A stretch of DNA of 44,838 nucleotides from a virus. The stretch lies in IMG/VR virus record IMGVR_UViG_3300045970_001348, positions 1-44,838 of that record; one strand, given 5' to 3'. A model generated the notes under the pieces. It made no database searches. It saw only the letters and a program-made list of their open reading frames with translations, and had not been told where the DNA came from. The position numbers and the translations under genes are program-made. Each line of letters begins with the position of its first letter. The stretch's first letter is position 1. Shown here one piece after another: positions 1-44,838 of this stretch.

Positions 1-65
1 TCAGTTGGTAGAGTCCCAGATTGTGATTCTGGTCGTCGTGGGTTCGAGTCCCATCAGCCACCCCA
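1..65 (+). tRNA. tRNA-His (GTG), 3' part, cut by the window edge
   Basis: The anticodon stem CCAGA/TCTGG closes the loop TTGTGAT with anticodon GTG. The T-arm GTGGG-TTCGAGT-CCCAT follows, then the 3' acceptor strand and an encoded CCA at 63-65. Roughly the first dozen bases (5' acceptor strand and start of the D-arm) lie before the window. A terminator follows at 75-99. Confidence 0.93.
1..65. other. Candidate attL: phage-host junction in the tRNA-His 3' end
   Basis: The tyrosine recombinase gene ends inside the tRNA on the opposite strand, the usual arrangement for elements that integrate at tRNA 3' ends. The core probably lies in the T-arm, acceptor and CCA part. Its exact length cannot be fixed without attR, which is outside the window. 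Confidence 0.6.
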
Positions 66-1227
66 CCTCGGTAGAAGGCCCTTCGGGGCCTTTCTTTTTG
101 CCCTCTTCGGGCGCCGGGTGTGCCACTTTCGTGCCGCCGGGCGACACGTTGCCGGCCCAGGCCGCAATGTGGCTCTGGCCGAGGTGTGCGTAGCGCTGCA
201 CCATCGCCAGGCTGGCCCAGCCGCCGAGCTCCTGCAGCACCGGCAGCGGCGTGCCCTGCTGGACGTGCCAGCTCGCCCAGGTGTGGCGCAGATCGTGAAA
301 GCGCAGCCATGGCACCCCGGCCCTGGCCCGCGCCTTGTTCCAGGCGTGGTTGCTGATCTTGCCGGTAGGCTCATCGCTGACCTGGTGCGCATTGCCTTGT
401 GCGTCGGTCGTCCAGCGCGGCACCGGGAACACCCAACGCTTGTGCTTGCCATGCTGGCCAGCCAGCACCTGCAGCGCCTCGGCGTTCAGCGGCACGCTGT
501 GCGTCTTGCCTGCCTTCATCTGGTCTGCCTCGAACCACGCCACGGCGCGGCGCAGGTCAACCTGCGACCAGGTCAGCAGGCGGATGTTCGTCTCGCGCAG
601 ACCCGTGGCCAGGCCGAACGCGGCCATGGCGCGCAAGTGCGGCGGCAGCTCGTCCAGCAGCTCGGCCGCCTGCTCTCGCGTCAGCCAGGACACCTTCTTA
701 GCCGGCTCGGGCGCCTTGGCAATCGGCGGCACGGTGGCCAGCCAGCCACGGCCCTGGGCATAGTGCAGCACCGCGCTGAGCTGCGCCAGGTGCCGGTTCA
801 CCGTGGCCCCGCTGGTGGTCTTCGGCGCCGGCGGCTTCTTCTCTGCCGCGATCGCGCGCTCGATCTCGCGCCGGTTGACGGCCTCGCCCCGGCGCAGCTT
901 GGCCAGCTCGCGCACAGTGGAGTCGGTGATGTCGGCGATGGCCTTGCCTCGCAGGTGGCCGGTGAGCCAGCGCAGGACGCGCTTGATCTCCTCGATACTC
1001 TTTCTGTGCTGGTGGTCCGCCAGCCAGGCTAGGACCGCATCGTCCCAGCTTACGCGGGGGACTTCCCCGAGCCGGCGGACGCGCCAGAGATCGCCCGCAA
1101 GCGTGGCGGCGTATTCCTTCGCCTCGGCGTGGTCCGCGGTGCCAGTGCTGCGTCGAGCGCGCTTGCCGGCGACCTTGCCGAGATCAACCCACCAAGGGCC
1201 TCCCGGGTCGCGCTGATAGAGACGCAT
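1..1227 (-). CDS. int: Tyrosine recombinase (phage integrase)
   Basis: Site-specific recombinase of 408 aa expected to integrate and excise the prophage at tRNA-His. An N-terminal arm-binding/SAM-like region (about 1-175) precedes the catalytic domain. The catalytic set is complete: R211 (TGLRETN), K241, H311 and R314 (FHDLRHTW), W337 in the GGW motif (replacing the second His, as is common) and nucleophile Y346 (VQRYAHL). The start is set by AGGAGG at 1232-1237. Homology should end near residue 360. The last 45 or so residues are translated from the terminator and tRNA-His antisense strand, and the stop TGA lies in the tRNA D-arm (1-3). It overlaps the upstream excisionase-like gene by 178 bp. 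Confidence 0.95.
   Translation of the reverse strand: MRLYQRDPGGPWWVDLGKVAGKRARRSTGTADHAEAKEYAATLAGDLWRVRRLGEVPRVSWDDAVLAWLADHQHRKSIEEIKRVLRWLTGHLRGKAIADITDSTVRELAKLRRGEAVNRREIERAIAAEKKPPAPKTTSGATVNRHLAQLSAVLHYAQGRGWLATVPPIAKAPEPAKKVSWLTREQAAELLDELPPHLRAMAAFGLATGLRETNIRLLTWSQVDLRRAVAWFEADQMKAGKTHSVPLNAEALQVLAGQHGKHKRWVFPVPRWTTDAQGNAHQVSDEPTGKISNHAWNKARARAGVPWLRFHDLRHTWASWHVQQGTPLPVLQELGGWASLAMVQRYAHLGQSHIAAWAGNVSPGGTKVAHPAPEEGKKKGPEGPSTEVGWLMGLEPTTTRITIWDSTN
75..99 (+). terminator. Intrinsic terminator behind tRNA-His
   Basis: Perfect 7-bp stem AAGGCCC/GGGCCTT closed by a TTCG tetraloop and followed by TCTTTTT. It would end tRNA transcription. It lies within the integrase reading frame (antisense), so the element may carry it as a replacement for the terminator displaced by integration. 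Confidence 0.8.
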
Positions 1228-1406
1228 GGTGCCTCCTGGGCATTGCTGTACTGGGTGCGCAGCCAGGCGATCACGTCTTCCTCCACCAGGACGTAGGCCC
1301 GACCGATCCGCGCCGCCTGCAAGCCGCGATTGTGGATGCAGTCGCTCACTGTCTCTGCCGTGGTCTTCAGCAGATCGGCGGCTTCGTCGAGGGTGAGGGT
1401 GCGCAT
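1050..1406 (-). CDS. Excisionase-like HTH protein (MerR/HTH_17 type)
   Basis: 118 aa. The first 50 residues (MRTLTLDEAADLLKTTAETV onward, then GLQAARIGRAYVLVEEDVIAWL) form the compact winged helix of the excise/HTH_17 family: helix-turn-helix, a basic wing and a closing helix ending in a W. The position directly upstream of the integrase suits a recombination directionality factor. The remaining tail is low in recognisable features and lies in a frame overlapping the integrase N-terminus by 178 bp, so the functional protein may be only the first half. No strong Shine-Dalgarno is visible; a perfect palindrome lies just upstream (1427-1444). Confidence 0.75.
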   Translation of the reverse strand: MRTLTLDEAADLLKTTAETVSDCIHNRGLQAARIGRAYVLVEEDVIAWLRTQYSNAQEAPCVSISATREALGGLISARSPASALDAALAPRTTPRRRNTPPRLRAISGASAGSGKSPA

Positions 1407-1426
1407 GGGCGTGCGTGGCGGAAATG

Positions 1427-1444
1427 GGCCAACCAGGGTTGGCC
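1427..1444. repeat. Perfect 18-bp palindromic hairpin between two early genes
   Basis: GGCCAACC-AG-GGTTGGCC: arms of 8 bp and a 2-bp centre, 20 bp upstream of the excisionase-like start and just past the ParB-like stop. There is no T-run, so it is a poor intrinsic terminator. It could be an operator or a translation-modulating hairpin for the xis/int pair. Confidence 0.6.
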
Positions 1445-1453
1445 TACAGTGCG

Positions 1454-2299
1454 TTAGCCCTCTTCCCGCAGGGTAAGATGAATGCGGCACCCCTTGTTCA
1501 GCGCCTCCAACATTCCCAGGCCCCACACCTTTGCGCCGCCGCGTGCGTAGAACGTGGCCGCACGCTGTGCCGCATCCAGCAAGCCCGCGAAGCACACGCG
1601 GTTCACGCGCTCGCGCCAGCGCTTGTCCGTCAGGCTTTGCCCTTCCGGAAGGTGCGCTTCCAGCCATAGCAGGCCCTCAAACACGCGCTCGTTCAAGACC
1701 TGCCCCTGGCACACCTCAACCACCAGCGGCCATATACGGACAAGCATCTCGCGGTTGGAGTCGGCGGCGCTCAGCAGGGACGTCACGCACCGCACAGCGC
1801 CAGGGCCTGTCGTGTTGCTCGCCACACGGCCAGCCTGCCGAATCAGCGCATCGACGAAGGTCGTGGTGGCGTCGCCGCGCATCAACTGAGCCTTCCACTT
1901 CTCCAAGCTGGTGGGCAGCCGGCGGCCGGTATTGGCGTCGTAGAACCCGGCCGCCTCTTCCTTCGCGCTCTCGGTCTTGAACACGAGGCACGGCAGCAGG
2001 TCAATGTCGCTGCGCTTCAGTGCCGCCTGCACGCGGTGCTGGCCGTCCACCACGTAGAAGCGCTGTTCGTCTTCGCGCTTTGCCACCACGATCACACCGC
2101 ACGCCAGCCAACTCCACTTCTGGGCAATGTGCAGCACGCGGATGTGCGTGGCGTTGCGCTGGTAGCTGTGGTCCACCAGCAATTCACTCTTGCTCAGCCA
2201 CACCAGCTCTCCGGGCTTGTCCTTCAATTCCCAGCCGTACTGCTTCACCTTGTTGATGCCAGTCGCAGCGTTCACTTCGTTTCGCTTCATCGCTTGCAT
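1454..2299 (-). CDS. ParB/sulfiredoxin-fold protein (DUF6551-like)
   Basis: 281 aa. The N-terminal half has the ParB-N layout: a proposed positional segment 'HSYQRNATHIRVLHIAQKW' followed by VVDGQHRV (83-90), the signature of the ParB/Srx superfamily that binds nucleotides and may cut DNA or act as an NTPase. The C-terminal half is helical and unassigned. The start at 2299 is preferred over an upstream in-frame ATG because GGAG sits about 8 nt before it; the upstream part would cross the attC-like element. Similar proteins occur in Burkholderiales prophages near the integrase (family knowledge). The stop lies within GGGCTAAC, and an attC-like site lies 69 bp upstream of the start. Confidence 0.75.
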   Translation of the reverse strand: MQAMKRNEVNAATGINKVKQYGWELKDKPGELVWLSKSELLVDHSYQRNATHIRVLHIAQKWSWLACGVIVVAKREDEQRFYVVDGQHRVQAALKRSDIDLLPCLVFKTESAKEEAAGFYDANTGRRLPTSLEKWKAQLMRGDATTTFVDALIRQAGRVASNTTGPGAVRCVTSLLSAADSNREMLVRIWPLVVEVCQGQVLNERVFEGLLWLEAHLPEGQSLTDKRWRERVNRVCFAGLLDAAQRAATFYARGGAKVWGLGMLEALNKGCRIHLTLREEG

Positions 2300-2367
2300 A
2301 TTGAGTTCTCCGTTACCGGCCTCGTGGGCGGCCGGCATGCCCCTTGTGTCTCGCTTCGGAACCAGAG

Positions 2368-2425
2368 GGCTAACCCATCGCTCAAGCCGACACCCCACGG
2401 GTGCGGCTTAGCTCGAACGTTAGGC
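2368..2425 (+). repeat. attC-like integron recombination site (58 bp)
   Basis: Read on the plus strand it has every block of a gene-cassette attC in order: R'' GGCTAAC (2368-2374), L'' CTCAAGCCG (2381-2389), a short imperfect central hairpin, L' CGGCTTAGCTC (2404-2414) and R' GTTAGGC (2419-2425). The imperfect dyad with the AAGCCG/CGGCTT pair is typical of attC and unusual for anything else. The one departure from the RYYYAAC/GTTRRRY core is a G at R'' position 2. The stop codon of the HTH gene to its right lies within R'. No integron integrase is present in the window. Confidence 0.65.
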
Positions 2426-2653
2426 CTCTCCACCGCCCGCCTCTGACATGCGCCGGTCGATGAAGCGCTGCAGTTCGGCCACCGGGATGCACCTACGCTT
2501 GCCGTCTTTGAAGCTGCGGATTTCGCCGGTCGCAATGTGCGTGTACACACTACGCAGCGAGATACCCAGCCTTGCCGCGGCAACGTCTGGGCTCACCGTC
2601 ATCGGCTCAATGTTCGGCAGGGTCTCGGAATACTTCTTTTCTGAGGCTGTCAT
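2420..2653 (-). CDS. Small HTH_17 (MerR/AlpA-type) DNA-binding protein
   Basis: 77 aa. The segment from about 20 to 68 (SPDVAAARLGISLRSVYTHI, then a wing FKDGKRRCIP and VAELQRFID) is a standard excisionase/AlpA-type winged helix. It is a second such gene in the integration module, after the one at 1050-1406, so either could be the directionality factor or a transcription regulator. The start has GAGAGGAAGCGC just upstream. Its stop codon is in the R' core of an attC-like site, and a second partial attC lies 23 bp upstream of its start, so it has the outline of an integron gene cassette carried in reverse relative to its attC. Confidence 0.8.
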   Translation of the reverse strand: MTASEKKYSETLPNIEPMTVSPDVAAARLGISLRSVYTHIATGEIRSFKDGKRRCIPVAELQRFIDRRMSEAGGGEA

Positions 2654-2784
2654 GCGCTTCCTCTCTGGCCAGCAGGCCTAACAGGTCGGTCAAGCGGAGC
2701 CGCGGGAATGACTGGACCGAATGCCGGGCGGCACGTCTGTTTGCCGCACCATGGCGTCCTCAAGTGGGGTGTGCAGGCGCACAT
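2650..2784 (-). CDS. Possible 44-aa Cys-containing protein
   Basis: This reading frame starts in a TGATG overlap with the 80-aa gene upstream and stops in an ATGA overlap with the HTH gene downstream, matching the tight coupling of neighbouring genes. It encodes MCACTPHLRTPWCGKQTCRP at its N-terminus, with four Cys, then a Pro/Arg-rich tail. The frame runs across the second, degenerate attC-like site, so the tail could be an accident of that insertion. No family is recognised. Confidence 0.35.
   Translation of the reverse strand: MCACTPHLRTPWCGKQTCRPAFGPVIPAAPLDRPVRPAGQRGSA
2676..2726 (+). repeat. Second, degenerate attC-like site
   Basis: The left half is clear: R'' GCCTAAC (2676-2682) and L'' GTCAAGCGG (2689-2697). 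The right half is eroded: GACCGA (2715-2720) still pairs with TCGGTC (2686-2691), but no GTTRRRY core follows. It has the same orientation as the site at 2368-2425 and together they bracket the HTH gene. Confidence 0.4.
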
Positions 2785-3026
2785 CACGCCGCCTCCTTCG
2801 CCCGCCGCTGCATGTACCGCAGCGCGCGGATCTCGCCTGCCGTGAGCAGGTACTCATCCCACGGCTCGATTGCCGAGAGCGGAAGCCACTCGTACCGAGC
2901 GCGGCCGGAGACGGTAAGGCGCCCGATGGGAAGTCCATCGTCGTCGTAGTACATGCGGTGCACGCGGATGTGCACCGTGCCGTCTGGCTGGGTCAAGCGG
3001 TCGCCTGGGGATGGCTTGGTGGTCAT
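2784..3026 (-). CDS. Small conserved-looking phage protein (80 aa), unknown
   Basis: No family recognised. The middle holds short beta-like stretches (TVHIRVHRMYYDDDGLPIGR, then YEWLPLSAIEPWDEYL) and the C-terminus is a basic helix (RALRYMQRRAKEAA). The start overlaps the previous stop by ATGA, so it is translationally coupled in the early operon. Size and layout resemble accessory regulators of early phage operons, but nothing in the sequence proves a role. Confidence 0.7.
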   Translation of the reverse strand: MTTKPSPGDRLTQPDGTVHIRVHRMYYDDDGLPIGRLTVSGRARYEWLPLSAIEPWDEYLLTAGEIRALRYMQRRAKEAA

Positions 3027-3283
3027 GTCGGCTCACCCGTCGCAGCATCCCGCCAGCCGGTATCCAGCGCCCAGCGCAGCAGGACCGACGACAAGCCGTC
3101 GTCAATGCTCACCCGCAGCGTCGGGCAGCGCTTGGAATCCTCGCAGTTGTGCAGCGTCTGGATGAGCTGCTCGGCGCAGTCGAGCACCAGGTTCGTCTGC
3201 TCATCGTCGGCGGCGTCGAAGCGGCCTATCACCTTCCAACTGCCGCTGTTATTGAGCTCCAGGCGGACGGGTTTGGTCATCAT
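3023..3283 (-). CDS. Small phage protein (86 aa), unknown
   Basis: MMTKPVRLELNNSGSWKVIG at the N-terminus looks like a beta-strand pair, followed by an acidic helix (DDEQTNLVLDCAEQLIQTL) with Cys residues and a final segment with SVLLRWALDTGWRDA. Start overlaps the upstream stop (ATGA; a second ATG follows immediately). No recognised family. It is part of the chain of coupled small genes between the H-NS-like gene and the integration module. Confidence 0.7.
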   Translation of the reverse strand: MMTKPVRLELNNSGSWKVIGRFDAADDEQTNLVLDCAEQLIQTLHNCEDSKRCPTLRVSIDDGLSSVLLRWALDTGWRDAATGEPT

Positions 3284-3579
3284 GCAATGGCCCTCCCCAA
3301 GTCCCACACCGACGCAGGGACAAACTTGAGCTTCACCTTGCTGTCTTGCGGAGCGCGGCCTGGAGCAGACCCGACAGTCACGAAGATGCGCGGGTATCCG
3401 TGCGACTCTTTCGTGCTCAGCATGAAGTTGCGCTGCACCACGTTGTAAACGCTGAATCTCCAGCGCTCGTCATCGCCGAACTCCTCACGAATATCCGCCA
3501 TTGAGCGTGGCTCACGGCAGAACTCAAGCAGGCGGGCAAGGCGGCCCGCGCTGTCTTCGGTGCGGGGCCTCTGCTTCAT
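3280..3579 (-). CDS. Winged-helix-like small protein (99 aa)
   Basis: Residues about 12-60 (AGRLARLLEFCREPRSMADI, then REEFG and VYNVVQRNFMLS) have the pattern of a winged helix: two helices, a turn, a recognition helix, then a beta hairpin (PRIFVTV). This suggests DNA binding, but the family is not certain. The start overlaps the stop of the H-NS-like gene (ATGA), so the two are probably made together, which would fit a pair of transcription modulators. Confidence 0.65.
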   Translation of the reverse strand: MKQRPRTEDSAGRLARLLEFCREPRSMADIREEFGDDERWRFSVYNVVQRNFMLSTKESHGYPRIFVTVGSAPGRAPQDSKVKLKFVPASVWDLGRAIA

Positions 3580-4061
3580 GACGCCTGCACCTCTTCGGCC
3601 TTGACCTCGAACTCGGCCAGTTGGTGCCCATTGGCCAGCGCTACGCGCAGCCAGGTCGGCTTCAGGCCGCGACCCGACCAGGTGCTGCCGGTCATGGAGT
3701 CTCGGTACTTGGCGACGGTGCCAAGGCGGGCCGGCTTGGTGGACGGCGCCTCCTCGTTTTCGTCCTCGTCGTCGTCTTCCGCTTGCGGCGTCGGCATGTC
3801 GGCGAATCCGCTGGACGCCGGTGTCGGCATCGGCCACAGCGGCATCGACGGTGCCGGCGCCGGCTCAGGCGCCGCCTCTTCCTTGGCGCTATCGACCTTG
3901 ACGCCGTCGGCCAGGCAGTTGACCAGGTCGTCCTGGCTGGCCACGCGGACGGATGCGATGCGGCGCGTGACGTGCGCCAGGGCGGCGGCTGACGTGGATG
4001 CTCGAACGAGGTACACGACGCCCTCGACATTGATGTGATAGATCCTGGTTGCTGTTGCCAT
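3576..4061 (-). CDS. H-NS C-terminal-domain protein with a distinct N-terminal domain
   Basis: 161 aa in three parts. Residues 1-60 are an alpha/beta domain (IYHINVEGVVYLVRASTSAA through VRVASQDDLVNCL) unlike the H-NS oligomerisation helix. Residues 60-108 are a Pro/Ala then very acidic linker (EDDDEDENEE). Residues 111-142 match the H-NS DNA-binding domain (KYRDSMTGSTWSGRGLKPTW), with the AT-hook-like GRG loop at 130-132. The protein should bind AT-rich DNA in the minor groove but oligomerise differently from H-NS, or not at all. AGGAG lies upstream of the start. It may relieve or impose silencing on host or prophage promoters (inference). Confidence 0.85.
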   Translation of the reverse strand: MATATRIYHINVEGVVYLVRASTSAAALAHVTRRIASVRVASQDDLVNCLADGVKVDSAKEEAAPEPAPAPSMPLWPMPTPASSGFADMPTPQAEDDDEDENEEAPSTKPARLGTVAKYRDSMTGSTWSGRGLKPTWLRVALANGHQLAEFEVKAEEVQAS

Positions 4062-4081
4062 GTGTGGGCTCCTTTGGTTGG

Positions 4082-5701
4082 TTAGGCGGCTGCCTGTTGC
4101 AGTTGCTCGGGCGGCCATTCGACGTTGACGATTTCGGCATACTTGCCGGACTGGCGAATCTGGATGCGGGCGGGCTGCAGGAGCTCGTGCGTCACCTGCA
4201 GGGCCTCCTCGACGGTGGCCGGCATCGGCACCATGGCCCGGGTGTTCCACCAGCCCTGCGCCTTGCTGCGGGCCCAGCCGGGGGGGTGCTCGATGCACAC
4301 CCACTCGATAGCTACCGTGCGGATGCCGGACCAGTAGTCCACGCGCAGGGTGTCTGGCTTGCCGTCCTTGCCGTCGTTGTGCCGGTAGGCCACGCGGGTG
4401 ATGCTGTGCCACTGCGGCCCGGCCGGCGTCAGTACGTCGGCCACGCTGGCCTGGGTGAAGTGCGTGACGCGCTCAGCCTCCGGGAAGACCTGGCCGCACT
4501 CTGGGCAAGCCGGCGCTGCAGCAGGTGCCGGGTTGCCGCAGCCGTCGCAGTAGCGGAACGGTGCTCCGCGGGCGTCACCCTCCCTCGCTGGCGGCCGGGC
4601 CCGGCCCTTGACGGCATCCACCGGGCCCAGGGTGTAGGTGGTGTCGGTGAAGTCCAGCCACAGGCAGTCGGTCTTTCCGGGTGCCGTGCGCATGCCACGG
4701 CCGGCGATCTGCACGTACAGAACCGGGCTCTTGGTGGCGCGCAGCAGGGCTATGCAGTCCACCTCGGGCGCATCGAATCCGGTGGTCAGCACGGCCACGT
4801 TGACCAGGGCCCGCAGTCCTCCGCGCTTGAAGTCCTTGATGAGTGACTCGCGCTCGGCCTTTGGCGTCTTGGCGCTGACCACGGCGCAGGCGATCCCGTG
4901 CTTGTCGCGCAGCTCGGCGGCCAGGTGGTTGGCGTGCTCGACAGTCACGGCGAACACCAGCCACTTCTTGCGGTCGGCGGCCAGGCGGGCCAGCTCGGCG
5001 CAGGCCTTGGTCACCAGCTCGGCCTTGTCGCTGGCCTTGGCCAGTTGGCTGATGACGTAGTCACCACCGCTGGTGCCCACGCCTTCGGAGCTGATGCGGG
5101 TCTCGACTGGTGCCGGCACGAGCGGGGACAGGTAGCCGTCCTTGAGCAGTTCGCCCATGGTGACGCGGGATGCGACGTGGCTGAAGACGCCCTGCTGCGT
5201 CAGCCAAATGCCGTCTCCGCGAAAGGCGGTACCGGTCCAGCCGATGACGCGCATGGCCGGGCAATAGCGCCGCAGATCGTCGATCAGCTTGCGGTACATG
5301 GTCGCCTCGCTGCTGCTGATCAGGTGGCACTCGTCGACCAGCATCAGATCGACCTGGCCGAGCTGGTGCGCGCGCTTGGCGATGCTGCCGATGGTGGCGT
5401 AGGTGATCGCCCGGCCGAGCTGGCGACTGCCGACGCTGGCGCTGTAGACGCCCACGGGGGCGGCTGGCCACACCTGCAGCAGCTTCTGCAGGTTCTGCTC
5501 GATCAGCTCCTTGACGTGCACCACCATCAGGGTGCGGGTATCCGGGTAGGCCTCGATCGCACGGCGGCACAGCTCGGCGATCAGCACCGACTTGCCGGCG
5601 CCCACCGAGGCCTCGACGACCGGGTCGCCGTCCGGGTGGGACTCGAACCAGGTCCACAGATCGGCCAGGACGCGGTCCTGGTAGGGGCGAAGCTGGATCA
5701 C
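4082..5701 (-). CDS. DEAD/DEAH-type superfamily 2 helicase with zinc ribbon
   Basis: 539 aa. Helicase core: Q-motif region LRPYQDRVL, Walker A ASVGAGKS (31-38), Walker B DECH (123-126), motif III-like TGTAF (156-160), motif V TTGFDAPEVD and motif VI QIAGRGMR (331-338). A four-Cys ribbon follows (C385, C388, C399, C402) and then a C-terminal domain of about 130 residues that is probably phage-specific. It resembles UvrB/Res-type helicases in phage replication modules. The GTG start overlaps the stop of the Cas4-like nuclease gene (GTGA), suggesting coupled production and shared work on DNA ends or recombination. Confidence 0.93.
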   Translation of the reverse strand: MIQLRPYQDRVLADLWTWFESHPDGDPVVEASVGAGKSVLIAELCRRAIEAYPDTRTLMVVHVKELIEQNLQKLLQVWPAAPVGVYSASVGSRQLGRAITYATIGSIAKRAHQLGQVDLMLVDECHLISSSEATMYRKLIDDLRRYCPAMRVIGWTGTAFRGDGIWLTQQGVFSHVASRVTMGELLKDGYLSPLVPAPVETRISSEGVGTSGGDYVISQLAKASDKAELVTKACAELARLAADRKKWLVFAVTVEHANHLAAELRDKHGIACAVVSAKTPKAERESLIKDFKRGGLRALVNVAVLTTGFDAPEVDCIALLRATKSPVLYVQIAGRGMRTAPGKTDCLWLDFTDTTYTLGPVDAVKGRARPPAREGDARGAPFRYCDGCGNPAPAAAPACPECGQVFPEAERVTHFTQASVADVLTPAGPQWHSITRVAYRHNDGKDGKPDTLRVDYWSGIRTVAIEWVCIEHPPGWARSKAQGWWNTRAMVPMPATVEEALQVTHELLQPARIQIRQSGKYAEIVNVEWPPEQLQQAAA

Positions 5702-6765
5702 GCCACCATCCTCGCCTGCGGGAACTCGCCCTTGATCGCCTGCACGGTCTCGTCGCCCAGCATGCTGGCGTGCTGCGTCGCGCGGATCTCAATCGAGCTG
5801 TAGCCGGGCGGGTAGCCGTTGACGAACTCGCCGGCGCCGTTGGGCAGTGTGTAGCTCACGGCCAAATTGCCGTCGACCTCTTCCTTGGCATCGGTCTGCT
5901 GGGCGATGCTCTCCAGAAGGATCGGGATATACCGATGCCCGCTGCATCCGGCGCGCTGCGTGGCGTCGTCAAGGGCCACGCCCTCGAGCTCGCACTGCCA
6001 CACGCCGCCGTCGACATCCACGCGCGGCGTGCTGTGGGCGCAGGTGCGGCAGTTGACATCGGGCAGCGCCTGGCCGTGGCACTGCGCATGGAACGGGCAC
6101 CACTTGCACTCGAACCAGGCTGGGTCGGCGCTGAGCCTGGCCGGCGGCGTGCTGCTGGTGATGATGCGCCGGGCCCGCTCCAGCGTGCGGGTGAACTCGA
6201 CCTGGTCGAACTCGACCCGCTCGGCGTACACCTCGCTGGTGTTCTTGTTCTCGGCCAGGTACATGGCGCGCTCCATGCCCGTCAGGCCCATGTAGACCTG
6301 CATCTGCGTCCAGTGCATCGGCTTGGCCTCACGCACCTTCTTCTTCACCAGCTCGTCGAAGCTCTTCTGGCCGTGCGTCTTCTGCTCGCAGACGTGCCAG
6401 GTCTTCGGCGCCTCGGGCAAGCCGAGCACGGCCGCATCCAGGCTGCCGCCGAAGTGGCCTCCGATGTCGGCGACGCGGATCTGCTGGCCGAACTCGTCGA
6501 ACTCGTGGACCTCGCAGCCGATCCCGCGCAGCTCGGCCATGAAGCGGGGCTCGGCCCGCTTGCCGGTGTCGAACAGGCGCAGCATGCGGCCGTCGAAGCC
6601 TTCAGCGCCTGCCCAGCGGAACAGCAGCCACAGGTATCGGTCGCAGGCGTGGCCGATCACGCTGGCGCCCAAGTGCGCCCGGTGGCCGCCGGGCGTGGTG
6701 CGCTCGTACCACCGGTAGATGGCCGCCACCGTGCTGGTGGTGTCTGGCTTGGGGATGGCGGCCAT
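5698..6765 (-). CDS. Cas4-like PD-(D/E)XK exonuclease with iron-sulfur cysteines
   Basis: 355 aa. The nuclease core has D110 (GGSLDAAVLG), E127 and K129 (CEQKT) and a downstream helix with Q (MHWTQMQVYM), the PD-(D/E)XK order. C41 together with C220, C223 and C229 (CKWCPFHAQC) matches the split four-Cys arrangement of the Cas4/AddB iron-sulfur cluster. A second group (C239, C242, C258, C274) adds an apparent zinc knuckle that ordinary Cas4 proteins lack. It lies between the helicase and the DUF669/Sak4 genes, so it is probably the end-resecting nuclease of the phage single-strand annealing system. ATG is preceded by a weak GAG; the gene is 5 bp past the DUF669 stop. Confidence 0.9.
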   Translation of the reverse strand: MAAIPKPDTTSTVAAIYRWYERTTPGGHRAHLGASVIGHACDRYLWLLFRWAGAEGFDGRMLRLFDTGKRAEPRFMAELRGIGCEVHEFDEFGQQIRVADIGGHFGGSLDAAVLGLPEAPKTWHVCEQKTHGQKSFDELVKKKVREAKPMHWTQMQVYMGLTGMERAMYLAENKNTSEVYAERVEFDQVEFTRTLERARRIITSSTPPARLSADPAWFECKWCPFHAQCHGQALPDVNCRTCAHSTPRVDVDGGVWQCELEGVALDDATQRAGCSGHRYIPILLESIAQQTDAKEEVDGNLAVSYTLPNGAGEFVNGYPPGYSSIEIRATQHASMLGDETVQAIKGEFPQARMVA

Positions 6766-6770
6766 CTGGC

Positions 6771-7325
6771 TCAGGCCCGGCGAGCCCAGGGGGCAGCACC
6801 ATCGGCTGCAGGGCGGGCGGCGGGTGGAACGGCAGCGGCGGGCATCTGCGCGGGCTGCTGCGGCGCGCTGAAGGCCGGTGCGGCGGGGCGCTGCGCGGCC
6901 GTGGAGGGGCTGGCGCCGCCGGCGGCCTCGTAGCCCTTGACCTCGTTCTGCGCATCGCGCGGCACGCCGGCCTTGTCGGGCCCGGCCGGGCGGATGGTCA
7001 CCCGCATGCGCAGCGGGATCATGTGAAGCATGCTGGTGTCGCGCAGGTCCAGCACATTGACGGCGTGGCACAGGGCGGACAGTTGCGACTGGCCGATGCG
7101 CTCGGCCTCGGGGTTGGCGTTCTGCACGTTGATGTTGCCGAACACCTTGCGGCCCTTGCAGGGTCCGTCCAGGATCTCGTGCGTGAGCTTGAGCATCTGG
7201 CCGTTGCCGGCCTTGGTGGCCACCACGTCGGACTCGGTGACGTGCACCAGGTAGACGCCGGCGGGGACGGGGTCGCGCGGCAGCTCTGGGGCGACGTTGC
7301 GCGCATTAAAGTTGATCTGTGCCAT
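6771..7325 (-). CDS. DUF669 family protein, probable single-strand DNA-binding partner
   Basis: 184 aa. Residues 1-115 match DUF669: start MAQINFNARNVAPELPRDPV, then GVYLVHVTESDVVATKAGNG, a core with LTHEILDGPCKGRKVF, and a final strand RMRVTIRP. The remainder is Ala/Pro-rich and probably disordered, ending WARRA. DUF669 genes usually sit beside Sak4-type AAA genes and are thought to give an OB-fold ssDNA-binding protein; the next gene upstream here is such an AAA protein. The disordered tail recalls the protein-contacting tails of bacterial SSBs (inference). Confidence 0.88.
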   Translation of the reverse strand: MAQINFNARNVAPELPRDPVPAGVYLVHVTESDVVATKAGNGQMLKLTHEILDGPCKGRKVFGNINVQNANPEAERIGQSQLSALCHAVNVLDLRDTSMLHMIPLRMRVTIRPAGPDKAGVPRDAQNEVKGYEAAGGASPSTAAQRPAAPAFSAPQQPAQMPAAAVPPAARPAADGAAPWARRA

Positions 7326-7338
7326 TGGGTTCTTTCGT

Positions 7339-8094
7339 TCAGGTTGCGGGGGTTTGTGCGGCGGCAAGGGCCGTGCTGAATGACGCCCAGTCGAGCGGCA
7401 TGTTCTTGAGGCCGAAACGGTTGCCACCGCAGTGGGCTGGGTGCGCCTCGACGTGCAGCAGCCGCTCTCCGGTGGTGGTGGCCTTGGTCTCTTTCTGGCC
7501 GAAGCCGGCGTCCACCTTGTTGACGAAGGTGCGGTATCCGGCGTAGCCGATCACGTCGGCCCACTCCAGAACCAGGGCGCTGGCGCGGTCGTGGAGCTTC
7601 AGGACGTGGCTGTCGTAGCCCTCGGTGAGCGGATCCTCGATGCGCTTGATCTTGTCGTGCGCGATCAGGATCACGCCCATGTTGCGCTGGTTGCGCAGCG
7701 CGTCCAAGCCGGTGAGCAGCGTGCGCCACTCTTCGGCTGCGGCGACGTATCCTTTGCCGAAGCCGGGGGCCTCGATGTGGGCCCAGCCATTGGCGGCGCA
7801 GACGTGCGCCTGCAGCAGCGGCTCCAGCCAGTCCAGGCTATCCAGGTAGACGGCTTGGAAGTCGTGCGGCTCGTCGATCAGGGTGCCGATGGCGGCGTAC
7901 ACGTCCGACAGACTGGTGGCCACCGGGAACGCCTGGCTGTCGATGGCGTCCATGCCCTGCTCGGTCAGGATTCCGATGGCGTTCGGGGCCGAGCTGGCGA
8001 AGGTGGACTTGCCAATTTTGTTCTGGCCGGCGATGACCACCTTGGGAGCGCGCACGCGGCGCGTGCGGCTGATGGAGGAGAGGTCGAATGCCAC
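7339..8094 (-). CDS. AAA_24 ATPase, Sak4-type RecA-like recombinase
   Basis: 251 aa. Walker A GQNKIGKST (23-31) and Walker B AVYLDSLDWL (D85) fit the phage nucleotide-binding family AAA_24. A histidine-containing sensor strand GVILIAHDKIK and a substrate loop follow. Proteins of this type promote single-strand annealing or strand exchange in phage recombination. The start is GTG at 8094, two bp past the upstream stop with AAGGTC as a weak ribosome site. Together with the DUF669 protein and the Cas4-like nuclease it forms a compact recombination module. Confidence 0.9.
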   Translation of the reverse strand: MAFDLSSISRTRRVRAPKVVIAGQNKIGKSTFASSAPNAIGILTEQGMDAIDSQAFPVATSLSDVYAAIGTLIDEPHDFQAVYLDSLDWLEPLLQAHVCAANGWAHIEAPGFGKGYVAAAEEWRTLLTGLDALRNQRNMGVILIAHDKIKRIEDPLTEGYDSHVLKLHDRASALVLEWADVIGYAGYRTFVNKVDAGFGQKETKATTTGERLLHVEAHPAHCGGNRFGLKNMPLDWASFSTALAAAQTPAT

Positions 8095-8096
8095 GA

Positions 8097-8504
8097 TCAG
8101 ACCTTCACCGACACAGCAGTCTTCGCGGGTGCCACCGTGATGTGGCGCGCCAGGCTGGCCCAGGCACCGGGATCGTTGGCGCGCAGCCACTTGCAGCCGG
8201 TCTCGTCCAGCTTGACCTCGGTCTTGACCGGAACCATGTTGGCCGGCCAGCCGCCGCAGGCCTCGGCCAGTGCCTTCACGTCGTCGCACTTGTAGGTGAG
8301 CTTGCCGGTGGTGGTGACCTTGTAGCCGGCGACCTCGATGGTCTGCGAGCCCTCTTCCTTGGCTGGCGACAGGGCAAGGATGCACTCCTCGATCTCGATG
8401 CGCTGTTTCTTGGCCAAGTCTTCGCGCCGCTTGGCGTCGATGTAGGCCTCGACTGCTGCGGCCAGCGGGTCGATGTTGCTGATGGGCGATAGGACGGCGT
8501 TCAT
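8097..8504 (-). CDS. Phage protein often found next to Sak4 (DUF7173-like), 135 aa
   Basis: A coiled-coil-like N-terminal half (AVEAYIDAKRREDLAKKQRI, then EIEECILAL) leads to a beta-rich segment (SQTIEVAGYKVTTTGKLTYK) and a C-terminal part rich in A, V and K. This layout resembles small phage proteins encoded beside AAA_24 recombinases (DUF7173-like, by memory only). GAGG precedes the ATG at 8504. An earlier in-frame ATG at 8537 lacks a ribosome site and would overlap the 42-aa gene upstream. Confidence 0.75.
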   Translation of the reverse strand: MNAVLSPISNIDPLAAAVEAYIDAKRREDLAKKQRIEIEECILALSPAKEEGSQTIEVAGYKVTTTGKLTYKCDDVKALAEACGGWPANMVPVKTEVKLDETGCKWLRANDPGAWASLARHITVAPAKTAVSVKV

Positions 8505-8520
8505 GGTTTCCTCGTTGGGG

Positions 8521-8649
8521 TCAGTAGAAGATGGCAACCAGGGCGATGACCCAGATCACCGCTGGCGCTCCGCACATGGCGGCGTAGAACTTGATGGACT
8601 CGCCGAGAGACATGGGCTCCCACGGTTCGGAGTCGATGTGGCGCTGCAT
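8521..8649 (-). CDS. Small membrane protein (42 aa)
   Basis: Encoded protein starts MQRHIDSEPWEPMSLGES and ends with one hydrophobic helix (PAVIWVIALVAIFY). The frame sits 4 bp downstream of the 34-aa gene and 16 bp before the next gene, so it fills the operon without gaps. An ATG five bases earlier opens a different, non-hydrophobic frame and is less likely. Single-helix peptides at the head of an early operon can act on host membrane proteins or on superinfection; no direct evidence here. Confidence 0.55.
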   Translation of the reverse strand: MQRHIDSEPWEPMSLGESIKFYAAMCGAPAVIWVIALVAIFY

Positions 8650-8653
8650 GGCA

Positions 8654-8758
8654 TCAGTCCCCGAACATGCCGGCGAAGATGGCCAGCATCACGAACAGGA
8701 ACAGGGCCATGACGATGTTGTCGATGACCTCGGCACGGTGGCGGTCGCGGGGGCTCAT
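8654..8758 (-). CDS. Small membrane protein (34 aa), first gene of the early operon
   Basis: Starts MSPRDRHRAEVIDNIVMALF with a charged N-terminus, then one hydrophobic segment (about 15-31: IVMALFLFVMLAIFAGM) and ends FGD. GGGAGA stands 6 bp before the ATG, a good ribosome site. It is the first gene after the PL-type promoter, with a leader of about 35 nt. The strong site and the first position argue that it is real despite its size. Confidence 0.6.
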   Translation of the reverse strand: MSPRDRHRAEVIDNIVMALFLFVMLAIFAGMFGD

Positions 8759-8801
8759 CTGGGTTCTCCCGTCACCGCCGATGGGCAGTGCGTGTGGAGA
8801 A

Positions 8802-8830
8802 GTCTAGCCGGGCTTAACTTTATAAGTCAA
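8802..8830 (-). promoter_or_regulatory. PL-type promoter of the early minus-strand operon
   Basis: On the minus strand, -35 TTGACT (8830-8825) and -10 TAGACT (8807-8802) are 17 bp apart. Both boxes are covered by operator copies (8826-8842 and 8803-8819), so repression by the prophage repressor is expected. It would drive all genes from 8758 down to the integrase. Confidence 0.72.
8803..8819. promoter_or_regulatory. Operator OL2
   Basis: GTCTAG-CCGGG-CTTAAC: partial dyad with 6-bp half-sites and a 5-bp centre, overlapping the -10 of the PL-type promoter. It shares an exact CTTAAC half-site with three other operators. Confidence 0.65.
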
Positions 8831-8842
8831 GCTAAACTTAAC
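8826..8842. promoter_or_regulatory. Operator OL1
   Basis: GTCAAG-CTAAA-CTTAAC: near-perfect dyad (one mismatch), overlapping the -35 of the PL-type promoter. Same half-site and spacing as OL2, OR1 and OR2. Confidence 0.75.
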
Positions 8843-8873
8843 ATGCCGCAGCATGGTGATAACCCTAAGACGC

Positions 8874-8897
8874 AAAAAAGCCCGCTCGCGGCGGGCT
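8874..8897 (-). terminator. Intrinsic terminator of the immunity operon
   Basis: On the minus strand: GCCCGC stem, short GC-rich loop, GCGGGC, then a run of six T. It lies 30 bp after the stop of the two-helix membrane gene and before the PL region, so it separates the lysogenic operon from the early operon. Confidence 0.85.
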
Positions 8898-8927
8898 TTG
8901 GTGGAGGCTGCGCCTGCTTGCGCCGCT

Positions 8928-9197
8928 TCAGAACCGATCGACTTGGATGCTCATCTCGTCTGAGAAGTCAGCACGGTAGCCGGCTACCGCGGCGCCTGCA
9001 GCCGTCAATCCTAGGGCGCAGGAATACGCGGCCCAGAGCACTTTTTCAGCATCCCAGTGCAGCACTGCTGCGAGCAGGGAAACGACGGCGGCTGACGCGA
9101 GGACAGAAGCAAAAATATAGGTTCCGGCCAACATTGCGCCGGCAGCGAAGTAGGCTTTTCTTCGGCGCGCTTCGTAGCCCGGTGGTGCGGTGTCCAT
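8928..9197 (-). CDS. Two-helix membrane protein (89 aa), last gene of the immunity operon
   Basis: A basic N-terminus (GYEARRRKAYF) leads into a first hydrophobic stretch (about 17-45) and a second (about 52-75), with WDAEKV between them and an acidic-to-polar tail. No family recognised. It follows the DUF3037-like gene by 15 bp and precedes the terminator, so it is co-expressed with the repressor in the lysogen. Membrane proteins placed beside a kinase-like gene in this way could be effectors of a defence or exclusion module (inference). Confidence 0.75.
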   Translation of the reverse strand: MDTAPPGYEARRRKAYFAAGAMLAGTYIFASVLASAAVVSLLAAVLHWDAEKVLWAAYSCALGLTAAGAAVAGYRADFSDEMSIQVDRF

Positions 9198-9212
9198 GGC
9201 ATCTCGTGCTGG

Positions 9213-10085
9213 CTAGCTCGCCAGTTGTAGGCCGGGTAGCTGATCCCGGTGCAAGGCGCCGGCGATGAAGTCGGCCAGGCGCTGCCGTTCGTTGGCGTGG
9301 TGCATGTCCCACACCTCGTCGGCGTAGCGGCTGATGAGCTGAATGGCGGGCCGCGCCACGGCGTAGTCGCTGGCGCTCATCACAACGACACGCTTTCCAT
9401 CGATCTTCTTGCGTGCTTCGTCCAGTGTGATGCCCTTGATGGCTGCGTCTCCGCGCAGGCCGGGCGTGAGCTTTTCGACGCCGCGCAAGTCCAGCGTTTC
9501 GATGGCGTTGAGCTTGCCGTTGAGGACTGCGAAATCGGCGTACAGATCCGCGCCCGGATCGATGGGGTAGTTCGCCACTACCTTGCCGTGCGCCAAGTCG
9601 TCGGCCTTGGTGCTGAAGGCCTTTGCACCGCGGAGCCAATCGCGCAGTTCGTGCGCCAGCTTGGTGGGGCGCTTGCTCGTGGCGCGCTTGAGCGCCGGCA
9701 GCGTGGCTGCCGGCGGCCGCACCAAGCGGCCCAGAAGGTCTTGCGCATGGCGCTCGATCTGCTCGTCCAGCGTGCCACGGTCTTCAAGGATGACCACGCG
9801 GCCTTCTTGTGGTGACGGGTCGCTGACCAGGAAGCTGAGCATCTGGCGCTGCATGTCCGTGGTGGGCAGCTTGGCCAGCTCGGTTTCGATGCTCTGGCGT
9901 GTTTCCTGCGCGTTCCATCGGCGATAGTTCGGGCCCAAGGCGCGCAGCCGCTTGATGTCGACATCTTCGACCCACACCCGGGGGCCGGCCGGCGCCCAAA
10001 TGAGCAGGCCGAACGTGAGGGCGTCCCCCCTGAACAAATCGGGGACTGCACGCAGCACGGTGTAGGGCAGTTCCATGGTCATCAT
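9213..10085 (-). CDS. DUF3037-like protein, partner of the HipA-like kinase
   Basis: 290 aa. The N-terminal segment LPYTVLRAVPDLFRGDALTF with GLLIWAP reads like the start of DUF3037 proteins, which occur next to HipA_2-type kinases (family knowledge). A helical middle (about 100-180) and a second alpha/beta domain follow. The C-terminal region (DEARKKIDGKRVVVMSASDY, then YADEVWDMHHANERQRL) resembles a domain seen in some toxin or defence partners but is not assigned. Its ATG overlaps the kinase stop (TGATG), with two more in-frame ATGs in the next nine bases, so the two are translated together. Confidence 0.7.
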   Translation of the reverse strand: MMTMELPYTVLRAVPDLFRGDALTFGLLIWAPAGPRVWVEDVDIKRLRALGPNYRRWNAQETRQSIETELAKLPTTDMQRQMLSFLVSDPSPQEGRVVILEDRGTLDEQIERHAQDLLGRLVRPPAATLPALKRATSKRPTKLAHELRDWLRGAKAFSTKADDLAHGKVVANYPIDPGADLYADFAVLNGKLNAIETLDLRGVEKLTPGLRGDAAIKGITLDEARKKIDGKRVVVMSASDYAVARPAIQLISRYADEVWDMHHANERQRLADFIAGALHRDQLPGLQLAS

Positions 10086-10816
10086 CACAACAGACCGTAG
10101 GTGGCTTGCAAGCGCGCATGGTACGCCGGCGAAGACCACCAGGAAAGAAGGGCGGTTCGGCTGGCCTGTGGCAGCCACTGCAGCGGACATTCCGCCATCC
10201 AATGCTCCAGCACCGCGGGTGTGACGCGCTGCAGCTGCTCGACGGCGAATACGGCGTAGGGCCCATCCCAACGGCCCGAGGTCTTCATGAGTGCGATGGT
10301 GGTGATCGTGTTGCAGTTCGGTAACGGCCACACGTCTGCCGGGAAGCCGCGGCGGAACAGGGCGCGCGAAAAATCGATGCACAGCGGCACCCACTGGCCC
10401 GCCAGATTCCGGCGGAAAAGCCAGTTGCCGAGGTGGCGATCTTCGTTGCCACAAAAAACGTCGAGTGCCAGCAAAGCCGACATGGCGGGTCCGCAATCGG
10501 CCACCACCTGGGCGCGCTCAGGTGGTGGCAAGTCTTTGAAGCTGGACACCGCACCTTCGATGCGTGAGCCGAATCCGTGAGCGCCGCCGTGGTGAAGCGT
10601 GGCAGTGAACGGCGTGGCGATCTGGCAGGCTTTGGCAAGTTGGTGACCAAGCCATTCACTGGCCGGCAGGCCTGCGCCCTCGTGCTCCCACTTGGCCGCG
10701 AAGTCGTGTCCGTCAGCGGTTCTCGCCAACTCCTTCAGGTCAGCACTGGGCCACGGGCTGGGGACGAAGCTCACGACTTCCAGCGGAAACAATGGCAGGT
10801 CTTCTTGCAGCGTCAC
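10085..10816 (-). CDS. HipA-like kinase (HipA_2 family)
   Basis: 243 aa. K42 in FAAKWE is a candidate ATP-contacting Lys. The catalytic loop NEDRHLGNWLF (D126, N131) and the Mg-binding CIDFSRALF (D148) match the HipA/phosphatidylinositol-kinase-like fold. It is much shorter than E. coli HipA (about 440 aa) and lacks its N-terminal subdomain, as is usual for HipA_2 proteins. It uses a GTG start 21 bp after the 80-aa gene. No HipB-type gene is adjacent; the neighbour is a DUF3037-like protein. Being in the repressor operon, it should be made in the lysogen. Substrate unknown. Confidence 0.82.
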   Translation of the reverse strand: MTLQEDLPLFPLEVVSFVPSPWPSADLKELARTADGHDFAAKWEHEGAGLPASEWLGHQLAKACQIATPFTATLHHGGAHGFGSRIEGAVSSFKDLPPPERAQVVADCGPAMSALLALDVFCGNEDRHLGNWLFRRNLAGQWVPLCIDFSRALFRRGFPADVWPLPNCNTITTIALMKTSGRWDGPYAVFAVEQLQRVTPAVLEHWMAECPLQWLPQASRTALLSWWSSPAYHARLQATYGLL

Positions 10817-10837
10817 ACGGAATCCATGAGATAGGTT

Positions 10838-11080
10838 CTACGTAGGAATCTGCACGCGTGCGCTCAGAGAGTCGTCCAATGCGGCGACCATTCCGCGGCT
10901 GAACGTGGGGTTCCGATGGGCTTCGCCTGCAGTGTTCACGATGTAAGCGCGCCGGCGAAGCATGGCCGCGTAAGCCAGGCCGATCACTTCTCCGCGGCGG
11001 GCCTGTTCGAGCAGCTGCTCGAGCGCTTCCACCGTGTCGGTTGAGATGTTGTCCGGAATGAGGCGAAAGGGCAGATTCAT
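10838..11080 (-). CDS. Small protein coupled to the repressor (80 aa), unknown
   Basis: Begins with a beta-like stretch and an acidic helix (DTVEALEQLLEQARRGEVIG), then YAAMLRRRAYIVNTAGEAHR and ends near NPTFSRGMVAALDDSL. Similar short proteins are found beside repressors in Bordetella and Burkholderia prophages, by recollection only. Its ATG overlaps the repressor stop (ATGA). It could modulate the repressor or act with the HipA-like kinase; neither is shown. Confidence 0.7.
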   Translation of the reverse strand: MNLPFRLIPDNISTDTVEALEQLLEQARRGEVIGLAYAAMLRRRAYIVNTAGEAHRNPTFSRGMVAALDDSLSARVQIPT

Positions 11081-11628
11081 CCCTGATCCTCGCGGGACGG
11101 GGGCGGAGCAGGGGTAACGTCATCCTGGTGGTGCCTGCCCCGCGGCCGCCGGGGGGCGACAGTTGGTTTTCCGGCGAAGTCCTTGGTTTCCACGGGGAAG
11201 TCAGGCAGCGGCTGCAGCGCGCCGGCGACTCTGGCGCGCAACTCAGCACTGTCGGGCGCGGCCAGCAACGCAGTCCAGTCGGCGGCCAGTCCGGCTCGCT
11301 GGGCGCGCGGCAACTTTTGCAGCGCATCCAAGATGACAGGCAAAGCCTCTTCAAGAACTGGGGCGCAATTGGTGGTGCCCGCAGCATCTACCCACCATTC
11401 CAAATCGACGTCTGATCGGTCATCCAAAAGCCAAGCCATCGGCGCTTCAAACCGGCGCGCCATGTCGATGATGGTTTTTAGCTCGGGGCTTGTCCGCTTG
11501 GCCGGTTCCGTCGCTTCCCACTGAGACACCGCTGCTTTGCTCACGCCGAGTTCCGCGCCGAAGGCCTCGCCAGAGAAGCCAACGTGTTTGCGGAGAGCGC
11601 GGATTCTTTGCCAAAGCTCTGAGGCCAT
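11077..11628 (-). CDS. Prophage repressor, Cro/CI-type HTH, no peptidase domain
   Basis: 183 aa. The HTH is at about 5-60, with recognition helix GVSKAAVSQW, then DMARRFEAPMAWLL. The rest is a helical segment with no S24/LexA Ala-Gly cleavage site or Ser-Lys dyad, ending in a basic, Pro-rich tail. It should bind the CTTAAC operators and silence PL and PR. The start at 11628 follows GGAG with almost no spacing; with a probable -10 only a few bases upstream, the message may be leaderless or nearly so. A GTG six bases earlier is a possible alternative. Confidence 0.85.
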   Translation of the reverse strand: MASELWQRIRALRKHVGFSGEAFGAELGVSKAAVSQWEATEPAKRTSPELKTIIDMARRFEAPMAWLLDDRSDVDLEWWVDAAGTTNCAPVLEEALPVILDALQKLPRAQRAGLAADWTALLAAPDSAELRARVAGALQPLPDFPVETKDFAGKPTVAPRRPRGRHHQDDVTPAPPPSREDQG

Positions 11629-11638
11629 CTCCACATTA

Positions 11639-11655
11639 TTTAAGTTGCACTTAAC
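11639..11655. promoter_or_regulatory. Operator OR1 at the repressor promoter
   Basis: TTTAAG-TTGCA-CTTAAC, one mismatch from a perfect dyad, 11 bp upstream of the repressor ATG. The AT-rich stretch reading TTAAATAAT on the minus strand beside it is a likely -10 for the repressor gene, so this site probably gives autoregulation. Confidence 0.72.
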
Positions 11656-11673
11656 AGCGGCAACAAGTCCTGC

Positions 11674-11703
11674 TTGACTGATAAGTTCAGCGGGGCTTAA
11701 CAT
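11674..11703 (+). promoter_or_regulatory. PR-type promoter for the Cro-like gene and replication operon
   Basis: -35 TTGACT (11674-11679) and -10 TAACAT (11698-11703), 18 bp apart. A start about 7 bp past the -10 falls at the GTG of the Cro-like gene (11710), implying a leaderless transcript. OR2 covers the spacer and part of the -10. Confidence 0.65.
11685..11701. promoter_or_regulatory. Operator OR2
   Basis: GTTCAG-CGGGG-CTTAAC: half-sites with one mismatch and a 5-bp centre, inside the PR-type promoter. Confidence 0.68.
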
Positions 11704-11709
11704 TGCAAC

Positions 11710-11955
11710 GTGAACATCAAACACTCAGACCTTGCCGCGGCGCTTGGCGTTTCCAAAGCTGCAGTCAGCCAGTGGTTGACGGGCAGGCCACCAGTCGACC
11801 GCTGCCCCTTCATCGAGCGCGCCACCGCCGGCCGCGTGACGTGTGACGAACTGCGGTCCGACGTGCGCTGGCACCGCATCAGCGACCCCGCCTGGCCGCA
11901 CCCTGATGGCCGGCCTTGCCTGGATATCGCAGCCCCCACCCAGCAGGCCGCGTGA
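11710..11955 (+). CDS. Cro-like / YdaS-type HTH regulator
   Basis: 81 aa, GTG start with no ribosome site, probably leaderless from the PR-type promoter. The N-terminal HTH (SDLAAALGVSKAAVSQWLTG) has the same eight residues SKAAVSQW as the divergent repressor, as expected if both read the same operators. The C-terminal half includes CDELRSDVRWHRI, close to the YdaS_antitoxin pattern. It should shut off repressor synthesis on lytic entry. Confidence 0.85.
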   Translation: MNIKHSDLAAALGVSKAAVSQWLTGRPPVDRCPFIERATAGRVTCDELRSDVRWHRISDPAWPHPDGRPCLDIAAPTQQAA

Positions 11956-11958
11956 CAG

Positions 11959-12186
11959 ATGGCCGACCAGCTGGACACCGTGGAGATGCGCGGCGACGTG
12001 CGCAGGGTCGACTACGACGTGTTCGACGCGGTGTGCAAGGCCCGCTCGATCACGAAGCAGGCTTTGCTGGCGCGGATCGTCAGGGAGTGGGCGGCCAAGG
12101 AAGTGCATGTCTCAAATGTCGTGCAGCGCATGACCAGAGGAAAGGGTTCCGACTCCTTTTCAGATTGGGACGAGAGTGGTAGCTGA
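11959..12186 (+). CDS. Small basic protein (75 aa), unknown, Cro operon
   Basis: The middle part (FDAVCKARSITKQALLARIV, then REWAAKEVHVSNVVQRMTRG) has the length and pattern of a helix-turn-helix, but no family is assigned. It starts three bases after the Cro-like stop and precedes the primase gene. The place is where many phages keep CII-like or replication-control proteins; no further support. Confidence 0.65.
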   Translation: MADQLDTVEMRGDVRRVDYDVFDAVCKARSITKQALLARIVREWAAKEVHVSNVVQRMTRGKGSDSFSDWDESGS

Positions 12187-12231
12187 CGCCCTCAACTTTT
12201 GTGCGCTGGCGAACAGATTGGGCGGGGCTCG

Positions 12232-14466
12232 GTGACCCACCTCGAATACGCCCTGGCCTACGCCGCCATCGGGTGGCACGTTTTCCCGCTGCTGAAGGGC
12301 ACCAAGCACCCGAACGGCAAGTTGGCTCGGCAGGGGCACCTGGACGCCACCACCGACATCGAGAAGATCACGGCCTGGTGGACGGCTGACCCTGAGGCCG
12401 GCATCGGCGTGGCCATGCAGGCCAGCCGCCTCGTCACTGTGGACGTGGACCCGCGCAACGGCGGGCACTTCGATTTGGAGCGCATCGAGGCCGAACACGG
12501 CAAGCTCGACACCGCGGTCGAGGCGCTGACCGGCGGCGGGGGCGGTCACTTGGTGTTCCTGGCGCCCAGCGACATCGGCAGGCTGCCAGGCAAGCTGTCC
12601 AAGGGCATCGACCTGAAGGCCGACGGCTACATCGTCGTCGAGCCGAGCGTGCACCCCAGCGGGCGGACGTATGTCTGGGAGGCCAGCAGCAATCCGCTGG
12701 AGGGCAACGTGCCCGCGCCGCTGCCGGGCTGGATCGCCGACATGAGCCGGGCTGCGCCTTCTGTGGTGCCGGCCGGGCCGGTGCCGGGTGTGCGGGCACT
12801 TTCCGAGATAGAGCTGTCCGACATCCGCGGCGCGCTGACCATGATCCCGGCGGACGAGCGGGAGGCCTGGCTCTACGTGGGCATGGCCCTTCACAAGGAT
12901 GTGGGCGGGGCCCTTGGATACGAGCTGTGGTCGACCTGGTCGCAGAGCTGTCCGGCGAAGTTCGATCCGCAGGACCAGCTCCGGGTGTGGCGCAGCTTCA
13001 CTCGCAAGCCAATGGGAGAGGCGGTGCAGCTCGGCACCATCTTCGATCTGGCCTACAAGCACGGCTTCAGCCGGCCAAAGGTTCCGCCGGCCCTGGTGCT
13101 GGTGCCGCCGGCGCCGGGCAAGCCGGATCCGCGAACCATGAACACGGTGCCCGAGATCGTCGATGGGCCGCGGGTGCAGACCCAGGCCATGCCAGTGCAG
13201 GGGCTCAACGACCTGGCGCGGTGGATCTTCGACACGGCCCCCAATGCGCACGCGCTGCTGGCCCAAGCCGCGGCGCTGGCGCTGGTGTGCACCTGCGCGG
13301 GCCGTCGCTACGTCAGCGAGTTCGGCGACCCGGCCACGGCATACTTCGGGCTGCTGACGCCCACCACCAGTCAGGCGCGGCCCATGCTGACAGCGGCCGA
13401 GTCGGCGCTGATCGACATCAACCTGCGCCGTCTGGTGCGCAGCCAGCGCATGGGCAGCGCCCAGCAGGTCTACGCCAGCTTCGTGCGCAGTTCGAGCGTG
13501 CTGTATGCGGCCGACGACTGGGGAGACCAGATCGCCAGCGCCAAGCGCCAGCCCTCCGGCTTGCTGTCGATCGCGCACGGCGTGCTGGCCGGTCGCGTGC
13601 ACAGCGCGAAGGACATCGCACTGGACAACTGGGCCGAGATCGGGCTGAAGAGGCCGGACGGCCAGACCAGCCACATGCCCACGCTGTACCGCCCGGGGCT
13701 CACGCTGCTGGCCGCGATCGCGGAGCCGCAGTTGCGCACGGCGTTCAAGCGGCAGGAGTTTGGCCGCGGCGCGCTCGACTGCATGCTGTTCGTGCCGGCG
13801 CTGGACATGGCGGGCTGGGCCGATCGTTCCGTGGCTGCTCAGACCAGTTTGCCGCCGGCGGTAGCTGCACGGTTGCGGGAGCTTCGTGGCCTGTCGCCAG
13901 ACTCGGCAGAGCTGCCGGAGCCAGAGATTGATTCGGCGCTGATCAGGCCTACTCCCATCACGGCGCGCTTTGCGTGCGACCTGGCCGGCGCCGAGGCGCG
14001 GTGGATCGAGCATGGCCGCAAGCTGCCCAAGCACCTGCGGCCGCTGTCATGGGGCGCCCGTGCAACCATGCGGCGCCTGTGCGTGGCCATGGCCGCCTTC
14101 TGCGATCCCGCGGTGCCGCTGGTGCGCCCGGAGATGCTGGCCTGGTGCGAACGCTTGGTGCGCGAGTGCCTGGACATCACGCTGGCGGAAGTCACGCTGC
14201 TGGGCGACGAGGACGACAGGCCGGACGCGGGGACCAAGCTGCTCGAAGTGCTGACGCGCGCCGGCTCCGACGGCCTGGCCAAGAACGAGCTGCACAAGGT
14301 GTGCTGGGCCTACAAGAGGCTGAACACCGAGGACCGCCTGGAAGTCATTGGCCGCCTGCTGGCCGATGACGAGATCACCGACATGAACACGCCGCGCGGG
14401 AAGCGCTACTACGCGCGGCAATTCGTCATCGACCAGCCGGCCGGGGAGGCGGCAGCCACGAAATAG
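12232..14466 (+). CDS. Primase-polymerase (prim-pol, PriCT) with degenerate helicase-like domain
   Basis: 744 aa from the GTG at 12232 (a GTG at 12199 would add 11 aa but lacks a ribosome site). Residues 1-170 are a prim-pol domain: YALAYAAIGWHVFPL, catalytic D71 and D73 (VDVDPRNGG), H106 after a Gly run, D127 (KGIDLKADG). Residues about 185-275 match PriCT (IPADEREAWLYVGMALH). The region from about 320 resembles DUF3987, but the Walker A place reads LLTPTTSQARPML with no GK(S/T), so it should not hydrolyse ATP. A winged-helix-like end follows (GLAKNELHKVCWAYKRLN). It primes phage replication; a separate helicase is encoded downstream. Confidence 0.9.
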   Translation: MTHLEYALAYAAIGWHVFPLLKGTKHPNGKLARQGHLDATTDIEKITAWWTADPEAGIGVAMQASRLVTVDVDPRNGGHFDLERIEAEHGKLDTAVEALTGGGGGHLVFLAPSDIGRLPGKLSKGIDLKADGYIVVEPSVHPSGRTYVWEASSNPLEGNVPAPLPGWIADMSRAAPSVVPAGPVPGVRALSEIELSDIRGALTMIPADEREAWLYVGMALHKDVGGALGYELWSTWSQSCPAKFDPQDQLRVWRSFTRKPMGEAVQLGTIFDLAYKHGFSRPKVPPALVLVPPAPGKPDPRTMNTVPEIVDGPRVQTQAMPVQGLNDLARWIFDTAPNAHALLAQAAALALVCTCAGRRYVSEFGDPATAYFGLLTPTTSQARPMLTAAESALIDINLRRLVRSQRMGSAQQVYASFVRSSSVLYAADDWGDQIASAKRQPSGLLSIAHGVLAGRVHSAKDIALDNWAEIGLKRPDGQTSHMPTLYRPGLTLLAAIAEPQLRTAFKRQEFGRGALDCMLFVPALDMAGWADRSVAAQTSLPPAVAARLRELRGLSPDSAELPEPEIDSALIRPTPITARFACDLAGAEARWIEHGRKLPKHLRPLSWGARATMRRLCVAMAAFCDPAVPLVRPEMLAWCERLVRECLDITLAEVTLLGDEDDRPDAGTKLLEVLTRAGSDGLAKNELHKVCWAYKRLNTEDRLEVIGRLLADDEITDMNTPRGKRYYARQFVIDQPAGEAAATK

Positions 14467-14653
14467 GTGGAGAGGTGGAGATGCCGAGATGGCTGTCTTG
14501 CGGCTTCGGCCGCGGCAAGAGCGCTATACCTTAAGAGAGAAATACCTTAATAAGCATCTCCACCTCCCGCCTCTCCACAAGCTCAGAACCCGCATGAATC
14601 CTAGCGTTTAACTGGAGAGAACAAATCTCTCCACCTATTTTTTCCTCTCCACA
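14466..14653. repeat. Repeat-rich non-coding stretch, candidate origin of replication
   Basis: 188 bp between primase and helicase genes, with no credible ORF. GGTGGAGA occurs twice in tandem (14466-14481). Its complement TCTCCACC/A occurs at 14557-14564, 14572-14579, 14628-14635 and 14646-14653, with a weaker direct copy at 14611-14618. Between them is a locally AT-rich patch with ATACCTTAA repeated twice. Iterons in both directions plus an AT-rich element beside replication genes fit an origin or a protein-binding array. Confidence 0.55.
14614..14640 (+). terminator. Hairpin with T-run before the helicase gene
   Basis: GGAGAGA-ACAAA-TCTCTCC, a perfect 7-bp stem, followed within five bases by a run of T (to about 14643). 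It could act as an intrinsic terminator or attenuator between primase and helicase genes. The same bases form part of the repeat array, so the hairpin may be a by-product of it. Confidence 0.45.
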
Positions 14654-16074
14654 TGACTACTTCGAACATCGAACTCACCCCCGCGCAGGCTTCCGTTGCT
14701 CAATCCATGATCGACTTCTGTCGAGACGGCACCAAGGGATCGCAGGCAATGGCCACGCTGTCGGGCTATGCCGGCGTCGGCAAGACCACGGTAGTGGCCT
14801 ACGTCGTGGATGAGCTCTCGAAGATCGCCGATGAGTACATGAGCGTCGTGGTGCTGGCGCCGACCCACAAGGCGCTGTCCGTGCTGTCTGAAAAGCTGGG
14901 CGGCGCCGAGGTGGCCACGCAGACGTTGCAGGCTGCACTCGCCCTCAAGGTCAGGGACATGCCAGATGGGCAGCAGGAGACCGAGGACACCGGCGAGCCG
15001 GGGTCGTTGCGGGACTACAGCCTAGCCATCATCGACGAGGCCTCGATGGTCAGTGCGGCCATGTTCGCCACGGCTCTGTTCAAGCGCGGACGCTGCAAGC
15101 TGTTGTTCGTCGGCGACCCCGCCCAACTGCCGCCGGTCGACCAGGCGCGTGGCACGGTGACGGACCGCAGCCAACTTGGCCTGCAGCTCTCACCGGCGTT
15201 TGGCGACGAGGTGCCGGTGCACTGGAAGCTCACCGAGGTCGTGCGCCAGGCGCAGGACAACCCGATCATTCGACTGGCCACCGCGGCGCGCCAGTGCATC
15301 GATGAAGGGCGTGAGTTCACGCTGCATATGATGGGTCAGCAACTGCGCGAGGGTGACGAAGACTTTCTGGCGATGCAGCCTGGCGGCGTTCTCGAAGTGG
15401 CCCGGCTGGTGGCCGACGCGATCAGCCATGAGCAGGACACGCGAGCCCTGGCTCTGGACAACAACACCGTGCAGGCCGTGAACGCCCACGTGCATGCCAT
15501 GGTGCATCCTGGCAAGGGCGACTACCCGGCAGGAACGCAGTTGATGGCCCATGACGGATTCGCGGGCTGGGATCCAGAGTCTGTCGGCTCGGCGAAGTGG
15601 ATCAAGGTGCCGGTGCGCAATTCAGCTCTGCTGCGGGTGATCGACTGCGAGGATGAGCGACACCCGTCGGAGCTTGGTCGTCCGGCCTACAAGCTGACTC
15701 TTGAAGCCGATGGCGGCGGGAAATTGGCGTGCTGGGTAGCGATTGACCAGAAGCAGTGGCAGGCCGACATCAGCGAGCATTTTGCAGAGTACCGACGGCT
15801 GAAGATGCGCGAGAAGATGGCCGGCGGCAGTGAGGCTCGGGCGATCAAGGACCAGGCCAGAGAGGCCAGCGCCGCGGGCTGGGAGCTCAAGGCCCGATTC
15901 GCTCCTCTGCGCTACGCCTACGCCATGACGGTGCACAAGAGCCAGGGCAGCACCTTCGATGCCGTGGTGCTGGCGTGGGACAGCTTCCAGAAGAGCCGTG
16001 ACATTCAGGTTCGCAACCGCCTGGCCTACGTGGCTCTTACCCGGACGCGCAAGTTCGCGGTGGTGTGCGCCTGA
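14653..16074 (+). CDS. Dda/RecD-like superfamily 1 helicase
   Basis: 473 aa. Walker A GYAGVGKT (38-45), motif Ia VVLAPTHKAL, Walker B IIDEAS (124-129), motif III FVGDPAQLPPVD, and near the C-terminus MTVHKSQGSTFDAVVL and YVALTRTRKFAVV, the paired motifs V and VI of the AAA_30/UvrD_C_2 group. It is short, like T4 Dda, with no nuclease domain. It probably supplies the replicative or accessory unwinding that the neighbouring prim-pol protein cannot. The gene starts at the last copy of the TCTCCACA repeat and its stop overlaps the next start. Confidence 0.92.
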   Translation: MTTSNIELTPAQASVAQSMIDFCRDGTKGSQAMATLSGYAGVGKTTVVAYVVDELSKIADEYMSVVVLAPTHKALSVLSEKLGGAEVATQTLQAALALKVRDMPDGQQETEDTGEPGSLRDYSLAIIDEASMVSAAMFATALFKRGRCKLLFVGDPAQLPPVDQARGTVTDRSQLGLQLSPAFGDEVPVHWKLTEVVRQAQDNPIIRLATAARQCIDEGREFTLHMMGQQLREGDEDFLAMQPGGVLEVARLVADAISHEQDTRALALDNNTVQAVNAHVHAMVHPGKGDYPAGTQLMAHDGFAGWDPESVGSAKWIKVPVRNSALLRVIDCEDERHPSELGRPAYKLTLEADGGGKLACWVAIDQKQWQADISEHFAEYRRLKMREKMAGGSEARAIKDQAREASAAGWELKARFAPLRYAYAMTVHKSQGSTFDAVVLAWDSFQKSRDIQVRNRLAYVALTRTRKFAVVCA

Positions 16075-16424
16075 TGGACCCGCTCAACCTGGTCCTCCCC
16101 TGGCCCCCCAAGGAGCTAAGCCCCAATGCCCGGCTGCACCACATGGCGCTGGCCAGGGTAAAGAAGCGATTCAGGGTCGCCTGTGGCCTACAGGCGATGG
16201 CGCAGGGGGCAAGGCGCCTGCAGGCCGAAAACCTGGCCCTTCGGGTCGTTTTCGTGCCTCCTGACCGCCGTGCGCGCGACGTGGACAACTGCGTGGCGGC
16301 CATGAAGGCAGGGTTCGATGGCCTGGCCGACGTGCTGGGGGTGGACGACAGCCGGTGGAGGTGGAGCGATCCGCCCGTGCTGTCCGACCAGGTGGGCGGC
16401 TTCGTTCGGGTGGAGGTGGCGTGA
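16074..16424 (+). CDS. RusA-like Holliday junction resolvase
   Basis: 116 aa. LPWPPKELSPNARLHHMALA is the usual RusA opening, and DRRARDVDNCVAAMKAGFDG followed by VLGVDD provides the acidic residues D69, D71 and D91, in the same places as the catalytic residues D70, D72 and D91 of E. coli RusA. It resolves branched replication intermediates before packaging. ATG overlaps the helicase stop (TGATG); a GTG nine bases earlier is less likely. Confidence 0.93.
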   Translation: MDPLNLVLPWPPKELSPNARLHHMALARVKKRFRVACGLQAMAQGARRLQAENLALRVVFVPPDRRARDVDNCVAAMKAGFDGLADVLGVDDSRWRWSDPPVLSDQVGGFVRVEVA

Positions 16425-16708
16425 TGGCCGTCCGTCGCAACACGGGGTCAGTGCCGGTTGCGATGATGTCGATCCTCGTCGGCGTCAACGACTCTGGCTA
16501 CGTCGTCGGCCAGGACCACCACCGTGCGAAGTTCACCGACCACGAGGTGGACCTGATGATCCAGCTGTGCGCCGAAGGCTTCACCTACAAGCAGGTGGCT
16601 GAGAAGTTCGGGTGCTGCTACACGACGGTGGGCGACTACGTGAGGTGCGCCAGAAGGGCGCAGTTGGCCGTGGGGCAAAGGCGCGTGAAGCGCGCAGTGA
16701 AGGGTTAG
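16424..16708 (+). CDS. HTH protein before the terminase genes, possible late regulator
   Basis: 94 aa. The part from 36 to 82 (AKFTDHEVDLMIQLCAEGFT, then YKQVAEKFGCCYTTVGDYVR) is a homeodomain-like helix-turn-helix, with a basic C-terminal tail (RRVKRAVKG). The start overlaps the resolvase stop (TGATG). Its place, last before the packaging genes, is that of late-gene activators in many temperate phages, but resolvase-associated or NinH-type roles are possible. Confidence 0.72.
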   Translation: MAVRRNTGSVPVAMMSILVGVNDSGYVVGQDHHRAKFTDHEVDLMIQLCAEGFTYKQVAEKFGCCYTTVGDYVRCARRAQLAVGQRRVKRAVKG

Positions 16709-16742
16709 GCATAGGGCCTGGCCTGAAAGTGAAAATTCTTCG

Positions 16743-17198
16743 ATGGGACGCCCAACTTCTTACCGTAAAGAGTTCTGCGAGAAGGTGCGCGCGCTTGGTG
16801 CCAAGGGCAAAAGCAAGGCGCAGATTGCTGCTGCGCTTGGCGTGTCGCGCATGACGGTGGACCGCTGGTGTGATGATCATCCATTGTTCTGTGACGCCAT
16901 CGCGCACGCGCGCGATTCAGCGCTGGCCTGGTGGGAAGATCAAGCCCAGAAGCACATGCTCGAGAAGGCCAAAGGCTCGAAGCTGAACGCCCATATCTGG
17001 TCGCGCTCGATGGCTGCCAGGTTCCCCGACGATTACCGAGAGAGCAGCAAGGTCGAGCTGGGTGGCAGCTTGGCTCTGACCAAGATGTCCGACGAGGAGA
17101 TCGACGAAGAGTTGGCGGCGCTCGAGGCGGCAGAGCGGGCCGTGCGCACCATCGCTCAGGGTGCTCCGCAAGCCGGTGATATCGACCCCTGCGCTTGA
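16743..17198 (+). CDS. terS: Terminase small subunit
   Basis: 151 aa. N-terminal HTH (GRPTSYRKEFCEKVRALGAK, then SKAQIAAALGVSRMTVDRWC) typical of small terminases that recognise the packaging site, a central coiled oligomerisation part (DSALAWWEDQAQKHMLEKAK) and an acidic C-terminus (SDEEIDEELAALEAAERAV) that would contact the large subunit. The large-subunit gene begins 38 bp before its end. Confidence 0.88.
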   Translation: MGRPTSYRKEFCEKVRALGAKGKSKAQIAAALGVSRMTVDRWCDDHPLFCDAIAHARDSALAWWEDQAQKHMLEKAKGSKLNAHIWSRSMAARFPDDYRESSKVELGGSLALTKMSDEEIDEELAALEAAERAVRTIAQGAPQAGDIDPCA

Positions 17199-18762
17199 CA
17201 GGAGGGGCAAGGAGCGACTGCTCCTGCTCCTGCGCGAGAAGGCCCGCCGTAGGCCCATCTGGACGGCCCTGGCGGGCCCCCAGGAGATGGCACGTACCAG
17301 CAAGGCCGACATCGTCGGCTATGGCGGCGCAGCCGGGGGCGGCAAGACAGACCTGATCGTCGGCCTGGCCACAACCGAGCACACCAGGTCGCTGGTGGTG
17401 CGCCGGGAGAAGGCCCAGACAGAGGGCGTCATCCAGCGGATGACCGAGCTCTTCAAGGGCACCGACGGGTTCAATTCTCAGAAGTCGATCTGGCGCCTGC
17501 CCACCGAGGCCGCCAGGCTCTGCGAATTCGCGGGCCTGGACAACCTGGGCGATGAGAACAGGTGGCAGGGACGCCCGCACGACCTGAAGGCATTCGACGA
17601 GGTCACCGAACAGCGCGAGGCCCAGGTGCGATTCGTCATGGGCTGGACCCGCTCCAACAACCCTCGGCAGCGCACGCGCGTGCTGATGACCTTCAACCCG
17701 CCCACCACCAAGGAGGGCGAGTGGGTGCTCGACTTCTTCGGCCCCTGGCTGCGCAAGACGCACCCCAGGCCGGCGCTGCCGGGCGAGCTGCGGTGGTTCA
17801 CCACCATCAAGGGGCGTGACGAAGAGGTGCCAGATGGGCGCCCATTCGTCCTGGTGGAGGGCGAACGCGTCTACGAATTCGACCCCGCGGCCTTCAAGCC
17901 CGAGGACGTCATCCAGCCCAAGAGCCGCACCTTCATCCCCGCCAGGCTCACCGACAACCCCTACTACATGGCCACCAACTACATGTCGCAGTTGCAGTCG
18001 CTGCCCGAGCCCCTGCGCTCGCAGATGCTCTATGGCGACTTCACCGCCGGCATCACCGAAGACCCCATGCAGGTCATCCCAACGGCCTGGGTGGAGGCTG
18101 CGATGGCGCGCTGGAAGCCTCTGGCACCTCGAGGCGAGATGCTCACGATGGGCGTGGACGTGGCGCGAGGAGGCAAGGACAAGACTGTGATCGCCACGCG
18201 CCACGCTGGGGATGGCCTGGCCCGCCAGTGGGTGGCGCCTCTGGTCAAGTACCCAGGCACAGACACCCCCTCCGGGCCGATCGTGGCTGGCTACGTGTTG
18301 GCCGAACGGCGCGACCGTGCACCCATCAACCTGGACGTGATCGGCGTTGGCGCAAGCCCATACGACTGCCTGGTGCAGACCGGGCAGCAGGTCCAGGGGG
18401 TGAACGTGGCCGAGAAGGCCAACGCCACCGATCGGTCGGGCCTGCTGAACTTCCTCAACCTGCGCAGCCAGCTCTGGTGGCAGATGCGCGAGGCCCTCGA
18501 CCCGGCCAACGACCTGGGCTGGGCGCTGCCACCGGATCCCGAGCTGAAGGCCGAGCTAACCACCCCCAAGTGGTCGGTATCGGGCCGCGTCATCAAGGTG
18601 CAGAGCAGGGACGAGATCTGGGAGACCCTGAAGCGCTCGGTGGACAGCGCCACCGCGGTCATCCTGGCCTCGATCGACACACCCAAGTGGCACGTCGTCA
18701 AGGCGAGTACGCATACCCGGGCAGCCAAGCGGGAACATGACCCGTATGAAGGGATCAATTGA
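17161..18762 (+). CDS. terL: Terminase large subunit
   Basis: 533 aa, GTG start overlapping the small subunit gene. ATPase: Walker A GGAAGGGKTD (55-64), adenine-binding region before it, Walker B-like KAFDEVTEQ and coupling motif MTFNPP. Nuclease: RNase H-like first Asp in MGVDVARGGKDKT, a second acidic strand LDVIGVGASPYD and a later Asp. It pumps DNA into the prohead and cuts it. The C-terminal coding part holds one copy of the AGTACGCATA element (18706-18715). Confidence 0.95.
   Translation: MLRKPVISTPALDRRGKERLLLLLREKARRRPIWTALAGPQEMARTSKADIVGYGGAAGGGKTDLIVGLATTEHTRSLVVRREKAQTEGVIQRMTELFKGTDGFNSQKSIWRLPTEAARLCEFAGLDNLGDENRWQGRPHDLKAFDEVTEQREAQVRFVMGWTRSNNPRQRTRVLMTFNPPTTKEGEWVLDFFGPWLRKTHPRPALPGELRWFTTIKGRDEEVPDGRPFVLVEGERVYEFDPAAFKPEDVIQPKSRTFIPARLTDNPYYMATNYMSQLQSLPEPLRSQMLYGDFTAGITEDPMQVIPTAWVEAAMARWKPLAPRGEMLTMGVDVARGGKDKTVIATRHAGDGLARQWVAPLVKYPGTDTPSGPIVAGYVLAERRDRAPINLDVIGVGASPYDCLVQTGQQVQGVNVAEKANATDRSGLLNFLNLRSQLWWQMREALDPANDLGWALPPDPELKAELTTPKWSVSGRVIKVQSRDEIWETLKRSVDSATAVILASIDTPKWHVVKASTHTRAAKREHDPYEGIN
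18706..18715 (+). promoter_or_regulatory. AGTACGCATA element, copy 1
   Basis: One of four exact copies in the late region. It lies in the 3' end of the terminase gene, 21 bp before the ATG of the next gene. Only a 4-bp GC stem follows. Confidence 0.5.
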
Positions 18763-19228
18763 CCACGCCCGCGAACTGAACCTGGCCGCGCTGCCCCTCG
18801 TGCTGACGCACGCGGACTTGCGCCTTCTCGCGGATGAGGCGCCCCGGGCCATGCCCGACGAGCCCCTGGTGGACGTGGGCACCAAGCACCACCTGGCCGC
18901 CGGCCTCTACGGGCGCAGCGTCGTGATCTCTGCAGGAACCATGTGCATGGGCGCCGATCACGCCGTCGAGGGATTCGCGCTGATCGTGGGCGACATCTCG
19001 GTGTGGTTCGCAGGCCAAGCCCGGCAGCGCTTCACCGGCGCGCACTTCCTGACCTCGAAGCCCGGGCCGCGCATGGTCCTGGCGCACGCCGACACGACCT
19101 GGATCACGGTTCACCCCAACACCACCGGCGGCACCGACATTGCCGCCATCGAGGACAGCATCGTGAACGGCGCCCAACGCTTGATGTCGCGCCAACCACT
19201 GGCCTTGACGCTGGGAGACCTGCAATGA
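18737..19228 (+). CDS. Phage protein with cupin-like pattern (163 aa), unknown
   Basis: Beta-rich. A Gly and hydrophobic run (HHLAAGLYGRSVVISAGTMC), then GDISVWFAG and TTWITVHPNTTGG, which look like the turns of a small jelly roll; a helical end follows (AAIEDSIVNGAQRLMSRQ). Similar genes sit between terminase and portal in BPP-1-like phages (recollection). Starts within the terminase gene (26-bp overlap). It might be a capsid or assembly factor; not established. Confidence 0.7.
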   Translation: MTRMKGSIDHARELNLAALPLVLTHADLRLLADEAPRAMPDEPLVDVGTKHHLAAGLYGRSVVISAGTMCMGADHAVEGFALIVGDISVWFAGQARQRFTGAHFLTSKPGPRMVLAHADTTWITVHPNTTGGTDIAAIEDSIVNGAQRLMSRQPLALTLGDLQ

Positions 19229-19515
19229 GCATGGCTATGTGGTCAATCGCTGCCGTCAGCTTGTACACCGGCGTGACGGGCAACGACAACGCGCGCCGCG
19301 CCCAGGCCCAGGCCAAGGTCAATGCGCTGGAAACAGCGCGCCAGGCCGACGAGGCCACCAACAAGGCCAACGCCAAGGCCCCCGACAGCGCAGCCGCGCT
19401 GGCTGCCGCCATCCTGGCCGGCAAGCAAGGCAACGCCAGCACCATGCTGACTGGCCCGAAGGGGGTTGCGCAAAGCGACATGACCCTGGGCCGGATCTCA
19501 ATGCTGGGGGGCTGA
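19225..19515 (+). CDS. Small phage protein with conserved C-terminal motif (96 aa)
   Basis: A hydrophobic start (MSMAMWSIAAVSLYTGVTG) could be a membrane or packing helix, followed by an Ala/Lys/Gln-rich helix and a closing motif STMLTGPKGVA then TLGRISMLGG, known from proteins just upstream of connector-type portals in podoviruses (family knowledge). GGAG precedes the ATG, which overlaps the previous stop. Function unknown. Confidence 0.75.
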   Translation: MSMAMWSIAAVSLYTGVTGNDNARRAQAQAKVNALETARQADEATNKANAKAPDSAAALAAAILAGKQGNASTMLTGPKGVAQSDMTLGRISMLGG

Positions 19516-21225
19516 GTGCCCGCGATCACCCACCAGCGCCGGGAAGAGCTGCAGCGGCGGGTCGCATCGCTGCGGTCTGAGCGCTCGACCTGGCTGCCCC
19601 AGTACATGGAGCTATCGAAGTTCATCATGCCGCGCAACGGGCGGTTCATGATCGCCGACCATAACCGGGGCACCCGCCGGCACAACAACATCCTGGACAA
19701 CACCGGCACGCGCGCCCTGCGCACGCTGTCGGCCGGGATGATGTCCGGCATGACGAGCCCGGCCAGGCCCTGGTTCAGGCTTGAGACCTCGGACCCCGAG
19801 CTCAACAAGAGCGCTGCCGTCAAGGTCTGGCTGTCCGACGTGACGCGCCTGCTGCTGCGCATCTTCAGCAAGAGCAACACCTACCGGGCGCTGCACTCGA
19901 CCTACGAAGAACTGGGCGTTTTCGGCACGTCGGCAAAGGTCATCGCAGACGACTTCAAGCACGTCATCCATCACACCTCGCTGACCGCTGGCGAGTACAT
20001 GATCGCGACCGACTACCTGGGCAACGTGGACACGCTTGCCAGGGAATTCGAGATGACCGTGGGGCAGATGGTGCGCGAGTACGGCATCACCGAAGTCAGC
20101 GCCACGGTGAAGGCCCTGTACGACCGCAATGCGCTGGATGCGTGGATCCCGGTCACTCACGTCATCCAGCCCCGCACCGAGCGCGACCGCGCGAGCCCAC
20201 TGGCCAAGGACATGGCCTGGGAGTCGGTCTGCTTCGAGCAGGGCCGATCCGAGTACAAGGTGCTGCGCGACTCTGGCTACAAGGAATTCCCGGCCGCCGT
20301 CTCGCGCTGGGCTGTCTCAGGCGGCGACATCTACGGCGGCAGCCCGGGCCAAGAGTCGCTGGGCGACATCAAGCAGTTGCAGCAGCAGCAACTCCGCAAG
20401 GGCCAGGCCATCGACTACCAGACGAAGCCCCCGCTGCAGGCGCCTTCGAGCATGAAGAACCAGGAGTCGGACATGCTGCCAGGCGGCGTGACCTACTACG
20501 ACGGCACCACGCCGGGCGCTGGCATCCGCACTGCCTTCGACGTGACGCTGAACTTGCAGCACCTCCTGCTTGACATCCAGGACGTGCGCGAGCGCGTCAA
20601 GTCTTCCTTCTACGCTGATCTCTGGCTCATGCTGCAGCAGGTCGACGCTGGCCGGATGACCGCCACCGAGGTGGCCGAGCGCAAAGAAGAGAAGCTGCTG
20701 ATGCTGGGCCCGACCACCGAGCGCTTGCACTTTGAAGAACTGCAACCCCTGGTCGAGGGAACCTTCGCGCGGGCTCTGCGTGCTGGCATCGTGCCCCCTG
20801 CACCCGAAGAGATGCAGGGCCAAGACCTCAACGTCAACTTCATCAGCACGCTGGCCCAGGCGCAGCGCGCGATCGCGACCAACTCCATCGACCGCTTCGT
20901 CGGCAACATCGGGCAGATCGCAACCATCAAGCCCGGCGTGCTCGACAAGCTCGACGAGGACGAGTGGGCCGACGTCTACGCCGACGCGTTGGGCATCGAC
21001 CCCCGCCTGATCGTGCCAGACAGCAAGGTGGCAATGATCCGCGCCAACCGGGCCCAGGTGCAGCAGGCCCAGCAGCAGGCCGCGCAAGCCAACGTCGAGG
21101 CCGACACCGCGCAGAAGATGGCCCAGGCCCAGGGCGGGGCCATCGCGCAGGGCGCCGCCGGCTCGCTTGCCCGCGGAGCAGGCCCCATTACTGATGCCAC
21201 CCGCGCATTCAGCGGATACGTCTGA
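19516..21225 (+). CDS. Portal protein (head-to-tail connector)
   Basis: 569 aa, GTG start one base-frame after the previous stop. The N-terminal part is typical: LRSERSTWLPQYMELSKFIM, NTGTRALRTLSAGMMSGMTSPARPWFRL, YEELGVFGTSAKVI, matching the T7-type Head-tail connector family. The Gln-rich stretch (KQLQQQQLRKG) and the C-terminal Gln/Ala-rich helix are characteristic of the tunnel and crown. It forms the dodecameric ring for packaging. Confidence 0.95.
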   Translation: MPAITHQRREELQRRVASLRSERSTWLPQYMELSKFIMPRNGRFMIADHNRGTRRHNNILDNTGTRALRTLSAGMMSGMTSPARPWFRLETSDPELNKSAAVKVWLSDVTRLLLRIFSKSNTYRALHSTYEELGVFGTSAKVIADDFKHVIHHTSLTAGEYMIATDYLGNVDTLAREFEMTVGQMVREYGITEVSATVKALYDRNALDAWIPVTHVIQPRTERDRASPLAKDMAWESVCFEQGRSEYKVLRDSGYKEFPAAVSRWAVSGGDIYGGSPGQESLGDIKQLQQQQLRKGQAIDYQTKPPLQAPSSMKNQESDMLPGGVTYYDGTTPGAGIRTAFDVTLNLQHLLLDIQDVRERVKSSFYADLWLMLQQVDAGRMTATEVAERKEEKLLMLGPTTERLHFEELQPLVEGTFARALRAGIVPPAPEEMQGQDLNVNFISTLAQAQRAIATNSIDRFVGNIGQIATIKPGVLDKLDEDEWADVYADALGIDPRLIVPDSKVAMIRANRAQVQQAQQQAAQANVEADTAQKMAQAQGGAIAQGAAGSLARGAGPITDATRAFSGYV

Positions 21226-21233
21226 GGAACCCC

Positions 21234-21581
21234 ATGAGCACCGTTTCCTACTTCAACATCGCGACCGGCAACAGCCGCAGCCTTGTGATCGCCTGGTCAG
21301 CAATGGCCAACGGTGACGATGGGCAGCCGATGCCCCACTCGGCCTACACCGACAAGAGCGTGCAGGTCAGCGGCACCTTCGGCGTGGGCGGGTCGTTGCG
21401 CCTGGAGGGCAGCAACAACGGCACCGATTGGGCCCCGCTGTCCGACCCACAGGGCGGCTCGCTGGACATCGTCTCGGCCAAGATCAAGCAGGTCGTCGAG
21501 GCCACGCGATTCATCCGCCCGCGAGTCACCGGCGGTGACGGCACAACGTCGCTTGCAGTTCACCTCTACGTCAAGGAATAA
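21234..21581 (+). CDS. Beta-rich virion-type protein (115 aa)
   Basis: Starts MSTVSYFNIATGNSRSLVIA; contains GTFGVGGSLRLEGSNNGTDW and RFIRPRVTGGDGTTSLAVHL, the pattern of an immunoglobulin or BIG-type small domain seen in decoration and tail proteins. GAGGAA precedes the ATG. It opens a run of structural-looking genes between portal and capsid. No firm family. Confidence 0.65.
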   Translation: MSTVSYFNIATGNSRSLVIAWSAMANGDDGQPMPHSAYTDKSVQVSGTFGVGGSLRLEGSNNGTDWAPLSDPQGGSLDIVSAKIKQVVEATRFIRPRVTGGDGTTSLAVHLYVKE

Positions 21582-21584
21582 GCC

Positions 21585-22061
21585 ATGAGCAACCGATTCA
21601 TCGAGGCCGCCGCCGAGGCCCGCCGCATGCTGGTGGGCTTTGCCGCCATCGCCACAGTCTCCGAGGTGCTCGCCGACGCGGGCAGCGTGATCCAGGCGCA
21701 GACCGAGGCCGAGCAAGCGCTGGCCAAGCTGCAGGCCGACATCACCACCGCCAAGGACGAGCTCGCCGTGGCCAGCCAGGCCAAGGTCGTGGTGGACGCT
21801 TCTGCTGCTGAGACCCGCGCCCTGGCCCTCACCGCCTACGACCACGCCAGCAGCGAGGCCGCCCGCATCCTGGCCCAAGCCAACGCCGACGCGCAGTCCA
21901 TCGTGGCCGATGCCAACGCCAGGGCCGGCGCTGCTCTGGACAACGCCGGCGTCGAGGTGGCCGAGCTGACCCAGCAGCGCAACAACCTGGCCGATGAGGT
22001 CGGGCGCCTGACTGCGGCGCTGGACAAGCTCAAGGCCGCCGCCGCGGCACTGGCCGGCTGA
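21585..22061 (+). CDS. Coiled-coil protein (158 aa)
   Basis: Almost wholly helical with long Ala-, Glu- and Gln-rich heptads (QTEAEQALAKLQADITTAKD, then later NADAQSIVADANARAG and QQRNNLADEVGRLTAALDKL). The N-terminus (MSNRFIEAAAEARRMLVGFA) is slightly hydrophobic. Four bases follow the previous stop. It might be an assembly or fibre-linking protein; the true scaffold is more likely the gene at 26131. Confidence 0.65.
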   Translation: MSNRFIEAAAEARRMLVGFAAIATVSEVLADAGSVIQAQTEAEQALAKLQADITTAKDELAVASQAKVVVDASAAETRALALTAYDHASSEAARILAQANADAQSIVADANARAGAALDNAGVEVAELTQQRNNLADEVGRLTAALDKLKAAAAALAG

Positions 22062-22062
22062 G

Positions 22063-22452
22063 ATGACCACGGGCTACGACGTCGCTACGCGCAACGCGCA
22101 GCTCGATGCGCTCACCACGCGAGTGGGCGCTGCGGGCAAGCTGCAGATCTACGACGGCACCAGACCCGCCACCGGCGGCGCGGCCACCGTGAAGCTGGCC
22201 GAGTTCACGCTGGGCTCGCCGTTCTCGGGGGCTGCCGCCGCTGCGGTGCTGTCGCCCACGCTGCCGGCCAACGTAAGCGGCCTGGCGGCGGGCACCGCGA
22301 CGTGGTTCCGAGTCACCGACTCAGCGGGCAACCAGCGAATCGACGGCAGCGCCGGCACGTCTGGCACCGACCTGATCCTGAACACCGCCACGGTGAGCAT
22401 CGGCGTCACGGTGTCGGTGACTGCCTGGACGATCACACGGGGTAATCCGTAA
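22063..22452 (+). CDS. Virion-type beta protein (129 aa)
   Basis: Segments KLQIYDGTRPATGGAATVKL and ATWFRVTDSAGNQRIDGSAG with GTDLILNTATVSIGVTVSVT recall a common phage structural family in which an 'IYDGT(R)PA' motif opens the domain. Probably a tail or capsid surface protein. Starts after the previous stop with no gap and its own stop overlaps the next ATG. Confidence 0.65.
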   Translation: MTTGYDVATRNAQLDALTTRVGAAGKLQIYDGTRPATGGAATVKLAEFTLGSPFSGAAAAAVLSPTLPANVSGLAAGTATWFRVTDSAGNQRIDGSAGTSGTDLILNTATVSIGVTVSVTAWTITRGNP

Positions 22453-23123
22453 TGGCAGCCAAAACCGACCAGGTCGTCATCCTGCCGCTGGACACCGGCA
22501 ACACCGGGAAGAAGATCCGCACCAAAGAATCGGTGGTCGGAGCCAACACGGTGGAGGAATACTTCTTCATCCCCAGCACAGAGCGCGATGTCACGGGCCA
22601 GTACAAGTTCGTGATCCCCGCGCAGGCCATTCCGACAGCGGTGCACACCGGAACAACCACCGGGTTCATGTTCCTCATCAACCCGCTCACCAGCACGGTC
22701 AAGCTGGCTGTTGACCGGATCACGCTCAAGCACAACTTCTCCACCACGCTTGCCGTTGACCTGATCGCGCCGCTCATCAACATCAACCGCATTAGCTTCA
22801 CCGGAACGCTGTCGGCAACGGTCACTGCGCCTGCCAAACGCAAGACCGCTGACGCAGCCGCCCAGGGCCTGATCGCCACAGCATCAACTGGGCTGACCGT
22901 GACCAACGTCGCAGCGGTCTGGGGCTGCGTCGGAAACACGATGGACCTCCTGACAGGCGGCGGCGGCCACTGGTCTGCGCAGACCGACGAGTGGAACCCA
23001 CGAGACGAAGACGATGAGCTTGTCCTGACCGCGGGGGAGGGCATCGTGGTCTGGTCAACCTTTGCCGTGACGACAGCCAACCGCAAGCTGCTCATCAACG
23101 GCGCCTGGTTCGAGTACAACTGA
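22452..23123 (+). CDS. Virion-type protein (223 aa), unknown
   Basis: No family recognised. A beta-rich, Thr-rich protein with a long run of short strands (TTTGFMFLINPLTSTVKLAV; FSTTLAVDLIAPLININRIS) and a C-terminal part with GGGGHWSAQTDEWNPRDED, ending NGAWFEYN. The sequence is like fibre or adhesin heads that display a surface. The ATG overlaps the previous TAA. Confidence 0.6.
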   Translation: MAAKTDQVVILPLDTGNTGKKIRTKESVVGANTVEEYFFIPSTERDVTGQYKFVIPAQAIPTAVHTGTTTGFMFLINPLTSTVKLAVDRITLKHNFSTTLAVDLIAPLININRISFTGTLSATVTAPAKRKTADAAAQGLIATASTGLTVTNVAAVWGCVGNTMDLLTGGGGHWSAQTDEWNPRDEDDELVLTAGEGIVVWSTFAVTTANRKLLINGAWFEYN

Positions 23124-23124
23124 C

Positions 23125-23949
23125 ATGGCCTTCACGCTCGTCGATGGCGTTGTCCTGCTGGATGGGTTTGCAACCCCAGCCACACCCGGGACGTTCGCCC
23201 TCGTCGATGGTGTCGAGCACCAGGCTTTCGCAGCCCCCGCCGCAGCCAGCTCGCAGCCAGTGGACGCAGCGCTGCTTCTCACGGCATGGACGGCCGGCGC
23301 ACCGGTGGCGGTATCGGAGGCCCTGGCCTGGACCGAAGCGGATGACCTGTCGGCCATTGCTGCTGCGCTGCGCGCATCTGGCGCGCTGGCCTGGACCGAG
23401 GCTGACGACGTGTCGGCGGTGGTCGCTGCGTTGCGGGCATCCGGCTCTCTGGCGTGGGCCGAGGCCGACGACATCTCCGCGCTGGCGGGCACCATCGCCT
23501 CGCTCACTGTGTCCGGTGCTCTGGCCTGGACCGAGGCCAGCGATACCTCGAGCATCGTGGCGGCCCTGCGCGCGTCCAGCTCGCTGGCGTGGATCGAGGC
23601 CGACGACGTGTCCGCGCTGGCCGGCACGCTGACGGCATCCCTCACCGGCAGCCTGGCCTGGACCGAGGCCAACGACGTGTCGGCGATCGCCGCGGCGTCC
23701 CTGGTGTCCGCGGCCCTGGCCTGGCTGGAAGCAGACGACAGCGGGACCATGACCGCATCGGCGGCCGTTGCTGCAGCGCTGGGGTGGACCGAGGCCAACG
23801 ACGCCGCTGCGCTGACGGGTGGCGTCTTCACGCCGGCCTCGGCCTCGCTGGCGTGGCTCGAGGCCGACGACGTGTCGCAGATCAGCACCTACGTCGGGGA
23901 CCCGCCAGTAGGCGGCTTCGACCCGCGCCGCCGGCGCCGAATGAACTAG
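23125..23949 (+). CDS. Tandem-repeat protein with nine LAWTEADD-type repeats
   Basis: 274 aa. After a short lead with 'FALVDGVEHQAF'-like phrases, nine imperfect copies of (S/A)LAWxEAxDxSxx follow, spaced 20-28 residues apart from about 65 to 258. Inter-repeat parts are short A/S/L strands such as AALRASG. The tail is PPVGGFDPRRRRRMN. The layout suggests a beta-solenoid or stacked-strand fibre. It sits among tail or decoration genes upstream of the C1q-like and GH5-like proteins. Confidence 0.7.
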   Translation: MAFTLVDGVVLLDGFATPATPGTFALVDGVEHQAFAAPAAASSQPVDAALLLTAWTAGAPVAVSEALAWTEADDLSAIAAALRASGALAWTEADDVSAVVAALRASGSLAWAEADDISALAGTIASLTVSGALAWTEASDTSSIVAALRASSSLAWIEADDVSALAGTLTASLTGSLAWTEANDVSAIAAASLVSAALAWLEADDSGTMTASAAVAAALGWTEANDAAALTGGVFTPASASLAWLEADDVSQISTYVGDPPVGGFDPRRRRRMN

Positions 23950-23958
23950 GGGTACACC

Positions 23959-24876
23959 ATGCTCGTCAACACCATCCAGTGCTTCGACTTCAACAGCCGG
24001 CGGATTCTATTGGGCGAGAACCTGGACGTGCTGCCGGCGATTGCCGCGCAGTGGATTGCAGATGGGAAGGCAGTTGCGGACGGGAATGGGATCCAGGACC
24101 CCTGGCCCGGCTACGTGGTGCCCCGCCTCACCGAGATACCCTACATCATCTCTGGCTACACGCTGCCCAGTTCAGGCGCGCTGACCAATTACATCGCCGG
24201 TGGGGATGCGGTGATCAACGGGGTGCGGGTTGCAAAGGGCCCCGCGAGCATCACGCTTCCGGCCAGCAAGGACAACTACATCGACCTGACGGACCTCGGC
24301 GCGATCGTCGTTTCAAGTGTCGCCAATGGAACCACCAGCGGCGCCGGCATCTTCAGGGCCCCTAATTCGGTTCGGCTGGGCAAGGTGGTCACCGGCGTAA
24401 GCACCATTACCAGTGCCACGATGTCTGGCAAAGACTTCAACAACGATTGCATGGGTAACCTGCACGGCATGCCAGCCTGCATCCTCAACGGGGGGAACTT
24501 CCAGGCTTATCAAGCGCTGACAGCGGTCAGCTTTGTGTCGTCCGAAGAGATCTACGACAACGCGCAGATGCACTCGCTGACCGTTAGCCCATCCCGCGTC
24601 ACGGTACCAGTGCCGGGCCTGTATGAAGTCAAGGCGCGGGTCTTCAACTCGGCGGGCTACCTGGACACTTCCTTGTCGATCTACCGGAACGGATCGGTGG
24701 CCAGCGGCGGCGTCAACCGACTTACCGCCGCGACCGGGATCATCTTTTCGGTCGGCCACACGCTGGATATGCCGCTGGCGGCCAATGACTACCTCGAAGC
24801 CTACGTGAGCAGCACGCAGGTCGGCCAGTCCATCGCGGGCGCATTCTTCAGCGTCTTCAAGAAAGGGGCCTTCTGA
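23959..24876 (+). CDS. Tail-type protein with C1q/TNF-like head domain
   Basis: 305 aa. The N-terminal 65 residues could be an attachment part. The middle is rich in Gly/Ser/Thr (GYTLPSSGALTNYIAGGDAV). Residues about 185-303 are a C1q-like jelly roll: ALTAVSFVSSEEIYDNA, VPVPGLYEVKARVFNS, SIYRNGSVASGG, TLDMPLAANDYLEAYV, GAFFSVFKKG. Such heads form trimers and bind carbohydrate. GGGG precedes the start. Its stop overlaps the GH5-like gene, so the two probably work together in host adsorption. Confidence 0.75.
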   Translation: MLVNTIQCFDFNSRRILLGENLDVLPAIAAQWIADGKAVADGNGIQDPWPGYVVPRLTEIPYIISGYTLPSSGALTNYIAGGDAVINGVRVAKGPASITLPASKDNYIDLTDLGAIVVSSVANGTTSGAGIFRAPNSVRLGKVVTGVSTITSATMSGKDFNNDCMGNLHGMPACILNGGNFQAYQALTAVSFVSSEEIYDNAQMHSLTVSPSRVTVPVPGLYEVKARVFNSAGYLDTSLSIYRNGSVASGGVNRLTAATGIIFSVGHTLDMPLAANDYLEAYVSSTQVGQSIAGAFFSVFKKGAF

Positions 24877-25835
24877 TGGCCAACATTCTCTTCCCGGCCG
24901 GAAAGAAGATATACGGGGCCAACATTGTCCCGACCCCCACCAACGTGAACGCGAGCGGCGGCGGGCACGCATGGTCACAGTTGCAATTGACATGGGACTG
25001 GACCGGATGGGTCAAGCCACAGATCGACAGTCTGGTTGCGGCTGGGTGCAACACCTTCCGCATCATGGGCTGCCCTTACGGCATTGCGGGCGGGCAATTC
25101 AGTCAGGCGGCGCACGATGCAAACATCATGCAGGTTGCCAATTACTGCCAGAGCATCGGCGTTTATTTCTACTACGCCACGCCCATCGACAGCGACACCC
25201 AGAGCACGGGCGTTTATCCAATGTCGGTGATGGCACCGATATTTGCTGAAACACTGAAGAAGCTACAAGCCCTGTCATGCGTCATCGGGGTGGACGTGCT
25301 GCAGGAGGCAAACGGCAATGGGAGTCCGTTCTTCAACAACGCCACGCTGCTGGACCTCTACGGTCGAATCAAGCGTCTAAACGTGACGTTGCCCCTGACC
25401 TATTCGACCAACGAGGTCGTGACCTCTGGTGGCGGGTCCAGCGGGTGGCTCACCGCAATTGCCTCCTCATTGGACTTCCTCGATTTCCACGTCTACTACA
25501 CCCCGAGCGACATCAACACGTTCAGCTATTTCACGTCGACCTTCCCCGACAAGGAGATCGTGATCGGTGAATTCGGCTTTAACCAGGGCAGCGGCACCAG
25601 CGACCAGATTCGGTCGAACATGGTGCAAGTGCTCAACACTGCGAATAGCCCGGCTCCGCAAATCCGCGGCGCGCTGGTGTGGGCGGCCACTGATCAGGAC
25701 GACGTCGGCCACGGCGGAACGGCCAATATGTGGGGCATGACGACGGCGGAATTCGTTCCCCGCAACGACCTGCTCAACCTCATCCGCGGCTATTCCGGCG
25801 GCAGCCTGGCCAAGAGCCTGGCAGGACATCGGTGA
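24876..25835 (+). CDS. GH5-like glycoside hydrolase (probable tail depolymerase)
   Basis: 319 aa. TIM-barrel glycosidase pattern: NTFRIMGCPYG near the start, candidate acid E144 in DVLQEANG, H205 and Y207 in LDFHVYY, candidate nucleophile E232 in IVIGEFGF, and W269 in ALVWAATDQ. These order and spacings match clan GH-A, closest to GH5/cellulase-like proteins. No signal peptide is seen. A free-standing hydrolase beside the C1q-like protein suggests degradation of a host surface polysaccharide. Sequence similarity to GH5 is moderate, so substrate is open. Confidence 0.78.
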   Translation: MANILFPAGKKIYGANIVPTPTNVNASGGGHAWSQLQLTWDWTGWVKPQIDSLVAAGCNTFRIMGCPYGIAGGQFSQAAHDANIMQVANYCQSIGVYFYYATPIDSDTQSTGVYPMSVMAPIFAETLKKLQALSCVIGVDVLQEANGNGSPFFNNATLLDLYGRIKRLNVTLPLTYSTNEVVTSGGGSSGWLTAIASSLDFLDFHVYYTPSDINTFSYFTSTFPDKEIVIGEFGFNQGSGTSDQIRSNMVQVLNTANSPAPQIRGALVWAATDQDDVGHGGTANMWGMTTAEFVPRNDLLNLIRGYSGGSLAKSLAGHR

Positions 25836-26134
25836 CCCCCCGCCAACGCCGCGAGCAGAACGCATCCGACTGGAAGGCGCAGATGGCCACGCCCGATGGG
25901 CGCCGCGTCATCTGGGCCATCCTGTCGCGCGCCGGCCTCTTCCGGTCGAACTACGCCGTCGTGCCCGATCCCGGCGTCCACCTGGCCATCGGCGAGGGCG
26001 AACGCAACGTTGGCCTGTTCGTGCTGGACGAACTCAACACCCACGCGCCGGGCGCCTTCGCACGCATGCTGACCGAGGTCCAGGCCAAAAGTACGCATAG
26101 CACCGATTCCGCCGCCGACACTGCCGAGCAATGA
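25832..26134 (+). CDS. Small phage protein upstream of scaffold and capsid (100 aa)
   Basis: The central GRRVIWAILSRAGLFRSNYA and GEGERNVGLFVLDEL match a small family encoded next to podovirus scaffold and capsid genes (family knowledge); the role is unknown. GTG start overlaps the GH5-like stop (GTGA). The tail (KSTHSTDSAADTAEQ) contains the coding for the second AGTACGCATA copy. Confidence 0.75.
   Translation: MTPRQRREQNASDWKAQMATPDGRRVIWAILSRAGLFRSNYAVVPDPGVHLAIGEGERNVGLFVLDELNTHAPGAFARMLTEVQAKSTHSTDSAADTAEQ
26090..26099 (+). promoter_or_regulatory. AGTACGCATA element, copy 2
   Basis: Exact copy in the 3' end of the 100-aa gene, 31 bp before the ATG of the scaffold gene. No hairpin is obvious after it. 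Confidence 0.5.
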
Positions 26135-26646
26135 ACACCCAAGTCGCCCCCGCAGTAGCAGCGCCCGCAGCACCGGCCGCCCCGGCCGCGCCCGTTGCGA
26201 ATGCTGCTCCCGCCGCCCCGGCCCCTGCTGGCGCTGCGGCCCCCGCGGAGCCTGCCGCCGCCGCGCCCGCAGCCCCTGCTGCAGCAGCGCCGGCCGCTCC
26301 CGCAGAGCCCGCCAAGCTGACCGTCGAAGAGTACGGCACGCAGCAGGCCGCCGAAATCGCGCGGGTCCACGCCGAGTGGAAAGCCGATATGGCCGCCGAC
26401 CCGGAGCTGGGCGGCGAGAAGCTCGACGAGAACCTGGCCAAGGCACGCGCAGTGCTCGAGGCCGCTGGCAGCCCGAAGCTGGCTGCCCTGCTCGACAAGA
26501 CCGGCCTGGGCAACCAAGTCGAATTCGTGCGCCTGTTCCTGAAGCTCGGCCCGGCGGTCCTCCCCGACCGCTTTGTGCCAGGCACCAAGGCCGCGAGCGC
26601 GCCCAAGTCGCGGGCGCAGGAAATGTTCCCCGGAATGAACCCCTGA
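26131..26646 (+). CDS. Head scaffolding protein-like, Ala/Pro-rich N-terminus
   Basis: 171 aa. Residues 6-60 are almost all A and P. The C-terminal half (WKADMAADPELGGEKLDENL, then GSPKLAALLDKTGLGNQVEF) matches the conserved core of podovirus scaffolds, with motifs ELGG and GLGN, and ends in a short basic part before MFPGMNP. It lies 14 bp ahead of the capsid gene, the usual scaffold position. It has weak ribosome sequence (CCGAGCA), so it may depend on coupling with the gene upstream. Confidence 0.8.
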   Translation: MNTQVAPAVAAPAAPAAPAAPVANAAPAAPAPAGAAAPAEPAAAAPAAPAAAAPAAPAEPAKLTVEEYGTQQAAEIARVHAEWKADMAADPELGGEKLDENLAKARAVLEAAGSPKLAALLDKTGLGNQVEFVRLFLKLGPAVLPDRFVPGTKAASAPKSRAQEMFPGMNP

Positions 26647-26660
26647 AGAAGGAATAGAAC

Positions 26661-27680
26661 ATGGCAACCCTCACCGCAGGCCAACTGACGCTGGCCGATC
26701 TCAGCAAGCGCATGTCGCCGGACGGCAAGATCGACCCGGTGGCCGAGCTGCTGAGTCAGCAAAACGAAATGCTCGAGGACGTGGTCGTCGTCGAGGCCAA
26801 CCAGGCCACGAGCCACGTCGTCGGGATCCGCACGGGCCTGCCCGCGGTCTACTGGCGCGCGCTGAACCAGGGCGTGCCGCCCAGCAAGTCGACCACCGCA
26901 CAGGCGGTCGAAACGATCGGCATGCTGGAGGCACGCTCGCACATTGATGCGAAGCTGCTGGCTCTGAGCGGCAACAGCGCCGCCTTCCGCCTGTCCGAAG
27001 ACAGCCCGTTCATCGAGGCGATGAGCCAGGAAATGTGCGGCAAGTTCTTCAACGGCAACGTCGGCGTCGACCTCAAGTCCTTCAGCGGCCTGGCCACACG
27101 GTACAGCGCGACGACCGCCGGCAACGGGAACAACATCATCCTGGGTGGTGGCTCCGGTTCCGACAACTCGTCGGTCTACCTGGTCGTCTGGGGTGAGCAG
27201 ACCGTCTTCGCGACCTTCCCCCGCGGCAGCCGCGCTGGCCTGGTGCAGAAGGACCTCGGCGAAGAGTCGGTGCAGGACGCATCCGGCGGTTGGTATCAGG
27301 CGGCCCGGTCGCTGTACCAGTGGGATGCCGGCCTGGTCGTCAAGGACTGGCGCTATGTGGTCCGCATCCCCAACATCGACGTGTCCGACTGGATCGGCGT
27401 GACGGGCACGCAGGCCACCACCGCGGCCACCAACCTGATCAAGCTGCTGATGCGCGCCATCGCCCGTGTCCCAAATCTGAGCATGGGCCGCCCGGCCTTC
27501 TACGCCAACCGCTCGATCAAGGAAGGTCTGATGATCCAGGCCCTGGAGAAGTCCAGCCAGGCCCTGGGCATCAAGCCCGCGATGACCCAGTTCGGCCAGA
27601 GCATCCAGCAGCTCGAGTTCATGGGCATCCCGATGCGAACCGTGGACCAGCTCGGCATCGCCGAGTCGCTCGTCGCTTAA
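26661..27680 (+). CDS. Major capsid protein (BPP-1-like)
   Basis: 339 aa. MATLTAGQLTLADLSKRMSP is the N-arm opening; LSQQNEMLEDVVVVEAN, RTGLPAVYWRALNQGVPPSK and AFRLSEDSPFIEAMSQ follow the HK97-fold capsid of BPP-1-like podoviruses. The length is right (about 330-340 aa). AAGGAA precedes the ATG, a good ribosome site suiting a high-copy product. Followed directly by the cement protein gene. Confidence 0.93.
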   Translation: MATLTAGQLTLADLSKRMSPDGKIDPVAELLSQQNEMLEDVVVVEANQATSHVVGIRTGLPAVYWRALNQGVPPSKSTTAQAVETIGMLEARSHIDAKLLALSGNSAAFRLSEDSPFIEAMSQEMCGKFFNGNVGVDLKSFSGLATRYSATTAGNGNNIILGGGSGSDNSSVYLVVWGEQTVFATFPRGSRAGLVQKDLGEESVQDASGGWYQAARSLYQWDAGLVVKDWRYVVRIPNIDVSDWIGVTGTQATTAATNLIKLLMRAIARVPNLSMGRPAFYANRSIKEGLMIQALEKSSQALGIKPAMTQFGQSIQQLEFMGIPMRTVDQLGIAESLVA

Positions 27681-27706
27681 GCCGCAGCAACCGCCAAGGA
27701 CACACC

Positions 27707-28159
27707 ATGATCACCGACGCATTCCTGCAACTGTCCAGCGCGCAGGCGGTCACCGCCACCGCGGTGTCGACCAACACCATCGACCTGAGTCAGGCCCGCG
27801 ACATCGGGCCCGGCCAGGACATGTACGTGCACTTCACGGTCGACGTGGCGGCCACCGCTGCCGGCGCCGCGACGGTCAACTTCCAGGTCATCAGCAGCGC
27901 CGCGGCGGCGTTGACGTCCCCCACGATCTTGGTCCAGAGTGATGCCATCGGCAAGGCCGAACTGACCGCCGGTCGCCGGCCCATCACGCTGGAGATCCCG
28001 GCGACGGTGCTCGCAGCGCAGCCCATCGGTCAGCGCTACCTAGGCGTGCAGTACACGGTGGGCACCGGGCCGCTTACCGCGGGATCGTTCTCTGCTGTCC
28101 TGACCGACGCCAAGGTCGATTCCGGCAAGAACTACCCGAGCGGCTTCACGGTCGCCTGA
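27707..28159 (+). CDS. Capsid cement protein (Bbp16-like)
   Basis: 150 aa. LQLSSAQAVTATAVSTNTID, then LSQARDIGPGQDMYVHFTVD and GAATVNFQVISS follow the layout of BPP-1 Bbp16, the jelly-roll cement protein that stabilises the capsid. AAGGA lies 6 bp before the ATG. Position immediately after the capsid gene agrees. Confidence 0.85.
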   Translation: MITDAFLQLSSAQAVTATAVSTNTIDLSQARDIGPGQDMYVHFTVDVAATAAGAATVNFQVISSAAAALTSPTILVQSDAIGKAELTAGRRPITLEIPATVLAAQPIGQRYLGVQYTVGTGPLTAGSFSAVLTDAKVDSGKNYPSGFTVA

Positions 28160-28161
28160 CC

Positions 28162-28359
28162 ATGCCCCGCTACCTCGCGATGGTCGACATGTGGGTCTCG
28201 CACGAGAGCCGGCTCGTCAAGGCCGGCACCGAATTCGAGACCGTGTTTCCGCTGGCCCAGAACGGCCAGCCGATGCGACTGGGGGCCAACCTGCAACTGG
28301 TCAAGGCCGACGCGAAGAAGGGCCCCTTCAAGCCCGACAAGGAACCGGACATCGCCTGA
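28162..28359 (+). CDS. Small phage protein after the cement gene (65 aa)
   Basis: MWVSHESRLVKAGTEFETVF and GQPMRLGANLQLVKAD suggest a small beta protein, basic at the end (KKGPFKPDKEPDIA). Two bases after the previous stop. Size and place match short proteins behind the cement gene in relatives. No function known. Confidence 0.65.
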   Translation: MPRYLAMVDMWVSHESRLVKAGTEFETVFPLAQNGQPMRLGANLQLVKADAKKGPFKPDKEPDIA

Positions 28360-28380
28360 TCGGCGAGCGCCACACCATCC

Positions 28381-28403
28381 ACCGGGCGCCACGAGCGCCC
28401 GGT
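28381..28403 (+). repeat. Strong hairpin between head and tail modules
   Basis: ACCGGGCGC-CACGA-GCGCCCGGT, a perfect 9-bp GC-rich stem with a 5-nt loop, 19 bp before the tail tube gene. No T-run follows, so it is more likely a pausing, processing or partial termination site that could tune head versus tail expression. Confidence 0.6.
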
Positions 28404-28422
28404 CCTACATCAGGGGGACGAC

Positions 28423-29082
28423 TTGGCATCCGCGATCGACATCTGCAACCTGGCCCTGGCCAACCTCGGAGACGCTGCGGACGTGGCCAGCCTGGATGAA
28501 GGCAGCGCCCAGGCCAGCCTGTGCGCGCGCTTTTACCCCATCGCGCGCAACGAGATCCTGGCCCTTCACGACTGGTCGTTCTCGGTGCGCCGCACCGCGC
28601 TGTCCGAGGTGGTGAACACCGCATCGACCTGGACCTACGCCTACGCATTGCCCTCCGACATGCTGCGGGCCATCGCGGTCATCGACCCCACGGTCGGCGA
28701 CGACGACAGCACGGCGCTGGCCGGCACTCCGGTGGCGATCAGTCCCCAGCCATACAAGATCGAGTCGGCAGCCGACGGCGCGTCACTGCTCTACACCAAC
28801 GTCGTCGGCGCGGTTCTGCGCCACACGGTCTTGGTGATCGACACCGGCCGGTATCCGCCCCCGCTGGTGACCGCGATGGCCGCCGGGCTGAGTGGATTCC
28901 TGGCTGGCCCCATCATCAAAGGCGACACCGGCGCGGCGGCGGCCCAGCGCTGGCGCGCGATCGCCTACGGTCGCGACGGTAGGGGCGGCCTATTCGGCCA
29001 GGCAGTGACATTCGACGCCAACCAGCAAAGCGTCAACACCTACCGCTCGGGCCACCCGGTGGCCTGGCTGACGGCACGCTGA
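28423..29082 (+). CDS. Tail tubular protein A-like (T7 gp11-type)
   Basis: 219 aa, TTG start supported by AGGGGGA 5-8 bp upstream. ASAIDICNLALANLGDAADV with ARFYPIARNEILALHDWSFS are the signature opening of tail tubular A proteins; YALPSDMLRAIAVID and a C-terminal FDANQQSVNTYRSGHP follow. It forms the ring joining portal and nozzle. Its stop overlaps the next ATG. Confidence 0.9.
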   Translation: MASAIDICNLALANLGDAADVASLDEGSAQASLCARFYPIARNEILALHDWSFSVRRTALSEVVNTASTWTYAYALPSDMLRAIAVIDPTVGDDDSTALAGTPVAISPQPYKIESAADGASLLYTNVVGAVLRHTVLVIDTGRYPPPLVTAMAAGLSGFLAGPIIKGDTGAAAAQRWRAIAYGRDGRGGLFGQAVTFDANQQSVNTYRSGHPVAWLTAR

Positions 29083-31382
29083 TGGCACGCTCTTACTCGC
29101 GATCGTTCTCTGGCGGCGAGGTCACCGACGAGTTCTGGGGTCAGATCGGTGACGCCAAGTTCCAGACGGGCCTGGCCCTGTGCAAGAACTTCCGAGTGCT
29201 GCCCCACGGGCCCATCCAGAACCGGGCTGGATTCGAGTTCGTGCGGGAGGTCAAAGACAGCACCAAGGCCGTGCGCCTGATCCCGTTTGAATACTCGACC
29301 GACCAGACGATGGTGCTCGAGGTGGGCGAGGGCTACGTTCGCTTTCACACCCAAGGCGCCACGCTGCTGTCGGGGGCCTCGCCCTACGAGGTGGCAACCA
29401 CCTACCTGGCCAGCGAACTGTTCGCGATCAACTACGTGCAGTCGGCTGACGTGCTGACCTTTGTGCACCCCGCCCACTTGCCGGCCGAGCTGCGCCGCCT
29501 TGGCGCACTGAGCTGGATCCGGTCCGATATCTCGTTCGTCACCACCCTGACGCCCCCCGCCACGGTCAGCGCAACGGCTACCGTTGGCGGCACACCGGGC
29601 ACGCCCACGCTTCACAAGTACGCAGTGACCTCGGTGGCCAGCAACAACATCGACGAATCGCTGATCTCCGCAACCTGTCGTGGGGTGAGCACCACGATCA
29701 GCGCCATCACCCAGGCCAACCCGGGCCTGATCACTTGCAGCGCTGCCCACGGGCTGTCTGTCGGCGACCCAGTGGAGCTCTTCTCCGTCCTCGGCATGAC
29801 TGCGATCAACGCCGCAACCTACACGGTCAACACCGCGCCCAGCACCACCACGCTGACGCTGGCCCTGAACGGCACGCCGGTGGACACCACCGCCTTCGTG
29901 GCCTACGTCAGCGGGGGCTTCGTAGTCAGGTTGGGCGTCATGAACAACATCTTCGACTCCGGCGCGAAGAATGTGATCACCTGGACGGCAGCCACCGGCG
30001 CTCTGCGCTACCACGTCTACAAGCAAAGCAACGGTCTGTGGGGCCACGTCGGCCAGGCTTCCGGTCTGAGCTTCACCGACGACAACATCACGCCCGACAT
30101 CAGCAAGACCCCGCCCGAATCCAACGACCCATTCTCGGCGGCCAATGAGTACCCTGGCGCGGTCACCTATTTCGAGCAGCGGCGCGTCTTCGGCGGCTCG
30201 ACAAACAAGCCACAGACACTCTGGTTCACACGCTCGGGCACCGAGTCGAACATGAGCTATTCGATCCCGACCCGGGACAGCGACAGCATCACGTTCCGTG
30301 TCGTGGCCCGCCAGGCCAACACCGTGCGCCACCTGGTGCCGATCGCTAGTCTGGTGGCCCTGACAAGCTCTGCCGAGTGGCGCATCAGCAGCGGAAGCGG
30401 GGATGCCCTCACGCCAGCAAGCGTGGATGTCAAGCCCCAGTCCGCAGTCGGCGCCGGCCAGGTCCAGCCCGTGCTGGTCAACTCCAACGTGATCTTCGCG
30501 GCTGCCCGCGGGGGGCATATGCGCGAGCTGGCCTACAACTGGCAGTACCAAGGCTTCATCACCGGCGACTTGAGCCTGCGCGCGCCGCACCTTTTCGACG
30601 GGCTCGAGATCGTCGACATGGCCTTCAGCAAGTCGCCATACCCGACAGTCTGGGCGGTGAGCAGCAACGGCAAGTTGCTGGGCCTGACCTATGTCCCAGA
30701 GCAGCAGATAGGCGCCTGGCACCAGCACGACACCGACGGGCTATTCGAGTCCATCTGCTGCGTGGCCGAGGGCGTGGAGGACGTGCTCTACGCCATCGTG
30801 CGCAGGACCATTAACGGGGTCAGCAAGCGATACGTCGAGCGCATGCGCCCCCGGGCCTTTGCCACCCAGGCCGACTGCTTCTTCGTCGACTGTGGGGGCA
30901 CCTATTCGGGCACGGCAACGGCCACGATCACCGGCGCCACATGGCTCGAGGGAAAGACCATCAGCGTGCTCGCCGACGGCGCCGTGCACCGGCAGGTCGT
31001 GGTCACTGGCGGCGCCTTCACGCTGGACTATGCGGCATCCAAAATCCAGTTTGGGCTGCCCATCATCGCCGACGGCATGGGGCTTCCACTGACCATCGAC
31101 GCGCCTGGCTATGGGCAGGGCCAGTTCAAGGCAATCAACCGGGTGTTGCTGCGCGTGAAGGACACCAGCGGGCTGCGGGTGGGCCCGGCCTTCGACAAGC
31201 TCTCTGAGATGAAGACCCGCACCGACGAAGCCTACGGCATGCCGCCGAGCCTGCAGAGCAGGGTCGTCGAGGTGGTCAACAAGTCTGCGTGGACCGACGA
31301 CGGTCAGGTGTGCTTTCGCCAGCAGGACCCCCTGCCGGCCACGATCAGCTCCATCAAGGTCGAATACGTCCTGGGCGGCTAG
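29082..31382 (+). CDS. Tail tubular protein B-like (T7 gp12-type nozzle)
   Basis: 766 aa. MARSYSRSFSGGEVTDEFWG and the stretch CKNFRVLPHGPIQNRAGFEF, VRLIPFEYSTDQTMVLEVGE, QSADVLTFVHPAHLPAELRR are typical of phage nozzle proteins. An inserted Thr/Ser-rich domain (about 160-330) carries variable surface loops, and the last third has VWAVSSNGKLLGLTYVPEQQ and ERMRPRAFATQADCFFVDCG. It seals the tail end. Its TAG stop lies in the third AGTACGCATA copy. Confidence 0.92.
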   Translation: MARSYSRSFSGGEVTDEFWGQIGDAKFQTGLALCKNFRVLPHGPIQNRAGFEFVREVKDSTKAVRLIPFEYSTDQTMVLEVGEGYVRFHTQGATLLSGASPYEVATTYLASELFAINYVQSADVLTFVHPAHLPAELRRLGALSWIRSDISFVTTLTPPATVSATATVGGTPGTPTLHKYAVTSVASNNIDESLISATCRGVSTTISAITQANPGLITCSAAHGLSVGDPVELFSVLGMTAINAATYTVNTAPSTTTLTLALNGTPVDTTAFVAYVSGGFVVRLGVMNNIFDSGAKNVITWTAATGALRYHVYKQSNGLWGHVGQASGLSFTDDNITPDISKTPPESNDPFSAANEYPGAVTYFEQRRVFGGSTNKPQTLWFTRSGTESNMSYSIPTRDSDSITFRVVARQANTVRHLVPIASLVALTSSAEWRISSGSGDALTPASVDVKPQSAVGAGQVQPVLVNSNVIFAAARGGHMRELAYNWQYQGFITGDLSLRAPHLFDGLEIVDMAFSKSPYPTVWAVSSNGKLLGLTYVPEQQIGAWHQHDTDGLFESICCVAEGVEDVLYAIVRRTINGVSKRYVERMRPRAFATQADCFFVDCGGTYSGTATATITGATWLEGKTISVLADGAVHRQVVVTGGAFTLDYAASKIQFGLPIIADGMGLPLTIDAPGYGQGQFKAINRVLLRVKDTSGLRVGPAFDKLSEMKTRTDEAYGMPPSLQSRVVEVVNKSAWTDDGQVCFRQQDPLPATISSIKVEYVLGG

Positions 31383-31390
31383 TACGCATA
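31381..31390 (+). promoter_or_regulatory. AGTACGCATA element, copy 3
   Basis: Begins in the TAG of the nozzle gene, 30 bp before the next ATG. The second half (CGCATA) is part of a hairpin that follows directly. Confidence 0.55.
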
Positions 31391-31418
31391 AGGGGGTCCC
31401 CGGGGCCTACCTTATGCG
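31385..31418 (+). repeat. Hairpin after element copy 3
   Basis: CGCATAAGG (31385-31393) pairs perfectly with CCTTATGCG (31410-31418); the 16-nt loop contains CCCCGGGG. The stem sits between element and start codon, 2 bp ahead of the ATG, and hides the only AGG-rich sequence available as a ribosome site. Confidence 0.65.
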
Positions 31419-31420
31419 CT

Positions 31421-31933
31421 ATGGCCACCACTCCCACCAGCTCATGGTCCAGCGTCTCCGTATGGTCCAGTGCCATCGGGTCCATCCTCGCCGCCCAGGG
31501 TCAGCAGGACGCGCTGCGCTTTCAGGCAGAGATGGCCGACATCAACGCCAAGGCCGCCGACAACGCCGCTCGGGGCGCCCTGTTCGCGGGCCAGCGCGAG
31601 GGGCAGCGCAGCATGCTGTCCACCGCCAACCTCAAGAGCGCCCAGACTGCCAAGTTTGCGGCCAGTGGCGTGGACCTGGGTGTGGGCAGCGCGGCGCGCA
31701 CGCTGGCCAGCACCGACATCATGGGCAAGATCGACGCCAACACCATCGCGGCAAACGCAGTGCGCTCGGCGTGGGGCTACCGCACCCAGGGCACGAGCTA
31801 CCGGAACGACGCGTTGACGAGGCGCAGCGCCGCGGACTCGATCAACCCCTGGCTGGAGGGCGCCTCTAGCGCGCTGACTACCGCCGGCCGCGTCGACAGG
31901 GAGTGGTACGCACTGAACCGGGTGAGGGGTTGA
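31421..31933 (+). CDS. Internal virion protein A-like (T7 gp14-type)
   Basis: 170 aa. Hydrophobic N-terminal part (SSWSSVSVWSSAIGSILAAQ), then LRFQAEMADINAKAADNAAR, GQREGQRSMLSTANLKSAQT, AASGVDLGVGSAARTLASTD and SAWGYRTQGTSYRNDA, the sequence order of podovirus gp14-like ejection proteins. No good ribosome site is exposed: a hairpin ends two bases before the ATG. It should be ejected into the host envelope to form the first part of the DNA channel. Confidence 0.85.
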   Translation: MATTPTSSWSSVSVWSSAIGSILAAQGQQDALRFQAEMADINAKAADNAARGALFAGQREGQRSMLSTANLKSAQTAKFAASGVDLGVGSAARTLASTDIMGKIDANTIAANAVRSAWGYRTQGTSYRNDALTRRSAADSINPWLEGASSALTTAGRVDREWYALNRVRG

Positions 31934-31934
31934 C

Positions 31935-33743
31935 ATGCGCGTCCCCGTCTACGACAACCTGCAGACCTCGGTCTCGTCACCCGGCCCGGCCACCACCGCG
32001 ACACCCTCGGGACCGCAGGCCAGCGAGATCGGCGCCCGCCAGAACGCCAGGCTGAACGACGCCGCCGGCGGCTACGCCTCGGCGCAGAACCAGATCGCGG
32101 CGGCCATGCAGGAGGAGGTCAACTCCACTCGCGTGGACGACGCCACCAACCAGTACGTCCGCGGCCTGACCGCAGCGCGCGTCGAGGCGATGCAGCTCAA
32201 AAGCAAGGCGGCGCTGGAGAGGCCCGACGGCAAGAGTCTTCCAGACGAGTACGGGGAGAAGCTCAAGAGTCTGTCGGACGAGATCTCCAAGGGCCTTGGA
32301 AACGACGCGCAGCGGCGCGCGTTTTCGATGAACGCGGGGCACCTGGACAACCAATTCCAGGGGGCCCTGACAGAGCACATGGTGCAGCAGCAGGGCGTCT
32401 ACCGGCAGGAGACGCGCGCGGCCACTCGTGAGACGGCCACGAGCAATGGAATCCTGCTCTGGGGCGACGACAAGGAACTGGAGAAGTCCACGGCAGCAAT
32501 CGCGGCCTCGGTGCTGGCAGAGGCCAAGGAGCAGGGCCTGGACCCGGGCAAGGACAAGGCGATCCTCGACACCATGTTCCAGAAAGCGATCAGTCCCATG
32601 CACGCCGGCGTCATGCAGTCGATGGTCACTGCCGGCCGCGCCGACAAGGCCCTGGACTACTACACCGCCAACAGCGAGCGCATGACCCCGGCCGTGCGGG
32701 CGCACATGCTGCCCCTCATCCAGGAGCGAGTCGACGGTCAAAAGGGTGACGTGATCGCCGATGCGGCCTGGCGCTCGATCGGGCCGCAGGGTGCCAATGA
32801 CCCGGTCCTGATCTCCGACATGGACAACATCGCGCGGCGTGCGCTCAAGGATGAGCCCAGCGCACTGAAGCACGCACTGGCCGGCATCAGGGAGCGCGCC
32901 ACCGCCTTCAACGGCCAGCAGGCCGAGATGAATACGGCAGCCAAGAACGCAGTGGTGGGCATGCTCGTCGCCAACCAACCGATGTCTGATGTCCAGCGGT
33001 CCGCACCCTGGGGCGCGCTTCCCGCCACCGAGCAAAACAGCATCTTGCGGGATCAAGAGGCGCGCGCGGAGCACCGGGCCAACTACCAGGCCGCGCTGGA
33101 ATCGAGGGACTACACCAAGGCCCAACGCCTCCGCGCAGAGCAGGAATACAGGGGCACGCTCGCGAGGTACGCCTTCCAAGACCCGCGCGTGCTGGCCGGC
33201 ATGAAGCGTGAGGAAGTCGTCGCTCTGGCCCTGGGCCCGATGGGCCAGGAGAACGCGGGGCGGGTGCTCGCCACCTATGACTCCATCGTCAAGACCCCCG
33301 AAAAGCTGCGGTCTGCGTCCATCGACCATGACCAGTTCAACACCATCGCCAAGTCGGTCGGCCTGGATGCCTATAGCCCGAAGAGCGACGACGAGAAGGC
33401 TTCGATCTCGCTGGCCCGCGACCGGGTCAACGACGGCATCGACGCCTGGCAGCGTGCACACGGCAACGCAGAGATGCCTCGCGATGAGAAGGAAAAGCTG
33501 ATGCGCGGCATGGCCGCCACCGCCGTCCTCACGAAGGGGCGCGTCTGGGGGACCAACGAAGCGAGCCTGCTGACCGTCAAGGAAGAGGACGCGAAGCGGG
33601 TCGTCGTTCCCGAGAGCCAGCGCCCCTTGGTGGTTGACAGCATCCGCCGCGAGAGGGGTGACCCCAACTACACCCCCACCGACTTGGAAGTCGGCGCCAA
33701 GTACCTGCGAAAGCTGAAGCGCGATGCCGCAACTCCTCGGTAA
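31935..33743 (+). CDS. Internal virion protein B-like (T7 gp15-type)
   Basis: 602 aa, almost all helical with many charged residues (KSKAALERPDGKSLPDEYGE; FSMNAGHLDNQFQGALTEHM) and no enzyme motifs. Length, place between a gp14-like and a giant protein, and mode of overlap (20 bp) match the second ejection protein of T7-like phages. It should line the trans-periplasmic channel. Confidence 0.82.
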   Translation: MRVPVYDNLQTSVSSPGPATTATPSGPQASEIGARQNARLNDAAGGYASAQNQIAAAMQEEVNSTRVDDATNQYVRGLTAARVEAMQLKSKAALERPDGKSLPDEYGEKLKSLSDEISKGLGNDAQRRAFSMNAGHLDNQFQGALTEHMVQQQGVYRQETRAATRETATSNGILLWGDDKELEKSTAAIAASVLAEAKEQGLDPGKDKAILDTMFQKAISPMHAGVMQSMVTAGRADKALDYYTANSERMTPAVRAHMLPLIQERVDGQKGDVIADAAWRSIGPQGANDPVLISDMDNIARRALKDEPSALKHALAGIRERATAFNGQQAEMNTAAKNAVVGMLVANQPMSDVQRSAPWGALPATEQNSILRDQEARAEHRANYQAALESRDYTKAQRLRAEQEYRGTLARYAFQDPRVLAGMKREEVVALALGPMGQENAGRVLATYDSIVKTPEKLRSASIDHDQFNTIAKSVGLDAYSPKSDDEKASISLARDRVNDGIDAWQRAHGNAEMPRDEKEKLMRGMAATAVLTKGRVWGTNEASLLTVKEEDAKRVVVPESQRPLVVDSIRRERGDPNYTPTDLEVGAKYLRKLKRDAATPR

Positions 33744-36700
33744 CCCCTACGACGAACCGGCCGGCGCGGCGCCAACGCCCAGCGCGCCCGGCAACCCCTA
33801 CGACGAGGAAAGCCCCACCTCGCGCGTTCGCGCCAGCGTCGCGGTAGCCAGCGGCAGCAACCCCGACCAGGTTGCGGCGCAACGCAGGCTGGCCGCCTAT
33901 CTGAACGTCGCCCCGGCCGTTGCTGAGTACATGCCCGACGAGGTCAAGCGCCTCGCTGCGACCAAGCAGATCGAGGCCGACACGGTGGCGGCGCCAGTCC
34001 TGCAGCGCCGGTACGGTGACCCCGACTTCGCCAAGCTGGCGGTGGACGACAGCGGGCCCCTCTCCAAGCTCGAGAAGGCAATCGGCGGGGCCGTTGCCTA
34101 CATGATGGGCGCAGACCAGCGCGGGGGCCTGCCAGGCGCTCTGCACCGCGGGATTTACTACAACTCGGTGGAGTCCACCGCAGGGGCTTTCCGGGGCATC
34201 GCCGAGAACCTGGCCGGCGCAGGACTGGGCCCGGCGCAGTTTGTCGCCGACGGGTTCGGCAAGATCGGGCGTGATGCCGCAGCAGCACGCGATGCCCGCT
34301 ACCCCCCGGTGGCGGATCCTGGCACTGTGCGGTCTGGCGTCGACAGCGGCGTCGAATCGGCAGCCCAGGCCCTGAAGTACGCACCCCTGGCCTTCCTTGG
34401 CCCGCCTGGCATTGCCGCTGCCCTGGCTGGCATGGTGGCAGAGGCGGGCGGCGCCACCTACCAAAAGGATCGCGAGGCCGGGGTGGACCCGCTCCGCTCG
34501 ACCGTGCACGCTGCTGCTGACACGGTGGCCGAGTACACCTTCGAGAAATACGCAGGCGCGGCAAAGTTCCTCGAGAAGCTGGCGGCGGGGACACCGGCAG
34601 CCAAGCTCATGATGTTCGAGATCACGAGCGAGATGCCGTCGGAGATTGCCACCACTCTGTGGCAGAACTTCAACGAGTGGGCAGTCATCCACCCTGATAA
34701 GTCGGTCAAGGACTTCGTGGCCGAACAGCCCGAGGCAATCGCCCAGACAGCAATCGCAACCCTCGTGGGCGGCAGCATCCAGGTCGGCGCCGGTAAGGCC
34801 ACGATGAAGGTCGCCGAGCAGGTCATGGGCCACGAGGCCGAGATCACACGTGCCGGCCGCGCCGCCGAGATGCTGCAGGAGCAACTCAAGCTGGCGCTGG
34901 ACAGCAAGCTGCGCGAGCGGGACCCCGAGCAGTTCCGCGCGGTGCTGCAGCAGATGGCCGCCGGCGCCGAGGGCGCGCCGCAGAGCGTCTTTGTCGACGC
35001 GGAGAAGCTCAACCAACTGCCCCCCGAGGTGCTCGGCACGCTGCCCGAGGACGTGCTTGCGCAAATGGCCGATGCCTTGACCAGCAACGGCACGGTGGAG
35101 ATCCCCATCGGCGCTGCGCTGGCAGTCGCGCCGGGCACGCCGCTGGAGCAGACCCTGGTCGAGCACGGCCGGGTCGGGGACCCCGCGGCAACCACTCAGT
35201 TTGAAGCCAAGGAGGCCGGCAAGAAGGCGGGCGAGTACCTCGAGCAGCAGTCGGCCAGCGTCATCCAGCAGGCGCAGGACGCGCAGGCCGCCCAGGCATC
35301 CCACGACGCCGTGCGCCAGGGCATTCTGGATCAGCTCACCGCCACCGGCCGGTTCCGCCAGGCGGTCAACGAGGGATACGCCACCTGGACGGCAGCCTTC
35401 TACACCACGATGGCCGGGCGCCTTGGCATGACGTCCGAGGAGATGGCGGCCAAGTACCCGCTACGCATCGTGGGGGAGGCGGGGCAGGGTCAGACGCTAA
35501 ACGCAGGCGGTGTGGGCAGCCTTTCCGACGTTACCCACCAGTGGACCGCATCGGGCATTGACAGCACCGTCAGCGAGAAGGACAAGGTCATTACCTTGTC
35601 GAAGATCGCGCTGGAACCCGAGGCGCGCAAGCAGGGGGTGGGCACCGCCGCCATGCAGGCGTTGACCGAGTACGCCGACCGCACCGGCCAGCGCATCGTG
35701 CTGTCGCCGGCAACCGACTTTGGCGCCACGAGCAAGGGCCGTCTGGTGGCCTTCTACAAGCGCTTTGGATTCGTCGAGAACAAGGGCCGGAGCAAAGACT
35801 TCACGGTGTCGGAGTCCATGCTGCGAGAGCCGCAGGCCCGCACTGATGAAACGACCGGTCTGCCGCTGAACAGCGACGGCACAGTCACCGTCTACCACCA
35901 CACCTCGGCAGCCAACGCCGCGGAGATCCAGCGCACGGGCCTTCTGAAGTCGGCCGGTGAGCCGGACCTGTACTTCACCACGACCGCAGAGACCGATACC
36001 GGCTATGGCGACACGGCTGTGCCGTTCCGCGTGAAGCCCGAGCGCCTGCTGCTTGATGATGAGTTTCCGGGCGGCCGGCAAGACTTCAAGGTCGAGACCA
36101 AGAACGCGGCCAAAGCGCGGCGCGTGCGGTTCTTGCCGGACGGCCAAGGGGTTCTGGAGCAGTCTGGTACAACCCAACCTATGCACCCCAGCCGCGCAGC
36201 GTGGGGTCAGGACTTCCCGGACGCGCGCATTCTTGTGGGCGAGTCGGCGGTCAAGCGGCATCCCGACTACCACGCTGCCAAAACCGGGGATGCTGCTGCG
36301 GCAGCGCGCCTGGTGCAAGACTTGGTCGCGCCCGAAGCGATCCAATCCATTCGGCAAGAACTTGCAGGACGCCGTCCTCTGGTCGCAAGCATCCACGCGC
36401 AGGAAGAGCAGGGAGTCAACGCCATACCAGAGGCCCTGGCCGACTTGATCGCCGCGCGGCTTGGACTGGAAACTGACGACTCTCTGGTACAGACCAACAT
36501 CGTCAACCACACCGGCGCCGATGGATTCAGCCGTCTGGCTCGTCAAGCGCTGTTCTCCGGGGACGTGAAGAGCGGATCCGAATACCTGATCGTCGATGAC
36601 TTCATCGGCCAGGGCGGAACGATGGCGAACTTCCGGGGTCACATCCAGCGCTACAACGGCAAGGTGATCGGCGCGGTCGCGTTGACCGGAAAGCCACACT

Positions 36701-39700
36701 CTGCGAAGATCGGCCTGTCGGATCAACAACTTGGCGAGCTGCGAGACAAACATGGAGAACTCGAAGACTGGTGGCGCAAGCGCTTCGGCTTCGGCTTCGA
36801 TGCGCTCACCCAATCCGAAGCCCGCTACCTCGCACGCACCGCGGATGCTGACACCGTCAGAGATCGTGTCGCTGCAGCAGAACAAGCGGGAAACGGCGGC
36901 AACGGTCAAGGCTTTGCTGGCGGCAGCTTAGAGCAGAGCGCCCCGGCGGCTTCGCCGGGCCCCCTCGCCCAGCTCGCCCGGGGCACCTTCACCCCGGCCA
37001 ACCTCGAGCTGGCACTCAGCCCGACCGCCGACCTCTCCACCTTCTTCCACGAGACCGGCCACTTCTTCCTCGAGGTGATGGCCGACCTGGCCAGCCAGCC
37101 CGGTGCGCCTGTCGAAATTGCGGCCGACATGAAGGTGCTGCTGGACTGGTTCGGCGTGCCCGACCTGGCCACCTGGCACGGCATGACCCTGGATCAGCAG
37201 CGCCCGCACCACGAGCGCTTCGCCGAGGGCATCGAGCAGTACATCATCGAGGGCAAGGCGCCCAGCGTCGAACTGCTGCCCCTCTTCCGGCGCTGGCGCA
37301 CCTGGATGCTGTCGGTCTACAAGAGCCTGCAGCAGTTCGTCAACGGCACGTCCCCAGGCCCTGAACTCAGCCCCGAGGTGCGCAAGGTCTTCGACCGCAT
37401 GCTGGCCAGCGAGGAGCAGATCAAGCAGACCGAGGAGGTCCTGGGCCTGGTGCCCGAGGACGACGCCACCCAGTCGGCAATCGAGCGACTGACCTCGCGC
37501 AGCATCCGCGATCTGAAGTGGAGCGTGGCCGCCGTCGGTCGCGAGATCAAAAAGCTGCAGGCCCAGGCCGCCGGGCTGCGCAAGGAGGTCCAGGCCGAGG
37601 TCGAGGCCGAGGTCGACCAGATGCCGGAGTTCCGCGCCAAGGCGGCGCTGGATGCACTGAAGGTCAACCCCGACCTGTCGGCCGCCACCGCAGAGTGGAA
37701 GGCCAAGCGTACCACCGCACTGGCCGACGCGCGGGACGCACTGAAGGCCGCTCTCTACGCCACCAACCCCGGGGCTACCGGCCTGAAGAAGGGCCAGTTG
37801 TTCGCGAAGAACAAGCGCAGCATCGAGAACCAGGCCGAGGCGGCGGTGCTGCAGTGGGAACAAGCTAACCCCAGGCCAACGGCCGGGCAGAACGCGACCG
37901 ATCAGGACATGGCCACCGTGGCCGACTCGTTCGGCTTCCCAGACACCGAGACCATGCTCGCCGCGATCGACGCCACTGGCAAGCGCGCCGACCTAGTCGA
38001 GGCGATGACAGACCAGCGCATGCTCGAGGAGCACGGCGACCTGGTCGATGAGCAAGCCATGCGCGAGGCCGCTGCCGAGGCGGTGCACAACCGGGCCCGG
38101 GCCAAAAGCCTGGCCACCGAACTGAAAGCGCAGGCTGACGCGCTGGGGGCCAGCAAGGACACCGGCAAGGTCAACGCCGCCGGCAGCAAGATCACGGTCA
38201 ACGTGCTCGCCGAGGCTGCCAAGCAGTTCGCACAGAACATCGTCGCGCGCACCGTGCTGAAAGACCTGAAGGCCAAGGCATGGCAGCACCAGGCCGCCGA
38301 ACGGCGCTCGGCCAGCGCCTGGCAGAAGGCCACCGCCGCCGGCAAGACCGAGGAGGCCATCAAGGCCAAGCAGGACCAGATGCTGAACCACGCTGCCGCG
38401 CGTGCGGCGCTGGATGCGATCAGCGAGGCCAAGGACATCGTGGCCTTCTTCCGGCGCGTCGTGAAAGACGGCGACGAGAAGACCGTCGAGAAGGGCCGTG
38501 ACCCAGACGTGGTCAACGCCGCGCGCGCCGTGCTGGCCATGTACGGGGTGGGTGCAAAGGGCGGCAAGTCGGCCATCGACTACATGCAGGTGCTGGAGAC
38601 CAACGACCCGGTGACCTTCGCGGCGGTGCAGGACTCTCTGCGCGCCAGCATCGGCAACGCCCAGCCGCTGCAGGCCCTCACGATGGAGCAGCTTCAGTCG
38701 CTCCACGAAGAGATCCAGTCCATGTGGCGCCTGGCCAGGCGAACTCGGCAGATGGAGGTGGCCGGCAAGCTGATGGACATCGACGATGCGGCCCAAGAGC
38801 TCTCCGACCGGATGAGCGCCATCGGCGTGCCGCTCGAGGCGCCCGGCACGAACAGCGCGCTGACGCCAGCGGAGACACGTTCCCGGTGGTTGCAGTTCGC
38901 CGGCAGCATCCTGCGTCGAGTCGAGCAGTGGAGCGAGGGCATGGACGGCCGCTACGGGGGCCCATTCCGGCGCCTGGTCTTCGGGCCCGTCAAGGCGGCA
39001 GCCGACGCCTACCGGGCCGACAAGGTGGTCTACCTGAAGCGCTACGCCGCGCTGGTCGACAACGTCGCACCGGCACTGAGCAAGGGTCTGATCGCCGCGC
39101 CCGAACTGGGCTACACCTTCGGCAAGGGGCACAACGGCATCGGCCACGCCGAGCTGCTGCACGCCATCCTGCACACCGGCAACGAGAGCAACAAACGCAA
39201 GCTGCTGCTGGGCCGCAAGTGGGCCACCGAGAACCTCGACGGCACGCTGGACACCACGAAGTGGGACGCTTTCGTCAAGCGCATGCAGGACACTGGCATG
39301 CTGCGCAAGGAGCACTACGACTTCGCCCAGGGTGTGTGGGATCTGCTCGAGCAGACGAAGCCCCTGGCCCAGAAGGCCCACCGCGACGTCTTCGGACGCT
39401 ACTTCGCCGAGGTGACCGCCGACAGTTTCGACACCCCGTTCGGTGCCTACCGGGGCGGCTACGTGCCGGCCCAGGCAGACCCGCGCATCGTGCCCGACGC
39501 AGACATGCGGGCGCTGGCCAACCTCGAGAACGAGAGCATGAGCTTCTCCTTCCCGACCACAAGCAAGGGCTTCACCAAAGGACGCGTCGAGTACAACCGG
39601 CCGCTGATGCTGGACCTGCGCACCATCGGCCAGCACATCGACAAGGTGCTGCTCTTCGCGCACATGGAGTCGGCGGTGCGCGACGTCAACAAGCTGCTCT

Positions 39701-40956
39701 CGCGCAAGCCCGTGAGCCAGCCTCTGGGCAAGATCGACCCGACCATCTATTCCGGCATGCTGACGCCCTGGCTGAACCGCAGCGCGCGCCAGGTGGTCGA
39801 GACTCCGATCGTCGGCGACGGTGGCGTTAGCCGGGTGCTTTCGGCGATGCGTGGGCGCGCGGGCGCCGCGCTGATGTTCGCCAACGTCAGCAACTCCATC
39901 CAGCAGATCACGGGATTCTCTGGCGCCTTCGCCAAGTTCAAGGCCGACGACATGAAGTCGGACCTGATGCGCTCGACCGCTCGCTTCATCCGCAGCCCCA
40001 AGAAGATGGCCGAGGCGGTGTCCGCGGCAAGCCCCTACATGAAGGGCAGGATGGACAACGAGGTGGCCGCCATGCAGGACGCGATGAACGCGATCCTCCT
40101 GGATCCGAGCCTCTACGAGCGCGCCCAGGCATGGACCAACAGGCACGCCTACTTCCTCCAGTCCGCGCTCGACAACACGATGGGCCCGATCATATGGAGC
40201 GCCGCCTACAACGCGGCGGTCAAGAAGGGCCTGGCCGGCGCCGACGCCGTGGGCTACGCCGACGGCGTGATTCGCCAGACGCAGGGCAGCACGATGCCCG
40301 AGGACGTGAGCCGAATCGAAACAGGGCCAGCCTACGCTCGGGTCTTCACCCAGTTCATTGGCTACTTCAACATGATGGCCAACACCAACGGCACCGCGCT
40401 GAAGCAGATCAGCAGCGAGATCGGCTTGAAGAAGGGCGCTGGCAAGGCCCTGATGGTCGTGACGATGGGCATGCTGGTCCCCCTCTGGGTCGCCGAGGCG
40501 ATCGCCCAGGCTATGCGCGGGGGCCCCGACGACCCGGACGGCGACGGTTGGCTCGACGACTGGCTCGCCGCGGTCTTCGGGATGGGCACGATCAAGGGCA
40601 TGTTCGCGATGGTGCCCTTCATCGGCCAGCTCGCCAACGCCGGCCTTAACCGCTTCAACACCAACCCGGCCGACGACCGGGTGAGTCTCAGCCCAGCGGT
40701 GAGCTTGCTTGAGTCGGGCGCCGGGGTGCCCTACGACGTCTACAAGTACCTCATCGGGGAGGGCAAGGCCCGCACCACGGTGCGCGACGTTGCCAGCCTT
40801 GTGAGCATCGCCACGGGACTGCCTGCGACAGCGCTGGCCAGGCCGCTTGGCTACCTGGCCGGGGTCCAGCAGGGTGACATCTCGCCCACGGGACCGGCCG
40901 ATGCGGCCCGCGGTCTGATCACCGGCAACCCGAGCCCAGAAAGCAAAACAAAGTAG
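33724..40956 (+). CDS. Giant polyvalent ejection protein (2410 aa)
   Basis: In the place of T7 gp16, but twice as long and multi-domain. Two GNPYDE copies open it. Domains in order: helical region with hydrophobic stretch (about 215-245); GNAT-like fold (about 615-690) with RKQGVGTAAM and GRLVAFYKRFGFV; ART-like domain (about 718-812) starting VYHHTSAANAAEIQRTG; phosphoribosyltransferase-like domain (about 820-995) with YLIVDDFIGQGGT; metallopeptidase-like STFFHETGHFF (HExxH near 1109) followed by a downstream Glu helix (FAEGIEQYI); long coiled regions (1200-1800); a C-terminal LPD38-like region ending with two hydrophobic segments (about 2238-2320). These are parts of phage 'polyvalent proteins' (family knowledge), which enter the cell with the DNA and may disarm host defences. 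Confidence 0.88.
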   Translation: MPQLLGNPYDEPAGAAPTPSAPGNPYDEESPTSRVRASVAVASGSNPDQVAAQRRLAAYLNVAPAVAEYMPDEVKRLAATKQIEADTVAAPVLQRRYGDPDFAKLAVDDSGPLSKLEKAIGGAVAYMMGADQRGGLPGALHRGIYYNSVESTAGAFRGIAENLAGAGLGPAQFVADGFGKIGRDAAAARDARYPPVADPGTVRSGVDSGVESAAQALKYAPLAFLGPPGIAAALAGMVAEAGGATYQKDREAGVDPLRSTVHAAADTVAEYTFEKYAGAAKFLEKLAAGTPAAKLMMFEITSEMPSEIATTLWQNFNEWAVIHPDKSVKDFVAEQPEAIAQTAIATLVGGSIQVGAGKATMKVAEQVMGHEAEITRAGRAAEMLQEQLKLALDSKLRERDPEQFRAVLQQMAAGAEGAPQSVFVDAEKLNQLPPEVLGTLPEDVLAQMADALTSNGTVEIPIGAALAVAPGTPLEQTLVEHGRVGDPAATTQFEAKEAGKKAGEYLEQQSASVIQQAQDAQAAQASHDAVRQGILDQLTATGRFRQAVNEGYATWTAAFYTTMAGRLGMTSEEMAAKYPLRIVGEAGQGQTLNAGGVGSLSDVTHQWTASGIDSTVSEKDKVITLSKIALEPEARKQGVGTAAMQALTEYADRTGQRIVLSPATDFGATSKGRLVAFYKRFGFVENKGRSKDFTVSESMLREPQARTDETTGLPLNSDGTVTVYHHTSAANAAEIQRTGLLKSAGEPDLYFTTTAETDTGYGDTAVPFRVKPERLLLDDEFPGGRQDFKVETKNAAKARRVRFLPDGQGVLEQSGTTQPMHPSRAAWGQDFPDARILVGESAVKRHPDYHAAKTGDAAAAARLVQDLVAPEAIQSIRQELAGRRPLVASIHAQEEQGVNAIPEALADLIAARLGLETDDSLVQTNIVNHTGADGFSRLARQALFSGDVKSGSEYLIVDDFIGQGGTMANFRGHIQRYNGKVIGAVALTGKPHSAKIGLSDQQLGELRDKHGELEDWWRKRFGFGFDALTQSEARYLARTADADTVRDRVAAAEQAGNGGNGQGFAGGSLEQSAPAASPGPLAQLARGTFTPANLELALSPTADLSTFFHETGHFFLEVMADLASQPGAPVEIAADMKVLLDWFGVPDLATWHGMTLDQQRPHHERFAEGIEQYIIEGKAPSVELLPLFRRWRTWMLSVYKSLQQFVNGTSPGPELSPEVRKVFDRMLASEEQIKQTEEVLGLVPEDDATQSAIERLTSRSIRDLKWSVAAVGREIKKLQAQAAGLRKEVQAEVEAEVDQMPEFRAKAALDALKVNPDLSAATAEWKAKRTTALADARDALKAALYATNPGATGLKKGQLFAKNKRSIENQAEAAVLQWEQANPRPTAGQNATDQDMATVADSFGFPDTETMLAAIDATGKRADLVEAMTDQRMLEEHGDLVDEQAMREAAAEAVHNRARAKSLATELKAQADALGASKDTGKVNAAGSKITVNVLAEAAKQFAQNIVARTVLKDLKAKAWQHQAAERRSASAWQKATAAGKTEEAIKAKQDQMLNHAAARAALDAISEAKDIVAFFRRVVKDGDEKTVEKGRDPDVVNAARAVLAMYGVGAKGGKSAIDYMQVLETNDPVTFAAVQDSLRASIGNAQPLQALTMEQLQSLHEEIQSMWRLARRTRQMEVAGKLMDIDDAAQELSDRMSAIGVPLEAPGTNSALTPAETRSRWLQFAGSILRRVEQWSEGMDGRYGGPFRRLVFGPVKAAADAYRADKVVYLKRYAALVDNVAPALSKGLIAAPELGYTFGKGHNGIGHAELLHAILHTGNESNKRKLLLGRKWATENLDGTLDTTKWDAFVKRMQDTGMLRKEHYDFAQGVWDLLEQTKPLAQKAHRDVFGRYFAEVTADSFDTPFGAYRGGYVPAQADPRIVPDADMRALANLENESMSFSFPTTSKGFTKGRVEYNRPLMLDLRTIGQHIDKVLLFAHMESAVRDVNKLLSRKPVSQPLGKIDPTIYSGMLTPWLNRSARQVVETPIVGDGGVSRVLSAMRGRAGAALMFANVSNSIQQITGFSGAFAKFKADDMKSDLMRSTARFIRSPKKMAEAVSAASPYMKGRMDNEVAAMQDAMNAILLDPSLYERAQAWTNRHAYFLQSALDNTMGPIIWSAAYNAAVKKGLAGADAVGYADGVIRQTQGSTMPEDVSRIETGPAYARVFTQFIGYFNMMANTNGTALKQISSEIGLKKGAGKALMVVTMGMLVPLWVAEAIAQAMRGGPDDPDGDGWLDDWLAAVFGMGTIKGMFAMVPFIGQLANAGLNRFNTNPADDRVSLSPAVSLLESGAGVPYDVYKYLIGEGKARTTVRDVASLVSIATGLPATALARPLGYLAGVQQGDISPTGPADAARGLITGNPSPESKTK

Positions 40957-40964
40957 TACGCATA
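40955..40964 (+). promoter_or_regulatory. AGTACGCATA element, copy 4
   Basis: Starts in the TAG of the giant gene; 29 bp before the tail fibre ATG, joined directly to a strong hairpin. Confidence 0.55.
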
Positions 40965-40993
40965 GCGGCCAGTGTCAGGGCGACATTGGCCGC
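40965..40993 (+). repeat. Strong hairpin between element copy 4 and the tail fibre start
   Basis: GCGGCCAGTGTC pairs with GACATTGGCCGC (12 bp, one G-T pair), loop AGGGC. It ends on the base before the ATG at 40994. There is no T-run, so it is not a usual terminator. It may protect or process mRNA, or control translation of the fibre, as no ribosome site lies outside it. Confidence 0.7.
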
Positions 40994-43114
40994 ATGACGA
41001 TCAGCACCACCACCCGCAGCGCTGGGCCTTTCCTGGGGGCCGGCGCGGTCATCGCGGCGCCCTTTAGCTTCAAGGTCTTCTCGACATCGGACCTCTCGGC
41101 CTACAAGACCAGCTCGGGGGTCAATGTCACACTGGTCCTGGACGTCGACTACACAGTGGCGCTGAACGCTGACCAAGACGCTACGCCAGGGGGGACTGTC
41201 ACGACGTCGACCGTCGTGGCCAGCGGCACCAGCGTCTACCTGACATCCCAAGTCGCTGAAACTCAGGGCACCGCGCTTCCCAATGGGGGTCCATGGTTCG
41301 CCAGCGTCGTCGAGGCCGCGCTGGACCGACTGACGATCCTCGTGCAGCAAATACGCTTGGGGGTCTCGCGGTCCATTCGCGCCCCCTTCCCGGAGATCCT
41401 CTCCGAGTTGCCGGGTGCTGCTGCTCGAGCAAACACCACACTGGGCTTCGACAGCCTTGGCAACCCGACGGTGCTGACGCCGGTCAGCGGTAGCGCGACC
41501 GACGTGTTGATCAGCCTTGCCAGCACCGCAACGCCAGGAGGGGCCTCTCGCGTCGGCGTGTATGACGGGGGCAGTTACTATACGGCAACAACCGTAGAGG
41601 GCGCGCTTGCAGAGGCCGGCGCCTACCTCTCGCACATCCGCACTCAGAAGCCCGCGGCGTACAGCCTGCCGCGCTTCTTCCGCGCTCTGCAGCAGTACCG
41701 CCACGATCTGCAGCTACCCGTCTACATCGTGGGATTCGGCTCCTCCGTTGGAGTCGGTGCCACGCTGCCAGCGCCGACCACACAAGCCCCGGTCAACTAC
41801 TTCAAGATCAAGCTCAAAGCCACGCTCGACGCGGGCAACTTGTACAACCTGCAGGTCAGCAATGACAGCGTGAACGGGAGCGCGCTGTCCCAAGTTTCGA
41901 CGGCGCTGGCCGCTGCAGTGACAGCCGGGCACACGCCGAAGTTGTGTGTGCTGGCCTACGGCATGAATGACGCGGCTGTAGCCCTCTACAACAACGGCCA
42001 GACGTTCCCATTCGTGTACACAAACATCATGCAGCACGTCAAAGAGGCCCGAGCGCTCGGAGCCGACGTGATCCTGATGACCACGCCGCATCACAACACG
42101 TCGTACGGCTCAACGCTGTACACCATGCCGGCCGGAATCCCGCAGACTTACCCCACGTCGGTTGCGGCTAATGTTTTGCCAGAGCAGCTTCTTCCGCCGG
42201 CGAGCGCGTCGAACATCACGGCCGACTTTATTGGCACCGGCACCAGCATCACCGTTTCGCACCGGCACTTGCGCGTCAATCAAGCCATGCGCCAGGCGGC
42301 AACGGATGCGGGCGTGCCGCTAATCGACGTTGAGCCGTATTGGTTCAAAGCCATCGCCACCTACGGCGAGGCGGCGCTGTTCGATTCTGGAGAGACAGTG
42401 CACCCGAATCTTCTCGGGCATCAGCAAAGCTACTGGAAGGCCATTGACGAGTTCATTGAAGCCATGTGTCGACAGACCGCCCAGGAAGGCCAGGAGCCGC
42501 GGTTAAATGGCCTCGTCGGGCTGAACACCGACTTGCCTGCAGCCGTGCTTGACGTGCGCCCGCCGTACCCTGACACCACGTCGCCGATTCTGCAGGCTCG
42601 CGCTCGGATCGGCGCACCAGATGGCAACGGCATCAAGGCCGACTGCACGGCTTGGCGCGTTGAGAGTGCCACGGGCGATCTGGTAGGGCTGTCCGCAAAC
42701 ACCGCGACCAACGCGGAAATTGAGGCGTTTCGCAGGCACATCACTGTTGACGGGACCGGCACCATTGCGGCTTACACAGAGGATCGTGCAACCGTCGGAT
42801 CAATTGGCAGCACGTTCAGCAGATTCACTTCTGTGACCTACAACGTGGGAATTGGCGCCACAAGCCCAGCCTTTTCTGTCCCCAACAACTCCGCCGGAAC
42901 GCTTTGGATCACAGGCTATTGCAGCTCGCTGGGTCGTCGTCGCACGCGCGTCGAGTGGGTCTGCAAGGCCGGCGTTATCACCTTCGGAACAGCAGAAAGC
43001 GTCGGAGACGTAGTTTTCACCGGCCCCACTGCGGCGGGCCTGGTGGTCAGTGTCTCGGTGGCCGCGGCGAACACAAATATTGGCTGGGAAATGCAAGTTG
43101 CACAAGGGCTCTAA
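40994..43114 (+). CDS. Tail fibre with SGNH-type esterase domain
   Basis: 706 aa. Residues 1-135 match the T7-type fibre anchor: FLGAGAVIAAPFSFKVFSTS, YTVALNADQDATPGGTV, FASVVEAALDRLTILVQQI. From about 238 an SGNH hydrolase: block I VYIVGFGSSVGVG (S250/S251), block II NDSVNGS (G295), block III LAYGMNDA (N325), block V GETVHPNLLGH (H470 with E467 in place of the usual Asp). The last 200 residues are beta-rich and likely fold as the receptor-binding tip. It probably deacetylates host surface glycan during adsorption. Its start follows a strong hairpin. Confidence 0.86.
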   Translation: MTISTTTRSAGPFLGAGAVIAAPFSFKVFSTSDLSAYKTSSGVNVTLVLDVDYTVALNADQDATPGGTVTTSTVVASGTSVYLTSQVAETQGTALPNGGPWFASVVEAALDRLTILVQQIRLGVSRSIRAPFPEILSELPGAAARANTTLGFDSLGNPTVLTPVSGSATDVLISLASTATPGGASRVGVYDGGSYYTATTVEGALAEAGAYLSHIRTQKPAAYSLPRFFRALQQYRHDLQLPVYIVGFGSSVGVGATLPAPTTQAPVNYFKIKLKATLDAGNLYNLQVSNDSVNGSALSQVSTALAAAVTAGHTPKLCVLAYGMNDAAVALYNNGQTFPFVYTNIMQHVKEARALGADVILMTTPHHNTSYGSTLYTMPAGIPQTYPTSVAANVLPEQLLPPASASNITADFIGTGTSITVSHRHLRVNQAMRQAATDAGVPLIDVEPYWFKAIATYGEAALFDSGETVHPNLLGHQQSYWKAIDEFIEAMCRQTAQEGQEPRLNGLVGLNTDLPAAVLDVRPPYPDTTSPILQARARIGAPDGNGIKADCTAWRVESATGDLVGLSANTATNAEIEAFRRHITVDGTGTIAAYTEDRATVGSIGSTFSRFTSVTYNVGIGATSPAFSVPNNSAGTLWITGYCSSLGRRRTRVEWVCKAGVITFGTAESVGDVVFTGPTAAGLVVSVSVAAANTNIGWEMQVAQGL

Positions 43115-43381
43115 ATGGACAAGCTAAATGCCTTCCTCTACTCAATCCCAATGGATAAGTACCTGCACATGAGCGGCTCTCTAGTGCTGTTCCTCATCGC
43201 ACATCTGTACGTCGATGCCTGGACAGCGGCTGGCCTGGCCACCGCAGCGCACGTACTGAAGAAGGGCTGCGACGTGTGGCTCGGGCGCCGCGACTGGTGG
43301 CACATCGCGGCCGACATCGGAGCCGGTGCTCTCGGTGCTGCGCTGGCCCTGGCGTGCTCGCTCAACCTGAGCATGGCATGA
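43115..43381 (+). CDS. VanZ-like small membrane protein (88 aa)
   Basis: IPMDKYLHMSGSLVLFLIAH, GLATAAHVLKKGCDVWLG and WHIAADIGAGALGAALALAC show three probable helices with the DKxLH, KKxxD and D-xG-xGAxxG pattern of VanZ-like small proteins (family knowledge). It lies at the head of the lysis cassette, directly after the fibre gene, and could act in lysis or envelope modification. The real holin is more likely the gene at 44120. Confidence 0.65.
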   Translation: MDKLNAFLYSIPMDKYLHMSGSLVLFLIAHLYVDAWTAAGLATAAHVLKKGCDVWLGRRDWWHIAADIGAGALGAALALACSLNLSMA

Positions 43382-43650
43382 ACGCAGAACTGAAGGACGA
43401 CGGCTGGCACCTGGACAAAAAGGTTCCCATCGGCATCATCGTCGCCATGCTGGCTCAAGGCGCTGGCGGCTTGTGGTTCGTGTCCAAACTGGATGCGCGG
43501 GTGCTGGCTCTGGAGTCTGCGCAGTCATCACAGCACGAACGCGACGAGCGGCAGGACAAGGCTGCGGCCGACTCGATGGGTTTCCTTCAGCGGCAACTTG
43601 AGCGCATGGACGAAAAGTTAGACCGACTGATCGAGAGGCGGAAAACATGA
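43378..43650 (+). CDS. Single-helix membrane protein with coiled coil (90 aa)
   Basis: N-terminal hydrophilic part, one hydrophobic helix (VPIGIIVAMLAQGAGGLWFV), then a charged coiled coil (LESAQSSQHERDERQD; LQRQLERMDEKLDRLIER). The layout resembles phage lysis accessory or spanin-like proteins, but no lipoprotein or spanin pair is recognised. Start overlaps the previous stop (ATGA). Confidence 0.65.
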   Translation: MNAELKDDGWHLDKKVPIGIIVAMLAQGAGGLWFVSKLDARVLALESAQSSQHERDERQDKAAADSMGFLQRQLERMDEKLDRLIERRKT

Positions 43651-44120
43651 ACTTTGACGAAGCCTTTCAGCGCGTCATCGGCAGCGAGGGCGGCTACTCC
43701 AATGACCCAGCCGACCCCGGCGGCGCCACGCGCTACGGGATCAGCAAGCGCGCCTATCCCGGCGAAGACATCCCGAGCCTGACCCTGGAGCGCGCCAAGC
43801 TGCTGTACCGCCGCGACTATTGGGGCGCGGCCGGCTGCGATGCAGTGCCCGAGCAGGTGCGCTATCCGCTCTTTGACATGGCTGTGAATCAGGGCGTGCG
43901 CGCGGCTATCAAGGCGCTGCAGCACGGTGTCGGCGAGACAGAGGACGGCATCCTTGGGCCGCTCACCCTCCAAGCCGCGCAGTCCGCGCCCGTGTGGCGC
44001 GTGCTATTTCGATTCGATGCCGCCCGCTTGTGCACCTACACCGAACTCGATGACGCCCGATGGGCGCGGTTCGGCAGGGGGTTGATTCGACGGGTGGCCC
44101 AGACGATGACGGAGGCTTGA
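43647..44120 (+). CDS. Endolysin, GH108 (N-acetylmuramidase)
   Basis: 157 aa. The start FDEAFQRVIGSEGGYSNDPA with DPGGATRYGIS is the GH108 signature, with catalytic E14; LYRRDYWGAAGCDAVPEQVR, VNQGVRAAIKALQHGV and DGILGPLTLQA give the peptidoglycan-binding-like end. No signal sequence, so release relies on a holin. Start and stop overlap the neighbours (ATGA, TGATG). Confidence 0.95.
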   Translation: MNFDEAFQRVIGSEGGYSNDPADPGGATRYGISKRAYPGEDIPSLTLERAKLLYRRDYWGAAGCDAVPEQVRYPLFDMAVNQGVRAAIKALQHGVGETEDGILGPLTLQAAQSAPVWRVLFRFDAARLCTYTELDDARWARFGRGLIRRVAQTMTEA

Positions 44121-44503
44121 TGGCACTCGATCCCCTCACCGCTGGCGTCGATCTCGCAACGACGGTCATCAACAAAATCTGGCCAGACAAGAGCGCGCAA
44201 GAGGCGGCCCATCTTGCGGCGGCCGTGGCGATCGTGCAAGGTCAGCTTGCGACCAATCAGGCCGAAGCAGCGAGCCCGTCTGCCTTCACCAGCGGCTGGC
44301 GCCCCGGCATCGGCTGGGTGTGCGCGCTGGCGTTGTTCTTCCAGTACGTCGGCCGCCCGCTGCTGGCCTGGGGCGGAATTGTCACCGGACATCCGCTGCC
44401 TCCGCTGCCCGGCATCGACGACAACCTGTGGCAGCTAATGCTGGGCATGCTTGGCCTGGGTGGGTTGCGTTCATTCGAGAAAGTCAAAGGAGTCGCGTCA
44501 TGA
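44120..44503 (+). CDS. Holin, 3-TM GTA type
   Basis: 127 aa. A helical lead with NKIWPDKSAQEAAHLAAAVA, then SGWRPGIGWVCALALFFQYV, a hydrophobic middle around LLAWGGIV, and WQLMLGMLGLGGLRSFEKVK, the known pattern of GTA_holin_3TM. It should open the inner membrane for the endolysin. Start overlaps the endolysin stop. Confidence 0.9.
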   Translation: MALDPLTAGVDLATTVINKIWPDKSAQEAAHLAAAVAIVQGQLATNQAEAASPSAFTSGWRPGIGWVCALALFFQYVGRPLLAWGGIVTGHPLPPLPGIDDNLWQLMLGMLGLGGLRSFEKVKGVAS

Positions 44504-44838
44504 CCACCCCCATCCCATTCGGCCAGCCCATCGACTGGCCCACCGGCGAAGACGTGACAACGCCAGCGGGCTACGCACGCTGGCAAGCCTATTCCTGGAT
44601 CAACCAGCCGGCCACCGGAAAGCTGCAGGCCGACGCCATCGACCGGCAGACCGCAGCGTTCGACCGGCAGGCAGCGGCCATCTCGGCGCAGACGGCGCAG
44701 AGCGTGGCAATGGAGGCAACGCTGACGGCCAACGCCACACTGAGTGCGGCCTCTACCGACCGACTGGCGGCGGCCAATGCGGCGCTGGCAGCCAACCAAG
44801 GGCGGCCGTGGATGCACAGGACGCCCTGCGGGTCGTGA
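44500..44838 (+). CDS. Small protein at the window end (112 aa), unknown
   Basis: MTTPIPFGQPIDWPTGEDVT opens; WQAYSWINQPATGKLQAD follows; then a repeated helical region with short Ala/Thr/Gln stretches (IDRQTAAFDRQAAAISAQTA; later ATLTANATLSAASTDRLAA), tail GRPWMHRTPCGS. Start overlaps the holin stop (ATGA), so it belongs to the lysis operon. It could be a further structural or lysis-related protein. The stop codon is the last three bases of the window. Confidence 0.65.
   Translation: MTTPIPFGQPIDWPTGEDVTTPAGYARWQAYSWINQPATGKLQADAIDRQTAAFDRQAAAISAQTAQSVAMEATLTANATLSAASTDRLAAANAALAANQGRPWMHRTPCGS

Follow-up and report, generated by a model that had tools for sequence, protein, structure and literature searches.

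At the middle promoters of phage T4, MotA takes over recognition of the -35 position while sigma reads the -10 box (PMC6755090), and in phage Mu a single activator (Mor/C) works at several late promoters, with its binding site near -35 (PMC4461284). Here, we describe a ten-base word in a virus genome that, judged from sequence comparison, is very probably the -35-position element of five late promoters (P1 to P5), with a small phage helix-turn-helix (HTH) protein replacing the -35 contact and the host sigma factor acting at -10. As in the MotA/AsiA system, an activator box would replace the -35 element, and the word ends 17 bp before the -10 box. Unlike in T4, the genes are late and not middle genes, the word lies at about -39 to -30 whereas the T4 box is centred at -30, and word and putative reader vary together among relatives. 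The likeness to Mu would consist in a single phage activator that serves several late promoters from near -35, but Mu C makes contact with the beta-prime subunit and has most of its binding site upstream of -35. With Ltr/RinA of Gram-positive temperate phages the locus shares an HTH gene immediately before P1 and the gene for the terminase small subunit (TerS); however, those regulators appear to differ in sequence, and phi13 has four direct repeats ahead of one promoter; in the Gram-negative phages considered here, about five promoters at separate places each have a single word at -35. An HTH at -35 is also a feature of sigma-70 region 4 and of ECF-type sigma-like factors (e.g. Xpf of PBSX), but the protein described here is 75-95 aa in all and has no region 2.

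The window, i.e. the whole stretch of DNA that we analysed, is the linear virus record IMGVR_UViG_3300045970_001348 (44.8 kb, 66% G+C). It has PHROG matches to an integrase, a repressor, DNA replication genes, TerS, TerL, a T7-like portal, tail tubes, a major head protein, an endolysin, a 2410-aa internal protein and a tail fibre; the integrase and the CI-like repressor constitute a temperate gene content. By comparison of the tail protein, the nearest named phages are Bordetella BPP-1, zth2-2, Caulobacter Jess A and Limnohabitans DC33, and we therefore regard the window as a BPP-1-like (Rauchvirus-like) temperate podovirus. The record of DC33 (L113, PQ492659.1) is filed under Inoviridae; its genes are those of a BPP-1-like podovirus, and its word is GGTACCCGTA.

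An earlier note on this DNA had reported four exact plus-strand copies of AGTACGCATA, and we found all four at the positions given there (Table 1). Such a number is not expected by chance, since dinucleotide shuffles yielded a mean of 0.00 copies and none reached four. The gaps of 21, 31, 30 and 29 bp to the next gene are correct as counted to the ATGs at 18737, 26131, 31421 and 40994. The note is also right that copies 3 and 4 overlap a TAG, which ends the preceding gene in each case. The start that matters for copy 1 is probably the in-frame ATG at 18746 instead of 18737; it lies 7 bp after the -10 box, as at the other sites. The layout in the window is then the word, 17 bp, a -10 box of the form xAnnnT, 6-8 bp and an ATG. 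Written as the pattern GCATA-N16-18-NANNNT-N5-9-ATG, it occurs at five places in the window against 0.19 expected, namely the four exact sites and a fifth at 16704. There, the degenerate word GTTAGGCATA carries three mismatches, the downstream layout is unchanged, and the gene that follows is that of the terminase small subunit. It is the P1 promoter that the relatives predict: GAAAAT follows after 17 bp, and the TerS ATG after another 6 bp. Matches with two mismatches are at chance level in the window (11 found, 11.4 expected), and the promoter layout ahead of a gene is absent from all of these extra matches. Two points count against the promoter assignment: the P1 word of the window is weak, and in the window group the -10 boxes depart from the consensus (GAACAT, GACACT, GACATT). 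The gene after P4 (31421-31933) encodes a gp14-like internal virion protein.

Table 1. Words, -10 boxes and putative reader of the late promoters in the window
Feature	Position	Strand	Remark
Small HTH protein, 94 aa	16424..16708	+	putative reader of the word; recognition helix 66-73; specificity residues G70 and D71
P1 word, degenerate GTTAGGCATA	16704..16713	+	layout pattern and spacing; overlaps the HTH gene stop codon
P1 -10 box GAAAAT	16731..16736	+	6 bp before the TerS ATG at 16743
P2 word AGTACGCATA	18706..18715	+	within the last TerL codons; border matched in relatives
P2 -10 box GAACAT	18733..18738	+	17 bp past the word; putative start codon and RNA start at ATG 18746
P3 word AGTACGCATA	26090..26099	+	within the end of a Bbp19-like gene, before the protease gene
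P3 -10 box GACACT	26117..26122	+	8 bp before ATG 26131
P4 word AGTACGCATA	31381..31390	+	overlaps the gp12-like stop codon
P4 -10 box TACCTT	31408..31413	+	7 bp before ATG 31421
P5 word AGTACGCATA	40955..40964	+	overlaps the stop codon of the 2410-aa ORF
P5 -10 box GACATT	40982..40987	+	6 bp before ATG 40994 (tail fibre)

Is the word a common element of related phages? The earlier note had reasoned that a lack of the word at homologous borders would speak against a control element. AGTACGCATA is indeed absent from the homologous borders of relatives, but a genome-specific word stands at these same borders instead, so that taken literally this test misleads. We found the relatives' words by listing the most over-represented 10-mers of each genome and mapping them to the borders. 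The word of BPP-1 is GGTGCCCGTG, and those of other relatives include GGTGCGCGTA, GGTACCCGTA and GACGTACATA; BPP-1 has exactly four copies of GGGTGCCCGTG, and these lie on the late strand at the borders of TerS, bbp24, bbp19 and bbp9. The border set in relatives lies after the HTH gene (P1), after TerL (P2), before bbp19 (P3, in most relatives one gene earlier than in the window), after gp12 (P4) and before the tail fibre (P5), and aligned in register the sites read word, 17 bp, TAnnnT-type hexamer, start codon. More than 30 distinct words are found among about 100 phages. Our curated table held 80 loci with 215 sites; locus L014, whose word is probably false, was later dropped, which left 187 distinct sites. 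As a control for shared 10-mers, random stretches gave 35 of 127 loci compared with 96 observed, and owing to this high background we used the -10 spacing and did not rely on shared words alone.

Two sets of repeats were rejected. Single copies of AGTACGCATA in 12 viral loci lie inside gp11 codons, 472-478 bp ahead of gp12 in those compared, and are not promoters. In DC33 and zth2-2, the repeats picked up first turned out to be collagen-like stretches of fibre genes; the real border words are GGTACCCGTA. The close relatives L103, L006 and L009 have words of another shape (GTTCCAATAGG, GACGTACATA), and the HTH gene was not found in the stretch fetched.

The likely reader of the word is the small HTH protein, whose gene adjoins P1 upstream, encodes 75-95 aa and is kept in nearly every locus that reaches that far; its counterpart in BPP-1 is Bbp27 (bbp27), annotated as 'endonuclease'. 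We aligned 41 non-redundant HTH proteins, each with the word of its own phage. The top pair of protein column and word position overall was residue 71 (D71 in the window) with word position 6 (z 15.7-17.5): G goes with Asp in 11 of 12 cases, C with Lys in 17 of 18, and A with Arg in 5 of 10 or with Lys in 3. A second pair joins the preceding residue (G70) to word position 4, where A goes with Gln in 8 of 13 cases and G almost never does. Both residues fall inside the predicted recognition helix, residues 66-73 (AlphaFold with 44 sequences, mean pLDDT 81; with a single sequence the model was poor, pLDDT 51).

Other proteins of the same phages served as controls. For position 6, the best z was 8.6 for the portal, 6.9 for TerL and 7.9 for Bbp19, compared with 17.5 for the HTH protein. 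For position 4, one portal column reached z 12.3 against 11.3 for the HTH protein, but its mutual information was 0.23 against 0.59. With portal distance as the control variable in a partial Mantel test, none of 5000 permutations matched the two residues; the distance over the whole HTH protein was not clearly better than the portal control (300/5000), so that only the two recognition residues beat the portal. The portal tree requires at least 14 changes at word position 6, and its strongly supported branches offer only 4 independent pairs, of which 3.9 of 4 run in the expected direction.

The resulting recognition code, Asp-G, Lys-C and Arg-A at position 6 and Gln-A at position 4, predicts held-out cases. 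Held-out loci were fetched by HTH similarity, together with three further phage records, and HTH sequences used before were removed; the HTH alignment (A4) was too variable for scanning contigs. The words were located without HTH information, at the fixed 17-bp spacing. Where residue 71 was Asp, Lys or Arg, the base at position 6 was predicted in 23 of 28 loci, some of them from related phages and thus not phylogenetically independent of each other (permutation mean 9.5; 0 of 20,000 permutations as good), and Gln went with A at position 4 in all three cases. The exceptions were Lys with G (L328, L330) and Arg with C in the related loci L314, L317 and L325.

Profile and fold searches place the HTH family only generically. 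Its 44 members match generic HTH families alone in Pfam, with no match to the MotA family (E up to 0.1) and none to Mor; 12 of the 44 weakly match phrog_836, 'late transcriptional activator' (best E 1.5e-4). Among the profile matches listed for the family, no RinA/ArpU model appeared. The sigma region 4 profile is matched weakly by 15 of 44 members (best E 2.2e-4), and the fold resembles sigma region 4 on -35 DNA (3n97, Z 5.1, rmsd 2.7, 44 residues); since resolvases, transposases and GcrA score similarly, this likeness is non-specific. With 94 aa and a single HTH, the protein of the window does not combine a region 2 with a region 4, as an alternative sigma factor would.

The second part of the promoter is the -10 box. 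For words picked only because two borders of one genome share them, xAnnnT was found at offsets 27, 28 and 29 from the word start in 58, 41 and 29 of 174, and at other offsets up to 34 mostly in 2-13 of 174, the enriched zone being offsets 26-29. In the 187 distinct sites, which were selected for a -10 box (the enrichment is also present without selection), the hexamer has T at position 1 in 144, A at position 2 in 182 and T at position 6 in 187. A TAnnnT-like hexamer thus stands at the consensus distance of sigma-70 promoters (17 bp spacing). TTGACA is not found at -35: the last six bases of the word match it at 0-3 of 6 positions in 32 distinct words, and an extended -10 TG is present at 8 of 187 sites. 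The remark in the earlier note that no sigma-70 -35 element precedes the word was right, because the word itself fills the -35 position with the -10 box 17 bp after it; it would span about -39 to -30, the stretch in which TTGACA would otherwise be contacted by sigma region 4.

A protein bound at this position could also repress. The words would then be operators of a phage repressor, and the HTH protein at -35 would block late transcription until induction, comparable to stoperator/operator systems. This would suit a temperate phage with an integrase and a CI-like repressor; a -35 site would also occlude the polymerase, and the HTH covariation suits any DNA-binding role. With so poor a match to TTGACA and so rare an extended -10, however, these sites would, unaided, be poor promoters and would need no blocking. 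Nor are the sites scattered over early and late regions, as in L5-type stoperators: in the window, exact sites are confined to the borders of late genes, and the early region has none. We consider repression unlikely and infer that the HTH protein activates.

Where would the transcripts of these promoters begin? With the hexamer taken as -12 to -7, the RNA is expected to start 6-7 bases downstream. Of 65 P3 sites, 47 have exactly 6 bp between hexamer and start codon and 62 have 5-9 bp; the distance is 5-9 bp in 12 of 16 P1 sites and 27 of 54 P2 sites. Because the start codon usually follows the -10 box by 6-7 bp, P1-P3 transcripts would be leaderless in most relatives. At P4 and P5 of relatives, the start codon is mostly 20-30 bases from the hexamer, and a Shine-Dalgarno-like stretch is present at P5 in 12 of 12 sites and at P4 in 22 of 30. 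P1 and the four exact sites of the window are all of the short-distance kind, and the gene starts are therefore better placed at 18746 and 31421. Late mRNA from most P1-P3 sites and from all window sites may accordingly lack a leader, and so, it appears, does the mRNA of the main head operon.

These short distances bear on a further reading, in which the HTH protein is a lambda Q-like antiterminator or pause factor that binds promoter DNA and travels with the polymerase. Q proteins bind late promoter DNA and act beside terminase genes, and one weak profile match of the HTH family is to the anti-termination Q-like family phrog_79 (E 0.06). Q systems, however, have a single late promoter with a promoter-proximal pause and a terminator, whereas here four to five promoters are dispersed, and those of the window sit directly on start codons and leave no leader for pausing or termination, which makes this reading very improbable.

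Alternatively, the word might act in the RNA, as a processing site or a translational control hairpin in a polycistronic late mRNA. The earlier note had listed RNA processing among its readings and claimed strong hairpins at copies 3 and 4. Folding bears this out for copy 4, at P5 (z -4.6), but not for copy 3 (z -1.4), and at copies 1 and 2 no hairpin was found. An RNA element would be in keeping with the P5 fold, and also with the word and the bases before the ATG being slightly more complementary within than between sites (23/5000 permutations). A comparable hairpin is, however, absent from sites 1 and 2 of the window and from L009 and L103, and an RNA element leaves the DNA-level -10 spacing and the recognition-helix covariation unexplained. 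Hairpins were rejected as part of the element since they are not conserved, and the word would lie upstream of the RNA start; we regard an RNA element as scarcely credible. In its own right, the P5 spacer with its -10 box (window 40955-41000) forms a strong inverted repeat, GCGGCCAgTGTC/GACAtTGGCCGC, and the start codon takes part in the outer pairs of the stem; the stem is not common to most relatives and would form only in read-through RNA, not in the RNA of P5 itself. The complementarity between word and pre-start bases was seen at P2 and P3 of relatives, with GC bias as an alternative cause; read-through mRNA might therefore hide the start codon.

Of the readings offered for a late-gene control element, the phage-specific promoter and the protein-binding site would apply together. 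We propose that P1-P5 serve the packaging, head, tail and fibre operons, and that host RNA polymerase with its main sigma factor would read the -10 box. The phage HTH protein, whose gene immediately precedes P1, would bind the word at about -39 to -30, substitute for the TTGACA contact and recruit the polymerase; transcription would start at the start codon or within a base or two of it at most P1-P3 sites and all window sites. As protein and word coevolve, each phage would have a private promoter specificity, and the promoter-activator pairs of different phages may be mutually orthogonal. More speculatively, the HTH protein could be a stand-alone substitute for sigma region 4, docking on the polymerase in place of the host region 4 and reading the phage -35; we hold this possible rather than probable. 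Host sigma would then recognise the -10 and a phage subunit of 75-95 aa the -35, and, if true, there would be dozens of natural separate polymerase specificities, set largely by two adjacent residues.

In BPP-1, which serves as model phage in work on diversity-generating retroelements, and in a large group of relatives from the environment, the proposed element would act as the switch of the late genes. In the open papers searched, a scope outside which the 2004 BPP-1 genome paper falls, this switch was not found to have been described before. The set of words and readers also amounts to a natural experiment in protein-DNA recognition, with a short code that predicts held-out cases.

Two further observations concern the borders themselves. 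The gene between TerL and the portal varies among relatives: in the window (18746-19228) it is tail-fibre-adhesin-like, in BPP-1 a GNAT acetyltransferase. The interval is possibly a swap slot in which the gene changes while promoter P2 stays put. At P1, the word lies within the last codons of the HTH gene (KTVRV = gtgcgcgta) in L107, L106, L088, L016, L081 and L069, so that the putative activator gene would hold its own target; in the window, this copy is decayed.

Follow-up and report, generated by a model that had tools for sequence, protein, structure and literature searches.

Whether and where the polyvalent proteins of phages are cut was left open by Iyer et al. 2017 in the available parts of that paper (PMC5512222). 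The question arises anew at a locus of a 44,838-base virus record (hereafter the window, meaning the whole of this stretch of DNA), where an open reading frame at positions 33724-40956 of the + strand encodes 2410 aa from ATG to stop, in agreement with the coordinates and length given in a preliminary description of the sequence. Its product joins unrelated activities in one chain (GNAT, a PRTase motif and HExxH) and carries in addition an LPD22 domain, which makes it a polyvalent protein.

Position and homology of the 2410-aa protein

Genes of the window follow the order large terminase, portal-type head-tail connector (PF12236), GP7-type major capsid protein (PF20911) and tail proteins, continuing with an endolysin-like protein, the 2410-aa ORF, a tail fibre and a second endolysin. 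The immediate neighbourhood is the following:

29082-31382: tail protein, upstream neighbour
31414-31869: small ORF without a family match
31935-33743, + strand: endolysin-like protein of 602 aa (phrog_10475, E 1.2e-36)
33724-40956, + strand: polyvalent ejection-type protein, the whole 2410-aa ORF, homologue of BPP-1 Bbp10 by profile comparison
40994-43114, + strand: tail fibre (phrog_18703, E 5.7e-69)

The end of the endolysin-like gene and the start of the 2410-aa ORF overlap by 20 bases. Farther upstream, an Ala/Pro-rich protein of 171 aa (26131-26646) bears a 'protease' label through PHROG 458, of which only the last part of the profile is matched; this protein looks like a scaffold protein.

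Gene order in the window parallels that of T7 genes 12-17, and the 2410-aa ORF, located between a gp15-like gene and the tail fibre gene, occupies the place of T7 gp16. The assignment to the gp16 position made in the preliminary description therefore stands as far as synteny is concerned; it does not extend to sequence homology, which was not found between the two proteins (hmmsearch E 0.024, two short pieces; hhalign probability 5.7%). In the gene order of phage BPP-1 the matching place is held by Bbp10, and profiles of the N- and C-terminal scaffolds described below matched Bbp10 (phrog_9880) with E values of 3e-198 and 0, respectively. Judged from these profiles, the 2410-aa protein is homologous to Bbp10 of the Bordetella phage BPP-1. 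A tblastn search with the complete protein matched 53 of 50,697 phage records, all of them below 60% identity and with less than 80% of the query covered, and epsilon15 proteins showed no homology to the scaffold profiles (best E 0.048).

The AlphaFold model of the C-scaffold (mean pLDDT 75.1) had no clear match in the PDB and none by Foldseek at E<=0.001; its similarity to the phiM1 ejectosome chain 8vb2_A (Z 5.8, 218 aligned residues) lies below noise level. An LPD38-like C-terminal end, proposed in the preliminary description, was not borne out, LPD38 having no Pfam match in the window at E<=1 and none in 18 C-scaffolds (window included) at E<=0.05. The broader proposal of a polyvalent protein in an ejection-protein position is upheld by synteny, by Bbp10 homology and by the complete key residues of four enzyme domains.

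Two conserved scaffolds and one exchangeable slot

Comparison of the window protein with the first 26 relatives revealed two conserved blocks and a replaced middle. Loci were pooled (26, the best 80, the best 80 of 163, and 16 more, some repeated) and yielded 166 ORFs with both scaffolds; following removal of 31 duplicates and of two ORFs without a clear N end, there were at least 133 distinct proteins, the window included. The parts of the window protein are listed below; in the family counts the C-scaffold is taken as residues 1085-2410, with the peptidase first.

33724-35499, + strand: N-scaffold, residues 1-592, conserved in 133 family proteins
33835-34095, + strand: LPD22, residues 38-124 (Pfam E 1.1e-11, passes the cut-off)
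35500-36975, + strand: exchangeable cargo slot, about residues 593-1084, of variable length and often unrelated content in relatives
35515-35838, + strand: GNAT acetyltransferase cargo, residues 598-705 (Pfam, 16-row alignment, fold match)
35839-36123, + strand: ART-like cargo, residues 706-800, with H725/H726, Y750 and D778/D779 (phrog_6170, E 0.0047)
36193-36831, + strand: PRTase cargo of the ComFC/KfrC type, residues 824-1036, with D958 D959 and GGT 964-966
36976-37368, + strand: HExxH metallopeptidase-like domain, residues 1085-1215, with H1109 E1110 H1113 and H1163 E1164
37369-40953, + strand: helical C-scaffold, residues 1216-2410, with hydrophobic segments at 2238-2300 (phrog_9880, AlphaFold model)

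LPD22 was present in 16 of 16 N-scaffolds, window included. Neither this N-terminal domain nor the architecture of slot and joints had figured in the preliminary description. MuF had no match in the window protein or in the 16 N-scaffolds, and an N-terminal packaging signal of the NPYD type, considered as a shared feature, was rejected, being present in only six of 99 proteins.

The slot ranges from about 0 to 1501 aa in the 133 proteins listed, with a median of 391. The census of its contents left out eight of the 133, with slots shorter than 60 aa, and nine near-duplicates; the remaining 116 distinct slots were analysed with Pfam in two lists of 60 and 57, the window being in both. ART-PolyVal (PF18760) matched 31 of the 60 and 16 of the 57 slots at E<=0.001 and had no match in the window at E<=1, while GNAT models were found in up to five and nine members of the two lists. 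Further cargo includes PBECR1, 3 and 5 nucleases, DUF7178 (in 11), LPD3, 23 and 37, as well as RelA/SpoT, SAM-lyase, ParB and ASCH, each in one or two members. The PRTase was found in the window alone among the 116 slots listed.

Exchange of cargo in the slot is fast and free. Among 125 proteins with slots of at least 60 aa, less than 20% of either slot is shared by 193 of the 287 pairs whose C-scaffolds are 60-70% identical, and by 25 of the 60 pairs with C-scaffolds 90-100% identical. L158 and L152 carry unrelated cargo between C-scaffolds that are 98.9% and N-scaffolds that are 97.6% identical. In the set with scaffolds 93-99% identical, to which these two belong together with L182, L144, L146, L147 and L188 (an Achromobacter contig), cargo varies from one member to the next between an ART, a GNAT, a pair of consecutive modules and short cargo of other kinds.

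Identities of the N- and C-scaffolds are weakly coupled (Spearman 0.20, 6328 pairs), a hint of recombination between the halves as well or of unequal evolutionary rates. Second inserts of 120-230 aa lie inside or just after the HExxH domain in L006 (1118-1345), L008 (1033-1153) and L011 (1955-2136); L074 has an ART-like VVYHGG downstream of its HExxH part, and the polyvalent genes of L013 and L020 are spread over two or three frames, through either sequencing errors or genuine breaks.

As to the enzymes of the window protein, the GNAT domain scores above its Pfam cut-off (Acetyltransf_1, 30.1 versus 20.7 bits, residues 619-683), and RKQGVG at 635-640 fits the pattern R/Q-x-x-G-x-G/A; its R and first G do not vary across 16 alignment rows. 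AcrVA5 has acetyltransferase activity. AcrVA5 (6iuf; Z 9.1, 95 of 96 residues), which owes its anti-CRISPR name here to the PDB title of that entry, was considered as a near fold of the GNAT model (residues 598-702, 35515-35829); the resemblance is a lead and not a claim, because an ordinary GNAT, the spermine/spermidine acetyltransferase 2fl4, ties with it (Z 9.0) and the profile comparison reached only E 0.86.

The ART-like motifs VYHHTSA (at 723), LYFTT (at 749) and LLDDEFP (at 776) supply H, Y and D in order, invariant in five of five aligned sequences and fitting the H-Y-D rule given in the available parts of PMC5512222. The ART piece of the window had no tblastn match in phages, and the ART profile gave nothing relevant against the PDB. 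In the PRTase motif VDDFIGQGGT (at 957), DD and GGT are invariant in seven of seven sequences. The Pfam match of this domain is below the cut-off (21.6 versus 26.3 bits); its model is nearest to Helicobacter pylori ComF (7p0h; Z 12.5, rmsd 2.9, 156 residues), which agrees with the connection to ComFC made by Iyer et al. (PMC5512222, available parts). For HETGH at 1109, HExxH is kept in 133 of 133 family proteins, a count that is partly circular because some loci were found with patterns including HExxH, and in 62 of 62 proteins whose loci were found via the N-scaffold and which are free of this circularity; the second HE is kept in 132 of the 132 proteins with letters there. The GNAT, ART-like, PRTase-like and HETGH motifs picked out in the preliminary description are thus present and, by their conservation, beyond chance.

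The completeness of catalytic residues, for which the preliminary description had proposed a check, is borne out in sequence for all four domains. Support from structure is uneven: in the AlphaFold model of residues 588-1260 (mean pLDDT 74.4, 13 alignment rows) the ART is of low confidence and the peptidase part consists of helices only, where a zincin should have a beta sheet, so that the folds of these two are putative. No ART or peptidase appears among the fold matches listed, which excludes nothing, because PRTases fill those matches.

A motif at slot edges and module ends

A joint motif, [LFY]-x-Q followed by a residue that is mostly small, recurs at most slot edges and many module ends; GQLDQ-cargo-ILNQ-ARGAYN is an example. 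Three joints are found in the window protein (the slash follows the joint Gln):

36148-36165, + strand: joint 1, GVLEQ/S, Q813, where a predicted strand ends, within residues 794-826, which are modelled at low confidence
36925-36939, + strand: joint 2, SLEQ/S, Q1071, in the stretch 1058-1093 with pLDDT under 50
36961-36975, + strand: joint 3, PLAQ/L, Q1083, C edge of the slot, in the same stretch 1058-1093 with pLDDT under 50

GNAT and ART in the window follow each other without a joint. With the motif broadened to [LFYMI]xQ, 104 of the 133 proteins have it at the N edge (mirror motif, 43), 111 at the C edge (mirror, 18) and 85 at both. The window, with TLNA, is among the 29 proteins without the motif at the N edge, 18 of which (window included) have LN[ATDESG] there; 22 of the 133 are without it in the C-edge stretch tested. 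Over whole slot interiors the broad motif shows no net excess (403 versus 413 for the mirror). The motif is near 55% of 380 starts of shared modules inside slots (mirror 30%) and near 40% of 409 ends (mirror 27%), compared with 27% of random points. Seven slots are near-empty (<30 aa), and six of them keep one joint by eye; L077 does not.

A stricter version of the motif, applied to modules other than ART in 88 family proteins and 57 other proteins, marks 85 of 279 ends and 92 of 252 starts within the family versus 8 of 226 ends and 16 of 214 starts outside it. The ends of ARTs in slots carry the joint motif in 46 of 48 cases (mirror, 2). When the query was trimmed before the tail, the motif was present, among the matches listed (best 80), at 26 of 26 ART ends in 21 scaffold-bearing proteins (mirror, 4) and at 6 of 77 ends in other proteins (mirror, 8), several contigs of the 26 being also among the 48; these ART-end counts leave out matches that stop early in the profile. 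The contrast between ends in and out of the scaffold corresponds to p 5e-19 if the ends were independent, and some 'non-family' ART proteins in it may be misfiled, because a scaffold may go unseen in ORFs truncated at the end of a locus.

Outside the scaffold, ART tails have other signatures (FSR, RRSADR, KSEDR), which tend to agree per protein. In 10 hand-picked scaffold-less proteins (the near-copies L229/L230, one odd tail of L278, a repeat tail of L257, and L267 being left out) the mean 4-letter identity of tails was 0.68 within a protein and 0.29 between proteins, a result matched in 0 of 5000 shuffles. 5-mers from ART tails are repeated elsewhere in their own scaffold-less protein 37 times, compared with about 13 expected from other proteins, but three near-copies (L229, L230 and L282) supply 12 of the 37, and this excess was set aside.

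A tree of 129 ART domains contained 64 in the scaffold, all 64 with the motif, and 65 outside, six with it. The best tree, which is built from a short alignment of 164 columns, requires at least 34 changes of scaffold label, few of these switches falling on supported branches. Supported branches offer five independent pairs, of which an average of 4.9 have a tail that goes with the scaffold, the opposite never being seen (p 0.0625); five pairs are too few alone. The joint motif is not simply inherited; it tracks the scaffold.

A scan of viral contigs for the PRTase gave no match with the window sequence alone and 42 further loci with the alignment, in other polyvalent-size or capsid-linked proteins. 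Among the flanks listed for those loci, most are of other types; L329, the sole locus with the window C-scaffold, resembles the window in having ELEQ and GLEQ. Genes related to this cargo are also found in 169 plasmid records (E<=1e-3). In plasmids L287 and L288 the PRTase directly follows a kfrB-type gene beside ParA/ParB genes, relatives in some other records are labelled kfrC, and L205, L289 and L290 are further relatives. In Moraxella phage Mcat8 (L201:2969-4708) it forms the C-terminal part of an annotated coat protein beside the portal gene.

Possible processing and relation to known systems

Joints that are regularly marked, lie between unrelated enzymes and stand beside an invariant HExxH in a protein of ejection-type position find their best explanation as processing sites. 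We lean modestly towards the view that the 2410-aa protein is a virion polyprotein, cut at its joints by its own HExxH peptidase so that cargo is freed; packaging, ejection, cleavage and the identity of the cutter are what we infer from sequence and context. The N-scaffold with LPD22 and the helical C-scaffold with its hydrophobic segments would constitute the frame of an ejection protein which, to judge from position and homology, would be packaged in the head and leave with the DNA. Ejection proteins must leave through the narrow tail. The single slot between the scaffolds would hold the cargo, in the window GNAT and ART followed by PRTase, and the peptidase at its C edge would cut after the joint Gln. 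The predicted pieces of the window protein are N-scaffold-GNAT-ART (residues 1-813, 85.6 kDa), PRTase (814-1071, 27.5 kDa) and peptidase-C-scaffold (1084-2410, 144.1 kDa); GNAT-ART would stay on the N-scaffold because the N edge is TLNA and GNAT and ART have no joint between them. Freed enzymes would act in the cytoplasm, with the frame remaining at the membrane. Their targets (protein acetylation, ADP-ribosylation, and PRPP or DNA-entry chemistry) are guesses from the domain families. New cargo would enter by recombination, after which its tail would be changed to match the joint of the scaffold that has received it.

Peptidase release of polyvalent units was proposed in general terms by Iyer et al., and the available parts of the same paper also hold a case that counts against it, the N4 virion RNA polymerase, which carries such a peptidase yet is packaged uncut (PMC5512222). 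The cutter need not be in cis, because 21 of 61 scaffold-less ART proteins (11 of the 50 with 1500 aa or more) are without HExxH in the ORF read, some of these ORFs being truncated. Signatures at the joints are of several types, [LFY]xQ in the window family and FSR, RRSADR, TRSASR, KSEDR and LESRR elsewhere. More tentatively, with the chances slightly on the unfavourable side, each scaffold lineage might have a processing signature of its own, served by a cognate protease and imposed by re-coding on the tails of cargo that moves in. If true, head-packaged effectors would form an exchangeable polyprotein system.

The joints could also be processing sites for a separate protease, of prohead type or from the host, with the HExxH domain doing something else, an arrangement we consider unlikely. 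It has parallels in the prohead protease of the giant phage SPN3US, which cuts ejection (E) proteins at AXE, and in T4 gp21, which cuts Alt and internal proteins (both in the available parts of PMC7411985), and some scaffold-less ART proteins have agreeing joints and no HExxH in the ORF read. In the window family, however, HExxH is invariant next to the slot, and the capsid proteins of BPP-1 appear uncleaved according to the accessible portion of PMC3863775. The PHROG 'protease' label at 26131-26646 covers just the Ala/Pro-rich scaffold-like protein; among the ORFs tested there was no other recognisable protease, a weak point because three head-cluster ORFs are without a match and the ORFs were partly searched.

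Distinctly unlikely, in our opinion, is a reading without any cutting, in which the joint serves simply as a linker or is a tail that modules share by descent, and cassettes circulate within the family together with their ends. Relatives do share cassettes, a common BLAST match being found for 1337 of 7750 slot pairs, and the low model confidence of joint regions is what linkers also show. Descent, however, does not account well for ARTs that are interspersed in and out of the scaffold, with the label changes and supported pairs described above and with tails that follow the scaffold; joints also accompany non-ART modules and mark six of the seven near-empty slots, and a plain linker would need no fixed [LFY]xQ. 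It is highly improbable that the repeated joints serve cassette exchange as arms for recombination at the DNA level: among near-identical phages that lend themselves to alignment (L158, L144 and L147 versus L152), DNA identity does collapse near the joint at one or both edges, but about four amino acids are kept and no more, and codons are shared among the joints of one gene less than expected (39 versus 49.9 in 102 pairs; for Gln codons, 106 versus 137.1 in 200 pairs), therefore the constraint acts on the protein.

For a polyprotein cut by its own peptidase, the joints supply exact candidate cut sites, and they offer a means of predicting module borders. The nearest known proteins are Bbp10 and its relatives (phrog_9880, genus Rauchvirus), which have the N- and C-scaffolds and the place in the gene order in common with the window protein and differ in their cargo, which is another and shorter one (a 161-aa slot in L173); such records are annotated as Bbp10, hypothetical or crystallin-motif protein. 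T7 gp16 and the tetrameric ejection protein of phiM1 share the gene position and C-terminal hydrophobic segments. No enzymes of the window-cargo kind are described for T7 gp16, whereas the window protein carries them, and in the window, unlike in T7 and phiM1, the endolysin-like gene is separate and precedes the 2410-aa ORF.

Ejection proteins of SPN3US and T4 are cut after a short motif by a prohead protease, with propeptides removed (PMC7411985, available parts); in the window family, the predicted cuts would fall between modules. The MuF polymorphic toxins of temperate phages, as presented in the accessible portion of PMC5576092, resemble the family in combining a constant head-protein part with an exchangeable effector, but there MuF is N-terminal and the toxin C-terminal, whereas the window family has an internal slot and several enzymes at once.

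Polyvalent proteins as described in the available parts of PMC5512222 have the same set of domains (ART, GNAT, PRTase, MPTase, LPDs and PBECR) in a phage head context, and release by an embedded peptidase was suggested there by analogy with viral polyproteins, as in our reading of the window; those parts mention neither a constant frame around a single exchangeable slot nor a recurring joint motif or cleavage site. Family members, domains and the idea of peptidase release are therefore already known. The literature searched, which comprises few subscription papers and several sources in part, contained no fixed scaffold with a single slot, no turnover of cargo among near-identical phages and no joint that tracks the scaffold. 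These three features are what is new here: near-identical phages can encode different enzymes in this polyvalent protein, and the contents of the slot are a route to new early counter-defence enzymes.
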